Notes under the pieces: generated by a model
Databases searched by the model: none
Told to the model about the DNA's origin: nothing
Seen by the model: the letters and a program-made list of their open reading frames with translations, nothing else
Translations under genes and position numbers: made by a program
Assembly (NCBI GenBank): GCA_963920765.1
Contig: OY987244.1
Span: 374,501-438,500, forward strand
Direction of reading: 5' to 3'
DNA length: 64,000 nucleotides
Source of the DNA: Ulota crispa
Lineage: Eukaryota; Streptophyta; Bryopsida; Orthotrichales; Orthotrichaceae
Shown here: positions 1-64,000 of the stretch, one piece after another
Position numbering within the stretch: position 1 is the stretch's first letter
Layout of the letters: every line of letters begins with the position of its first letter

Positions 1-274
1 GAGAAAAGAAAAAAGAAAAAAATCCGGACAACAGACAAATTCGAAAAGACACGCACGCTGAATCAGAAGCAGCGGACAAAAGTGTCCTCAGGCACCTGCC
101 TCGCTGCCTCGGGAAGGAGGCGGGGCCGGTACGTCTGCCCCCGTGGCTGCGCCTCACGACCGCTTGCTCGCTCGCTCGCTCGGCAGGTCTTCCACTAAGC
201 TTAAACCACTTCCACTCTTCCACCCTTGCTCTCCCTTTCCTTTCCTCACCCGCCCGGCGGCCCTGGCACGGATC
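1..274 (+). promoter_or_regulatory. GC-rich 5' leader of a gene
   Basis: This is the only strongly GC-rich stretch at the left edge and it precedes a well-placed ATG. It contains a short CTCG tetranucleotide run near 161-181 and a pyrimidine-rich tract near 200-250, both common in plant 5' leaders. An open frame runs upstream of the ATG from a GTG at 143, but there is no ATG in it, so I treat this part as untranslated. The transcription start cannot be placed; no clear TATA box is visible inside the window. Confidence 0.4.
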
Positions 275-348
275 ATGGGAGTCCGTCCCCATCAGCAGCT
301 GCTGCTGCAGCAGTACGAGGCCGCGTACTTGGAGCAATCCGATGGGAG
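275..348 (+). CDS. Putative first coding exon, product unknown
   Basis: The ATG at 275 lies in a good context (purine three bases upstream, G at +4). The exon codes for about 25 residues beginning MGVRPHQQLLLQQYEAAYLE, rich in Leu and Gln with a CAG/CTG-type codon run at 296-313. It ends at AG|GTAACT, a strong GT donor at 349-350, leaving phase 2. Base composition falls abruptly to AT-rich immediately after the donor, as expected at an exon-intron border. The protein family is not recognisable from so short a piece. No matching downstream exon was found, so either the intron is very long and filled with transposons, or the gene is a truncated copy. Confidence 0.45.
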
Positions 349-1098
349 GTAACTTAATTTCTTTTACTAAACGCAGGCCCGCCTCCATCTTCCCCCATAA
401 AAAACAGTAAAAAATTCCCCTATTGTACTATGTTAGAGCTGTTCGTTTTCATCCAACTGATCGAGGGTATCTGAATCCAATATGACTTTCAAATTTTCAA
501 ATTCAACTTTTGGTGAATTTTTAAATTTCTCTACTTTTATTTCCTAGAGTAGATAAAATTCTTGGAAATTTTCATCCTAGGGTCCATCTGAAGGAAAAGG
601 AAAGGGATTTGGGAAGATAATGCGGACCTCGTGTTTACTAAAAAAAACCTCTTTTGGATTGCTTCTAATGCGCCACTAATACAAGTAACCTTACCAAGAG
701 CCTAAAGTGAACTAACCCCCTTGTTGCATGCCCTCATCTACATGGATGGAATTAGGGCTTGGTTTATTACTTTACAAGATTGTAAGGCTGGGATGATAAA
801 TCTTTGAATTTCCACATGCCAAAAATGTAAGAGTTTGGAAATTTACCACCACTAGATTGAATTGAAAGTTTTGGAATTCAAATTTGGAGTCAAGGACCTT
901 GCTTGGATTAAATTGACCAACTCTAAAATAGGGACCGATTCTTACTTTTGCCCTTACCTTCTTACTTTTGCCCTTACCCTTGTTTGTTAAAAAAATGAGC
1001 TTCTCTACCCCCGCCCCCACAATTACGAATGTGCAGTAGACCGCAAGACTGCTCCCTTCCTGTATGACTTTTACTTCTTACTCCGCTTACTTAGACTC
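349..1098 (+). other. AT-rich intron-like sequence, no gene seen
   Basis: This follows the splice donor and holds no open frame worth calling. Near 955-980 there is a short direct duplication of a CTTACTTTTGCCCTTACC-like unit. It ends at the first TA/AAGGTAGG element. Probably intron sequence made of old repeats. Confidence 0.3.
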
Positions 1099-1432
1099 AA
1101 GGTAGGTAGGAGGCTCATATTCTGCTCAGGCTCTAAAACCGTATACCCTCTCAAATGTACTCAAACTTGTACATGTTGTTTTTCATAGGTTTTAATCATG
1201 TATAAGCATAGTACATTTGAGGAGGTGGACGGTTTTAGAGTCCTATGTCACTTCAATGTCAAAATTTCATAATTAATTCCACAAAGCTTCAAGAAATATG
1301 AAACAACTTGAATTAAATGTCAATTCTTCTTGTCTTTCAAGAAAAATTTACTGAAAAATAGTTTAAGAAATTTTATCTCCCCAAAATTCAGTTTCAACCC
1401 TTACATGGTCGGTTTATGAGCCTCCTACCTTA
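1099..1432. mobile_element. TA/AAGGTAGG family MITE, copy 1
   Basis: Terminal inverted repeats GGTAGGAGGCTCATA at the left and TATGAGCCTCCTACC at the right. The left end has a duplicated GGTA. The interior (pairs such as TCAAATGTAC and GTACATTTGA, then AAAATTTCATAA and TTTACTGAAAAATA) is shared with the copies at 9942 and 41559. No coding capacity. A clean TA insertion site is demonstrated by the copy at 9942; here the left flank is too rearranged to confirm it. Confidence 0.7.
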
Positions 1433-1690
1433 CTTATCTCTTTCCAAGGCCAGGGATTACAGCCACGTGGCATCTATTGGTTCCTTTTTTTTTTTCTCAG
1501 TTCTTTGAAGGGGAAGAACTTCAAACTTTTGGTTGGAACGGTAAAAGAATGAATGATTTTTAGTGTTCGGATTTGCCCCGACTTCGCTCGTGTTTATGTC
1601 ATGGTCTTTGATTTTGTTTCGCCCTTCAATACACCAAACTTCCGTGAGGCCGAATGTGCATGTGCAGGTCAAAAACGTGAGCGAGTGGGC

Positions 1691-1920
1691 TTAAACCCTG
1701 AAGGGCCCAAACGCCCTTTGTGGCCATATGTATGCAGCATGTATAGATGTATTTGAGCTATTATAAGGTCTTTTCAAAAAAAATATGCACCCATCATCAT
1801 ACAACTCTTTAATATGTATGGTTGTAATATTTAAATTTCAGCTCATTCAAACTTTTGAATATTAATTGCGACCGTATTTGGTACCGTAATGCCAGAGCCC
1901 AAGGGTCCTTCATATGTTAA
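1691..1920. mobile_element. TTAA-bounded MITE, 230-bp class (copy 1)
   Basis: Begins TTAAACCCTGAAGGGCCC and ends AAGGGTCCTTCATATGTTAA. The same element recurs in inverted orientation at 33798-34011, sharing the ACCGTATTTGGTACCGTAATG and CATCATACAACtt-type core. It abuts the next TTAA element directly and shares its TTAA (1917-1920). No coding capacity. Confidence 0.7.
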
Positions 1921-2158
1921 CCCTTACAAGATTGAGCTACTCTAATACATAGTTTGTACGATGCTGTATAATTGGCATTTGTTACCAACAAAAAGTTTTA
2001 ATTTGAGATCTTGACTACCTCACTAGAACAGCATTAATCTATATTCTAACTTCTTTGTTGATCTCAAATGTAATAAAGGTGTGGATGCATTCCAAATACA
2101 AGAAAAATACCCCGTATTGTACTAGTCGCAAAGGGTTGCTTAGTCGTTCAAGGGTTAA
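1917..2158. mobile_element. TTAA-bounded MITE, 242-bp class (copy 1)
   Basis: Starts TTAACCCTTACAAGATTGAG and ends TCGTTCAAGGGTTAA. The core (TATACAGCATxGTxCATACTATGTATT and GTGCATCCACACCTTTATT, read on the minus strand) recurs at 16407 and 38363. It shares TTAA at both ends with its neighbours, so three TTAA elements lie head to tail from 1691. Confidence 0.75.
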
Positions 2159-2373
2159 CCCCTAAAGGATGTTGCCTACTAAAAGTGGTGGACTGTATTC
2201 ATACAAGGACCATTTAGTACATGAAGAAGTGGCTTTCTATTAAATGCCAACAATTCACCAAAAAATCCTAGTTGACTGGTAGTATGTTCATGACTTGATT
2301 TAAAATTTACAACTCCAATGGGATTCGTGTGTTACTCAAATACCCCATTTGTATACAACACAAGAGAACATAT
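2155..2373 (+). mobile_element. Left end of a further TTAA element, right end lost
   Basis: TTAACCCCTAAAGGATG at 2155 is a canonical left terminus directly continuing from the preceding element. No matching right terminus was found before another left-type end at 2374, so this is a remnant, or the outer part of an element interrupted at 2374. Confidence 0.4.
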
Positions 2374-3287
2374 ATAACCCTTTAAGGACCACTTGACCAA
2401 ATTTTGGTTGCTAGGAGTGGTTGATGGCCTGTAGATTGAAATTGCTCAATAATTTGGAATTTGGTCTTGAAGAGCGAATGTGATCACAAGAATTTTGCAT
2501 CCATCTAAAAAAATAACAATGCAATTGAGTATGTGAGTTGACAAATAATGGTGTTTATACGGCATGGCTTCAAAATATGTATCTATTTTTTTGTCAAAGA
2601 TGGATCAAAGCAACAACACAATACATCAAGTATGCAAGAAGAATGTCAAATTTCAATTGCACAATTCTAAAAAAAATCAAATTGCTTAAAAAATATGCTT
2701 GTATTGTTTTCCTCTATGGTAGTAGTATAATTTTAGTATTTGAAAATCTACTAAAATAATGTTGTCATTTTGGCTTTAAATTTGTCATCCTACAGTTAAG
2801 GCCAATTCTTGATTGCTTTCAACAATTGGATTTTCCAAAATAATTATCAAATTTCTTATAGAACCGTTTTAGGGTAGCAAAGAAAGTGGGATTTTTAGCC
2901 CTTTTTGTCCACTTAGCTACACCTTGTGATTGCTATTTTTGTCTATTTTCTATGAAACCAGCCTTATTGTAAAGGTGAGAAACAATGCTTTTTAGAAATG
3001 TAAGGCTCTTTTCAATCAAAACCTACATGAAGAGTTAACATTTAAAACCACACAAGCATGAAACACTAGAGATTTTCCGCATATGGCTCACTCAATCATT
3101 ATAATGTTTCACCCCAACGATAGATCTAGCTGGAATTTTTGTGCTTTACAGTAAACAAGGTTTATTTCCCATATGTACAATTGGATTATTGAAAATGGGT
3201 CCATATTTGAGTCAATTGCACATTTAAGCTTACAGCCCATGTTTTTAGTGGATTTTGTGAAAATGGGTGTGGTCCTTAAAGGGATAA
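2374..3287. mobile_element. TTAA-type element with ATAA target duplication, 914 bp
   Basis: Left end is ATAA followed by CCCTTTAAGGACC; right end is GGTCCTTAAAGGG followed by ATAA. Because ATAA is not palindromic, its presence in the same orientation on both sides marks a 4-bp target-site duplication rather than part of the inverted repeat. Length is close to the 925-bp class but the interior is diverged. No coding capacity. Confidence 0.55.
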
Positions 3288-3310
3288 TAGTCAGCAATAT
3301 CTTTTAGAGG

Positions 3311-4219
3311 TCCTCTAAAAGCCCATTGCCCTTGGGGGGACAAAATGGATTTTGGGCACCTTTGTTCTATTGAGATTTTTTATCAATCATTTTGAATTTT
3401 ATTTTTGAAGTGGAGTTTTGCAAGGGTATTGTGGGAGTACAACTTTTTATTCAAATTCAACTTACTCACTTACTATTCAAAACTTGCAAGTATTTTATGG
3501 GTAATTTTTGAAGTAGTGGAAGTCTAGGCATGTCATTTTTATCAACTTCTCCCAAGGACAATCAATGAAGGCATGACCCTTCATTGGAGTATATCCAAAG
3601 CAATAGTGTACTAGATGAATATATTATTGTACTTGATAAATACACTAACTTTTGAATTGCAATAGCTACTAGAGATTTCATTTTTTTTCCAATTTTTTTG
3701 GTGATTTTCAATAAAGATAAAACCTTCCATTCTACCTTTGAGATATTTGTTTTTCAAGAGAAACAATTGGAAATTGGTTTGCAAAGAACATTAGTGTCGT
3801 GTGAATTTGAAGCACATGTTTGCAATATAGGCCCATAAAAGATATGTTCCAAGCTTTTTTGGCCATGAAAAGTTGAAAACTTGTGAAAACATGCCTAACA
3901 TGATTTGACGCATGATGGAAAAAACTCTGTGGCATACGTAGTACAAAAAATGTTCACAACATGTGATCAAAGGGACCTAAAATTTTTGGGCAGAGGTCCA
4001 AAAAAACTCTTTTTACTAACTTCCAATGCTCATAACTCTCAATCCATATGGTCAAATCTCATGAAAATTTCAGCATGGCTCCTTGTATAAGTCTAACACA
4101 TGACCCCATGTTTAGATTTGTATAAAAACTTTAGATATTTTTCTTGGGATCAAGTGACTGAAAATGGCAATTTTCAGTATTTTTTCAAAAAGAATGTGTC
4201 TGGGCATTTTAAGGGTTAA
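3311..4219. mobile_element. Degenerate TTAA-type element
   Basis: The right end is TTTTAAGGGTTAA (to 4219). The left end near 3311 (CCTCTAAAAGCCCATTGCCC) looks like a decayed copy of CCCCTAAAGGACCATTGTCCC. The interior near 3960-4110 (AACTCTCAATCC, GGTCAAATC) is shared with the long elements at 34681 and inside the CACTA element near 37500. Confidence 0.4.
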
Positions 4220-4237
4220 TTTGTAGCAGTTTAACCC

Positions 4238-5771
4238 TTAACCCCTAATGGACCAAGCTCAATTTTCACCAAAAACTCTCAAAAATTGCCATTTTTAGAG
4301 GGTCAACCAAATCTAGAAACAAAAATGTTTTTATGGATATGTAACCATAGGATCTTGTAGTGCAATAGTTTTGGAAGATGTGGAAAAAAATTTAGAATTT
4401 TTTGCCCAATGGATTGGTAGATAGAATGATTTGAAAACTTTTTTTGGATCATGTGGAAAACCGGGCAGCTACCTTCAAAACAAGGTTTTTTTTTTCATTT
4501 TTTAAGAAGTGCCAAAGTGGAGATTTAAAATGTTATAGTGGTGCTCCAAATTCCAACATTCATCCACATATTTGATAGAAAATATCACATTAGCACATAA
4601 CACATGTCTATGATTTGGTTTTCATCCACAATTTGGCAATTTCATTCGAATTTTTTTTTAATTTGAAGCTTTTTTGCAATTTCATCCAAGTTTTTTTTTT
4701 AATTTCAAGCTTTTTGGCAATTTCATCCAAGTAATCATTTATTTTCTATAGGCTTGGTGCCAGTCAAAAAAATTGGTGTTTTTTTGCTCCAAATTGCCAA
4801 AAAAAAACCCTGCTTCAAAAGGTGAAATTTCTAAGGGGAAAAGGCCATGTTGGCGGGGAATGCTATTTTGTGAGCAAGGATCCGTGAGTTGTGAGTTGTG
4901 AGCAGAGATTTTTTTTCAAAATATTCAACTTCACCTATAATTGTGTACATAAGGCCCTATAATTATACATCTTAAACCTTTGTCTTTTGACAAACTTGCT
5001 TTTTTTTTTAATTGCATTGATATTGAGATCAAAATAGATTCCTGCTCAACAAATCTTGGCTCACCGCTCACAAGCTCACAAGCTCACCATTCTACGCTCA
5101 CGAAATAGCGTCGTCCCCATGTTGGCGGTGCTTCTCTAGATTCCATATTCCACCTAAGTAGGGCAAATGTCAAAAAAGTTTCAAATCATTTGGAATTGTA
5201 CAACACATGGGAAAAAAATAGGAACTAAAAAAAAGTAGAGAATGATTAAAAACATTAAATTGTTAATAATTTAATTATGGAAATAAAATGACACAATCGC
5301 AATGGTAGTAATGTTGTAAGCAACAATTTACATCCTTTGGTCTTACATATTTTCAAAAATATTGAAAAATGAGTAAAATAAGAGACTTCAAAGTTTATTT
5401 TAGAGTAGAGAATCCATAATTGTCCGCAAACAAAAACTCCTCATAACTTTCATCTCATTATTCCAAATGGAATTATTCAAAGATTACCACATACACATAA
5501 ATCTTGTGAACCAATTTCAAATTTTATTTTATGAAAAAAATGATTTTTAAAAAAACTGCCCAAGCTGCCCGTCGAGCAAAAAAAACAACATATTAGGCCA
5601 TAACTTTTTGCTCACAATTCCAAATGTCATGAAAGTTAGTGAAAATGAAAGATATTCCTTGTCCCCACCTTCTATGAGACTTTCAATCTAAAGTATGGAA
5701 ATCTCCAATCATAAGTACTTGCCCAAAATTTCTATGTTGCCAAAAAGGGCAGCTTGGTCCTTTAGGGTTAA
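4238..5771. mobile_element. TTAA-bounded element, 1.5 kb, with nested hAT-like MITE
   Basis: Left end TTAACCCCTAATGGACC, right end GGTCCTTTAGGGTTAA; the match extends inward to AAGCT/AGCTT. A 264-bp hAT-like element is nested at 4855-5118. Parts of the interior near 4490-4800 recur in inverted orientation at about 23890-24140, and the right third matches the inverted element at 24707. No open frame of note. Confidence 0.65.
4855..5118. mobile_element. hAT-like MITE with perfect 8-bp target duplication
   Basis: Flanked by an exact direct repeat ATGTTGGC (4847-4854 and 5119-5126). Imperfect terminal inverted repeats begin GGGG and share GCTATTTxGTGAGC. Subterminal sequence has repeated GTGAGTT / GCTCACAA blocks that pair with each other. 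An 8-bp duplication is the hallmark of hAT superfamily insertion. It is nested in the TTAA element at 4238, so it is younger than that element. Confidence 0.75.
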
Positions 5772-6134
5772 ACAACAAGCTAGTAATCGCAACTTCTCCT
5801 ACCATGTACCTTTTATAGTGTTATGATAGGTGCCCACACGTAGTATTGTTTCCAAAAGTTGCAAAACTTGGCATTGCGTGCTAGCCTTATGAAAATTGCA
5901 ATAAGGGCATCTTGGAATTTCACACTATGATTCTAAATTTTCTCACAATTTGAGCTACCAAAAAATATGAGTGCATTTGGTAAGGTTATTTTTTGCCTTC
6001 CACAATGAACCATATGTTTATGATTGTTTCTAAAAAAAATCAAATGAAAAAAACTTTTTTGTCATACATAATGTTTTTTTGAAGCTGGAGGACAAGCCAA
6101 AGGACAAAAAACATCCTCCTTGGTGTTTAGGAGT
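5772..6134. other. Repeat-derived sequence without gene
   Basis: The stretch from about 5826 to 6060 (GGTGCCCA, then CATGAAAATTGCAA-like and ATATGAGTGxACTTGGT) recurs at 12915-13140 inside another TTAA element, so it is a decayed copy of that class lacking recognisable ends. Nothing coding is seen. Confidence 0.45.
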
Positions 6135-6462
6135 GAAGGTAGGAACACCCATAAGCATGAGTTTAAGGGTTTTGAATATGATGATTATCAATAAACATCT
6201 AGCAAAATATAGAATCCTATTAGCAAGAGAAAAATAATAGAAATATAATGAGTTTGCACTTTTGAATGTATTATTTGGATGTTGTGAGAATAAGTTGTGA
6301 ATTTTTAAAGAGCAAACTGCCATTGCACCCATAACCAACACTAAGTTTTCATATTCACATGCTGTACATTCTTGTCATTACATCTATTTACTTACACATA
6401 TTTTCCAAGATTTTAGAGGTGATGGTTATGGGACCCTCACGAGAATGAGTGTTCCTACCTTA
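6135..6462. mobile_element. TA/AAGGTAGGAACACCC MITE, copy 1
   Basis: Left end AAGGTAGGAACACCCATAAG, right end AATGAGTGTTCCTACCTTA. The interior (GTATTATTTGGATxxTGTGAGAATAAGTTGTGAA and ACTGCCAxTGxACCCATAACC) is shared at high identity with the copy at 22483. No coding capacity. Confidence 0.75.
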
Positions 6463-6943
6463 ACCCAATTAGAGAACAGGAATATTTTGGATTCCAAAAA
6501 CTGTGAATATGAGTCAGAAGGTGCAAATCTACAAAAGATCAAGTAAGAGCTGTAGACTATGGTCCGTAGATCGTGTCCATATTGTTGGATTCACCATTGC
6601 ACACGTTGAAATTTATTAGAATTTTTATAAAAAAACAATTCATAGTTCATTTTTCATTTATGAAAAGAAAAATATAACAAATTTTACATCGTTTTTTAGC
6701 TAGGCTTTTAATGTTTGTTTTCATTTGCGATGATTTTCAAGGATAGTTTATCATAATTTCTTCTTGAAATTGTTTTTGAAGGATATTATTTGAATTATAA
6801 AAAATTTGTTTTTAAAATGAAACAAACATGTAAAACTTGACTTGTATAATGATTTACAAAGAAAAATTTTGGAAATTTATACCAAATAAATGCCAAAGGA
6901 AAAACACAAAAATCTAGTAGCTTGTGGATGGATGGAAGCTAGA
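6463..6943. other. AT-rich sequence up to assembly gap, nothing recognised
   Basis: No open frame, terminal repeat or tandem repeat of note. It ends in the run of N. Confidence 0.5.
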
Positions 6944-7143
6944 NNNNNNNNNNNNNNNNNNNNNNNNNNNNNNNNNNNNNNNNNNNNNNNNNNNNNNNNN
7001 NNNNNNNNNNNNNNNNNNNNNNNNNNNNNNNNNNNNNNNNNNNNNNNNNNNNNNNNNNNNNNNNNNNNNNNNNNNNNNNNNNNNNNNNNNNNNNNNNNNN
7101 NNNNNNNNNNNNNNNNNNNNNNNNNNNNNNNNNNNNNNNNNNN
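6944..7143. other. Assembly gap of 200 N
   Basis: Exactly 200 N. The round length suggests a placeholder rather than a measured distance. Translations across it are meaningless. The left end of the following inverted-repeat element is probably hidden here. Confidence 0.99.
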
Positions 7144-7528
7144 AAACTTACTAATGCCACACCCTAAGGTGTGCTTTGAGCATGAAATTTGAGAACTTAA
7201 TGCCGATTTGTTTGATTTTGGATCTAGTTATTTGTTTCACCTTCATCATTCTAAGGCTACATTCAAAAAAATTGGAGGTACTTGAATTTGAAACTAAAAA
7301 TATAGGATTTTTCAATTACTTAAAGCAGAAATACATCATAAAAAGAACAATGGTGCAATAAAAGTTCGACAAACATTTATATTTGTTCTTTTTTCATTCA
7401 AAGAGGTGATAATGATGTGATTGAATGAGTGATGAATCACTTGAATAAATAAAAAATAGCATTAAATTCTCAAATTACATGCTCACAAGGATGTGGCATT
7501 AGTAATTTTGGGTGTGGCTTTAGCAATT

Positions 7529-7531
<3 letters not shown>
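7144..7531. mobile_element. TA-flanked GGAATTGC family MITE, left end in gap
   Basis: The right end is GGGTGTGGCTTTAGCAATTCCC followed by TA. Just after the gap, AATGCCACACCCTAAGG is the partner of that end. A GAGCATGAAATTTGAGAA / TTCTCAAATTACATGCTC pair gives long inverted arms. The sister copy starts 30 bases downstream. Confidence 0.6.

Positions 7532-7560
<29 letters not shown>
7532..7560. repeat. (TA)n microsatellite between two MITE copies
   Basis: An uninterrupted TA dinucleotide run of 29 bases. It sits exactly between the right end of one GGAATTGC element and the left end of the next, so the run probably grew from the TA target duplications. Confidence 0.9.
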
Positions 7561-7563
<3 letters not shown>

Positions 7564-7851
7564 TTGCAAGACCACACTCATAACTACTAACACCACACCC
7601 TTGTGAGCATGTAATTTGAGAATGTAATGTTGTTTTTTATTTATTCCAGTGGTCCATTGTTCATTCAATCATGGCATTACCACTTTCTTGAAAGAAAAAG
7701 GAACAAATGCAAATTTTTGTTGAACTTTTATTGCATCATTGTTATTTTTTGTGTGTTTTTGCTTTAAAAACTCCGCATTAAATTCTCACATTTCATGCTC
7801 AAAGTACACCTTGAGACATTAAAAACTTTGGATGTGGCTTAAGCAATTCCC
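7561..7851. mobile_element. TA-flanked GGAATTGC family MITE, complete copy
   Basis: Left end GAATTGCAAGACCACACTC, right end ATGTGGCTTAAGCAATTCCC, both flanked by TA. The arms extend inward (GAGCATGTAATTTGAGAATG pairing with CATTAAATTCTCACATTTCATGCTC). No coding capacity. The TA flanks suggest a Tc1/mariner-like or similar TA-targeting transposase. Confidence 0.65.
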
Positions 7852-8029
7852 TATGTAAGTTTATTGGAAAATAACAAAATGATGTTATGTAAGTTATTTC
7901 CATTCTTTGTATAGACATCAGTTAATTATGTTATTGCCAGTGTTTGAATATTGCCAACTACCTTCATATTGTGTTTGATCAAACAATCTAACTAGTGGAA
8001 AATACATTGATTCATCAGTATCAGAACAA

Positions 8030-8452
8030 TAAGGTATTTACACCCATAAGCGTCATATTAAGAATTTTGGATTAGGAAAATTAATTTATGAACTTTAAAA
8101 ATAATATTGTCAAGTTAGGAAGAGGAAACCAAAAATACTAGCATCAATTTCAAAGTTCCAACTTCAAGCATTTGTTTAGAAAGAATTTTCAAAGTCCAAA
8201 ATCACTAAAATTGTATAGTTGTGTGTAAGAGATGCTAAAAACAATGCTTATTGGTTCTTAAATAGTGAGATGAGGCACTCAAAATTATCATGTTAGTCAC
8301 CCAAAATCATCACTTTGTTACCCATAACCATCACTCCCTCACCCACAACCATCACTTTTGCACCCATAAGCATTTAATTTTGTATTTTTTAATCCCTAAC
8401 ATGACAGGTGACGCCCATAGGGACACTGGCACTTATGGGTGTACATACCTTA
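8030..8452. mobile_element. TA/AAGGTA...ACACCCATAAGC MITE
   Basis: Left end TAAGGTATTTACACCCATAA, right end TTATGGGTGTACATACCTTA. It belongs to the same broad AAGGTA family as the copies at 6135 and 22483. Near 8290-8370 there is a short run of ACCCATAACCATCACTxx units. Its last bases TTA form part of the TTAA of the next element, which shows one family providing the insertion site of another. Confidence 0.7.
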
Positions 8453-9374
8453 ACCCCTAAAGGACCATTGTCCCTTTAGGGGACAAATGGGATTTCGGGC
8501 ATGTACCTATGGCTACACTACTTTGTATAATTTTCTAAACCTTTTATTGAAGGTGAGGAATTCAAAGATCTATGTGGGAATATAAATTTTTCTTCACTCT
8601 GACATTTATTGAAGAAGTTATGCATGAAAATCTAGAAAATGCTGCTCCCTGGGCAGCCAAAAACTTCTTTAAAAATTTCATTTTTTTCAAATAAAAATCT
8701 GATATAGGTTCTTTAGACTTATATAGACATGGAGAGCTTTGAATCATTCAATTTTGATAGATGAGATGAAAGTTATGAGGAGTTTTTGTTTGCAGGCAAT
8801 TCTAGATTCTCTACTCTAAAATAAACTTTGAAGTCCTTTATTTTACTCAATTTTCAATATTTTGGAAAAAAAACAAAACCAAAGGATGTAGATTGTTTAT
8901 CACAACATTATAACTTTTGGGATTTGCATTTTTCATTTTAATAATTTAGTTCTTAAAAATTTAATGTTTTGACTCATTCTCTACTTCTTTTTACTTCCTA
9001 TTTTTTCCCATGTGTTGTATAGTTCCATTTGATTTGAAAATTCTCCCACACATATCTAACTTGGTCTCCTACATGGGAAAAATAAACCTCAACTTTGTGT
9101 AGAGTAATGTTTTTGCTCTAAGAGTGGTCAAAGCCTTCTGAAATTTCTGGGCTGCAGCAAAAAAAATTCTACAATTCAGATATAAATATCTCACTCATTT
9201 TTGTGTAGATTGAGTTGATTTTTTTACCGCGTGTATCTCTTGTAGTCTACTATAAGATCTTACGGTTGAATTCTTGTAAAAATATTTTTTTTCTTATCAT
9301 TGTACTTGCTTCCTCAAAAGTGACAATTTTCTGTGTTTTTCACAGAAAAAATGGCTTGATCCTTTAGGGGTTAA
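8450..9374 (+). mobile_element. TTAA-bounded element, 925-bp class, copy 1
   Basis: Perfectly bounded by TTAA. Left end TTAACCCCTAAAGGACC, right end GATCCTTTAGGGGTTAA. Sister copies: 17104-18026 (923 bp, same orientation), 21404-22341 (938 bp, inverted), 9633-10901 (inverted, interrupted), 60588 (interrupted) and 63663 (runs off the window). The first 360 bp are the arm used in the 726-bp foldbacks. No coding capacity in any frame, so it must depend on a transposase elsewhere. Confidence 0.85.
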
Positions 9375-9632
9375 TCTAGGTCTATTGAATATTGGAGTTG
9401 GTGATTCGTATTTTAATAAATATTTGAAACACATGATTACTTACAATACCCATGTTCTTTTGTAGATTTTTACATGTTAGCTAGTGCGCACTATTTCCTT
9501 TATAAACAAAACTTTAATTGGTGAATTTACATAACTTGTTTGAAAATAAAAAATAAGTATTAATATAACCGAAATGTTATTCTTTTTAAACATATGTTAA
9601 TTGAAAGTTTTTGTTTTATAAGTTAATGCAGT

Positions 9633-10901
9633 TTAACAGTTAAAGGTCCAAGCCCTTTTTTCTATGAAAGTCACTAAAAACTGCCATTTTGGGGGAATGA
9701 GTAGAAAAGTAGGAAATAAAGTTTGTTTTGCAAATCCAACCATAAGATCTTGCCCCATACTAGAAGAGGTACTTGTGGGAAAAAAAATCAGGTCATTCTA
9801 GATGGAGAGAAGGGAGATATTTACATCTAAAGTGAAGAAAAAAAGGCTTTTTTCCATGTTGTCTAAAAAAATTCAAAAACCTTTAACCACTCTTACATGA
9901 AAAACTTGCTCTACTCAAAGTTAAGCTTTTATTTTTCCATGTAAGGTAGTCTACTCATATTCCGCCCATGCTCTAATCCCGCCCACCTCCTCAAATGTAC
10001 CCTATTGGTACATGTCTTATTCATAGCCTTTCAACAATGTACATGGGACAAACATTTGAGAGGTGGGCGGTTTTAGAGCACCTATGACCTTTTCACTTCA
10101 AAATTTCATAACTAATTCCACAAAGCTCCATAAAATATGAAAACACTTGGGATAGATGTCAATTCTTCTTGTTTTTCAAGGGAATTTTACTGAAAAATAT
10201 TTCAAGAAGTTCTACCTCCCCAAAATTTGGTTTAAGCCCTTAGATGGTTAGTTTTTGAGCCTTCTACCTTAGGAGATCAAGTTAGGTATGTGTGAGAGGA
10301 TTTTCAAATTAATTGGAACTATACAACACATGGGGAAAAATAGTAAGTAAAAAGAAGTAGAGAATGAGTCAAAACACTAAATTGATAAGAACTTAATTAT
10401 TGAATTGAAAAATGCAAATGCCAACTATTGTAATGTTGTAATAAGCAATCTACTTTCCTAGGTTTAATTCTTTGTCCAAAATATTGAAAATTGTGGAAAG
10501 TAAAGGATTTCAAAGTTTATTTTAGAGTAGAGGATCTGTAATTGCTCACAAACTAAAAACATCTTATAATTTTCATCTCACTGATTGAAATGGAATGATT
10601 CAAAGCTTCCCACGTATAAAAAAATCTAAAGAACCAATTCCAGATTTTTATTTTTAAGAATAAAAAAATTAAAGTAGGTTTTGGGCTGCCCAGATTGCCC
10701 TCCCTCCCCCAAGTTGCAAAAATTATTGCATAACTTCTTTGTCAAATGTCAGAATCAAGAAAAACATAGATTCCCGCGTAGCTCTTGGAATTCTCCACCT
10801 TCACTAAAAGTTTCAAAAAATACTGTAAACTAGTTTAGCAATAGGTACATGCCCAAAATCCATTTGTCCCCCCGGGGGACAATTAGGCCTTTAGGGATTA
10901 A
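9633..10901 (-). mobile_element. TTAA-bounded 925-bp class, inverted, interrupted
   Basis: Left end TTAACAGTTAAAGGTCC, right end CCTTTAGGGATTAA. Removing the nested 330-bp insertion at 9942-10271 leaves about 939 bp, matching the length of the other copies. The nested insertion gives an exact empty-site comparison with the copies at 8450, 21404 and 63663. Confidence 0.8.
9942..10271. mobile_element. TA/AAGGTAG family MITE, copy 2, with proven TA site
   Basis: Inserted in a 925-bp element. Uninterrupted copies read CATGTAGGAGACCAAG (or CATGTAGAAGAC); here the sequence reads CATG, TA, AAGGTAG-like end 1, element, end 2 CTACCT, TA, GGAGATCAAG. The target TA is therefore duplicated exactly. Interior matches the copies at 1099 and 41559. 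This is the best evidence for the insertion rule of the family. Confidence 0.85.
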
Positions 10902-11382
10902 TACAAACGAGTGTGCCTTGCTTGGGCTTTTCATGGCATTGATTTGAAATCTAGAATTGGAATGTTGGAAGTTCAAATTTGAAAAAAATTAATGTCTTAA
11001 CAATTCCAAATGACTTTTCATCCTCACATTTGGGTGCCCTTTCCTCTCTCTTTGTGATGTTCCATCCTTTAAGTGCATTTTCCTCTCCTTTCTCTCCTCT
11101 CTATTAGAACTTGTGGTATTAATAGAGAATTTATGGCATGACTTGTCATTATATCATGCGACACTTATACATAAAAAAAATTTATCATGAAAGACTTTTA
11201 TCATGAGACAAACAAACTAGCCTTTATAATATAGATAGATGTCCAAACTCCATGAATTCTTTAAAATGTGCACCCCTTACTTGAAACTTTTTTGTTGTTT
11301 CTCAAACATTCTTTGTCTACCTTATAGACTAATTTATGCCAACCACTTTTCTTTTACTCTATTTTCTAGTTTCTATTCTACT
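10902..11382. other. AT-rich sequence, nothing recognised
   Basis: A pyrimidine-rich tract with CCTCTCTC/CTCTCC blocks lies near 11040-11105. No open frame or terminal repeat was identified. Confidence 0.4.
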
Positions 11383-11477
11383 TTAACCCTTAAACGCCTA
11401 GGGGGGTAACCGTGGATACACGGCCTCCATGTATTTGAGGCGGATGCAAAACGTCCGCCTCAACGTTTAAAGGTTAA
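11383..11477. mobile_element. 95-bp TTAA mini-element with hairpin
   Basis: Left end TTAACCCTTAAACGCC, right end GTTTAAAGGTTAA. The interior is GC-richer than the surroundings and contains two small hairpins: CCGTGGATACACGG near 11410 and GAGGCGGA paired with TCCGCCTC near 11440-11461. It is one of the smallest members of the TTAA set. Confidence 0.6.
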
Positions 11478-11771
11478 ATAAGTAGGATTGGCTTCTACTT
11501 TGTGAGTGATAATTTGTGTAGAATATTTTATTTAGAGATGCTCTCTTGGAGACCTTTCTAAGAGTATTAAAAATGTCCTTTCAAGTACAAAAATGAACTA
11601 GCATTTACAAATAAACATTATAAAACAAAAACATGTATTTTTGTATATAGACTTGCATGGCTTCTAAATCTTACAACCTTCCAATTGAGCTTCCAATTGT
11701 AAGGTCCCGACTCCCCAATTTTGCTTCTAAATGTTTTTGTCATTTTGTTTTGTTGATAAAAAGCTAATCAT

Positions 11772-12205
11772 GGGAAATTACAAATAGGGGCACAAAAATG
11801 AAAAATATTACAGATAAGGGGCATAGTTTCAAAATAATTACAAATAGGGGCGCAATCTCATAATAATTTGGAAAAAATTATGTATGTTTTTAGTTTGGAT
11901 ATTAGTTGATTTAGATACATCACATAGAATGTTAATTAACTTTCAAAAACTTAAAGGTTCCCTAAAAAATGTCATCCCCTCTACCAAAATTTCTTTTTTT
12001 AGGCTTGATTTGGAGAGGCCTTTAAGTTTTTTGAAAGTTAATTAACATTCAATGTGATGCACCTAAATCAACCAATGTCCAATCCAAAAAAAATTACAAA
12101 AAAACTCAAATTGTTTTGAAAATGTATCCCTATTTGTAATTATTTTGAAACTATGCCCCTATCTGTAGTGTTTTTCATTTTCATGCCCCTATTAGTAATT
12201 TTCCC
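11772..12205. mobile_element. GGGAAATTACAAATAGGGGC inverted-repeat MITE, copy 1
   Basis: Terminal inverted repeats GGGAAATTACAAATAGGGGC at the left and GCCCCTATTAGTAATTTTCCC-type at the right. Subterminally the motif ACAxATAGGGGCxTAxTTTCAAAATAATT is repeated two or three times on each side. A second copy lies at 34974. No coding capacity. Confidence 0.75.
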
Positions 12206-12811
12206 TTTTTTTTCATTCAATATTTCCTTGTAGTGTAAATTATAACATGCATACCTTCTTCTCAAATAACTTTCAAAAACAATCATGTTCATTTCATGGT
12301 TGGATTTTTCATATAGCGGTTTTCTTAATTTTTAGTTTTTGGTATTTAGATTCAATGAACTTCATACAAAAAATTCAATGCCTTAAAAGAGCAAGTTGAA
12401 TCCGCAAAAAAAAAATCTGATTTCTTCATTTGAGGACTTTATATTTGCAATTGCAAGAATTCCTTTATTGTTGTCAAGGTTATGGATACGTAAGATGTAA
12501 CTCGAAACAAATAAATTCCCTAATGTATATAATAGTACATTTTCTACTATCACCAGTTCACCACAGTTGAAAAGTGCTTTGTGTGAAAGTAATGCTCGAC
12601 TTTTTTCTCTTTGTTTAATAATTGTTATATTAAAGGTGTAAGTCATTTACAAATATAATATCCCACATACAAATTAATTCAAAAAAGCAATTCAACAATC
12701 GATAAGTCTCACTATGTGATTATGAACAGATCGATGATAAAATAATTTACAGTATGATATCATCAACACATAATACTAAAAATATATTTAACTAAAACTA
12801 CTTTTCATTAG
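12206..12811. other. AT-rich sequence, nothing recognised
   Basis: Only short open frames on the minus strand, without recognisable motifs. No terminal repeat was seen. Confidence 0.4.
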
Positions 12812-13223
12812 TTAACTCCTAAATGTTGGGCTGGTTACCATGACTGCCTTAGTTGCGCTACAGTGTTATTGTGACTGTCCTTCTATAGTTGTTCTATAGT
12901 GCTTTATATTGATGTGGCAAGTGCCCATCCATTATAATATTGTTTCTAAAAGTTTTTAAGTTAACAATACATTGTGCCCTCATGAAAATTGCAAGAAGGG
13001 TAGCATGGGACCTAACATCATGTTTATGAATCTTTTCATAATTTGGGTTACTTAAAAATATGAGTGTACTTGGTGAGATTGTTTTTTTGCTTTCCAAATT
13101 TCACCATGTGTTTATGATCACTTTTGAAAAAAATGAGAAAAAAAATTATTTTTTTCCATCTTACAAAGCATTTTTTTTGGTATGCATGGGACATGTTTTG
13201 TCCCCTTTGGCATTTAGGGTTAA
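12812..13223. mobile_element. TTAA-bounded element, 412 bp
   Basis: Left end TTAACTCCTAAATG, right end GGCATTTAGGGTTAA. The middle (12915-13140) is shared with 5826-6060. The AAATG/CATTT start puts it with the sub-group that also includes the 640-bp and 79-bp elements. Confidence 0.6.
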
Positions 13224-13641
13224 ACAACCTTTCTAAATAAACCAATTTATTCCTACCATCTTTTAAGATAAAAGCAGAGCAACTTTCAAATAAATCACAA
13301 GCCTTTTATTTATAATAGAACATCTAATTAAGCCAAAACTTTGAGTCTATGAAGCATTGCTCATGCTTTTTATTAATCAACCTTACATTTTATTGAAGTT
13401 TAGAGGAAACAGAAGTCTTATACTATATAGTCAATGGAAATGAAACATAAATAACAGAAAACTTGCATTATATGATTTTTAGCTTTTGTAATATTGAACG
13501 ATTGAATTCGTCTTGTGGTGAATTTCAGTGAGTATATTTCAACATAATCTTCTTTCTAGGAAGAATGAGATGCTAAGGAGCATTTCATTTTCTAGATGCT
13601 GAGGATCATTTCATTTTTTATTTTTTATTTATTTTTAAGTT
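13224..13641. other. AT-rich sequence, nothing recognised
   Basis: A short direct repeat ATGCTAAGGAGCATTTCATTTT / ATGCTGAGGATCATTTCATTTT near 13570-13620. No gene-like feature. Confidence 0.4.
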
Positions 13642-14413
13642 TTAACCCCTAGGCGTCTTGCTTAGAAAATTTAGCACAACTCCAACATGAAACCTTCAAC
13701 ACATTTCTTGAGTTTTGGAAAATTGAACAAGTAATCACATAATCCAAATCGGTCATTCTATACCCAACTATAAATCAAATGTTTCAAACCAATATGATTT
13801 CAAATCTAAGTAAATCTGCAAAGTCCTCACCGTTGAGAATCTTGTATTTGCCAATTTGAACAACAGTTCACAATATGGATTTTGGACTTTGATGTAATTT
13901 TTTCCCAAAAAAATGATTTACCTAATGGCTAATCCCATGAGATTGTGTCTAGCTATACTTGATGGAAAAAAGACTCCACAAATGGATAAAAACTCCAAAA
14001 GATATGGTCACTCAAAGTAACTAGATTCCAATAGCTCCTTATTTTAAAGCTACAAAAACCTTGGCCAAATCAAGAAAAAAAAATGTTACACATTACCAAA
14101 CTTCTCCCTTGTATAATACAAGACATGGGAGCACCCATCCCATCCACTCTCTAAGCCGCTCCCTTTGATTGCCCAAAGACATTCTTCTCCTAATTGTTTA
14201 AAAAAAAACATCTCACATATTTTTTGTAGAATCTAGAGCAAAGTGGGCGCTTCAAGGAACAATAAGGCAATCAAAAAATTTTGTTGAGCTATGAACTCCA
14301 TTTGGACTTGAGTGACAAACCAAAATTTGAACCAAAAAGGCCTCTTTCGTGTACTTTCACACCTCTAAGCACCCCTTTGACTATATTGGACTCTTTGGAC
14401 GCTTAAGGGTTAA
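13642..14413. mobile_element. TTAA-bounded element, 772 bp
   Basis: Left end TTAACCCCTAGGCGTC, right end GACGCTTAAGGGTTAA. The inverted repeat matches over about 14 bases. Interior is not obviously shared with other copies in the window. Confidence 0.6.
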
Positions 14414-14782
14414 GTGACAAGAACATTTTGAATTTCAACACCTTCTTCAAGAGTCGGATTAGAATGAAACCTTGTTGTATAAGAATGTCCTCCCAAAAGG
14501 CCTCCCGACTACAATAAAAACACTCTCTTTGAACCAATCATTGTAGAGGTCCCAAGTGCCACCACAAAGAAAAATAAAAACCTTTTTTAGTCTATGTACT
14601 AGTATGTTCAATGCGTTGCTATGATTACAACTAATGCTTTGTAAAAAAAATGGACTCAATTTTTGTCTCACTTTTATCAAGTTTTTTTTTAGAGATACGA
14701 TATTTCTTTAATTATAACATTGAAAGCTTTAACCAACTGAATTTCAAAACACTAAAGGTGTAAACAAATGATTAACATGTAA
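14414..14782. other. AT-rich sequence, nothing recognised
   Basis: No terminal repeats or convincing open frame. Confidence 0.4.
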
Positions 14783-15282
14783 GAGCATCTCCACTGGTTG
14801 GCTTTGGCCTATGATTTACTGTGGCCTTAGAGTTGTTTCTGATTTTAGAGTGTTCAGCATTGACATGGTAATGGCAAATTTTTGCCCAGCCACCAAAGAA
14901 GGCTCTGGGCACTCTCAGCTATGGTGGTAGTTTTCATTTGTAGTGAGCTTGAATCATGGCTCTAACACTTTTATTTATTGCCTTGATGGTTGGTGAGGCC
15001 TCAATTTATTTGCCATCAATTCTCTAAAATCTAAACTGCTGACTTGCCCATGGTATTGTGGCAAAGATGCCTAGAGCATTGCATGTTGCTATTGCAAAGA
15101 TGCCTAGAGCATCCAAAAATTGCAGCTATTTTTGGCATAATTTTTAATTCCAAACCTTGTAACGTGTCCTCTTAAACTCAATCCAGTGAACACAAGAATT
15201 ATATAACGAGCCAATTCTTCATGAAGGGGCCAAGATGAGCCATATGGCATGTAATTCCACTAGCCAACCGGTGGAGATGCTC
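14783..15282. mobile_element. GAGCATCTCCA inverted-repeat MITE
   Basis: Terminal inverted repeats GAGCATCTCCACTGGTTGGC at the left and AGCCAACCGGTGGAGATGCTC-type at the right (one mismatch in the first 18). GAGCATCTCCA ends are widespread in non-autonomous DNA transposons of plants. Adjacent trinucleotides are TAA and CAA, compatible with a decayed 3-bp TAA duplication (PIF/Harbinger) but not proof. An internal direct repeat TTGCxAAGATGCCTAGAGCAT occurs twice near 15060-15110. Confidence 0.75.
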
Positions 15283-16406
15283 CAACACCAATAGATTTAG
15301 CGGTGTATTTATTTAGAATAAGAAAATCCCTACAAAAAAGTTATAATTAATAAGGTCATAGGTGTGAATATGATAAAACAATGACTGACAACACCAATAG
15401 CATTGGTATCATGAAGTAAGATTCCAAAATTCCAAAAAGCTCTTTGTTGTTTGTATGTACAGATTTTGCAACATTCAATGACACAAAAATATGTTATGAA
15501 GTCTACTCAAATATCTTCCAATCTCTATTTTCATTTCAATATAGAGCTATTACTTTTCTAAATGACGTACTGCAGTAACTTTTTATAAATGTGTTTTTGA
15601 ATTCACATTTTTTTACTCCATACATAAACATGGCATGGGTTTTAGCCTAACGGTTATAGAGATCCTTAGAGCCATCTCAAAAACAATCGTAAATACATTT
15701 GCACGTGTATGAACACGCATGGTATATACACATATACATATGTATATATATGTTTTATCAAAACAAACTACTGAAATTACAGTATTCTTATGAATGTTTA
15801 TGCCATCTATAAAGGGCCCACATACATTACGAGTGATGTTTAAAAGTTATATTTCAAACTAAACAAACTTTGATGAAATAATCACATCTAAATTTATACA
15901 TTGATCTGTAAGTATTTGACTAGGTGGATGCTGTTTGTTGATGGTGCTTGTGCTAACCAAATATACTTTGTTGTCAAACAAATCTAGAAAATACATTGAA
16001 AGGAATTACTATTATTCTTTTGAACATTTTCAAATCCTAAAAAAAAATTATGATTGTTTATGTACTGCATTAATGACCTAATTTAATCTCTAATTTAATC
16101 TCTGAAATCGTATGACCATGATTTTAAAGAAAAAAATCTCAAATTTTACATATTGAATATGATGAAAAATTAAATAAAAGCACTAATTTCTAACTACATA
16201 GCTTGGCCCAAAGTATTATAAGAAATATAGAGATCGACTGTATTGCAAGGTGTGAAGCAAAGAAGAAAAGTTTATTCAACAAAATCTGATAGGTTCAACA
16301 TACTTTTATACCTTTGGGTGTGAAAATTTTACATTATGCAAGGTTTGGGTTTAAGAACTCAAACAAATCATGCCAATCATTCATATACCAATCTCAAAGT
16401 CCCCCT
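15283..16406. other. AT-rich sequence, nothing coding
   Basis: Contains a small alternating ATATAC/GTATAT palindrome near 15720-15750 and duplicated TCTAATTTAATCTC at 16079-16103. No gene or element end was identified. Confidence 0.4.
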
Positions 16407-16640
16407 TTAACCCTTGAATGACCGAGTAACCCATTACGACCAATAAATATGGATATTTTTTGTGTATTTGGAGTGCATCCACACCTTTATTACATTTGAG
16501 ATCAATAAAGAAGTTAGAATATAGATCAATGCTGTTCTAGTGCGGTGATCCCAAATTAAAACTTTTTGTTGGTAGCAAATGCCAGTTATACAATAATGTA
16601 CATACTATGTATTATAGTAGCTTGGTCATGTACTCGTTCC
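16407..16640. mobile_element. TTAA MITE, 242-bp class (copy 2), right end decayed
   Basis: Left end TTAACCCTTGAATGACC. The core matches 1917-2158 in inverted orientation and 38363 directly, including GAGTGCATCCACACCTTTAT and GATCAATGCTGTTCTAGTG. The right end lacks a clear AAGGGTTAA. Confidence 0.6.
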
Positions 16641-17103
16641 AAAATTGTATATGTTTTAAACTATGAGCTACATGTTTTGTCTATCAATGCTAAAAACATA
16701 CTTATTTTGTGAAGTTTTGAAAATATATAAAATTTACAACAATAAATGAAAATAGCCCGATAAATATGACAAAAAAGTCAATTTGATTTGAAATTTTAAG
16801 CAAATCTTTTATTTTTAACACGTATGACTTTCAAGTCAAATTACTAACATCTAGTTAAATTTGGCCTGTATATGAAGGATGGAAAAAATCTGGTATGTAT
16901 TACACATAAATAGTGTGATTTAAAATTACATTTAATTCTCTAAATAAAATGGTGGAATCTTTTTAATAACTTTTTTTAAAGTTTCAAGCATAAAAAACCG
17001 TAGTGCTTACGTTGAATATCAGAAAAATCTGAAAAAATATATAGATTTCTTACTCATTTTAAAGTCCTTTTAACTTAAATAAATACATAGAAAATCTAGA
17101 TTC
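16641..17103. other. AT-rich sequence, nothing recognised
   Basis: Very AT-rich, no open frame, no terminal repeat. Confidence 0.4.
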
Positions 17104-18026
17104 TTAACTCCTAAAGGACCGTCCTCTTGGGGATGAGTGTTACTTTGGACATGTACCTTTGGATAAGCTACTTTTTCAGAGTTTTTGAAACTTTTATTGA
17201 AGGTGGGGAATTTAAAGACCTACGTGGGCATCTATTGTTTTTTTCATTTTGACATTTGACAATGAAGTTATGCTTGAATTTATGAAAATTTGGGGAGGAT
17301 TGCCCATCCATGCAGCCCAAAAAACTTCTTCAAAAATTAAAACTTTCAAGATTTTTTTTTTTTGAAATTGGTTCTTTAGATTTTTTTGTATACATGGGAA
17401 GCTTTGAATCATTCAATTTCAATCAATGAGATGAAAGTTATGAAATGTTTTTGTTTGCGGGCAATTTTAGATTCTCTACTCTAAAATAAACTTTGAAGTC
17501 CTTTATTTTACTCAATTTTCAATATTTTGGAAAAAAATTAAACCAAAGGAAGTAGATTGTTTATTACAACATTATAATGGTTGGGATTTGCAGTTTTGAT
17601 TTCAAACATTAAATTCTTAACAATTTAATGTTTTGACTCATTCTCTACTTCTTTTTACTTACTATCTTTTCCCCATGTGTTGTATAGTTCCAATTGATTT
17701 GAAAATTCTCCCACATATACCTAGTTTGATCTCCTACATGGAAAAATAAAAGCTCAACTTTGGGTAGAGCAATTTTTTCATATAAAGGTGGTTAAAGGAT
17801 TCTGAAATTAACGAGCAGCACAAACTTTTTTTTTTTAAATTCTCATTTCAGATGTAAATATCTCCCTCCTCTCCATCTGGAATGACTTGATTTTTTTTCC
17901 CACAAGTACCTCTTCTAGTTTAAGGCAAGATCTTACGATTGGATTCCCAAAAAAAAAAAAAAAAAAAAAAATGGCACTTTTTCAATGATTTTGACAGAAA
18001 AAAGAGCTTGATCCTTTAGGGGTTAA
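17104..18026 (+). mobile_element. TTAA-bounded 925-bp class, copy 3
   Basis: Left end TTAACTCCTAAAGGACC, right end GATCCTTTAGGGGTTAA. Co-linear along its full 923 bp with 8450-9374. A run of 23 A at 17949-17971 has expanded near the right end. No coding capacity. Confidence 0.8.
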
Positions 18027-19153
18027 ATTTTGTGTTTGCCATAGCAATAGTTTATCATTTTTTTTGGAGTTTTAGTTTTCGAAATTGAGCAGAAAATCAA
18101 ACCTTTCATATTTGAATTTCATATTTAAATCAAACATAACAATTGGCGCGGTTTTGTTAGCCAAAATTGGGTTTCATAAAAACACACTCAACTTTGGAAG
18201 CAAGGACCTTGAGGTGGCAATATTCGTTCCTTGATTCTTTTGGGCTAATACTATTTGGCCCAACCTTCTGTTCATCGAGAATTGCCTCCGGTCTCTTACA
18301 ATCTCAAGAGCAGCTTTGGGGCCCTCTACCTCAAAGTTTGCTTTTCCCAAGGGAATCATGAATCTGGCAAGCCTTGATCAGGCTTTTGGTTTCACTCTGC
18401 TAGAATTTTCCAAATACTAGCTTGATGCTCGAAGAGGCAGTCTTATGTAACTAGAAGAAAAAAAGTCATTTTTTCATTTAGTTTGTACAAAGTCATACCA
18501 CGTATTTCCGTGGTTGCAAGTTTTAAAATTGCAACAAATTAGGTCATCTCAGTTCTTTGAACAAGAATGACTTTGATTGCAATAAATAATAAGGTGGAAG
18601 ATAGAGGGATCTTACGCCCATTTCGTCCTAGAAGTTGCAAACATTTAGAGTCCAAAATGGTACCTATCTTGTTGCATTGACTGAATTTTAATTCAATTTT
18701 GAGAAATTTACGAAAGGTTTCATGGTCAAATTATGTGTAATAAGATTTTTTTTTATAATTTTACAAATTAGGAATCAAAGCCACAGTGTAATTTGACTAT
18801 TTTAACTCTAAGAATTGGAATCACTAAATATAAGAAGTTAGTAGCCGTTGATTAGACTAGTCAAATTTAATTAGAAAAATAGACTATGTAGAGTTCAAAA
18901 ATAATAATAAAAATGCAAAACATCATGGGAAATATATGCAAAACATTGAGAGATGGGTGCTGCATATATATGTGCCAAATATTTGGATATCTATGTCCCT
19001 CAACATTAGAAGATCTTCTTGTGTTTTGCGCACAAAGTTTAAATTTACATGTATAGTTGTGATTTAGTTAAACACAATGTCAAAACATTAAACATTTAAA
19101 TACTTCACACTCACATCATACATACATACATACATGTCTATGTATGAATGTCT
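18027..19153. other. Mixed sequence with one coding-like patch
   Basis: Mostly AT-rich. The patch at 18174-18362 is described separately. Near 19112-19145 there is a CATACATACATACATG run. No transposon end was recognised. Confidence 0.35.
18174..18362 (-). other. Coding-like fragment, possible exon or pseudogene piece
   Basis: GC content rises locally and the minus strand is open for about 61 codons with a balanced amino-acid composition (for example IPLGKANFEVEGPKAALEIV), unlike the Phe/Lys/Asn-rich junk frames around it. A CCAG acceptor-like site lies just upstream (near 18370 on the minus strand). No family could be assigned and no neighbouring exon was found. It may be an exon of a gene on the minus strand or a captured fragment. 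Confidence 0.2.
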
Positions 19154-20200
19154 TTAACTCCTAAATGCTTGAGGCACCAAATTTTGGTGTTCATAATAAT
19201 TTGAAGTTCAATAAAACCTAACTAAGTTTCTATTTCAATACTTTCTATTTTTGAATTATTCTTTTTGAAGTTTAGTTTTAGCATCAAAAAACAGATTTTG
19301 AAAATGAATAGTTATGATTTTTCTACTCAAGATTTTGTGCAAGGGTGTTCACTGCAATCTTGACTTTTTGAGCAGATTTGGCATAAAATAAATTTCCAAA
19401 ATTTAGCCTAATAATCCTATAAATTATTCTCCAAAAATGCCCAATGTCAAATAAAACTAAAAACTAAATTGTCCAATATTGTAAAAGTCATTAAGCCTAG
19501 CTAATTATGGGAGGTCAAGGCTAATTATAGGAGGGCTCAATCTAGTGCAAACTCTATACCCAGGCCTAATTTTGGAAAGTAGAAGATGCTTTAAGGCTTG
19601 ATTCTACTATAAAAAAATAGTTGTTTGTCATATAGTAACAAATTTTTTTTAAATACCTAATCTTTATCTAATTGCTAAACTTGATGCCAAATCAAAATTT
19701 TCTCTAAAAATAATTAATTTGGTAGTTGACTATCAAATTTGCTCTCAACCTAGAGTACTATCGAGAGCTCTTGGAAGTGAGCCTCAAATACACTAGATCT
19801 TGGAGAAAAATCTACACTCAAAATTCATTTAAAAAATTTAAAAAATTTGTAAAAGAAATTTTGAAAAGTAGTAAATTGGTAGAGTTATGTATGTTATGTC
19901 CTTTAACCTCATATGTTTTTGGTGACCAATTTTTTAGTTTTGACATGTGAAAAGAGGATGGAAAGACTTCAAGTCATTTTCAAAGTTTTATCACCCTCAT
20001 GATCAAACATTATAATCTTTCAATCCATAAATGATATTTTTGTGTTTTTTTTTCCTATGTAATATATAACATATCTAATTTGTATTTGTACATTTAGAAT
20101 ATTGAAAAATTGATACAACTTATCAAAATGTTAACTTTTTGTTCAATTTAGAGCAGATTCCTAGAAGCTCAACAAAGGTCTCGGGCATTTTAGGGGTGAA
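19154..20200. mobile_element. TTAA-type element, 640-bp class with 400-bp extra sequence
   Basis: Left end TTAACTCCTAAATGC, right end GCATTTTAGGGGTGAA (TTAA decayed to TGAA). Both ends are co-linear with 27976-28616 and 56992-57638, including GCACCAAATTTTGGTGTT near the left and CCTAGAAGCTCAACAAAGG near the right. About 400 bp around 19360-19740 is absent from the other two copies, so it is either an insertion or an ancestral part lost from the shorter copies. Confidence 0.65.
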
Positions 20201-20420
20201 GTAATTTGGTAGAATTGGATTCATGGTCAATGCAACAAGGGATAAACTCTCCCAATTGCCTAGATGACTTGGCATCTCTTGGACTTGCCAATTTTGGCCA
20301 ACCGAGTATTTTGCAAACAAACCTGGTTTGCTCCGCTGTTCTTTATTCAAGTTCTAGTATTTTTTATAATTGGCTACATACTTGAATTGTTCATGAAACT
20401 TTTTGTCTCGCTTCAATTGC

Positions 20421-20668
20421 TTAACCCCTGAGCGCCCAAGGGGCCAAAATATGGCCTCTTGGTTTTGAAAAATTTCCTTGTTTGATCGTTATGATCTTTT
20501 CAAAGGTACGGTGAAAGGACGGGTCCTTTTCCTTGAAGCTTCGGGCCTATGTGCACTACCAATCAATACGGTCAATTTTTGTGAATCTCTTTTAGGTGAT
20601 AGTTTGATTGGAATGAATTCCAAAGGGTTTGGATTTTAGTGAACTTGTGCTAGGCGCTTAGGGGTTAA
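20421..20668. mobile_element. TTAA-bounded MITE, 248 bp
   Basis: Left end TTAACCCCTGAGCGCC, right end GGCGCTTAGGGGTTAA: perfect TTAA flanks and a near-perfect 16-base inverted repeat. The interior is comparatively GC-rich and is not seen elsewhere in the window. Confidence 0.75.
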
Positions 20669-21403
20669 TTTGAACAATTAGGATTTTTGAAAGACTCAAA
20701 TGATGAAGCTCACAACTGATAGTTCATTCAAATTTTCATTATGTTATCATTTTAGAGACTTTTATCAATAGAGGTATATGATTTATATTAAATACAAAGA
20801 TAAACAAATCAAGAAGTACAAAAAATTGTGAGCCCTTAGTGACTAATTAGAAGCTTCCAATGCAATGTGTTCAAGTATTGTTTCAGCTAAACTCATCCCT
20901 TGTAAGAGCATAATCCAATGTATTGATCAGCCAATTTTTATTGCTGTGTGCCATATTTAGCTGAATTGCTTTTTGGTAAAAGTCAAAATTTCAAATTCCT
21001 ATGCTGCTCAAAAATCCCAGTTTTCCTGATAAAGTGAAAGGAGCGGATTCAAGGGGAGCGGAATAAGGTCCCCCCAGGACAGTCCTGAGCACCAGTACTA
21101 TTGCATGTACAGAAGCAATGCACTGATTTTGCCAACCTTGTTTGGATTTTATTCTTAGAAGGGCGGCTTTTTCCACTTCCTATGCCTTGGGAATGGTGAT
21201 TGAGTGAGTCTTTGATGTTTTAATTTAATTTTTTGTTGTGGGATTGACGAAGATGGTTATGGAGGTTTTGGGTTTTCACATGGTAAAAGGTAAGGAAAAA
21301 TGTATCATTGACCAACGGCTTACATTTACCACTTTCTATTACTCATTTAAAAAGGAATTTCAAAAGGAAAAGGAAGCAAAGGAGAGGAAGTGAAGCTTGT
21401 AGT
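20669..21403. other. Mixed sequence, no gene supported
   Basis: A slightly GC-richer patch at 20990-21180 gives a 61-codon minus-strand frame without recognisable motif. Nothing else is visible. Confidence 0.35.
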
Positions 21404-22341
21404 TTAGCCCCTCAAGGACCATGCTTTTTTTTCTGTCAAAATCACTGAAAATTGTCACTTCTAGGGGATGAGTAAGAAGGTAGGATTTTTTTTTTTGGGA
21501 AATCCAACCGTAGGATCTTGTCTTAGATTAGAAGAGGTACTTGTGAGAAAAAAATCAAATCATTCTAAACGGAGAGGAGGGAGGTATTTACATTTGAAGT
21601 GCAAAAAAAAGGTTTTTTTTTGTGCTGTCCAAAAAATTCAAAAGCCTTTGACCACTATTACATGAAATAAATTGCTCTACACAAAGTTGAGGTTTATTTT
21701 TTCCATGTAGAAGACAAAGTTAGGCATGTGTGGGAGAATTTTCAAACCAATTGGAACTATACAACACATGGGAAAAAAATAGTAAGTAAGAAGAAGTAGA
21801 GAATGAGTCAAATCACTAAATTGATAAGAACTTAATTATTGAAATGAAAAATGCAAATCCCAACAGTTATAATGTTGTGACAAACAATCTACTTCCTTAG
21901 GTTTAGTTTTTTCTCCAAAATATTGAAAATTGTGGAAAGTAAAGGACTTCAAAGTTTAATTTAGAGTAGAGGATCCATAACTGCCCACAAACTAAGACAT
22001 CTCATAACTTTCATTTCATTGATTGAAATGGAATGATTCAAAGCTTCCCACATATAAAAAAAATCTGAAGAACCAATTTCAGATTTTTAATTTTAAAAGG
22101 TGCAATTTTTAAAGAAGTTTTTGGATTGCCAAAATTTTCCTCCTTCTCCTGGGCAGCAAAAATTCTTGCATAACTTCTTCATTATATGTCAGAATGAGAA
22201 AAAAATCAGATACCCACATAGATCTTTGAATTCCCCATCTTCCATAAAAGGTTCAAAAATTTACAGAAAGTAGTTTAACCATAGGTACATGCCCGAAATT
22301 CCAATTGTTCCCCGAAGGGACGTTGGTCCTTTAGGGGTTAA
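21404..22341 (-). mobile_element. TTAA-type 925-bp class, inverted, copy 4
   Basis: Left end TTAGCCCCTCAAGGACC (TTAA decayed to TTAG), right end GGTCCTTTAGGGGTTAA. At 938 bp it is co-linear with the reverse complement of 8450-9374. It gives one of the empty sites used to define the insertion at 9942. Confidence 0.8.
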
Positions 22342-22482
22342 ATTACTTGAGGACTAGGTTTATTTTATGAGCAAACTTTTGCTAAAAAGCAGTACAATTG
22401 TCTTTTAGAAAATATTTAGCGATATATTCTTTCTTTTTGATGGACAAAATTACTCATTAGCTCCACAATATTGAGATGATAT

Positions 22483-22799
22483 TAGGTAGGAACACCCTAA
22501 AGTATTAGTTTAAGGGTTTTGAACATGATGACTATTAAAAAACATCTAACAAATTATATGATCTTGTTAGCAACAAAAAAATAATGAATTTGCACTTTCA
22601 AATGTATTATTTGGATACTGTGAGAATAAGTTGTGAACTTTTAAAAAGCAAACTGCCACTGTACCCATAACCAACACTAAGGTTTTATGTTCACATGATG
22701 TACATCCTTATAATTACATCTATTTACTTCCACATATTTCCTAAAATTTTAGATGTGACGATTATGGGGACACTATCGCTTATGAGTGTTCCTACCTTT
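22483..22799. mobile_element. TA/AAGGTAGGAACACCC MITE, copy 2
   Basis: Left end TAGGTAGGAACACCC, right end GAGTGTTCCTACCTTT. The interior closely matches 6135-6462. No coding capacity. Confidence 0.75.
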
Positions 22800-23012
22800 G
22801 CTCTCTTTGAATGGACGTGATTTTTTTTTATGACGAACTGGTTTTTCATCTAGTATGTTTTGCATATGGCTTGCATGTCCATGGATGAAAGTAGTTTCGA
22901 CACTCTGGCCAAGAATCGCTTTCTGCAGTGCCCAAATTATCTGAACAAATAAACCCTGCTTGGGGAGAGTCTGGAAACATCCTTTACTCTGATTGGACAA
23001 ACATAACCTTTT

Positions 23013-23420
23013 TAAGGTAGAAGCACCCAAATGCGACACTTACCTCAGATGTGGTAATTGGGAGGGCCTTTTGAGAATTTGATGGCATGGGCTTGTTAGG
23101 AAATGGATATAGATGCAAGGAAAATTGTTTTTGGAATTTTTTGAGATCATATGAATAAATTATGAATTGTTGAAGACAACTCCCTAGACTTACCTGCTGT
23201 AGACACTAGACTCTTGAAAAAGCGACAACAACAAGACCATGTCATGCGCATGTCATACCCAATCAAAAATTGCCACCTACACAATTTCTATCCCCTTATG
23301 TCAACTTGCGTGTCTGGTTTGGGTGCATTTGTGTCTTGATTGGGTGCAAATCTGTCTAAATTAGGTTTAATTTTAGATGTTGGAGAACGGGTAGTGTTGC
23401 AATTGGGTGCTCCTACCTTA
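23013..23420. mobile_element. TA/AAGGTAGAAGCACCCAA MITE
   Basis: Left end TAAGGTAGAAGCACCCAA, right end TTGGGTGCTCCTACCTTA, both including TA. It shares the AAGGTAG terminus with the other TA-family members but has a different interior. No coding capacity. Confidence 0.7.
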
Positions 23421-23558
23421 CCACCACTGAGCTTGTCAGCATACGTGAATATATATATCCCAATTTTTTTCAAGAGCTCAAAATCGAATGACAACTAGCC
23501 CATCCCAAATGTAGACTTTGGTTATTTCCTATGGACTCATTTTGGAGGTCCAAAACTG

Positions 23559-24706
23559 TTAACCCCTAAACCACAAAAGTTCATTCAACACTCAATTGAA
23601 AGTTCAAGTAGGTTTCTATGAAGTTAATTTTTGGCGGATGTTTTTGAATTTTGGAGATAAGGTGCACACAATGAATACCCTTAAGGAAAAAAAAAATCTC
23701 ATTGGATGCCCAAGTAAAAAATTATACTATCCAAAAGAATTTGGGCACCTTGGGCAGTTTGGGCATCTTTGGAGAATCTTATGCTAAAACTTTCTTTTAA
23801 CTTTTGAAACTTGGCATGTATCTAACTAATAAAATATGGTACACAATTGTCAAAAAAAAAAAATGAGCTCTTACATCACATTCTAAGATAGTGTTTTTTT
23901 TTGGCGATTTGGAGCAAAAAAGCACCAATTTTTTTACCAGCACCAAGCCTATAGAAAAAAAAAAACATGATTATTTAAATGAAATCGCCCAAAAGCTTCA
24001 AATTAAAAAAAAAAAACTTGGATGATATTGCCAAATTGTGGATGAAAACCTAATTATACACATGTATTATGTGCTAATGTGATAATTTCTATCCAATATG
24101 TGGATGACATCGCCACTTTGGCATTTCTTAAAAAGTGAAAAAAAAAAAACCCTATTCTAGGAGGAGTCAAACTTTGTTAACTACGTTTGAGTGGTTTCAA
24201 GAAAATATATTCTCTTCTAAATTTAGGCCCTATTATCTTGCAATCCATAAATTCAAAGTTCTTGAAACTTTTTTCACATACTCTAAATGTTTGCCTCTAA
24301 TTTTTCACTATTTGGATTTCAAATAAAAGACTTCCTTGTTGCATAGGAAATCATGAAAAATTGACTAGTGTATTACTAGTTCACTAAACCTCCTTGCATT
24401 ACATGGTGATTTAGAATAAGCTAGATTCTATAATTGCATCTCAAACTTTTCATGAGTTAACCTAACATCGTATACTTGCGAATGGTCAAAATTTTTGCTT
24501 TTGTGTAAAGCAAAAAAATTATTTTATGAGGGCTCAAAGTGTGCTGACCTTGTTTTGCGAGAACGAGAAAAAGTTGTTTTTCTCACTTCAAACGTTATAA
24601 TCTTACAATCTACGCAATCAAATGGGCTGAATTTTTTTTCACACATTGCCTTACTTGTATATTACACTTGTATGGTTGATACTTTTTATATTTAAAAAAA
24701 ATGAAT
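23559..24706. mobile_element. Composite of decayed TTAA-type elements
   Basis: A left end TTAACCCCTAAACC at 23559 has no clear partner. The part at about 23890-24140 is the inverted counterpart of 4490-4800, and 24340-24680 matches the long element class found at 34681 and 37070 (CTCCTTGCATTACATGG, CAATCAAATGGGCTGAA). Probably two old elements fused or nested. Confidence 0.4.
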
Positions 24707-25632
24707 TTAAACCCCTAAAGCAGTGAACACCCTTTTTTGGCAACATAGCAACCTTGGGCAGCTCACTACCAATTGGATTTTCATTTTTCTTCTTTGATAT
24801 TTTCACACATGATGTGTCCAAGGAGTAGCTTTAAGGCCCAACTATTTTCATAATTTTGACTTCATGGTTCAAAATTTATTGCATGATATGTTGTTTTCTT
24901 TGCTTAGTGAACAGCCATAAAACTTCTTTAAAAATTATATTTATTGAACTTTGTGTTTTGAAATTGGTTCCTTAGATTTGTATATACTTGGAAAGCTTTG
25001 AATCATTCCATTTTTATCAATAGGATGAAGGTTATGAGGAGATTTTGTTTATAGACAGTTATGGATTCTTTACTCTAAAATAAACTTTAAAGTCTATTAA
25101 TTTACTCAATATTCGATATTTTAGAAGAAAAAACATCCCAAAAGATGTAGATTTATCACAACATTACAACCATTGCGATTGGAATTTTTCATTTCCATAA
25201 TGAAGTTCTTAACAATTTAGTGGTTTGAATCATTCTCTACTTCTTTTTACTTATTATTTTTTTTCCATGTGTTTTACAATTCCAAATGATTTGAAAATTT
25301 TCAAGTGTGTACCTGACTTGCTTTGAAGAACAAATCCAAAAAATTACAACCATTTTGGAGTTTTTCATACAAATATGACCTTGTGAAGTGCAGCTGCCCG
25401 GATTTTTGCAGAGACAAAAAATGACTTTTTGTCAATTCAAACTCAAATATCTAACAATCTACATGGTGAAAACTCCTGAATTTGTTTCACATCTTTTGAT
25501 ACTAGTGTAGCACAAGATCTTATAGCTATGTTTGTCAAAAGAATTTTTTTTCTAAAATTTGGCACTTGTACTAAAAATGATAGTTTTGGAGTGGTTTTGG
25601 TGAAAATTTGAGCTTAGTGCTTTAGGGGTTAA
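24707..25632. mobile_element. TTAA-bounded element, 926 bp, AGCTTAGTGC class
   Basis: Left end TTAAACCCCTAAAGC, right end GCTTTAGGGGTTAA. Similar in length to the 925-bp class but with a distinct interior, shared with 38610-40055 and partly (inverted) with 4238-5771; for example TTTGGCAACATAGCAA near the left and GAGCTTAGTGCTTTAGGG at the right. Confidence 0.7.
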
Positions 25633-25997
25633 CTTAGCTTATTTTGGTCATCATCATTTCTTTATAAGCTTACACGCGACCAAAAAAAATTGGAGCTATT
25701 TTTTTCCCCAGAAAGCAAATATAAAATTTTGACAAGAAATCCTTCATTTTGAAGTAGATGAAGTTGCTGAAATGCTTCCTAGTCTAGAAATTGAACTGCT
25801 ACATTTAGATGGATACACACGATTTTGGATGAATATATGACATTTCATTCATGTTCTACACAAGTCTACTCGTGTCAAAGATGGAAGTACCATCGATTGC
25901 AACTTGCATTGACCAATATAATTTGAAAGGAAATTCTCACATGTAACTCTTTGAAGTGGGGGTTGGAGGCACCCTAAAATTGATCCCTACACAATAC
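25633..25997. other. AT-rich spacer, nothing recognised
   Basis: No terminal repeat and no open frame of note. Confidence 0.4.
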
Positions 25998-26228
25998 TAA
26001 GGTAGGAGGTTCTAAAACCAAGCGGGTTCTAAAACCAATCAATTTTAGGGACTCCTTACATTTTGGAAACAATATCTACTACTCTCATTGATGAGTTAGG
26101 TGAGCTTAGCAATATGCTAATCTTGCCTAACTCATCAATGAGAGTAGTAGATATTGTTTCCAAAATGTAAGAAATTCCTAGAGTTGATTGGTTTTAAAAC
26201 CGGCTTGGTTTTAGAACCTCCTACCTTA
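25998..26228. mobile_element. 231-bp near-perfect hairpin MITE, TA/AAGGTAGG family
   Basis: Starts TAAGGTAGGAGGTTCTAAAA and ends TTTTAGAACCTCCTACCTTA. The arms pair along almost the whole length (about 100 bases each, for example ATATCTACTACTCTCATTGA with TCAATGAGAGTAGTAGATAT) around a short loop near 26105-26120. A transcript would fold into one long stem. The high arm identity suggests a young or conversion-maintained copy. Confidence 0.85.
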
Positions 26229-27975
26229 AAGGGTAGCAAGAAACATCCCCCCGCCCCCACCCATTGGTTCATTAAATTCTTCAAATTCTGAGGTGATCTG
26301 GACCTGCAGTAACTGTTCAGCAGTTTTGGAGAAACGTAGATATAACGGGTTCTACCGAGACTGTACATTGAGATTTCCAAGGAGAAAGTCAAGCATGGTG
26401 ATGAATGACGCACACAAGCGTAAATGGTACCCCACCACATATAATCCACCATCAGCATGGATGAAATCTTTACAGATTGATGAGGGATGGGGGTTTTGAA
26501 AGGTAGCTTTATTAAGAATAGTAATAAATCCTTTTCCGAGTCCACCGTCAGATGAGAACCGTCGGTCTCATCTAGTCCGTGGAAAAACGCGCGAACTACT
26601 GGCCTGTCAAAAGCGGTGTTTCAACGCCACAATTAACGCTCCCACATGGAGACGACGTGCAGGATGCCGCCACGTCAGACTTGCTGCCACTAACCTTTAT
26701 TTGGATCCTTTATTTGGGTAGCGGAGGGGTGGACGGAAGCAGGCGTAATGGTGGACGATTCGCTCGGCCACTTTCTATGGGAACATGAGAACTAATCTCG
26801 GGAAACGCGATACTGCCTCTCGGATTCCGTTCAGCAGTGACCGCCAAAATCCGTCATTGGGCCACACGAGCCAAAATCCTGGGTGGGCGCGTTTCGAAAA
26901 ATCTAAGGTCCATTGAGAACTCACTAGATCGTGGGGCACTGGAAGACGACTGATTTATTCGTCCGGATGGCGCTAGTTCTCGTCCACCATCAAATTCTGG
27001 GCAGAGTTAGCGTTCCCTGCTCCTGTTCTCTTTGAGTTCCATTCAGAGGCTCGGTTGGATGAAGCTCATGGACGTTAGTAAAATACTGGAAAGATGGCGG
27101 CACGCTCTCGATCTACGGAGCAGCCAACTTTTCAGGTCAGGACGTAGATGCAAAGTTTAGCATTAGCAACTGATTCTTCCAGTGACCATCTTGCTGGGGT
27201 TAACAGCTTCAGAATGTCCCACCATAACGCTTTCGTGGATATACTATCTACACTTTGTAGAGGAATGTCTATCTTCTGAGATCTATGTTTGAAGATCATC
27301 GTAAACATTCTATATTCAAACCCGGAACATACATCGGCCGATAAAGGCACATTAGTACATTTCAAACATCGTATCTGGACAACTGTATAGATTTATTCAC
27401 ATCTTCTTGTTCGCTTTGTAGTATTTTACAGTACTTCTCTCTTCGTGAATCTACCAGATCAAGCGGAATATGTTACTTCAGAAATCGAACTGAAAGATTT
27501 GCGGATCACCGATTCTTGTTTATCTGGTATCGGTTCAGGTGTTTCTCTGAAAGATTTAGCTATGTAGATTTACAAATTCTTCTCAGGACATACATGACGG
27601 ACTTCAGATACATTTTGCGCACTGCGACGGGGGGCGGGGGTAACCAGAGTTGGAGATGGTGTCGCTAAATTGGGGCAAGGACTTCAGGCCGGGCAGGTCC
27701 ATCAATGAACTAAATTTCATTGCCCCTTTACCCTCGTTTCCAATTTTGATTTAATTATGTGTACGGTAAGGTAAGGAAGCGCAAAAATGTCGTTCCTTCA
27801 AGATTTACCTTAAGTATTATTGAAATAAATTTAGAAACGTCATCTAATCCATTTTTGTCATAAGTTTTTGGACCCTTCTACGATTGGTTATGAAAATTTT
27901 GAAGTTTGAATGGCATGAGGCTCAAAAACAAGTAATGTCAAACCAAGAAATGTTTACTTTTTAGCAATGAAAACT
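26229..27975. other. GC-richer single-copy island, possible promoter or exons
   Basis: This stretch stands out: higher GC, no similarity to any repeat in the window, CpG-containing and without poly-A/T junk, especially 26500-27150 and 27590-27720. No long open frame exists, so any gene here would have short exons. One candidate begins at the ATG at 27059 and reads MKLMDVSKILERWRHALDL, with a CAG|GTCAGG donor at 27136. CCACGTCAG and CACGTGC-like boxes occur near 26650-26680. The island may be the 5' region of a gene or a recently inserted unique segment. Confidence 0.3.
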
Positions 27976-28616
27976 GTAACCCTTAAATGCCTGCGGCACC
28001 AAATTTTGGTGTTGTTAATACTTTGAAGTTCACCAAATCTAACTAAGCTGCTATTTTTAGTAGTTTACAATTTTGCAGCGTTCTTCTTGAAGTCTAGTTT
28101 TAGCATCAAAATTTTGATTTTGAAAATGATTGTTTATGATTTTTTTGTTCAAGATTTTATACAAGGATCTTGACGTTCCTTAGTGTTGAGAGCTCTTTGA
28201 AATGAGTCTCAAATACACTAGATCTTGGAAAAAAAATTACTCTAAAAATCATTTAAAAAAAACTTAGTAGAGATTTTGAAAAGCCGTAAAGTGATTGGAG
28301 TTACATGTAATGTGTTCTCTAACCATTTATTTTTTTGGTGACCAACTTTTTAGATTCAACATGTGAAAAGAGGATAGAAAGACTACAAGTCATATTTGCA
28401 ATTTCAACACCCTCATGATCAAACATTATAATCTTTCAATTCATAAGTGATATTGTTGTGTTTTTTTTTCTTATGTAATCTCTAACATATCTAGTTTGAA
28501 TTTGTACGGTTACAATCTTAAAAAATTTGAGACTACTTATTAAAATGTTGGCTTTTTGTTCAGACGAGAGCAAATTCCTAGAAGCTCAAAAAAGGCCTCA
28601 GGCATTTAGGGATTAA
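27976..28616. mobile_element. TTAA-type element, 640-bp class, copy 2
   Basis: Left end GTAACCCTTAAATGCC, right end GGCATTTAGGGATTAA. At 641 bp it is co-linear with 56992-57638 (647 bp) and with the two ends of 19154-20200. A small hairpin GGCACCAAATTTTGGTGTT sits just inside the left end. No coding capacity. Confidence 0.75.
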
Positions 28617-28630
28617 CGTGTACTTTTGTG

Positions 28631-29356
28631 TTAACCCCTAAAGGCCCAAGTGCCCCTTGGGGGCCAAGTGGGGTTTTGGGCATGTACTTATAGCTAAACT
28701 ACTTGTTTGATTTTTTGAAACTTTTATGGAAGATGGGAAATTCAAAAATCTACGTAGGCATCTAATTTTTTCTTCATTCTGACATTTATTGAAGAAGTTA
28801 AAAATGAATTTCTCAAGAACAAAGTAAGGTGGGCAGCCCAAAAAACTTCTTTAAAAGTTGCATTTAAAAAAAGTAAAAACATGAAATAGGTTCTTTAGAC
28901 TTATACATATGTGAGGAGCTTTGAATCATTCAATTCTGATTGATGAGATGAAAGTTATGAGAAGTTTTAGTTTGCTAGTAGGTATAGTTTCTCTCAAAAC
29001 CACACCTACTAGCAAACTAAAACTTCTCATAACTTACATCTCATCAATCAAAATTGGATGATTCAAAGCTCCCCATGCATATATAAGTCTACAAAACCTA
29101 TTTTAGATTTTTATTTTTAAAAAATGCAATTTTTAAGTAAGTTTTTGGGTTGCCCGCCCTCCTCTATTTTCCAAAAATTCATTTTTAACTTCTCCAATAA
29201 ATGTCAAAATGAAGAAAAAATTAAATGCCCACTTAGATTTTTGAATTCCCCATCTTCCATAAAAAATTCAAAAAATCACACAAGTAATTTAGCTGTAAGT
29301 ACATGCTTGAAACCCCACTTGGCCCCTGAGGGGCCACTTGGGCCTTTAGGGGTGTT
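28631..29356. mobile_element. 726-bp foldback element, copy 1
   Basis: Left end TTAACCCCTAAAGGCCC, right end GGGCCTTTAGGGGTG (TTAA decayed). The element is one long palindrome: each ~350-base arm is the left arm of the 925-bp class, joined head to head at a short AGTAGGTATAG / CTACTAGCAAAC centre near 28975-29010. Copies at 50369 and 59476 have exactly the same length. A read-through transcript would be a very long double-stranded hairpin. Confidence 0.85.
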
Positions 29357-29759
29357 TTTAGTATACTTCATACTTAATTTAGTAATTTTGCAAAGATATT
29401 TTTCTTAGTTTCAAAAGTGCAAGGATTTTTAAAAACTTATATATTGAATTTCAACTTAATAATCCTATAATTAAAGAGATGGTTGACAATATATATTCAA
29501 CATCTATATATCAGTTTAAATTTTAGTACTATAACTTTTGGTGGAGAAAAGCATTTGCCCATGCGTTCTTTGGAGCTCTAAAATTGCATTCTGAAAACTT
29601 CTGATTTTTTTTTTTTTTTTTTTTTTCATCTATTCTGGTAACATAAACGAGAAAAAAATGTAGCAATTTCTATGGAATCAACACCACAGTATAGAAACAA
29701 GTATTTTGAACTTGAAATTGTTCAGAAATAATTAAACAACTAATGACTTGTATGATTTC
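29357..29759. other. AT-rich spacer with poly-T run
   Basis: Contains a T run of about 23 bases near 29606-29628. Nothing else is recognised. Confidence 0.4.
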
Positions 29760-30652
29760 TTAATCCCTAAATTCCCAGTGGTTTTTTTTTTTCATTTCTG
29801 GAAGGCAGTTTTGAAGCTAGGTTTTCAAAACAAAATTAAAACCGTAGAATCTTGAACTTCAAGGCTTTCGGATGGAGGGGTTACCCAAAAAAATCCAAAA
29901 TGGTGCAGATTTTAAGATATCTGTGGTTGCATGTGGATGAGTGTGGAATTTTTTGTTTATTTTGGAGCAATGTAACACTTTTAACACAAATTGGTAATTT
30001 TTTGGTACAAAATTGGGAAATAGCCACCTATGATGCTTTGTTTATTGTTGTTACATGAAAACTAATGGCCCCCTTCCAAATCCATGATTACATTTCACAA
30101 AGGAGCTTGCAATGCAACTGTCTAAACATAACTTTCTAATATAAATAAATTTTTAGCTTCAATTATTGATTATTAATCATTATGAATGAAAGATAATTTA
30201 ACAAAAGATGAATTCCAATTTATACAACAAAGACGTTCCAAGTGAAATTAGCCCAAAAACACTTTTAGATTTTGTTAAATGACAATTTTTTTAAAAAGAG
30301 CCCTTACTACCCAAGGGAGTGCCTATGGGAAATCTTCACATCTTTCTCAACTTGATGGCCATCTTTTCAATGTGACAATTTGTCATAGGCTATGTGACAC
30401 TATTCATGACACTATTCACAGCATTATTCATGACACAATAGGTATGATTGTAGTTTAGCATTCACCAAAAATAATTGGAACAAGATATGGAGGGAATTAA
30501 AATTCAGTGTTGAAGCTAACTTTAGCAAGCAATTTCTTCAAAAAAAAAAAAAAAAAACTTAAACAATCAAATATGTGCTTTCAACAAAGTTCCAAAATTT
30601 CCCAAAAAAATTTGAACACCCAAATTGGGTGCCTTGGGCATTTAGGGGTATC
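29760..30652. mobile_element. TTAA-type element, 893 bp, right end decayed
   Basis: Left end TTAATCCCTAAATTCCC, right end TTGGGCATTTAGGGGTATC. A small direct repeat TATTCATGACAC lies near 30402-30442 and an A run near 30541-30557. Interior not clearly shared with others here. Confidence 0.5.
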
Positions 30653-31552
30653 TCTATCAACCAACCCATCATTTAATGGAAAGTAAATTATAGGACAGAA
30701 AATATCATGAATTCAAAACAAGAGTGGTTGTTTTCGTATTGTTCCACATGCGGCCTTTTCTCTTAAAGTTAGTCCCTCAAATAAATCCCAAGATGGCATG
30801 CTTCTAAAATGTTAGTACACACCGTCATTAACTAACCAATTTGGAGTTTCATGTGAGCCCATACAAAGGGATATAATTTATGCATTGAAGAGAGCCCAAA
30901 AGTCATTGTTCAACCAATTGCTAGTTTTTTCTTTGAATTAACTTGTGAGTGCCAGTTGCTGAGGTTGTTTTTTATCTCCTTAAACGGAGTCCAAAAACGG
31001 TTTGGATATCTTACACAAAAATCGGATGAGTTGTAAAAGCAAAACTGGCGAGTTTTCCTAATTCAAAGTGTTTTTACTGGGGCATTGACAGTTCTACACC
31101 TTATATAGATTTCGTGTTGAAACACATCTTCATGTAAGCAGGCTCTAGATTTCAGGAACTGGCGTCTAGATACACGCTGGCTATCTGATTGTCCTACCGT
31201 GCTCTGCAGGACCCATTCGGTGGGGCCAGCAACACAAGGGCGGAAGGACAAGCAGGCCCCACGTAAAAGAAGCCTGGAGACTATCATAATACATCATCCA
31301 AGCACATTTGATACGTGAGGATTGAGGACCGTATGTCCTTCCCGAGTTCCTGAGATTGCTTATTTAAAGAAAAGGTAATTACAGTAAGAGCCCATGGCAG
31401 AATCTTTGTTCCCTACACCAGATTTCAACAGTCAATAAAAGTGATCTAAAGCCGAAATACCGACTCGCCTGTGGAATCCCTGGATCTTCTGTTATTCTAA
31501 GGTGTCGGCACTCGGCAATTACTGTAGATGGAGTGGTCGCCTGGTCGGCCTG
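30653..31552. other. Unclassified sequence, GC-richer from 31060
   Basis: From about 31060 the sequence becomes GC-richer and single-copy in the window. Minus-strand frames of 74 codons (31063-31287) and 109 codons (31379-31708) exist but carry no motif I recognise. Could be a decayed gene or exon-bearing segment. Confidence 0.25.
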
Positions 31553-31650
31553 GGATTTAAAATCAGGACAAATATCGAAAATGGGCCTGACAATTGGCCG
31601 TATTTCGAAAACAGACCTGACAGTTCCAAAATATGGAAAATAGGCCTCAT
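31553..31650 (-). repeat. GGCCTATTTTCGAAATA tandem motif, partner of 33712-33797
   Basis: Read on the minus strand it gives GGATGAGGCCTATTTTCCAT, then AxxTGTCAGG(T/C)CTGTTTTCGAAATACGGCCAATTGTCAGGCCCATTTTCGATA, a short array of about 30-base units. The same array occurs in the opposite orientation at 33712-33797. The two flank the long palindrome at 32783-33667. Confidence 0.6.
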
Positions 31651-32782
31651 CCAGGCCAGCAGTGTTTAAATTGGAGTTTTTTTTGGGTGCAAATCTAGCT
31701 TCTTTCATTTATATTTTGGTGAAGTCCACATGCAATCCCCAAGTTTTTAGTGCAAATGGCATCCTAAGCAAATGATTGTGGCGTGACATATGAGAAAAGG
31801 TGGCGAAAGCAGTTCTTGCATTGATGAATTTTGGCAAATTCTAGCAAATCACACTCAATGATTTCGGTGGCTTTGGTGCTAATTTCAGGCTCCTCAAATT
31901 TTTTTTTAGCTTTCTGACAATTTATAGCCCCAAACATAAACATTGGAAGGAGATGACTACATCTGGAGAAACAAACGATGGTGATGGCGATTCCTGGCGA
32001 CATATCCGGGTTTTTGAAACTCTACATCTGGCAAAAGGACTTTGATAGTAAGTGATTATGGCCACCAAAAGTCAAAAAAGGAGGTGAAAGGAATTCCTAG
32101 AATAGTGATTAAATTGAATTTCTGGCAAATCAATCTCCATGAATACTTGGGTTCTGGCGCTCATTTGAGGCACCTTAAAAAAAGTTTCGCTTTCTGGCTA
32201 TGTTTTGCCTCAAACAAAAACACTGCGGGCTAGAGAAATGTTTGAGTTTTTGTGGTTGATTTTCTTCAATTCTTGAACATGATTTTTTTTTTTGGTTTTG
32301 GACTAGCAGCTTCTCATGCCATATGGCAAATTTTAGTGGTGCAGATATAGTGACATAAGATTTTTTTTAGTGCAAAATTAGGTTGCAAATGTTTACACTT
32401 TGAGCTTGTTATAAGTGACCAAATTTTTCAAAAATAAAAAATTGGTGTTGCAAGCATGAATTTTTTGAAAATGGGTTACAAAACCCAAAAATTTATAACA
32501 AAAGAGACATTATCTCAAAGAAACTTAAGGGCGGCTTGATTTTCAAATAATACAACTCCACACGATGTGAATATCACTTTGTTTTTTGCCTAAGTTCCTA
32601 ATTGACTGGTTACAAACAACAACATATTATTTTTTCTAATGCATAGCAAGCATTTAGATTTGGAATGTTGAACAACATCTACCACCAAGACGCTATTTTT
32701 TCTTCATTTTTTTGTATAGGTTTGAAGCTTGAATTAAATTTTTGTAGCTTTTTGGCTTTTTAAAACCTAAAAAATATACCTT
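31651..32782. other. Unclassified AT-rich sequence
   Basis: Two partly similar blocks (near 31760-32000 inverted relative to 32040-32240: GGCGAAxxx, TTTCTGGCAAATT, CCTCAAA) hint at an old inverted repeat. No gene is supported. Confidence 0.35.
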
Positions 32783-33667
32783 GTTCCTAAACCGATTTAT
32801 CAAGGAATCTTTTTTGTTATTTTCTCTATTTCATACTATAAATATTTAAAATTTAAAATTTCAACCGGCTTTTTAGTCAATTTTTACAAATTGCAAATGG
32901 TTCTATCTCATTTCAACCGGCTAGCTTGGAACTAGCTGCCGATTCTTCCTGGACGTCTCATCATATATAAAAAGTAGGCCTTGCAACTAAGTTGACCAAA
33001 ATTTTGTGCATGTTTATGTATGAGAATTAATATGAGCACACCTGGGGTTTGATATATGCACATAAGGAGAGGGGTGTTTTTAAATATTTATCATCAAAAG
33101 TTAAATTTGGAAAATTTGAATTTAGATTTGAATTTAGGGACCTTGATTTAGTATAGAACTACAATGGAGGTTACATTTGAACAACACACAATGGAAAAGC
33201 TTAGCTAGGGGGCAAATTATTACTTTCACCCTTGTTTGTAAAAAAAGTTAAGCTTTTCCATCGGGCATAGTTCAAGTGTAACCTCCATTGCGGTTCTATG
33301 CTAAATCAAGGTCTCTAAATTCAAATCTAAATTCAAATTTTCCAAATTTAACTTTTGGTGATAAATATTTAAAACACCCCTCTCCTTATGTGCATATATC
33401 AAACCCCGAGTGTGCTCATATTAATTCACATATATAAACATGCACCAAATTTTGATCACCTTAGTTGCAAGGCCTACTTTTTATATATGATGAGACGCCC
33501 AGGAAGAACTGGTGGCTAGTTCTAAGCTAGCAGATTGAAATGAGAAAGAACCATTTGCAATTTGTAAAAATTGGCTAAAAAGCTAGTTGAAATTTTAATT
33601 TTTCAATATTTATAGTATGAAATAGAGAAAATGATGGAAAAATTTCCTTGATAAACCGGTTCAAGAA
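32783..33667. mobile_element. 885-bp long inverted repeat (foldback)
   Basis: Arms of about 420 bases, centred near 33225, pair along their length: TTCCTAAACCGATTTATCAA with TTGATAAACCGGTTCAAGAA at the outer ends, AGTAGGCCTTGCAACTAAGT with its complement further in, then AGGAGAGGGGTGTTTT. The centre (AACAACACxCAATGGAAAAGCT, TTTGTTTGTAAAAAAAG) is the same core found in the elements at 46622 and 55447. No TIR-plus-TSD could be fixed, so the class is uncertain. Confidence 0.75.
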
Positions 33668-33711
33668 TCGAAGAAAGTCAATCGCAAAAACTCAAATATT
33701 TCTCGAACGTG

Positions 33712-33797
33712 GATGAGGCCTATTTTTGATATTTTGGAATTGTCAAGCCTATTTTCGAAATACAGCCAATTGTCAAACCCATTTTTGATATTTTCCC
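33712..33797 (+). repeat. GGCCTATTTTCGAAATA tandem motif, second arm
   Basis: GGATGAGGCCTATTTTTGAT followed by TTGTCAAGCCTATTTTCGAA and TACAGCCAATTGTCAAACCC; inverted counterpart of 31553-31650. The spacing suggests a single older unit split by the 885-bp palindrome and neighbouring sequence. Confidence 0.6.
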
Positions 33798-34011
33798 TTT
33801 ACCCCGTGAAGGGTCCTTGGGCTTTGGAGTTACAGTACCAAATACAGTCGCAATTCAATATTCATAAATTTGAATTAGCTAAAAATTAAGTGTTGCAATC
33901 ATACATATTGAAAGGTTGTATGATGGTGGGTGCATAATTTTTTTTGAAAAGCTCTCAGATTCAAATACGTCTATATATACGATCATACATACGGCCGCAT
34001 TCAGGGGTTAA
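33798..34011. mobile_element. TTAA-type MITE, 230-bp class (copy 2, inverted)
   Basis: Left end TTTACCCCGTGAAGGGTCC (TTAA decayed), right end GCATTCAGGGGTTAA. Reverse complement is co-linear with 1691-1920, including CCAAATACxGTCGCAATT and TATGATGGTGGGTGCATA. Confidence 0.65.
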
Positions 34012-34353
34012 ACTTACTTCCTTGGGGAGTTGGGGGGCCCTCAAATGCCGGGCATTGGGAATGTCTGGGGACTGGGGACTCTGGGCCGCCATCCTACTTA
34101 TTAGAAACAGCTGCCCGCCTGCCCCTCCCCAGATTTTGTGAATTTGGAGAGTCGGTAGCTGCCCAGGAGTAGGCAAAACCGCAAAGGCCCTAGGCCTAGA
34201 AACAAACTTTATTTTTGCCCTTTGCCAAGGGCTCTTTACATTGAAATTGTTTTGTACAAACACGTGCAATTTTTAAATCGTTTTGAAAAGATTAATTGTT
34301 TTGTATTTCTATACCTCATACATTTTGCCTTTCTCATGCTATAACACTCTCAA
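34012..34353. other. GC-rich patch, unclassified
   Basis: 34020-34200 is G/C-rich (GGGGAGTTGGGGGGCCC, GCTGCCCGCCTGCCCCTCCCC). A GGTAGCTGCCxxGGAGTxxG motif here recurs near 56453-56475. No gene could be assigned. Confidence 0.3.
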
Positions 34354-34661
34354 GGCCGGGCCAGACCAAACTAAACAGGTATTTCAAAACAGCATTTTGT
34401 GTAAAACAAGTGCTCGTTTTTACTTCTGGGTGTAAAAGTATATTCTTTGATTTTTTACAATTATTTTTTTAGTTTATTCAAAATCAGCATTTTTGAGAGT
34501 TCATAATTTGGCGTCTCAAACTTCTTGTCCTAGAATGGTGCATAGGCTATTTTAAGTAAAACAATAAATGAAACCTTGGAAAAGTGATTGTCTCCTAGTT
34601 TTCCAAAAATACAAGTTACTTCTTCATCCATTTTAAACCGGTTGTTTTGGTTTGTGTGGCC
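34354..34661. mobile_element. GGCC-ended foldback MITE
   Basis: Left GGCCGGGCCAGACCAAACTA, right GGTTGTTTTGGTTTGTGTGGCC-type end; the inverted repeat is imperfect. Related in its terminal GTGTGGCC to the element at 52383. Flanks do not show a convincing target duplication. Confidence 0.4.
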
Positions 34662-34680
34662 TCAGCATCAAAATTGTGTT

Positions 34681-36568
34681 TTAAACCCTAAAGGTCCAAG
34701 GGGTGTTTTCACAAAAACTGTCAAAAAATATGTTTTTTTGGTATGTTGATGAAAAATGAAAATGAAAAATTATATTTGAAATGTCAACCACACAAAAATG
34801 TAATGCAATATCTGCTTAATGTGTGCAACAAATTTCAGCCCATTTTACCACATGGATTAAAAGATTATGACATTCGAAGTTTAAAATATAAAAAAGATGT
34901 TCCCTCCCTAGTAGGATCAACAAACTTCAGGCCTCTTTGGAGTAAATTTTTTGGTTTGCATGATTTTTTTTTTGGGGAAATTTCAAATAGGGGCATGAAA
35001 ATGTAAAATATTACAAGGAGGGGCACAATATCAAAATAATTACAAGTAGGGGCATGATTTCAAAAAAAATTGTAAATTTTTGTAATTTTTTTGGTTAGGA
35101 CACTGGCTGATTTAGATACATCACATTAAATTTTAGCAAACTTCCAAACAACTTAAAAATCTCCAAAAATTGCCATCCCCTTTAATAAAATTTCTTTATT
35201 TAGGCTTGATTTGGAGATTCCTATACTTTTTTTGGAAATTAGTTAATATTTAATGTGATGTGTCTGAATCAACCTGTCCAATCCAAAAAAATTTAAAAAA
35301 ATTACAATTTTTTTTTGAAATCGTGCCTCTATTTGTAATTATTTTGAAACTACGCCTCTATCTATAATATTTTACGTTTTCATGCCCCTATTTGTAATTT
35401 CCCCTTTTTTTCCATTGACATCTATATCTTGTTAGTACACTCAAGAAAAACTTTAAGGGCAAGAGGATAACTTACTCTAAATTGCCTTGCAATATAAGGA
35501 GGTCTAAAAATTTGGCAAAGCACTAGGAAGTTTAGAATAATTTCTTGTGCATGGAGTTTTTTTTTTGAAAATACAAACTATCAAAAGATCGATCCAAATA
35601 CATTCCACAAATTCAATTTTTTTCAAAGTAAAATTAAAATCAATGTGTATAGTCCAAAATATTTCTCCTTCCTTAGTGTCCACTATTTTCATGATTTCTA
35701 CTAGGTGAATGCATGTCACCACTCATAAATAACTTTTTACTTCTAATACACTCATCTCTAATGTTCCAAAAATTTATATTCTATGAGTGTGCCCCATGAG
35801 TTTTTGAATGAGAAATACAATTTTGTAGTAATAAAAAGAATTTGAGGTTTTTTTTAAACTTGAACTTGAACATTTCTTGCTTCTATATATGAATTTCATC
35901 ATGTATTGACATTTGTTTATGAGACTGAAGCGGACTTACTTGAAAAGAAAAATAAATTATGTGTCATTGAATGGAAGAGTGTAGGTGCGTTGAGTATGTG
36001 CTTTTTGAGAATGTGAGAAATGATTTTGAGCATCAGAATATATTTTTCTCTCTCTATGACTTTCAACTTATAGTCCTACAATTTTTGAAAAGATGTTTTT
36101 ATTCATTGAGAACAAATAAATCTTATTCTAGATTTGCAAAACACCTCTTAAAAAAATCATAAAATTAATATTTGTTTTTTTGGAGCCCCAAGCATGAAAT
36201 TCCAAATAGAGAGCCACAAGTTTGGGGTTTCAAATAGAGGGCCTTGGGGCTTCAAACAAAAGCCTTAGGGGATTAGGGGGAGAGAGAGGGCCTTGGGAGC
36301 CTTCTAAAACCTTGGTTAGTTGAGGAGCTATGGCCACTTGGGCAATCTTTTTGCATGCCCAGGTTGCCTAAGCTGCCCAAAAACTTTTGGGCATGATATT
36401 TAAAAATTTTGCCAATGGATTTGAGTAATTTTAATTCTAACATGAAAAGAATGAAAGAACCTACCTTTGGTCAATACTTTGAGAACATTTGTAGAAGATT
36501 GAGTTCATATGACCCTACCCTAGTTCTCAAGTGTCCATTGAATGAACACTTGAGCCTTTAGGGGTTAA
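34681..36568. mobile_element. Long TTAA-bounded element, 1.9 kb, with nested MITE
   Basis: Left end TTAAACCCTAAAGGTCC, right end GCCTTTAGGGGTTAA. The interior has an inverted counterpart inside the CACTA element (37070-37705) and fragments at 3311 and 24340. A 431-bp GGGAAATT element is nested at 34974. Without it the element is about 1.46 kb. No transposase-like frame is visible. Confidence 0.6.
34974..35404. mobile_element. GGGAAATT inverted-repeat MITE, copy 2
   Basis: Left end GGGGAAATTTCAAATAGGGG, right end CCCCTATTTGTAATTTCCCC. Co-linear with 11772-12205. The empty counterpart near 37390-37430 (inverted) reads GCATGAATTAAAGTTTTTTG then CCCATTGACATC; here T runs lie on both sides of the element, so it inserted in a T tract and the duplication is a run of T of uncertain length. 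Confidence 0.75.
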
Positions 36569-37069
36569 AATTGGTTTTTATTAACTTTCTTAAATTGCCA
36601 TTTCTTTTGTGTTTCCTTTGTGCACTGGTATACAATTGTAAACCCAAGTGCACAATTTTTGAATTTAGTGTAAGAGTGAGGAAATTCATTTTTGTCTTTC
36701 TATTGCTTAGTTCAAATGCACACTATGCATAGACACTACAAGAAAAGAGGCCTTTTTTGACTTGGGCCACTTGACTTTGTATAGTCTTGCTAGTCAAATT
36801 TAGGAAAAGCTAGTCAAATTTGAAAAAACTTGGCCAATTGCTCAAAACATATGACTCATAGTCAAGTTCTAGTCATAAAGCTGGGAAATTTGGCTACATT
36901 TTTAAGGACTTGGGTGGGAACATCATTGAGAACAGGTTCTCATGTAGATGTGAACAAAGATGATTGCTACTGATGACTATGTGACTGGCACTAGTCATGT
37001 CATTTTTGGGTAAGGTAGGTCCCAAGCCATATTGGGCTAAGGTCTTACATACCTTTCTTTTTCAATTTT

Positions 37070-37705
37070 TGTCTTCTTTTTCAATTATTGCAAGGCTTGT
37101 GTGGTGATGTGCATTCACTTAGTAGAAATCATGAAGGCCGTGGACACTAAGAAAATAAAATAATTTGAATTGTATGCATTGATTTTTTTATTGCTATGAA
37201 AAAAGAGAGATTTGTAAAACATTATTGGAGCAATCTTTCCTCCATTCAAATTTTCAAAAAACTACACCATGCACAAGAAATTATTCTAAATTTCCTAATG
37301 TATTATCAAGTTTTTAAACCTCCTTGTATTGCAAGGCAATTTAGAGTAAGTTAGACTTATAATTTGCCCTTAATTTTTTTTATGTATGTATCTAATAAGA
37401 TACTGATGTCAATGGGCAAAAAACTTTAATTCATGCCAACCAAAAATTTTACTCCAAAGAAGCCCAAGGTCTATTGTCCCTATCGAGCAAGGACAAAAAA
37501 AAACTTTTTTTAGAACTTTGAATCTTATAATTTTTCAATCCGTGCGGTCAAATGGGTTGAATTTTTTTGCACACATTACATAAATGTTTTACTAAAATTT
37601 TGTAAGGTTGAAGTATCAAAAAAATATTCAAAATTTGCTTTACCCCAAAATACTCAAAAAACACAATTGTTTACAGTTTTTTTGTGAAAAACACCCCTTA
37701 GGCCA
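37070..37705 (-). repeat. Inverted fragment of the 34681 element class
   Basis: Inside the CACTA element. Reverse complement matches 34684-35760 without the nested MITE: GTTTTTTTGTGAAAAACACCCC at the right, GTATTGCAAGGCAATTTAGA in the middle, CATTCACTTAGTAGAAATCA near the left. It lacks clear TTAA ends. Confidence 0.6.
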
Positions 37706-38362
37706 TTACAAGTTAAGGTTTGTTTTTTATATTCTTTATGCCTTCTAAAATTGTGATATGATGAATGCCTTCCCTATTGTTCCATTCCTCTTTTCATCCA
37801 ATACCAACATAGACATGCAAGTGTGTTGGCAATTTTTATTGTTCTCTAAATATATTTTGGAATTTGATGCAAGACCGTGTGAAGCTATATGCTTAAAGCC
37901 TCATTTGTTATGATGGTGTATACTATATAACATATGACTACTTTCAGTCATCCAAAAGCTTAATTATGACTACTTGTAGTCAAATTGTTGTCCTACATGC
38001 CTCACATTAGACATTGGTTTTATGCTTATACCTGTCTATGACCAAAACTAGTCAGGTTTGTACAATACATGATTGTCTTTAGTCATCTAAGAGATTTCTT
38101 ATGACTGCAATCATTTCATCCAACTAAATTTGGCCTTAATTTGAAAACAAGTTACAAAAGCTATAATATACCAAATGCCATGGTTACAGTATCACTTGAA
38201 AAAAATAAGCCAAGGTTTTGTATCAAGTTTCAAAATTGTTTTCATATAATGATATGGATGATTCTTTTTGGGGTACCTACAATGCTCTAAATACACATTC
38301 TTCTCCAAAGCGGATAGTTTAAGACTTGAGCCAAATCCACACTTTGAACGTTTTTTATAACC

Positions 38363-38604
38363 TTAACCCTTACAAGATAAAGCAGCCCTTTGCAACTAGT
38401 AAAATACGGGGGTATTCCTCTTGTATTTGGAGTGCATCCACACCTTTATTACATTTGAGATCAACAAAGAAGTTAGAATATAGATCAATGTTGTTCTAGT
38501 GAGGTAGTGAAGATCCCAAATTAAAAAAATATATTGGTAGCAAATGCCAGTTATACAGCAGTGTCCATACTATGTATTAAGTAGCTATGTCCTTTAAGGG
38601 CAAA
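38363..38604. mobile_element. TTAA MITE, 242-bp class (copy 3)
   Basis: Nested in the CACTA element. Left end TTAACCCTTACAAGATAA, right end CCTTTAAGGGCAAA (TTAA decayed). Length equals the copy at 1917 and the core is shared with it and with 16407. Confidence 0.65.
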
Positions 38605-38609
38605 TACGT

Positions 38610-40055
38610 AAAGGACCAAGCTATATTTTTGGCAACATAGCAATTTCAAGCAAGTGCATGAAATTGGAGATTTTCATGCTTTAGGTTGGTTTTAGAAGGT
38701 GTGTATGAGGATTATCTTTCATATGCACTAAATTTCAATGCATTTGGAATTATGAGCAAAAGTTATGGCCAAATATGTTACTTCTTTTCTTGGCCATGAA
38801 GTTTGGATAGATTAGAAAAATTTAGGTTTTTCAAAAACAAAAATTCAAAACTAGTTTAAGCCCTAAAGGACCATTGTCCCTTTTGGGGACAAATGGGATT
38901 TCAAGCATGTACCTATGGCTAAGCTTCTTTCTGTGATTTTTTGAAACTTTTATTGAAGGTGAGGGTTTCAAAGATCTATGTGGAAATGTCATTCTTTCTT
39001 CATTCTGACATTTATTGAAGAAGTTAAAAATGAAAATTTAGAAAATGATGCTCCCCAGGCAGCCAAAAACTTCTTTAAAAATTTCATTTTTTTCAAATAA
39101 AGATATGATATAGGTTCTTTAGACTTATTGACTTACATAGACGTGGGGAGCTTTGAATCATTCAATTTTGATAGATGAGATGAAAGTTATGAGAAGTTTT
39201 AGTTTGTGGGTAGGTGTGGTTTCTCAATTTTCATTTTTAATTTCTTCAATAAATGTCAAAATGAAGAAAAAATTACATTCCCACGTAGATCTTTGAAATC
39301 CTCACCTTCAATAAAAGTTTCAAAAAATCACGTAAAGTAGTTAAGCCATAGGTACATGCCTAAAATCCCATTTGTCCTCTGAAGGGACAATGGTCCTTTA
39401 GGGATTTATGTGTATGTGGAAAGCTTTGAATCATTCCATTTTGATCAATGAGATAAAAAATTATGAGCACTTTTTGTTTGCGAGTAGTTATAGATTCTCT
39501 ATTGAAAAAAAATTGAAGTCATTTATTTTACTCAATTTTCAATATTTAGGAAAAAATAAAAGGTAACGTAATTTATTTATTATAATTGCAAAATTGTTGG
39601 GATTGGCATTATTCATTTCCACAAATAAATTTAACAATTTAGTGTTTTGAACATTCTCTACTTCTATTTGCTTACTATTATTTCCCATGTGTTGTACAGT
39701 TCCAAATGATTTGAAAATTTTCAAGTATACATCCAACTTGCTTTGGAGAATGAATCCAAAGAGTTATAAGCATTTTGAAAAAAATTCATACAAATGTGAC
39801 CTTGTGAAGTATAAGTGCCCAAGTTTTTGCAAGGACAAAAAATGGCTTTTTGTTAATTCAAACTCATAAGTATCTTACAATCTACATGGTGGAATTTTTT
39901 GAGTTTTTTTCTGCATATTTTGAAACTTTTGTTCCACACAATCTTATAGTTCTGTGTATGAAAAAGTGTTCTTTCCTAAAATTCGGTACGGGTTTTAGAA
40001 GTGGCAATTTTGGAGCGGTTTTGATGAAAATATAGCTTAGTGCTTTAGGGATTAA
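38610..40055. mobile_element. TTAA-type element interrupted by a foldback
   Basis: Left end is decayed (CGTAAAGGACCAAGCTAT), right end GTGCTTTAGGGATTAA. Without the foldback nested at 38856-39408 it is about 890 bp and co-linear with 24707-25632. It lies within the CACTA element. Confidence 0.55.
38856..39408. mobile_element. Shortened foldback element, 553 bp
   Basis: Left end TTAAGCCCTAAAGGACC, right end GGTCCTTTAGGGATTTA. The left arm is full length (as in the 925-bp class), but the right arm is shorter: after TTTTAGTTTGTGGGTAGGTG the sequence jumps straight to the outer part of the opposite arm. It looks like a 726-bp foldback with an internal deletion. Confidence 0.7.
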
Positions 40056-40980
40056 GTAGCCGTTGGTGCTTGCTACACTACGCATTTAACATTAGAATTG
40101 TAATAGGATTTTCATATGTTAGATAGAATGCAAAGTAAAGATTTCGGTAGGTTTTAAAATTGTATCTTTGTGATAATATAAAAAGAGACTAGAGATGTGA
40201 TATTACAAAGGTGTAGATGTGATATTAGAGAGATTTTTGTGATTTTAGTAGTATGACTAGTTGTTGGAGCTTGCTACGCAATGCATTCACTATACCATAT
40301 ATGACAACAAAATGGGCATTTTATGACTCTAAATTATGACTGTTGTGAGTCATTTGTAATTATAAATGACTCACAATAGCCATAACTCAAACCCATAAAA
40401 TGCCCATTCTATTGTAGTGATACATGAATAAGATTTTCATATATTTAGATAGAATATAGAGTAATAATTGCAAATTGAAATGTACAATACAAATTTTAAG
40501 GTATGAAATGTATGCAATGATGAGTACATTGAAAGCCAAAAAAAGAGATTCAAACTAAAACTTCTATAACATCACTTTGCTTAACCTTCATAATATCATT
40601 GTACCTCTATAATATTACAATTTAACACAATGCAACATTACAAAAGTGCAATGGCTACTGGTGAACTCTATAATATCACATTCTGCAAAAAATGTGATAT
40701 TATGGAGAGCCTTGTGATTTTAGTAGTATGATAGTATGCTAATTTTAGTAGTATAATATCACAAAGATTGAAAACATAATATTATAAAGATTAGGATGTG
40801 ATACTACACAAGTTGCTATGATATTAGTTGTATGATGTGGTATTGCAAAATGTGTGTATGTGGTATTATGAAGATCTTTGTGATTGTAATAGTATTGTTA
40901 ATTGATATCACAAAGACTAGAGATGTGATATTATAGAGGTGCAAATGTGATATTCTAGAAATCATTGTGATTTTAGCAAT
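40056..40980. repeat. Degenerate direct repeats, GTGATATTA motif
   Basis: The phrases TGTGATATTA(C/G)A, GATTTTAGTAGTATGA and GTTGGxGCTTGCTACxCxA recur several times; 40065-40145 and 40255-40470 are duplicates, the second split by a 132-bp CACTA-type MITE. The same phrases appear again at 43180-43260. Probably internal repeats of the CACTA element. Confidence 0.5.
40288..40419. mobile_element. 132-bp CACTA-type MITE hairpin
   Basis: Begins CACTATACCATATATGAC and ends CATTCTATTGTAGTG. The arms pair through AAAATGGGCATTTTATG / CATAAAATGCCCATTCT and GTGAGTCATTTGTAATTATAAATGACTCAC-type centre. Flanking trinucleotides are ATT and ATA, near but not identical. It splits a duplicated host repeat, which shows that it moved as a unit. 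Confidence 0.6.
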
Positions 40981-41558
40981 TTCATGATTTTCTTACCTAA
41001 TTTCAACCCATTTCTTTGACCTCTCAAGAAAATTTGGCCATTCAATTCTACGGCCTCTCTACTTGGTTGGCCATAATGTGAATTGGCCCCAATATATGTT
41101 TAATTGTTAAGGGCACCATAAGTTGTTGAAATATTATTTTTACGGTTATATAAATTTAACAACTTTGGGAACTCCAAAAAAAGGGTATGTTTTTAATTGT
41201 GACCCTATGAGCAAGTATAAAATTCTCAAACCAAAACAATCCTGGGTTGAAAAAGAGAGAACAAGAAAAAGAAAAGTTTCCTTGGTCTTGTCCTTCTCCG
41301 CAACCACCAATGCTATCTTTAAGTCCTCTTCTCCAAAATCCTATGTTAGTGTTTAATTTCTTGGCAAATTTTTGCCTAAATCTTATCTAAAAACGTCTTT
41401 GGCTTATGAACGCTCTCCACATAGTTAACTAGAGTTCACTAGAGTTTACTTTAGTAAAGGAATCCCATGGACTAATAGTAGAGAAAGACTTTTATTTTCT
41501 ATCTTTACTTGTTCTTGTATGTAGCGGGAAAATCTACTTGACTTGCGTACTTTGGTTA

Positions 41559-41960
41559 TAAGGAAGGAGGCTTTGAAACCGTCCAAGCATTAATCCCTAA
41601 ATGCCCAAGGCACCAAATTTTGGTGTTCCAAACACCAAAGTTTGATGACTTGAGCATGTAGGGGTTAAAACTGTCCACTTTCTCAAATGTATGCTCTTTG
41701 TACATGCTGTCTTTATAGGCTTCAGAAATGTACAAGTAGAGTACATTTGAGGAGGTGGACAATTTTAGAGCCCTATGCACTTCAACTTCAAATTTTCATA
41801 ACTATGTCCACAAAGTTTGAAAAATTATGAAACAACTTGAGTTAGATGCCAATTCCTCTTGTCTTTCAAGAAAAATTTACTGAAATTTTTTTCAAAAAGT
41901 TTCACCTCCCCAAAATCTAGTTTTAGCGCTTAGATGGACGGTTTATGAGCCTCCTACCTA
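41559..41960. mobile_element. TA/AAGGTAGGAGGC MITE, copy 3, with nested 79-bp element
   Basis: Left end TAAGGAAGGAGGCT, right end ATGAGCCTCCTACCTA, flanked by TA. Interior matches 1099-1432 and 9942-10271. A 79-bp TTAA element is nested at 41590. Confidence 0.75.
41590..41668. mobile_element. 79-bp TTAA mini-element, copy 1
   Basis: Left end TTAATCCCTAAATGCCCAAG, right end TTGAGCATGTAGGGGTTAA. Interior GGCACCAAATTTTGGTGTTC and AACACCAAAGTTTG folds back. The copy at 62037 is also 79 bp. Its flanks here (AAACCGTCCA at the left, AAACTGTCCA at the right) look duplicated compared with the empty site in sister elements. Confidence 0.7.
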
Positions 41961-42159
41961 ATCTCTTTTGTGTCTTTGCTATGTTTTCTATTCCCAACAA
42001 TCTCCTTGAGCAAACATAATGTCTACTAGATTTTGGATGAAAACAATTTATGTTAATGAAAAAGTGGATGAATGTGCACATATCATTCATTTTGTCCAAT
42101 TTTAGCTTTTTTTCCTACCCAAATGCAAGTTTGCGGTTTAGGCTGCTATACCTCAACAA

Positions 42160-42430
42160 GCACACCAAAACCTTGGCTCTTCTCTTCTTTGCAACCACCG
42201 CCCTTCTCCCTAGGTCTCTTCCTTGCCCTTCTCTCCCGCTACTGCTCCCCACCCTTCTCTCCCTCTCCGGCGAGCTGCTGCTCCCAGCCCTTCTCTTTGG
42301 TTCTCCGCTCCGTTGCTCCTGCTGCCATAACCCTGCCATTCTCCGCAACCACTGGTGCTGTCTTCCTGTCCCTTCCTTGTAATCCTAATTGGCTCCTCAT
42401 TAGTGTTGCAATATCCGCAGCAGCTCTTCG
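42160..42430 (+). other. GC- and CT-rich patch, possible captured gene fragment
   Basis: A strongly pyrimidine-rich, GC-rich patch inside the CACTA element (CTTCTCCCTAGGTCTCTTCC, CTCTCCGGCGAGCTGCTGCT). A shorter related phrase TTCTCCGCAACCACCA occurs at 41297 and again near 42337. Several frames are open on both strands only because of composition. CACTA elements often pick up host gene pieces, which is my preferred reading, but no protein is recognised. Confidence 0.3.
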
Positions 42431-42644
42431 CACTTGTCTTTTTTCTCACATTTCATTTCCATTTCCGTGTTGCTTTTGTCTTACAAAGTTGGGTTTTTGG
42501 TTAACTATCTTTTAACTCGGTATGCTTTCTCCTGCCTTAGAACATGGCAATTTTGGCCAACTCGCTTTGAACTTGATATACTTTCTCTTGCTGTTGTTCT
42601 TGCTTTCAAAGGTGCTAGCTTGAAGCTCTTCACAAGTTTTGTTT

Positions 42645-42893
42645 TGTCTTAGTTCAAGTGCATTGGAATTGCTTCTTAGGGTTTGTTGTGTCTTAGTTCA
42701 AGTGCATTGGAATTGCTTCTTAGGGTTTGTTGTGTCTTAGTTCAAGTGCATTGGAGTTGCTTCTTAGGATTTGTTGTGTCTTAGTTCAAGCCCATTGGAT
42801 TTGCTTCTTAGGATTTGTTGTGTCTTAGTTCAAGCGCATTGGAATTGCTTCTTAGGGTTTGTTGTGTCTTAGTTCAAGCGCATTGGAATTTCT
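42645..42893. repeat. 44-bp tandem repeat, about 5.7 copies
   Basis: Unit TGTCTTAGTTCAAGTGCATT plus GGAATTGCTTCTTAGGGTTTGTTG. Starts at 42645, 42689, 42733, 42777, 42821 and 42865, an exact 44-base period with few substitutions. It lies in the middle of the 8.75-kb CACTA element. Confidence 0.95.
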
Positions 42894-42999
42894 TGACTAT
42901 TGGTGTATGAAGCCGTTGAACGTAATAAAAGCATTGACTATTGGCATCTTGCATTGTGATCTCCCTTTAAATAATAGAATTCGTATTGTCCATAAGATT

Positions 43000-44499
43000 A
43001 TCATTGGTTGTGAGTGTGCAATTTTTTATGGAAGAGTTTTATCTATTTTCTATTACCAAACATGTGTTTTGAATTCATGCAAGGTTGATTGACATTTGAA
43101 TAGTTTTGGTGCCTTTATAAGGAGTATGATTGGTATATTAAACAATATGAAGGACTTGAGTTTTGATGGTAAAAATTAGAGGTGGTGTGCAATATTACAT
43201 AGGTGTTTCTATGATATTACAAAAGACCTTGTGATTTTAGTAGTATGATTTAGATCTTTCTCATTGAATGTTGTATTGTATGTTGGTTAGAATTTAGGGA
43301 ACTATGTAAGCATTTTGTCCAACATGCAAGAAGAGCAAAATGCAGATATCATGTGGACTTTTGTACCAAAAATTCTTTTTGATAGTTCAAAATGTTTTTG
43401 TGGGTGTTTTGCAGCTGCAAAATTCACAAGGAACTACCTTCTTGTAAGTTGCCACGTTATCTCCCTAGTTTAGAACTCTCCTTTTAATTACCTTATTTAG
43501 TTACAACCACGTCTTGACAAGTGTAATAGGGGTTGTAGATCATCTACCTTTTTAAGTCTTGTTATATCCTCAATTATTGTCATGTCTTTTTTATAGGTAG
43601 CAATGTTATGCATAATAATCACATGTATTTTAAACATCTAGATTGTCACTTTAGACATGCCCAAGTTTTTGATGTTTAATTTTATTAGGATCTTGCTTGT
43701 ATTTTGGACTTGTATAGATGAGATTGTAAAAAATAATGTATTGTACTTACTTTGCGTGTGTGCCTAAGTTTTATTGCATAAGTGTATCCTTTGTTTGTGA
43801 TTATAGAAAGAGTAAGAAACTATTTTATGCACGTTTTCTACTTGTTTACATATTTTATAGTATAGATATGTTTCTATTTTGTTAATGTAGAAGCTCCTTA
43901 TTGCTATCTATACTAATGATATAAGTAAAACTCTAGCCTCAATAAAATGAATAATGTTTAAGCTTTTATGGAGATGTTTTATTTGTATTTTGAATGGTAG
44001 TCAAAGTTTAGTATGCAAAAGCGTCACAACTTCACGATGTGTGCAATGTTGAGATATGTGAACTTTTGTATTTGTAGATTTTGAAGATTTACTTGTCTGT
44101 AGAGGTGGTGATTGTTTTGAGAGATTTTGTGTCTTTTCAAAAGTTCACAAACATTTGTGTCCATATCTTCAAGTTGCATCTAAATTTTAAGTTTGTGTTT
44201 GAATTTTCCTTCGTTAATTTGTTTATCTTGTTATTGTCTTGTATCCTAGTGATTTCAAAGATTATTAACTTGTTGAAATTCAAAATCAGAACTTGCAACA
44301 TCTTCTTATATGTTGTTTTAACTTTTGCTTTATTTTTTGTGATTATAGGTTCAACTATGAAGAATGAACCAGTGTGCAGAAGACACTTGACAAACGTGGG
44401 TATATGGAAATGTAAGCAATATAGAAGAAGACCCTAGAGCAATATTTATAGTTGCTGCTTCACCTATAGAACTTATAGTAGCTGCTATTTTTATATGGC
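43000..44499. other. Internal CACTA sequence, no transposase recognised
   Basis: AT-rich. The longest + frame (44081-44437, 118 codons) is Phe/Leu/Ile/Val-rich in its middle and resembles no transposase family I know. No other structure seen. Confidence 0.35.
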
Positions 44500-45487
44500 T
44501 AGTAGTATTTATTCAATCATCTAGGTATGACTCCACATAGTCAAAGATGATAAACTACACAAGTTAATTCATACAATGTAACTACCCATAGTCTTCAACT
44601 ATACTTTGCAAGAGTTTTAACAAACATTCTATGACTTGTAGTAGTCATTGAATAATCTATATTTGACTATACGTAGTCTTGCTTTGATTCAAAATAACAT
44701 TTTTTATAAAAAGTAATGATTTTGGACATAGTTGACTAAACATAGTCATATTTGATAGTCATTGTTGACTAAGCATGTGTATATTTAAAATGAAAACGCT
44801 TGCACAACTATATGGTTTTGACCAAAGTTGACTTAACATAGTCATACTTGATAGTCATCATTGACTACGCATGTGTGTATCTAAAATAAAATGGCTTACA
44901 AGAGTCTATGATTTGGAGCAAAATTAACTAAGCGCAGTCATATTTGATAGTCATCATTGACTAAGCATATGTATGTGACTTTGTACAGTACTTATTAGCA
45001 AAATTAATCATAAAATATACTAAATATGACTAATAGTAGTCATAATTGAATTTTAGGAGATTTTAGTCAAAGTTCTGTATAAACTTGTCTAAAACGAGTC
45101 ATAAAATGTGCATAAAATTTCAAACCACAGTCATAATAATCAAGAGATTTTTTAATATACATAACTAAACGTAGTCACAATTTAACTTTTGTATGGGTAA
45201 AATTGACTACATGTAGTCATATGCATCTGACTATATGTAGTCATATTAGTCATAAATATATGACTACGCGTAGTTAAGAAATTGAGAATCCCAAGTCAGG
45301 TTTCATTTGAGGTCCCAAACATTGTCGGGAACGCTTCTTTAGGAACCATTTAGGTAGGGATATGACTGGTAGTCAAATTGCAAGCTCGACTTAGAGTTGT
45401 AGCCTCTCTGTAGTCAAGTCAAATGGCCATTTTTTGTTCTTTTGTGATCATAAAACCTAGTCAAAAAAGGCCCTTTTTCTTGTAGTG
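44500..45487. repeat. CACTA subterminal repeats
   Basis: Dozens of GACTA, TAGTCA and GTAGTC motifs, many as palindromes: TGACTACATGTAGTCA, TGACTATATGTAGTCA, TGACTACGCGTAGTTA near 45200-45280, plus a ~65-base unit CATAGTCATAxTTGATAGTCAT repeated near 44730, 44830 and 44930. The left subterminal region (36740-36990) has the same motifs at lower density. In En/Spm-type elements such repeats bind the element-encoded protein. Confidence 0.85.
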
Positions 45488-45612
45488 AGAATCATCCATA
45501 TATGCATGGCTTTCTAAAAACTCAACTACAATTAGTCACTTCCATCCAAAATTTTGGCGCACCTAATGGTCATTTGTGAAGGATTTGACAATTCTATCCA
45601 TTTTCCACCTAC

Positions 45613-45893
45613 TTAACCCTTAAAATTTTTAGCAACCCAAAATGGGTTGATTGAGTTTTAGAACTACCATTTATGAACTTTGGAATGTAAAGAGTCACTT
45701 GAACTTTGGCTCATTTGAAAGAGAAACAAATTAGCTATGTAATGGTGTTTTCAGATTTAGAAGAAGAGTCACTTATTGAATTTACATAAGTTTTCAAACC
45801 ATGGGTGGTCTTGGAGTTGTAGTGTTAAATTTTGGCCCTAGATTTGTGAAAATCTTCTATTTTACTCACAAATTTTAGAACTTAAGGGTGAAG
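45613..45893. mobile_element. Possible TTAA-type element, 281 bp
   Basis: Left end TTAACCCTTAAAATTT and right end TTTTAGAACTTAAGGGTGAA. The match is weaker than for other members and no sister copy was found, so this is tentative. Confidence 0.3.
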
Positions 45894-46621
45894 TGGTCAC
45901 TATTCCAAGACCATCTTCTCACTCATATTTTACCCAAAAAATACAAGACTTGTTTCTATGCATGTGGAACTCGATTACCTTGAGAATGAGCATAAGATGC
46001 CAGCTTTTTAAAATATTATGTGTCCAAAAGAGCCAACCAAAGCACAATTTTAACTACTCCAAAATATTGGTTTCCTTGTAGTACCCTTCACATTTTTGTT
46101 ATAATCTTCCAATTTAACCCTTGGATTGAAACCAAACTTTGTAAAGATGATAAGGACTTGGCTTTCTACAAGATCTTACAGTTACTTTGGCCTAAAAATG
46201 ACTCATTGTATACTTCAAACTTCACCCTTTCATAATTTACACAATTGAGATCCAAAACACCTTCAAAATGACTGAAAATTTTAATGGTTAAGGTAACCAA
46301 TGTCAAAACGAGGTAAAATTACAACCAAATTTAGCCCAAATAAGTTTCTTGTTAGAAGTAGCAAAACATATTACAAACCATGCTAAAACTTCACCATCAA
46401 AATGGAGAATTTAGAATTTTCCTAACGATGAACAAATTTTGGTGTAGGTTTGATTTAGCCACATTTGTATCTGTTACAAAGTCTCTTTATGCCCACGTTT
46501 TTTGAAGCAAGTTTATTTTGGAAAAATACTTATTTTTAGAAGGGCCTCTTATTTTCCATTATGTTGGAAGTAGTACCACACAATAGTCTTCTTGTCACGT
46601 GTACACATCTATCTCTTTATA
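45894..46621. other. AT-rich sequence, nothing recognised
   Basis: A lone TTAACCCTTGGATTG end-like motif occurs near 46114. No gene or complete element is supported. Confidence 0.35.
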
Positions 46622-47216
46622 GGGGATTGATATGTCTACCACACCCTTTCAGCTATTCTACCACATCCTTTTAATTATTCTACCACACCCTTTCAGCTAT
46701 TCTACCACATCCTTTTAATTATTCTACCACACCCTTTCAGCTATTCTACCACACCCTTTTAGTTATTCTACCACACCCTTTTAGTTATTCTACCACACCC
46801 TTTCAGCTATTCTACCACACCCTTTCAGTTATTCTACCACACCCCTGGGTCTGGGGGTAAATTTTAGATTTCTACCATCACAAAGCTGAATTTGAGAATT
46901 TGGAATTCAAATTTGGATTAAGAGATCGTGATTTAGTCTAGAATCATAAAAAGGTTCTAATTGAACAACACCCAATGGAAAAGCTAATCTTTTTTTATAA
47001 ACAAAGGTAAAAGTAATACTTTTCCCCTGAGCTAAACTTTTTTGTTAGGTGTTGTTCAATTACAACCTTTTTTATGGTTCTAGACAAAATCAAGGTCTCT
47101 AAGTCCAAATCTGAATTTTAAATTCTCAAGTTCAACTATTTGGTGGTAGAAATCTAAAATTTACCCCGGGGGTGTGGTAGAATAGTTGAAAGGGTGTGGT
47201 GGACATATCAATCCCC
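46622..47216. mobile_element. GGGGATTGATATGTC foldback element, copy 1
   Basis: Left end GGGGATTGATATGTCTACCA, right end TGGTGGACATATCAATCCCC. Long arms meet near 47030; the centre carries AACAACACCCAATGGAAAAGCT and TATAAACAAAGGTAAAAGTA. The left arm has an expanded 22-bp tandem array derived from the subterminal CTACCACACCC motif. A second copy is at 55447. No coding capacity. Confidence 0.8.
46636..46846. repeat. 22-bp tandem array in a transposon end
   Basis: Unit CTACCACACCCTTTCAGCTA plus TT. Starts are exactly 22 bases apart from 46636 to 46834, giving nine full copies and a partial tenth. Alternating variants (CATCCTTTTAATTATT and CACCCTTTCAGCTATT) show a two-unit step early in the array. 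The opposite arm has only two copies. Confidence 0.95.
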
Positions 47217-47246
47217 TCTCTATAATAACAGAATATAATTCACTAC

Positions 47247-47780
47247 GTGGCAATCCTTTTACCAAGATCCTTTTATGGTGTGGGTCAATGAACCTGCTTG
47301 GGAAAAACTTGCTTGGATAAAAAAATTGCGTAGGTAAAAAACTTGTATAGGTAAAAACTTGTGTAGGTAAAAAATTTGTAGGTAAAAACTTATGTGAAAA
47401 AAATGTGTATGGGTAAAAAAATACGTGCATAAATAATAAAAATGCAACATAATTGCATGGGTAAATCTATCTATATAAAAGAATACAAATTATCAATTTG
47501 GTGATCCTTTTACCGCAATCTTTTTATTGCATAGGTAAATAAACTTGTGTCAATAAAAACTTGCTTGGGTAAAAAACTTGTGTAGGTAAAAACCTGCATA
47601 AGTAAAAACTTGCGTGAGAAAAATGTGTATGGGTAAAAAATTGTATGTGTGAAAAATTGCATGGGTAAATAATTAAAAATGTTACAAAATTGCATGGGTA
47701 AAAATTTAAAACACATTAAAAATGGCGTGAATAATTACTATGTGGGTAAAAAATTTGTGTAGGTAAAAAATATATTATAT
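47247..47780. repeat. Degenerate GTAAAAACTTG array, duplicated block
   Basis: Many copies of a 14-18 base phrase (GGTAAAAACTTGTGTA, GGGTAAAAAACTTG). Two larger blocks repeat in order: TCCTTTTACC(A/G), then TTGCTTGGxxAAAAA, GTGTATGGGTAAAAAA, TTGCATGGGTAAA, at about 47247-47465 and 47504-47705. The minus strand is open over much of it with a Phe/Thr/Tyr/Leu repeat, which is a composition effect. Confidence 0.75.
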
Positions 47781-48050
47781 TTTTTTGCATGAGAAAATAG
47801 TGATGTTCCTTTCACTGCATGAATAAAAAACTCTATGGGTATAGAACAAAAAATGATTTACTGCAAGGGATTGTTTTGTAAACAAGGACAAATGTTTTAA
47901 TGCATTGGTAAAGTTTGAAATTGGAGTGTGCGGATAAAAAGTAAGATTTGTCTTCTTGCGGGGGAAATATTCTACATAATTGGGCCTAAAATTATTTTGC
48001 TTCTCGTCGGACTAATGAGTGCCTATACTAGTACATACATAAAAGCTAAA

Positions 48051-48310
48051 TTAATACCGTATTCATTATAATGAAAGAATAGGAACCTCTCAAAACAAAC
48101 ATTAAATGAGAGTTTTCAGATCAAATTGAGCTCAATTGACATAAAACATTTCAATTTCAGGTCAAATCTCAAAGATTTTATGTCAATTCAGCTCAATTGA
48201 CCTAAAACCTTTTATCAAATTGTCCTAAAACTTTTTTATTTTAGGTTGTATTTCCTTTAAATTACTCTTATTTCATTGGAAAACTCTCATTATAATGAAT
48301 ATGGTGTTAA
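48051..48310. mobile_element. TTAA-bounded MITE of a different family, 260 bp
   Basis: Left end TTAATACCGTATTCATTATA and right end TATAATGAATATGGTGTTAA; the inverted repeat spans 24 bases with two mismatches. Arms continue with CTCAATTGAC / GTCAATTCAGCTCAATTGAC. Not related to the CCCCTAAA set in sequence, but it has the same TTAA boundary. Single copy in the window. Confidence 0.7.
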
Positions 48311-49639
48311 TTGGGCGATTAGAAATTAGAGCACTCAAATTTCTACAACCGCTTATCAAGAAGTTGATTTTATAAAAGGAGTTGATGAAAAAAAAAAAAC
48401 ATATACTTTTGTTTAAATGTTGGTTTAGAAGGTCTTCAAAATTTTACTTGGCTTTGCAAAGTCAAATATTTGAAGGTGTTGAATGCTTCTTCTATAAGCA
48501 ACCTCTAAAGAATTATAGAGCATTTTTTAAGCTTTTTGCAAATTTTGGCAAGTTTACGTAGTAAGCTTAACTTTTTAAAATGTCTTTCAAAGCAAGTAGG
48601 TGAGTATTTTTATTTAAAGCAATAATCTTTTAAATCTGATAGAATAGAGCAACTTCTGCACAAAAACATTTGGATCATTTTCTTCCAATTAATGGTCTGA
48701 AGCTTGTGAAGAGTTTGTTTTATTGGCAATGAGAATAAAAATTGGTTTGTCGAACTCGATTTCTAAATACAATTTTGAAAATACAGAATTGGTCGATTCT
48801 TACTTACTATTAAAATTGGTATTTTTCAAATTTCATGTCAAAGGTACCGTACTTCAAGCGTAGGGCTAACGAAAAAAACAGTTCAACAAATTGGTGATAA
48901 AATTTTGTGGAAACGCATTTTTGCATTAAAAAAATTGTATGGTGAGAATATAAATCTTTTGAACATTCAATAAAATACATAGAATGTTTCATTCATAGCA
49001 CCTTCTCTTTTGTAAATAATGAACTCTTTGACAAGGAAGTGTTGACATTGCCTTGAGGTATGATATGGGTATTCCAAGTTTTCTTTTGTCTTGTATCTTT
49101 TTTGACATTTTTTTATAAAACAAATATAAATCTATACATGGTATTTCTCTATCAATCTGATTGCTAGCCTTGTTGTCAAAAGACACAAGTTACTGCACAT
49201 ACATGCATTTTATACCAAGACTTTTGAAGAACAAAACATGTTCTCTAAAGAGGACTAAGAGAATTTTGTTTATAAGATTTGGGCATCACAATCTTGTATT
49301 CACTGGAGATTTCCATTCTCATATCGAGGACATGTTTAAACAATTTAACACTTTCGATGATTTTTTACGATTGGTCGCATTCTGGAATTAAATAAAAAAT
49401 AAGCATAAAACGTAAGTTTGCAAAAACATTCATGAACGCTTGCTCATCCATGAATTAGCTATTATTAACGAACTTCATTGAAAAAGCCATTTTTTCAAGA
49501 GTGTGGCAGTTTCATTCACTTAATAATTTTAAAAAATCAGCACTATAATAGCTAGGTCAAATACAGGTAAATTAAGCACAAATATTAGCCCCGGTAAAAT
49601 CAACTGCTTCATGAAATTGTGTAGAATTGAAGCTAATAT
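48311..49639. other. AT-rich sequence, nothing recognised
   Basis: Short frames on both strands only. The 76-codon + frame at 49161-49391 has ordinary composition but no motif. No element end seen. Confidence 0.35.
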
Positions 49640-50368
49640 TGGCTAGGGTCACACGTGTGCAACCAAACCTCTTCCCAGATTCTGAGCCCAATATGAAGGG
49701 GACTTCGGGACGATCAAATTTAATCACCCTATCCACCGCCACGTTTTCCCGGTTCGGCAGAAACCACGATCGGTCGGTAACTGAATTGCCAGACAGCCAG
49801 AGGTAGCATTCTGATTTCTGACCACAGGTCGGTAGCTAAGAGCCTGATGCCGGGGCCACACAGGGCCAGAAACTGGCAGTTTTGGGGCTGGGCCCAGTCA
49901 AACTCCAAGATTCTTCACTTTTAGGCTACCTTTATCGTTTTGTAACCCCAGTTCAAAACGTCAGTTTTGAAGGCTTTGAAACCGGCAGTTCCAACCAGAT
50001 TTCCTTATTTGGGCATGGTAGTTCTGAAAAATTGCCAAATGGCACTCTCTCCTGCATATCCATTATGTGTGGGATTTACAATTTTATTCATTTGGCTCTA
50101 AGGACTCATACAAGAGTTAAGGGAACAAAAACACTTGTTTTTTTTCAAACCAAATGAATCATATCTCAAGATAATTACAAGTGGCTTTCAACTTTGTATT
50201 AATATCTTGTTTTTATTTTGTTTTTTTTTCAAGAATTTATTTTTTGTATGTTGTTTCACAATTTTGGAAACATTTAAGATGGAAGAATTTCTTTGAAATG
50301 CATACTTAGAATCATTAGCAAAGTTTTGAGCCCTCCAAGAGCCCCCTAAGGTTTGACAACCCAAGCTA
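49640..50368. other. GC-richer unclassified segment
   Basis: 49640-49930 is clearly GC-richer than its surroundings, with duplicated GGTCGGTAxCTxA (49771 and 49827) and GGGCCACACAGGGCCAGAAACTGGC near 49853, whose GGCCACAC end recalls the MITE at 52383. A 91-codon + frame (49882-50157) lacks known motifs. Possibly part of a GTGTGGCC element plus unique DNA. Confidence 0.3.
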
Positions 50369-51094
50369 ATAACCCCTAAAGGACCACTTGTCCCTATGGG
50401 GGACAAACGTGATTTCCAGCATGTGCTTATGACTAAACTACTTTGTGTAATTTTTTGAAACTTTTATGGAAGATGGGGAATTCAAAGCTCTGTGTGGGCA
50501 TCTAATTTTTTCCTCATTCTAACATTTATTGAAGAAGTTAAAAATGAATTTATGAGAACTTTTGTTTGGTGGGCACCCCAAAAAAATATTTAAAAATTGC
50601 ATTTTTTAAAATAAAAATTTGAGGATAGTTCTTTAGACTTATGTATATATGGGAAGCTTTGAATCATTCAATTCTAATTGATGAGATGAAAGTTATGAGA
50701 AGTTTTAGTTGCCAGGTAGGTGTGGAAAATCTCAAAACTATGCCTAGACGCAAACTAAGACTTCTCATAATTTTCATCTCATTAATTGGAAATGAATGAT
50801 TCAAAGCTGCCCATGTATATGTAAGTCTAAAGAATTAACCTCAAATTTTTATTTAAAAAAATACAATTTTTAAAGAATTTTTTTGGATGCGTGCCAAACT
50901 AAAACTCTCATAAATTCATTTTCAACTTCTTCAATAAATGTCGGAATGAGGAAAAAATTAGATGCCCACACACATTTTTGAATTCCCCATCTTCTTTAAA
51001 AGTTTCAAAAATTTACACAAAGTAGTGTAGTCATAAGTATATGCCCAAAATCCCACTTGTCCCTTGTAGGGACAACAGGTCCTTTAGGGGTTAA
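50369..51094. mobile_element. 726-bp foldback element, copy 2
   Basis: Left end ATAACCCCTAAAGGACC (TTAA decayed), right end GGTCCTTTAGGGGTTAA. Same length and organisation as 28631-29356 and 59476-60201; the centre near 50715-50760 reads AGGTAGGTGTGG / CTATGCCTAGACG. No coding capacity. Confidence 0.85.
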
Positions 51095-52061
51095 TTGGCT
51101 AGCGTGGGTACAAGAAAAAGACACTCATACCCATAATTACCTTCTACGAAGGACCTAAGCCACATGCACAACCCAAAACAATAAAAAAAAAAGCATTGTA
51201 CTCATAAAGTATGTAAATGCACTCACTACTCACTATCCAAGTGCTTCACTCATCTGTTCAAATAGTGTAAAGTAGAATTTATGGTCCTATTGTACATTTG
51301 TACCCGTAGTTTTTCTCCAATAGGGATAACATAATAGTATGGTTTTCATGATTACATTGAATTCAAAGGGTGAGAAAAAATAGGGGATTAGTGATTTAGT
51401 TGTTGCAATAAGTACATGTGTAAGACCCCTTTTGAGACTTTGTAGGGGGCTCTTAAAGGGCTTAAAAATTTGCAAACCGTTTGCATTTTTTTGTTGTAAA
51501 TTCAAGTTTGACTAATGAGGGTTGTGAGTTGTTTTAGTTTATTTTATAAAATATATAGTTATGTAAATATTTATTCTTGATTTTTTTTGAAAGTTCACAC
51601 AAAAAAAGAGACTTTAAAAGAATGGGCAACAAACATTAAAAAATGACATGTTTAATACAACCCACATTGCATTCAATGCTTTAATTTAAATTTTTGCTTT
51701 TGTACATTTGTTGGAACATTCACTTTATTTTAAGAACAAATCAAAAATCATATCGAAATAAAAAAAGTTACAAAAGTTCCAACAAAATTGTAAGATTTTA
51801 AACTTAATATGTAAATTGTCAAATATTATACTTTATTAGGTATAGATAAAAACCAAACGTTTAGGCAATATGTGCTTCATGTGAAAGTCTAAGTTTGATA
51901 TTTTCTTGTGTATTCAATTTTGCATTAATCAATCATCATTGTAGTATTGTGCTAGTCCAATCAAATATAACACATTTTAATTTCATAATATTTGAATTTC
52001 AGAAATCACTATCTCTTATTGTAAACTTGTAGTAGTTTTTATTTTTATTTTTTTAATATAG
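51095..52061. other. AT-rich sequence, nothing recognised
   Basis: No terminal repeat, tandem repeat or convincing frame. Confidence 0.4.
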
Positions 52062-52382
52062 AAAAAAGGGTTGAGGTTAGATGGCTTGATGTTTCCCGGG
52101 GCTAGGGTGAAAAATCTTATATTTCTTACTTGCTAGAAAATGTAAGAGTTTTAAACATTTATTATCAAGAGATTTAACTTGAGAGTTTTGAGTTTAGATT
52201 TGGATTTAGAGATTTGGTTTTAGTTTAGAATAATGGACAAAAACAAAATTGACCATTGCATTAAGAACAAATTTTTATTTTGACTTTTGTTTGTAACAAG
52301 AGTTGAAACTTTTTACCTTGGCCCCCACAAAATGGCATATCATCTAACCCCACCCAAGAAAACAATTGCTTTACTAGGATTT

Positions 52383-52557
52383 GTGTGGCCCAAATTTTAG
52401 AAACCGGCTGCTGAAATAGCCGTTTAAAAACAGGCAATTCAAACAGCCGGTTTCTGGCTCTGTGTGGCCTCGGCAACAGGCTCAAAAACCGGCTGTTTGA
52501 ATCGGCTGTTTTAAAAATGCATGTTTTAGCAGTCGATTTCTTAAATTTGGGCCACAC
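52383..52557. mobile_element. GTGTGGCC foldback MITE, 175 bp
   Basis: Left end GTGTGGCCCAAATTTTAG, right end AAATTTGGGCCACAC. Arms contain AAACCGGCTG repeated in both orientations. An AGGAT direct repeat flanks it (52376-52380 with a two-base offset, and 52558-52562 region), suggesting a short target duplication, but the exact length is unclear. It sits at the centre of a larger palindrome. Confidence 0.6.
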
Positions 52558-53195
52558 AGGATGCCAGAAAATCCATTCATTTTCAGCCGAGGTAGATGAT
52601 ATGCCATTTTCTAGGGCCATAGTGAAAATTTTCTTTACTAACAAAAGTGAAATTTTGACAATAGTCAATTTTGTTCTTGTCCATATGGTTCTAGACTAAA
52701 ATTGAAATTTTAGATTCAAATAATGTCATATATGTTAAAAGGGGAAAAACAAGGGTCCCATTTGTTTTTCACTTGAATCTAGAAAGTCCCCCTTGATTCA
52801 ATTAAGGAGGTCACCTGAAACCTGCTTAATGAACTTGTGTCTAGAATTCCAAACTTTCTGTCCAAAAAGAGAGTATTTTTGGATGATATGTATCTCATTT
52901 CATTGAAAAATAGTCAACAGATTCTCAATTCAATGAATATGACATTCTTGGGAAAAAAAAGCTAGAAGTCCCAATTTGTAAGAGTTGTCCCTTTTTAATG
53001 TATATGACATTAAATGTAAACTCAAAACTCTCAAACACTAGTAGAAAACTCCTTCCAAAACAACAGAAAACCAACAGTTTCTTGTTGATTTGGGCACTTG
53101 CCCACGCTAATTGACTAATTTAACAAAATTCTATAAAAAACTAAATACGTTCTATTGATTTGGACACCATTATCTAAATCAACAGAAATTTTGGA

Positions 53196-54600
53196 ACCTT
53201 TTGAAGATCTTTTGGGAATTTTTTGTGAATCTTTAAGAATCTTCAAGAATCTTTTGGGAATCGTTGAGAATCTTTTCAAGATTTTTAAGAATATATAAGA
53301 ATCTTTTTGAGATTTCAGAATCTTTGAGAATCTTTTAGGAATCTTCATGAATCTTTGGAAATCTTTTGGAATCTTTTCAGGTTTTTTTGGAATGTTTGAG
53401 AATGTTTGAGAATGTTTGAGAATGTTTGAGAATCTTTGAGAATCTTTTAGGAATCTTTGAGAATCTTTTGAAATTTTTGGGAATCTTTTCAAATTTTTTT
53501 GGAATCTTTGAGAGTGTTTGAGAACAATTGAGAATCTTCGAGAATCTTTGAGAATCTTTGAGAATCTTTTAGGAATCTTTCAGAATCTTTTGAAATCTTT
53601 GGAAATCGTTTCAAGTTTTTTTGGAATCTTTAAGAATGTTTGAGAACAATTGAGAAACTTTGAGAATCTTTGAGAATCTTTGAGAATCTTTGAGAATCTT
53701 TTGGAATCTTTGAGAATCTTTGAGAATCTTGTTGGAATCTTTGAGAATCTTTTGGAATCTTTGAGAATCTTTGGAATCTTTTGAAACCTTTCCAAGTTTT
53801 TTTGGAATCTTTGAGAATGTTGAGAACAATTGAGAATCTTTGAGAATCTTTTAGGAATCTTTGAGAATCTTTGAGAATCTTTGAGAATCTTTGAGAATCT
53901 TTGAGAATCTTTGAGAATCTTTGAGAATCTTTTTGGAATCTTTGAGAATCTTTGAGAATCTTTTGAAACCTTTCCAAGTTTTTTGGAATCTTTGAGAATG
54001 TTTGAGAACAATTGAGAATCTTTGAGAATCTTTTAGGAATCTTTTGGAATCTTTGAGAAACTTTTGGAATCTTTTGAAACCTTTCCAAGTTTTTTTGGAA
54101 TCTTTGAGAATGTTTGAGAACAATTGAGAATCTTTGAGAATCTTTTAGGAATCTTTGAGAATCTTTGAGAATCTTTGGGAATCTTTTCAAGTTTTTTTAG
54201 AATCTTTGAGAATGTTTGAGAACAATTGAGAATCTTTGAGAATCTTTTAGGAATCTTTGGAAATCTTTTCAAATTTTTTTGGACTCTTCGAGAATGTTTG
54301 AGAACAATTGAGAATCATTGAGAATCTTTGAGAATCTCTTTGGAATCTTCAAGAATCTTTAGAAATCCTTGAGAATCTTTGAGAATCTTTTAAGAATCTT
54401 TGAGAATCATTTGGAATCTTTGGGAATCTTTTAAAGTATTTTGGAATCTTTGAGAATGTTTGAGAACAATTGAGAATCTTTGAGAATCTTTGGGAATCTT
54501 TTGAGAATCTTTTTTGAAATTCAAAAAATCTTTGAAAATCTCTAAGAATTTTCAAGAACCTTTTTGGAATCTTTGAGAGTCTTTTTAAATCTTTATGAAA
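53196..54600. repeat. 10-bp GAGAATCTTT minisatellite with higher-order structure
   Basis: About 1.4 kb of GAGAATCTTT units and variants (GGAATCTTTT, AGGAATCTTT). A marker phrase GAGAACAATTGAGAA occurs at 53520, 53642, 53822, 54004, 54116, 54218, 54300 and 54462, preceded by TTTTTTTGGAATCTTTGAGAATGTTT; spacings 122, 180, 182, 112, 102, 82, 162 differ by roughly multiples of the 10-bp unit. On the minus strand no frame has a stop, and all three give the same DSQRFSKILK repeat, so the long frames there are not genes. Confidence 0.95.
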
Positions 54601-55446
54601 TTTGTTAAAGTACTTCAAAATACTTATAGAAATAGAATCTCTTAGATTGAATTAGAGTCCTTTAGGAATCTTTTTGTAATTCATCAAAATACTTTCAAAA
54701 AAACTATCACAATAGTTTAGGTTTGTTTTTGAAATCTTTCTAAAATCTTTTTGGACCTCATTAAATTTTTTTGAAGTTTTAAAAAATAAAAGAAGTTTTC
54801 AAAAAAAAAGAATCTTTTAGAAGTTTGAGTGTACATTGACTGGTTTTATTTTCTTTACTTTTCACAATTTGGTAAGATTTAAACTTAGCAGCCTTTAAAG
54901 TCAAGTAAAAACATGACCATAATAACAAAAAACTCAACAGTTTTTTGTTGATCTAGATACTTTTAGACACAACTTCACTAATTCAACAAAATTTTATATA
55001 AAAAGTACAACATTTTGTTGTTTTAAATACCAAAATTTCTTTACAAACAAATATAAATGATGCTCCTCAATTCTTTGAAGAAATCATAAATGTCCCTTAA
55101 GGATTAAAAGTACCAAAAATATCTTTGTATTACATGATAACCAAGTGTATAGTTTAATGCAAATTCTTACAAGAAACCAAAGGTGATTTTTACATTTCAA
55201 ATAACACAAGGATATATTTAACATTTCAAAATAGAAGAGTTTTTTTATTAATTTTCCAAAATAATATGAGTATAATTGATATTCCTACAAAAAATAAGGA
55301 CTATTTTTTATGTTTCACATACTTTCGGCGTAAACTTGATATTTTGAAAGACTTAAAAGGTATTTTTAGTATTTTTCCTTCTATTACTAACCAGATGAAT
55401 TAAAAAAAAACAATCTTATAAAATATTTTTATAAGCTTTAAAAGAT

Positions 55447-55860
55447 GGGAATTGATATGTGTACCACACTCTTCCAATTACTATACCACACCACAAGGTA
55501 AATTTTTGATTTCTACCATCAAAAAGCTGAATTTGAGAATTTTGAATTCAGATTTGGACTTAGAGACCATGGTATTGTCTAGAATCATAAAAAAAGTTGC
55601 AATTCAACAACACCCAATGAAAAAGTTTAGTTAGGGAGAAAATTGTTAATTTTACTTTTGTTTGTAAAAAAAGATAAGCTCCCCCCCATTGAGTGTTGTT
55701 GAATTGCAATTTTTTTTATGGTCCTAGACAATACCATGGTCTCTAAGTCCAAATTTGAATTCAAAATTCTCAAACTCAAATTTTTGATGGTAGAAATCTA
55801 AAATTTACCCCAAGGGTGTGGTACAGTAGTTCAAAGGGTGTGGTTCACATATTAATGCCC
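55447..55860. mobile_element. GGGAATTGATATG foldback element, copy 2
   Basis: Left end GGGAATTGATATGTGTACCA, right end TGTGGTTCACATATTAATGCCC-type. Co-linear with 46622-47216 but without the 22-bp expansion, having only two CTACCACAC-like units. A C8 run at 55681-55688 lies at the centre. Nested in the 3.7-kb CACTA element. Confidence 0.8.
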
Positions 55861-56866
55861 TTAAAAAATATCCAAAACTATTCAAAAGTCAATAGAATTT
55901 TAATTTTACAATTGCAAGGATTTAATTTTGTAACTTTTCACGACTTCATGTTATTTGAAGCTATCAAACTATGGAGGCTATTTTAATATAATAAGGTTCT
56001 TTTTACAAAAAAACTAACACTAAAAAATATTTATTAATGAATCCAACCTTGGCCTGCAACAATCTTTATGAGATTTGCGAATTCTAATAAAAATTTATAA
56101 ATAAAATCAAAAGGATGGAAATAAACAACTTATTTAAAATTTCTAAACACCTTCTCTGATTTTAGCTCATAACTTTTGATAAAAAGATTGAAATCCAAAA
56201 AAAATTGTTGGAGGTGAAAGTAAAATACATTTACCAACTTTTCTTAGTTCTAAGTTTTTTGAAAAAAAGTCCTTTAATGGGCGGAAATAGCCTCCAAAGT
56301 CTACTGCATTACTAAAGTCATGAACATTTAATGTACAAATAGAATTAAGATACTAATGTGTGCATGTGCATTTGCACATTCTCTAATGGTTTTGAGAATG
56401 TGCTAAGGTTGTGGAGTGTGAGAGGAGAGGTGGAAGGTTCAAACCCCGCTACCGGTAGCTGCCTGGGAGTTCGAGCAGCTGCCCAAAAGTTCGGGCAGCT
56501 GCCCATCCCCCTAAAAAGTTCACATTTTCTTAAAATAATAACAAATTCTATGAAAAAAAAATTTAAAAATGAAAAGAAATAGAATTGAACAACATAAAAT
56601 ACGTAATAGAAATCAACAACAAATTAACAGAAAACTGTAAATAATCAACAGAAAAGTACCCAAATCAACTTGAACAAATTCACAGAAAAAATCAACAGTT
56701 TTTGGTTGAAATTCTGTTGATTTTGTGCTAAATTTTCTACTAGTGAAATCAACTTCTCAATGATAAATGTCTAGAATTCTTACATTCTCTAGGGAGTAAA
56801 AAATATAAGAATTTCTATCTTAGCCCCACAAAATGGCATGTCATTTAACCTCAACCCTCTTCTTTT

Positions 56867-56991
56867 GTATTAAGAAAATAATGAAATAAATCACTACAAC
56901 ATGAGAGATTGGTTTTTGTAACTAAAACATCATGAAATTAAAACATGAATTAATCTTGGTTGGACTAGCATAAAACTACGATGACACTTAA
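56867..56991. other. Short spacer
   Basis: AT-rich spacer between the split foldback and the next TTAA element; nothing recognised. Confidence 0.4.
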
Positions 56992-57638
56992 TTAACCCCT
57001 AAATGCCCAAGTGACCAGATTTGTGTCTTTACAAAACTTTGAATATCAATAAAACCTTATCAAATCACTATTTTCAGTGTTTTTTTCAGAAAAAGTTTGT
57101 CTTGAAGTCTATTTTCAACATCAAAAATTTGATTTTGAAAATGAAAGTTGATGATTTTTCTACTCAAGATTTTGTACAAGGGTGTCCACTGCAATCTTGA
57201 GTTTTTTAGTGTTATGAGACCTTGATAACAAGCCTCAAATACACTAGAGCTTGGAGAAAAATCCACATCAAAAATGCATTAAAAAAATAGAGGAGTAGAC
57301 TTTGAAAGCTGTAAATTGATTAAAGTTAGACATGTCATAACCTTAAACCCCTTATTTTTTTGGTTACCAACTTTTTAGATTTGACATTTGAAATGAGGAT
57401 TAGAAGACTTCAAGTCATTTTTGCAATTTTGACACTCTCATGATCAAAAATTATAACCATTCAATCTATAAATGATGTTGTTGTGTTTTTTCCCCTATGT
57501 AATCTTTAACATATCTAGTTTAAATTTGTATGGCTACAATTCTAAAAATTGATACAACTTATTAAAATGTTGACTTTTGGTTCAATTTAGAGAAAATTCC
57601 TAGAAGCTCAACAAAGGCCTCAAACATTTAGGGGTTAA
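56992..57638. mobile_element. TTAA-bounded element, 640-bp class, copy 3
   Basis: Left end TTAACCCCTAAATGCCC, right end ACATTTAGGGGTTAA, perfect TTAA on both sides. Co-linear with 27976-28616 (for example CTACTCAAGATTTTGTACAA and TTCCTAGAAGCTCAACAAAG). It is the best-preserved member of this class here. Confidence 0.8.
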
Positions 57639-57906
57639 AATAGGGCTTGTGTTTCCAAGTCATCTCAAAGTGTGTGCTGGCACACAACATAATAGGAGGT
57701 TTCAATTACGGCATTTTGCACCAAAATTGTTCACGTGAATAAGATTTGTGAAAAACGTGGGCAAGTCACTCTGTGAATGAGCCATAATATCCTCCCAAAA
57801 GTTGTCATAATAAGGGGTTTAAGATATCTAAAAAAAAAACAATGAATGAATGGTCATGAAAGAGTTTTTGTTCACTGGTGAACATGCATTCATGAAAGTG
57901 AACCAC

Positions 57907-57935
57907 CCATGAGGACCTCCAGGAGGTCCTCATGG
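57907..57935. repeat. Perfect 14-bp-arm palindrome
   Basis: CCATGAGGACCTCC, one base, GGAGGTCCTCATGG: no mismatch in the arms. Weaker pairing continues outward (GAACATGCATTCATG with CATGCATGAAC). Confidence 0.9.
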
Positions 57936-58013
57936 CTCATTCATGCATGAACAATGTGAAGCCTTTGCCTCTCTCGCAAGCTTAGCTCCCGCACCTATTT
58001 GTGTTGTTGACCG

Positions 58014-58080
58014 CCTCTCGGCTCTTGCTCCACGCCTCTGGCTCTCACTCCGCACCTGTGGCTCTCGCTCCGCGCCTCTA
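58014..58080. repeat. 20-bp GC-rich tandem repeat, about 3.3 copies
   Basis: Unit CCTCTGGCTCTCGCTCCGCG, starts at 58014, 58035, 58055 and 58075 (first unit 21 bases). The patch around it (57955-58090) is GC-rich and open for 64 codons on both strands, which I attribute to the repeat composition. Confidence 0.85.
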
Positions 58081-59475
58081 GACAGTTTGGATGCAGAGTT
58101 GATTGTCATGTCAAGGTCATTCAAGGAATTGCAATGAGCGAGAAGCGACGATGGTGGAGCTGAAGAGAACCTAAGGGTGATTGCAAGAATGACATGTACT
58201 ACATTCTGTCCCCTTCACCTTGTGCGGCTTGTTTTTTGCTTGTAACTTTTGCAAAAGAAGTCATAAAGACTTTTCCTTTTACATTAATGTGAACATGCAA
58301 GTTATTAACATTCAATGATTTTTCAGTGTTTTTTAAAATTATTTTGCTATTTTTAAGCAACCCCCAAATGGGTGTCTACCTTGGCCATTTTGGGGGGTTT
58401 TAGTACTATTCTGGGGTCCAAAAAAGCTTTTCTAGGGCTAGAAATCAGGCGTGTTGTTTATGAAACATGCTTACACGCATTCGTAGAAGGGTCTTGCAAA
58501 ATTATAAATTCCATGGCATCTACATTGTCTCAAAGTGGGCATCCTATCTCCCTTCATTGGCAAAATACAAAGAAATTCCTCAACAAAAAAATTGTACCAT
58601 GTGAATGTGTTTAATGGATTCTCAAATGTCCAATTTTTATTTTATGTTTTTGAATCATTTTACTATTTTCTAAAAAGCAAGAAAGAAAATGGCTATTTAA
58701 GGTGATTTTGTTTTGCTCATAACTTTTAGAATAAAAATTTTCTAGGTTTGAATTTTCAGGAGTAAGCTATTTTAAGTGCTTTACAAATTTTCTGTGTTTT
58801 CTTTTATTTTTAAAAAAATTATTCCAAAAACTTGGTAGTACTATTAGTACTACTAGTACTAAGGGTGTTTGAGACAAAACAGAGAGGTCATTCTTGCAAC
58901 TACCTCTAATTAGAAGTGGACAATTGTGGAGCCAAAGGGTTCCAGATTAGAAGCAATGATGGTGGAGTTTAAGGGATCTAGATTAGCTTATGGGACTGGT
59001 GATTGTGGGCAAAATTGAAAGGGTGGTGAATAGTTCACTACAATTCGGATATTTGAATGGGTGATCGTGAGGACAAGAACGATGGCTTGACTAAGTTGTC
59101 CACCAATTTCATTCACGTGAACAAAATTGGTGGTGAACGGCATATATGAAACCCCGAATGTATTCATTGGAAAACAAAAACTCGTTGAGTACCATTTGTT
59201 CATCGTTTTTTGAGATATATGAAACCCCTAATGCTACCACCTGATCAAGTTCATTTTGCCTCTAATTGATTCACGTCACCGTGTGCATCATGGTAATTTT
59301 GGTCGCTTCCTATGCCAAGTTATACAAAGTAGAGTAATTGCACTCTGCCTTAGTCACGCAAAGTGCCGTCCAAATAACTTTAAATTTTGGGTGATTCTAT
59401 TTAATCGCCCCAAACATAATGTTTCACAAATTTGGGACAAACGCAATATTCCCTTATGAAGCACCCTTTGTACAT

Positions 59476-60201
59476 TTAACCGCTAAAGGACCACTTGTCC
59501 CTATGGGGGACAAATGGGATTTCAGGCATGTACTTATGGCTAAACTACTTTGTGTAATTTTTAGAAACTTTTATGGAAGATGGGGAATTCAAAAATCTAT
59601 GTGGGCATCTAAATTTTTCCTCATTCCAATATTTATTGAAGAAGTTAAAAATGGATTTATGAGATTTTTTTGTTTAGCGGGCAGCCCAAAAACTTTTTAA
59701 AAATTACATTTTTTTAAAACAAAAATTTGAGGTTAGTTCTTTAGACTTATGTATATGTGGGAAGCTTTGAATCATTCCATTCTAATTGATGAGATGAAAG
59801 TTATGAGAAGTTTTAGTTTACGGGTAGGTGTGGAAAATCTCAAAACTATACCTACAAGCAAAATAAAACTTCTCATAACTTTTATCTCATCAATTAGAAT
59901 TGAATGATTCAAAGCTTCCACATATATGTAAGTCTAGAGAACTAACCTCAAATTTTATCTTAAAAAATATATATATTTTAAAGAAGTTTTTGGGCTGCCC
60001 ACTAAACAAAAATTCTCATAAATCCATTTTTAACTTCTTCAATAAATGTTGGAATGAGGAAAAATTAGTTACCTACATAAATTTTTGAATTCTCCATCTT
60101 CCATAAAAGTTTCAAAAAATCACACTAAGTAGTTTAGCCATAAGTCCATACCCAAAATCCCATTTTTCCCCCAAGCGGACACTTGGTCCTTTAGGGGTTA
60201 A
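59476..60201. mobile_element. 726-bp foldback element, copy 3
   Basis: Left end TTAACCGCTAAAGGACC, right end GGTCCTTTAGGGGTTAA with TTAA on both sides. Co-linear with the copies at 28631 and 50369. The centre near 59820-59865 reads CGGGTAGGTGTGG / CTATACCTACAAGC. Confidence 0.85.
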
Positions 60202-60587
60202 GGTGGTGGCACATAGCCCTAATCAGATTTGCCATTATTATTAGTATGGTATTGGAGACCCATGTCACTAGTATACTACTTCAAATTTAGGAATGTGGCC
60301 GCGAACGACCATTGGGTTTAGGGTTTAAGGTAGCAAAGCAAGTTTGTAACTTATCCCACTTTTGCTGTTGGAAATTGTGCTTTGCATCGGTACATTACCA
60401 AGAGGATGAATTAAGGCCACTTTTCACAAGGAATGCGAGTCATCAGACTTTAGGGTTATTTGAACCAAAATTGCTGTCAATATGGTTTGTGGGTCCTGTG
60501 GTATTCCTTACATTAAAAGTATAACCGGACCTTTTCTTTCATGTTAATAAGCCATGAGGTCACAAAATTCAGGCCTAATTCCAAGTT
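60202..60587. other. Unclassified spacer
   Basis: Slightly GC-richer, with a 70-codon + frame (60312-60524) of ordinary composition but no recognised motif. Single copy in the window. Confidence 0.3.
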
Positions 60588-61798
60588 TTAACCCCTAAAG
60601 GACCAACTGGTCAAGGGACAAATGGATTTTGAGCATGTACCTACACCTAAACTAGTTTGTATAATTTTTTGAAACTTTAATTGGAGATGAGGAATTCAAA
60701 GATCTACATGGCTATCTAATTTTTTTTTCATTATGATATTTGACAAAAAAATTATCAAGAATTATTCAAAATTAGGGGAGAAGGGGCAATTTGGGCGGGG
60801 CCTCTTCTTTGTAAGTGGGTGTTGACTCCAAAGAGGGTTAGCCATTAGGAAGGAATTCAGCCCTCCAAAGGGTTGTGAGTTTTGGTTGTTCCCAATGCTA
60901 GGAACTAGCCCTTGTTGGTTGTCAGAAAATTTAATTAAAAAAATAAAAACAAAAACCTTTGAAAAAACAAGATTTTATTTTTATTTTTTTGATTTGTTTC
61001 TTCTAAAATTAGATTATCTGATATGGTCAAACTTCGACTAGGTCAGATTGAGCATGTGGCAATGTGCCCATGATGGGCTCAAAGCTCCCATGGTTTTGGA
61101 GAAGGGGCCCTTTCTTGGGCCCAAATTCCCCGGAAGGGCCTTTTGGGCATAAGGTGTGGGCATTTGGGCAAAGTGGAGTGGAGTGGAGTGGAAGGGGCCC
61201 TTCTTGGGAAACTCCCAACCCTCCATTCCTTTTGCCCCTTGCAAAATTTGGTACTCTAATATTTTAAGTAGTTTTTTTTTTTTTTTTTTTTTTTTTTTCT
61301 TTTTTTCTTTTCTAAGTTGCAGTAAACCAAGATTCCTTGGTTTTCACCGTTTTGATCAAAGTCATCCAAATTTCTGAATTTTACAAAAATCCTCCAATTT
61401 TGAGTAATGCAATTGAAAATTTCATGACCTTCTAGCATTCAAAGATTTTTTGAAGTATGCTGCACACCCCAACTCATTTGAAAATCCTCCCACACATACC
61501 TTACTTGGTCTTCTACATGAAAAAAATAAACCTCAACTTTGTATAAAGCAATTTTTTTGCTATAAGAGTGGTCAAAGACTTTTGAAATTTTTGGGCAAGG
61601 TAAAATTTTTTTTTGTCACTTCAAATATCAATATGTCACTCCTCTACATTTAGAATAAGTTGGATTTTTTTCCACAACTACCTCTTGTAGTCTAGGGCAA
61701 GATACAATAATCGGATTTTCAAAAAAAAAAAATTGTACTTTTCTACTCATTCCCCCAAAACTGGCAGTGACTTTTACAAAAAAAGGGCTTGATCCTTT
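60588..61798 (+). mobile_element. TTAA 925-bp class with foreign core, cut by CACTA
   Basis: Left end TTAACCCCTAAAGGACC; the left ~195 bp and the stretch from about 61460 to 61798 follow the 925-bp class. The middle is replaced by unrelated sequence (see 60785-61455). The right terminus GATCCTTT breaks off exactly where a CACTA end begins at 61799, leaving the last ~9 bases outside. Confidence 0.7.
60785..61455. other. Foreign core inside a TTAA element
   Basis: In the other 925-bp copies this position holds about 390 bp of shared sequence; here it is replaced by about 670 bp not seen elsewhere in the window. It includes GC-rich parts (GGGCGGGGCCTCTTC, GGGGCCCTTTCTTGGGCCC), a GTGGA pentamer run near 61176-61192 and a 27-base T run from 61272. 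It resembles host DNA captured by the element. Confidence 0.45.
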
Positions 61799-62036
61799 CA
61801 CTAGTAGAAATTGGGTCCTAATCAAGTGGTCCTAATCAACACAAACATGTCCTAATCAACATTGCTATGTTCAAAACGTCATAATCAAAATGTCCAAATC
61901 AAAACAATATTGTTGATTAGGGTCATGTTTTCCCTTAAATTTAGGGATTAAATGGATGAACATAAGATGACTGTGAGCCACTAAAAATATTGCTTATTTC
62001 TTTCTATATTTATTCATAAAAGCGTCATCATAACAA

Positions 62037-62115
62037 TTAACCCCTAAATGCCCACAACACCAAAATGTGGTATTTTCAACACTAAAATTTGGGACTGTGG
62101 GCATTTAGGGGTTAA
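62037..62115. mobile_element. 79-bp TTAA mini-element, copy 2
   Basis: Left end TTAACCCCTAAATGCCCACA, right end TGTGGGCATTTAGGGGTTAA: a perfect 20-base inverted repeat including TTAA. The remaining 39 bases (AACACTAAAATTTGGG and similar) also pair partly, so it folds into a compact stem of pre-miRNA size. Same length as 41590-41668. Confidence 0.85.
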
Positions 62116-63662
62116 AAAGTTTTGAAATTGTAAAAAGAAATTATTTTTTGTTTTTTTATGCTTATAAACTAACTAATTGGAAATAAGTAAATGACTAATT
62201 GTCTAATTTTAAGTTAAACATCAAAAGGACCAATCTTGGACTTGTAACAAGTCTTATGCACTTTTATTTGGATGCTAATATCAAGAGATGAAGAACTCTT
62301 TTTATTGAAATTGATCTAATACTTTGAATAGAACATATCATTAATGATAACATTGCACAAGTCTAGGATATCCTAAAAGAAAAACTATCCAAATTGACAC
62401 ATCTAAACTATCCAAATTGACACATCTATATTGACTAAATGTGTTTGAAATGATAAAAAATTTCAATCGTGACAAAAAAAATGTCCAAATCAGCAAGTCC
62501 AAATGACAAAAAATGTCAAAATAGACATTGTTATCTTGTAATTGATGGTTTTAAACTCAATTTTAAATGAAATCAAAAATGTTTTTGAATGGAATGTTCC
62601 ATTAAAGTCTAGATTTAGATTAAAAATCTTATGATGTTTCCGGTAGCTCCTATTATCTTGTATTTACCTAAACATAGAACCCTTGATACACGATTCAAAT
62701 TTAAATGTCTTCATTTTAACATAAAACAATGATTGCAACATTCTATTGATTTCGTTTGGTTAAATTAAAAAGAAAACCTTGTAACCTTTACAAAAAGAAT
62801 TCCAAATGACCCATTGTTTAGGAAGCATTTTTGTTGTAAAGTGAGTTAGAAAATTTCTTGAGATTTTTTTCATGAACTTTTATTGATACCACAGAACAAG
62901 GTCTATTTTTCTAGATATTTTTACTTGATAATTACATACACAAACGATGGAATGTTTTTTTGAACAGGGTGCACAAAGTGAAAATGTGAAAAAATCTGGT
63001 GCTTGAAATGTAAAACTTTAACGGTCCACAAAAAAATCTTATTGCCTTGTCAGTATCTTTAGTAAAACCTGATCCAACACTTTAGTGATTGAGCATTTTA
63101 TGTCTTTTAAATGTAGTAATTATAATTGGTAAATACTGTAAAAATTAAAGGGTCAAAGTTAGCTTCTATAGAATAATATGGTTTTATTTATTTATTTACT
63201 TATTTATTCCACTTGTCCAAGTGCACTTTGCCTTGAAATTGTTTGGGCAACCTAGTGATCTTTGAATACTTTAGCAATCATGGTTGTTTTTATACTTAAA
63301 CGTTATTATCATCATTGTTATCTAGTGGCTTACCAAAAAGCGTGTTTACAAATTACAATTGGGGCCATAATTGACCACACTCACACACCCAAGAGTTAGT
63401 AAAAGGGCCAAGCTCATGATTGTACTTAAGCTTAAGCAAAAACCAACCAAATTTAATGTCGATAATTGAAATATGTCTCTAAAACGGATGTGAATGGGGA
63501 GGAGGCCTGGGGTGAATATCCATGCTAGCCCTTGAATTGAATTGAAAAAACGTAAAAGCAATAAAAGAAAAATATCAGATATCGATAAACTTATTGGTTA
63601 TATTGGGTTTTCCTATTATATGTCAACATGAAAGTTCACCCTTGACCCTTAAAGGATGCATT
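62116..63662. other. AT-rich sequence, nothing coding
   Basis: Contains the direct repeat AACTATCCAAATTGACACATCTA (in shortened form, 62383-62429) and a TTTATT/TTAC run near 63184-63210. If the CACTA element at 61799 is long, this is its interior. Confidence 0.4.
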
Positions 63663-64000
63663 TTAACCCCTAATGGACCAAGTCCATTTTTCTTTGAAAA
63701 ATACTGAAAATTGTCAGTTTTGGGGGAATGAGTAGAAAGGTAGAAAAAGAAGTTTTTTGAAAATTCAATCGTAAGATCTTGCCCTATACTATGGGAGGTA
63801 CTTGTGGGAAAAATTTCAGCTCATTCTAGAAGTAGATGAGTGAGATATTGACATTTGAAGTGGAAAAAAGAGTTTTTTTCCCTACTGCCCATAATTTTCA
63901 GAAGCCTTTGACGGCTCCTATATCAAAAATATTGCTTTATGCAAAGTTGAGGTTTATTTTTCCCATGTAGAAGACCAAATTAGGCAAATGTGGGAGAATT
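63663..64000 (-). mobile_element. TTAA 925-bp class, inverted, runs off window
   Basis: Left end TTAACCCCTAATGGACC followed by the same order of motifs as 21404 (GGGGAATGAGTAGAAAGGTAG, GTACTTGTGGGAAAA, CATGTAGAAGACCAAATTAG). It continues past position 64000. Confidence 0.75.

Follow-up and report, generated by a model that had tools for sequence, protein, structure and literature searches.

One way to ask what a crowded stretch of moss DNA is made of is to look at the edges of its repeats. The window considered here, the whole 64,000 nucleotides analysed (Ulota crispa, contig OY987244.1 of assembly GCA_963920765.1, positions 374,501 to 438,500), holds many short segments that share a terminus next to TTAA. 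The original prediction saw in them a piggyBac-like MITE radiation in a plant; which machinery, then, put them there? They are very probably MITEs, cut-and-paste DNA transposons that are non-autonomous, and belong to the piggyBac superfamily, a group known mainly from animals. TTAA insertion sites with fixed element boundaries, ends beginning in CCC, numerous genes for piggyBac transposases and ends of a similar kind on the elements that carry those genes, all read from the DNA itself, speak for this part of the proposal; a transposase-bearing partner with exactly the same ends was not found among the loci read.

The terminus and its target

The terminus TTAACCCCTAAA occurs exactly 16 times in the window, seven times on the forward strand and nine on the reverse; with up to one mismatch there are 40 matches, whereas 100 shuffles average 0.97 and never exceed 4. 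Across the 274,817,297-base assembly there are 30,972 exact copies (15,477 + 15,495), against 77 (41 + 36) for a reversed-pattern control, so that the shared terminus is real. It is scarcely credible that these repeats are chance or telomere-like sequence and not transposons: the plant telomere unit, CCCTAAA, does occur once within the terminus, but more than 30,000 copies with fixed facing boundaries argue otherwise. A telomere link was looked for in the window and the sampled loci, which hold no telomere-like arrays.

A profile of 82 MITE ends reads TTAACCCCTAAA[G/T]G[A/C]CCAAG. The ends are terminal inverted repeats that start CCCCT or CCCTT and then stay conserved to about base 20; past base 12 they differ (GGACC, TGCCC, CGCCC), there are CCCTT classes as well, and a longer MITE-end pattern has 24 places. 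piggyBac MITE ends are described as inverted repeats of 12–19 bp with a CC[C/T]T motif (PMC2872659). A CCCC start is not the commonest form, and is present in coral family III (PMC2872659).

Directly 5′ of the shorter core CCCCTAAA, TTAA stands at 82 of 104 sites in the window and 38 sampled loci, a sample tilted to intact ends because some loci were chosen for the terminus (eight picked by its exact form, six more since it was listed there); the window alone gives 16 of 23. ATAA, CTAA and GTAA precede it at one site each, and the base outward of TTAA is near uniform. TTAA by itself fits a 4-base TTAA duplication and a TA duplication at a TTAA target alike. The TA with free outer bases that marks Tc1/mariner (Stowaway) insertion is not what these sites present: the outer T is there at 82 of 85 NTAA-CCCCTAAA sites, and the target is therefore more than TA. 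The symmetry of TTAA leans towards a 4-base duplication rather than the 3-base TTA/TAA duplication of PIF/Harbinger (Tourist) elements. The fixed outer T bears on the alternative that some other TTAA- or TA-inserting superfamily (Sola3, Kolobok or Tc1/mariner, for example) made the CCCCTAAA elements, the piggyBacs being separate. Sola3 and Kolobok do insert at TTAA, and this alternative is taken up again below with the transposase ends.

Empty sites were sought by joining the flanks of candidate insertions with one TTAA and searching the window and the sampled loci. The 432 joined-flank trial pairs yielded 71 spanning matches; seven pairs were examined among the matches listed, and the rest of those listed were set aside, for the most part because the pairing was wrong or the match lay within a repeat at one flank. 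Five of the seven insertions align without gaps, and in four of these the nearest empty relative carries a single TTAA. The element at 50369–51094 of the window has one empty relative (82%), with TTAA. Two insertions in L021 form a nest: the inner one (L021:6170–7105) has six relatives, five with TTAA and one with TTTA (best 90–91%), and the outer one (L021:5571–7417) a single relative (87%), with TTAA; 1,847 minus 936 leaves 911 bp, the size of the 914-bp class described below, which the flanks match. L017:5904–6627 has 32 relatives, 28 of them ungapped and two of them with TTAA; one of these two is the nearest relative of all, formed at 93% by the facing arm of the repeat that hosts the element. 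L009:3028–4512 has TTAA in none of 12 ungapped relatives (16 in total), all distant at 75–84%. Alignments for L019:3740–5435 and for 45613–46291 of the window are gapped. Insertion at TTAA, as predicted, is borne out; empty sites lacking TTAA, named beforehand as the outcome that would count against it, appeared for one insertion, against four with TTAA.

Elements also stand back to back more often than independence would give: 335 such sites against about 140 estimated from terminus counts and TTAA density, or roughly 2.4-fold.

Element classes and their interiors

Facing pairs of termini were accepted as elements where both boundaries recur elsewhere. From 337 trial pairs came 22 groups with 71 members; nine groups were dropped as sub-fragments or overlaps, and the 13 kept measure ~925–985, ~645, ~958, ~921, 726, ~640, 928, 79, ~226, ~765, 1784, ~677 and ~241 bp. 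Support for the 1784-bp group comes solely from an inverted duplication (L013/L014), and the groups include a few overlapping candidates.

Six classes have a window member and an independent copy sharing both boundaries. The ~925-bp class (F0) lies at 8450–9374 and 17104–18026 on the forward strand and at 21404–22341 on the reverse; the ~640-bp class (F1) at 27976–28616 and 56992–57638; the 726-bp class (F4) at 50369–51094 and 59476–60201; the 79-bp class (F10) at 41590–41668 and 62037–62115; the ~241-bp class (F21), with ends TTAACCCTT, at 1917–2158 (second copy in L025); and the ~677-bp class (F17), with ends TTAACCCTTAAA, at 45613–46291 (second copy in L015). A seventh class, of 914 bp, is confirmed in the same way at 2374–3287 on the forward strand and was absent from the original prediction; its ends are of the type found on the piggyBac element L042, and its outer TTAA now reads ATAA and TTAT/ATAA. 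Of the lengths that had been predicted, 79, ~241, ~640, 726 and ~925 bp thus recur with both boundaries; the ~230-bp class occurs twice outside the window, in L005 and L016, and is not assigned to a particular window element. The candidate of 95 bp (11383–11477) shows facing termini and no second copy in the window and sampled loci, and that of 248 bp (20421–20668) facing termini with a partial relative in L009 only (178 bases at 71%).

Around these lie less regular members: a 925-bp element (24708–25632) related to the ~925-bp class but outside the confirmed groups, with partial relatives only; an element at 28631–29352 that aligns over its full length to 726-bp elements and has lost its right TTAA; a candidate of 1047 bp (19154–20200) whose second half resembles the ~640-bp class; and a candidate palindrome of 553 bp (38856–39408), placed by its palindromic form and its similarity to the ~925-bp class.

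For the 726-bp class, a genome-wide search with 59476–60201 scored 40 places of 8,385 candidates, itself included, the others being 88–90% identical. The member at 50369–51094 is a near-complete palindrome, with arms of 341 bases that are 87% complementary and a predicted fold into a single hairpin (−449 kcal/mol; z −43.7, 20 shuffles); if transcribed, it could supply siRNA production.

Interiors were compared by how much of the query its longest single blastn alignment covers. The two ~640-bp groups (F1 and F6; ~640/~645 bp) are one family, aligning over 89–91% of length, and the 79-bp class falls within it (58%). For the ~925-bp group the figure is 57% against the 928-bp group, 41–53% against the 726-bp group, 22% against the ~921-bp group and 16–17% against the ~958-bp group. 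At an E value of 1e-5 the ~226-, ~765-, ~677- and 1784-bp groups gave no alignment to other groups, and the ~241-bp group just one short one. The claim of at least eight unrelated classes, with very different interiors throughout, does not survive this comparison.

The elements carry no transposase of their own: none of the ten stop-to-stop ORFs of at least 110 aa in the window overlaps any element noted. An Rfam scan of the window gave no match.

Transposases and the ends of the elements that carry them

The genome has at least 120 matches to PF13843, the piggyBac transposase domain, above cut-off, a lower bound with 116 of 528 candidates scored; ten of the 120 rows are stop-free. The same domain gave no match in 14 control genomes. 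Pfam confirms a transposase in the ORFs of L039–L042, and the L040 ORF matches the solved-structure sequences 6x67 (‘Transposase’), which we take to be piggyBac, and 9c0f (‘piggyBat transposase’). A protein search returned 16 relatives, the best 53% identical over 91% of the query. The loci are diverse: four query transposases are 28–68% identical to the other loci read, L029 and L038 are 90% identical in DNA, and a search with the L040 ORF gives 92 rows (which can be pieces of one locus), 40 of them at 50% identity or more.

Because the transposases are diverse, the proposal that a single one mobilises everything finds no support. As first put, one piggyBac transposase moves many unrelated passengers, and a 12-base terminus common to many size classes does fit it; the interior DNA common to several classes, the variation of termini beyond base 12 and in the CCCTT classes, and the diversity of the loci all count against it and make it unlikely. 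The preferred account would have several related transposase lineages at work, probably, and not one.

Of the at least 120 PF13843 loci fourteen were read, seven of which yielded a right end. L042 begins at 1194 with TTAACCCATTAAGGATCAGTTGACC and ends at 6849, reading TTGACCCTTTAAGGACCGTGGTTGATT on the reverse complement, with 5.66 kb between ends; its end TTGACCCTTTAAGGACC differs from the MITE terminus at 3 of 17 bases. Three related loci have right ends TTAACCCTTTAATGACCATGG (L033), TTAACCCTTTAGCGACCATGG (L040) and TTGACCCTTTAAGGACCGTGG (L042); L040 terminates in TTAACCCTTTAGCGACCATGGTTGATT and L033 in TTAACCCTTTAATGACCATGGTCATT. The similarity of L029 and L038 ends at TTAACCCTTCATTGCC, beyond which the flanks differ; by exact pattern the left end of L029 has 14 places genome-wide, and near L029 the search found only its right end. 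TTAACCCTT sites downstream of L034 and L041 are candidate ends that may be chance neighbours, since such termini are common here. MITEs sit against these elements too: a 969-bp CCCCTAAA MITE (L042 locus, 6846–7814) abuts the L042 end and shares its TTAA site, and the left end of L040 bears a 914-type MITE (L040:1–636), apparently in a TTAA within L040’s own terminus.

The likeness between the two sets of ends is modest. Scored against the MITE profile at positions 8–18 (CCC excluded), the seven piggyBac ends rank among the best 0.6–2.5% of a background of 4,144 TTAA sites without CCC following; all seven score below the MITE median, L029 and L038 lowest. The terminus is close to that of the transposase-bearing piggyBacs for the 914-bp class, by way of L042, and similar but non-identical for the CCCCTAAA class. 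The 914-bp class stands as a bridge: its left end in the window has 22 of 25 bases as in the L042 left end, and its right subterminal bases and those of the ~925-bp class are alike by eye. The class is high-copy: genome-wide, 40 places were scored for it of 2,404 candidates (itself included, about whole length, the others 89–91% identical), and L042-type right ends with up to three mismatches number 413, against 0 in a control. When 100 of the 413 were compared by eye with the transposase places, they coincided only at L040.

No transposase-bearing element with an exact CCCCTAAA end was found in the 14 loci and seven right ends. Around the ten best piggyBac matches, out to 1.5 kb, TTAACCCCTAAA is at none of the ends (one two-mismatch match lies inside L032), a test too narrow since these elements reach further and have CCCTT-type ends. 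The CCCCTAAA MITEs were also considered as simple deletions of the sampled piggyBacs, with which they share no interior DNA.

That no exact end was found among the loci read speaks for a different superfamily as maker of the CCCCTAAA elements, together with the two positions that separate CCCCTAAA from CCCTTTAA and the presence of other DNA-transposon superfamilies, such as 150 Harbinger-type PF13359 matches. Against this, the inverted repeats stay alike with L042 as far as base 17 (GGACC), the outer T is constant at 82 of 85 NTAA sites, and the 914- and ~925-bp classes resemble each other in their right subterminal bases; another superfamily with the CCCCTAAA terminus was not seen among the ends read, all of them outside the 150 PF13359 matches. 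A separate maker is distinctly improbable.

In the piggyBac account three things are inferred: that the elements were mobilised in trans, how many transposases took part, and which of them is the partner of the CCCCTAAA class. The transposases, supplied from other loci in the genome, would recognise the short inverted ends TTAA-CCCCTAAA[G/T]G[A/C]CC and variants; such an enzyme would excise the element and paste it into a TTAA, leaving TTAA on both sides.

Scale and known systems

The kept groups cover 23.6% of the window and 11.1% of 140 kb chosen by coordinate (L015–L028; 0–35% per locus), rough figures because the element library was partly drawn from the same DNA. Among 70 confirmed-element ends in loci not chosen for the terminus, 33 carry it exactly, and mean element length is 726 bp; arithmetic, and not a count, therefore gives an estimate of ~66,000 ends, ~33,000 elements and 24 Mb. 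The best scored non-self copies are 90% identical in the 726-bp family and 91% in the 914-bp family; with stops interrupting most of the transposase matches, this suggests that the burst of the two families is old. A wider proposition, for which the chances seem evenly balanced, is that divergent piggyBac lineages, several in number, drove an expansion of animal-like scale in a land plant, with ~30,000 MITEs making up about a tenth of a 275-Mb genome, often nested in one another, part of them palindromes that would give long hairpin RNAs. An expansion restricted to a moss lineage may be a sign of entry by horizontal transfer.

With its 120 or more transposase matches and TTAA-bounded ends by the tens of thousands, this moss suggests that the superfamily can form a large share of a land plant's DNA. 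Bryophyte repeat annotation gains a concrete terminus to look for, and cross-mobilisation tests gain plant piggyBac ends and transposases to work with. piggyBac is described as occasional in plants, red algae for example (PMC12732532). In the fern Ceratopteris, also a seedless plant, PiggyBac-annotated repeats are given as 1,230 copies and 122 kb, 0.00% of the assembly (PMC6890710), against ~11% of the 140-kb sample in Ulota. The moss Physcomitrium has DNA transposons of a different superfamily, the mariner-type PpTc1 and PpTc2, and the word piggyBac is absent from the main text of that study (PMC7466625); the text of the Ulota crispa genome note has no word starting ‘transpos’ (PMC11803377). 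Text matches to ‘piggybac’ in a Niphotrichum moss paper proved to be ‘piggybacking’ (PMC10619864), and the literature matches listed, from a search mostly outside subscription papers, include no such moss report.

Animal piggyBacs are alike in TTAA duplication, in ends that start CCC (CCCTT, CCCAT, CCCTTT) and in a transposase of PF13843 type (PMC10813416, PMC12732532); intact beetle elements are given as 2.1–3.5 kb (PMC10813416, PMC12732532), against 5.66 kb for L042, and few of the Ulota matches are stop-free. The closest described case is that of the coral CMITEs and Acropora piggyBac (PMC2872659). There too TTAA stands on both sides (coral ends are, for example, CCCTTTAAGCCCTA and CCCCTCAGTGTCCG), the genome also encodes piggyBac transposases (the left end of one element is CCCTTTAACGCCC), several families coexist and an empty allele carries TTAA (PMC2872659). 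The coral elements are ~100 bp long, with a conserved interior and ~1,600 copies estimated (PMC2872659); those of Ulota range from 79 to ~985 bp, have tens of thousands of ends, and belong to a moss.

Nested and abutting elements

At positions 5587-7048 of a locus elsewhere in the Ulota crispa assembly (L017), a palindromic element of ~738 bp (1,462 minus 724) hosts, near its middle, a second element of 724 bp that belongs to the 726-bp class; this is a nested insertion, like into like. Back-to-back termini, with one TTAA common to both (TTTAGGGGTTAACCCCTAAA), occur at 335 places in the assembly, ~2.4 times the number expected by chance on our own estimate.

Transposase matches and an inverted duplication

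Two further loci, L013 and L014 (contig C1, 900001-920000), form an inverted duplication in the assembly, a real palindrome or an assembly artefact: stretches of 1,784 and 2,334 bases, and likewise a 223-codon ORF, are repeated in mirror order with 99.9-100% identity. Matches to the piggyBac transposase profile also lie in oppositely oriented pairs, with identical scores on contigs C7 and C2 and near-equal scores on C10; these pairs may reflect a similar arrangement, whether palindrome or artefact. Matches to the Harbinger-type transposase profile (DDE_Tnp_4, PF13359) are abundant, at 150 places in the assembly, many of them being free of internal stops.

Tandem arrays in the window

The 10-base unit TTTGAGAATC forms a long array of ~127 copies at 53222-54594, where three overlapping minus-strand open frames of 150-188 codons would give a repetitive peptide of SQRFSKI type. 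Shorter arrays have units of 44 bases (42638-42894; 5.8 copies, 95%) and 22 bases (46635-46844; 9.5 copies, 88%).
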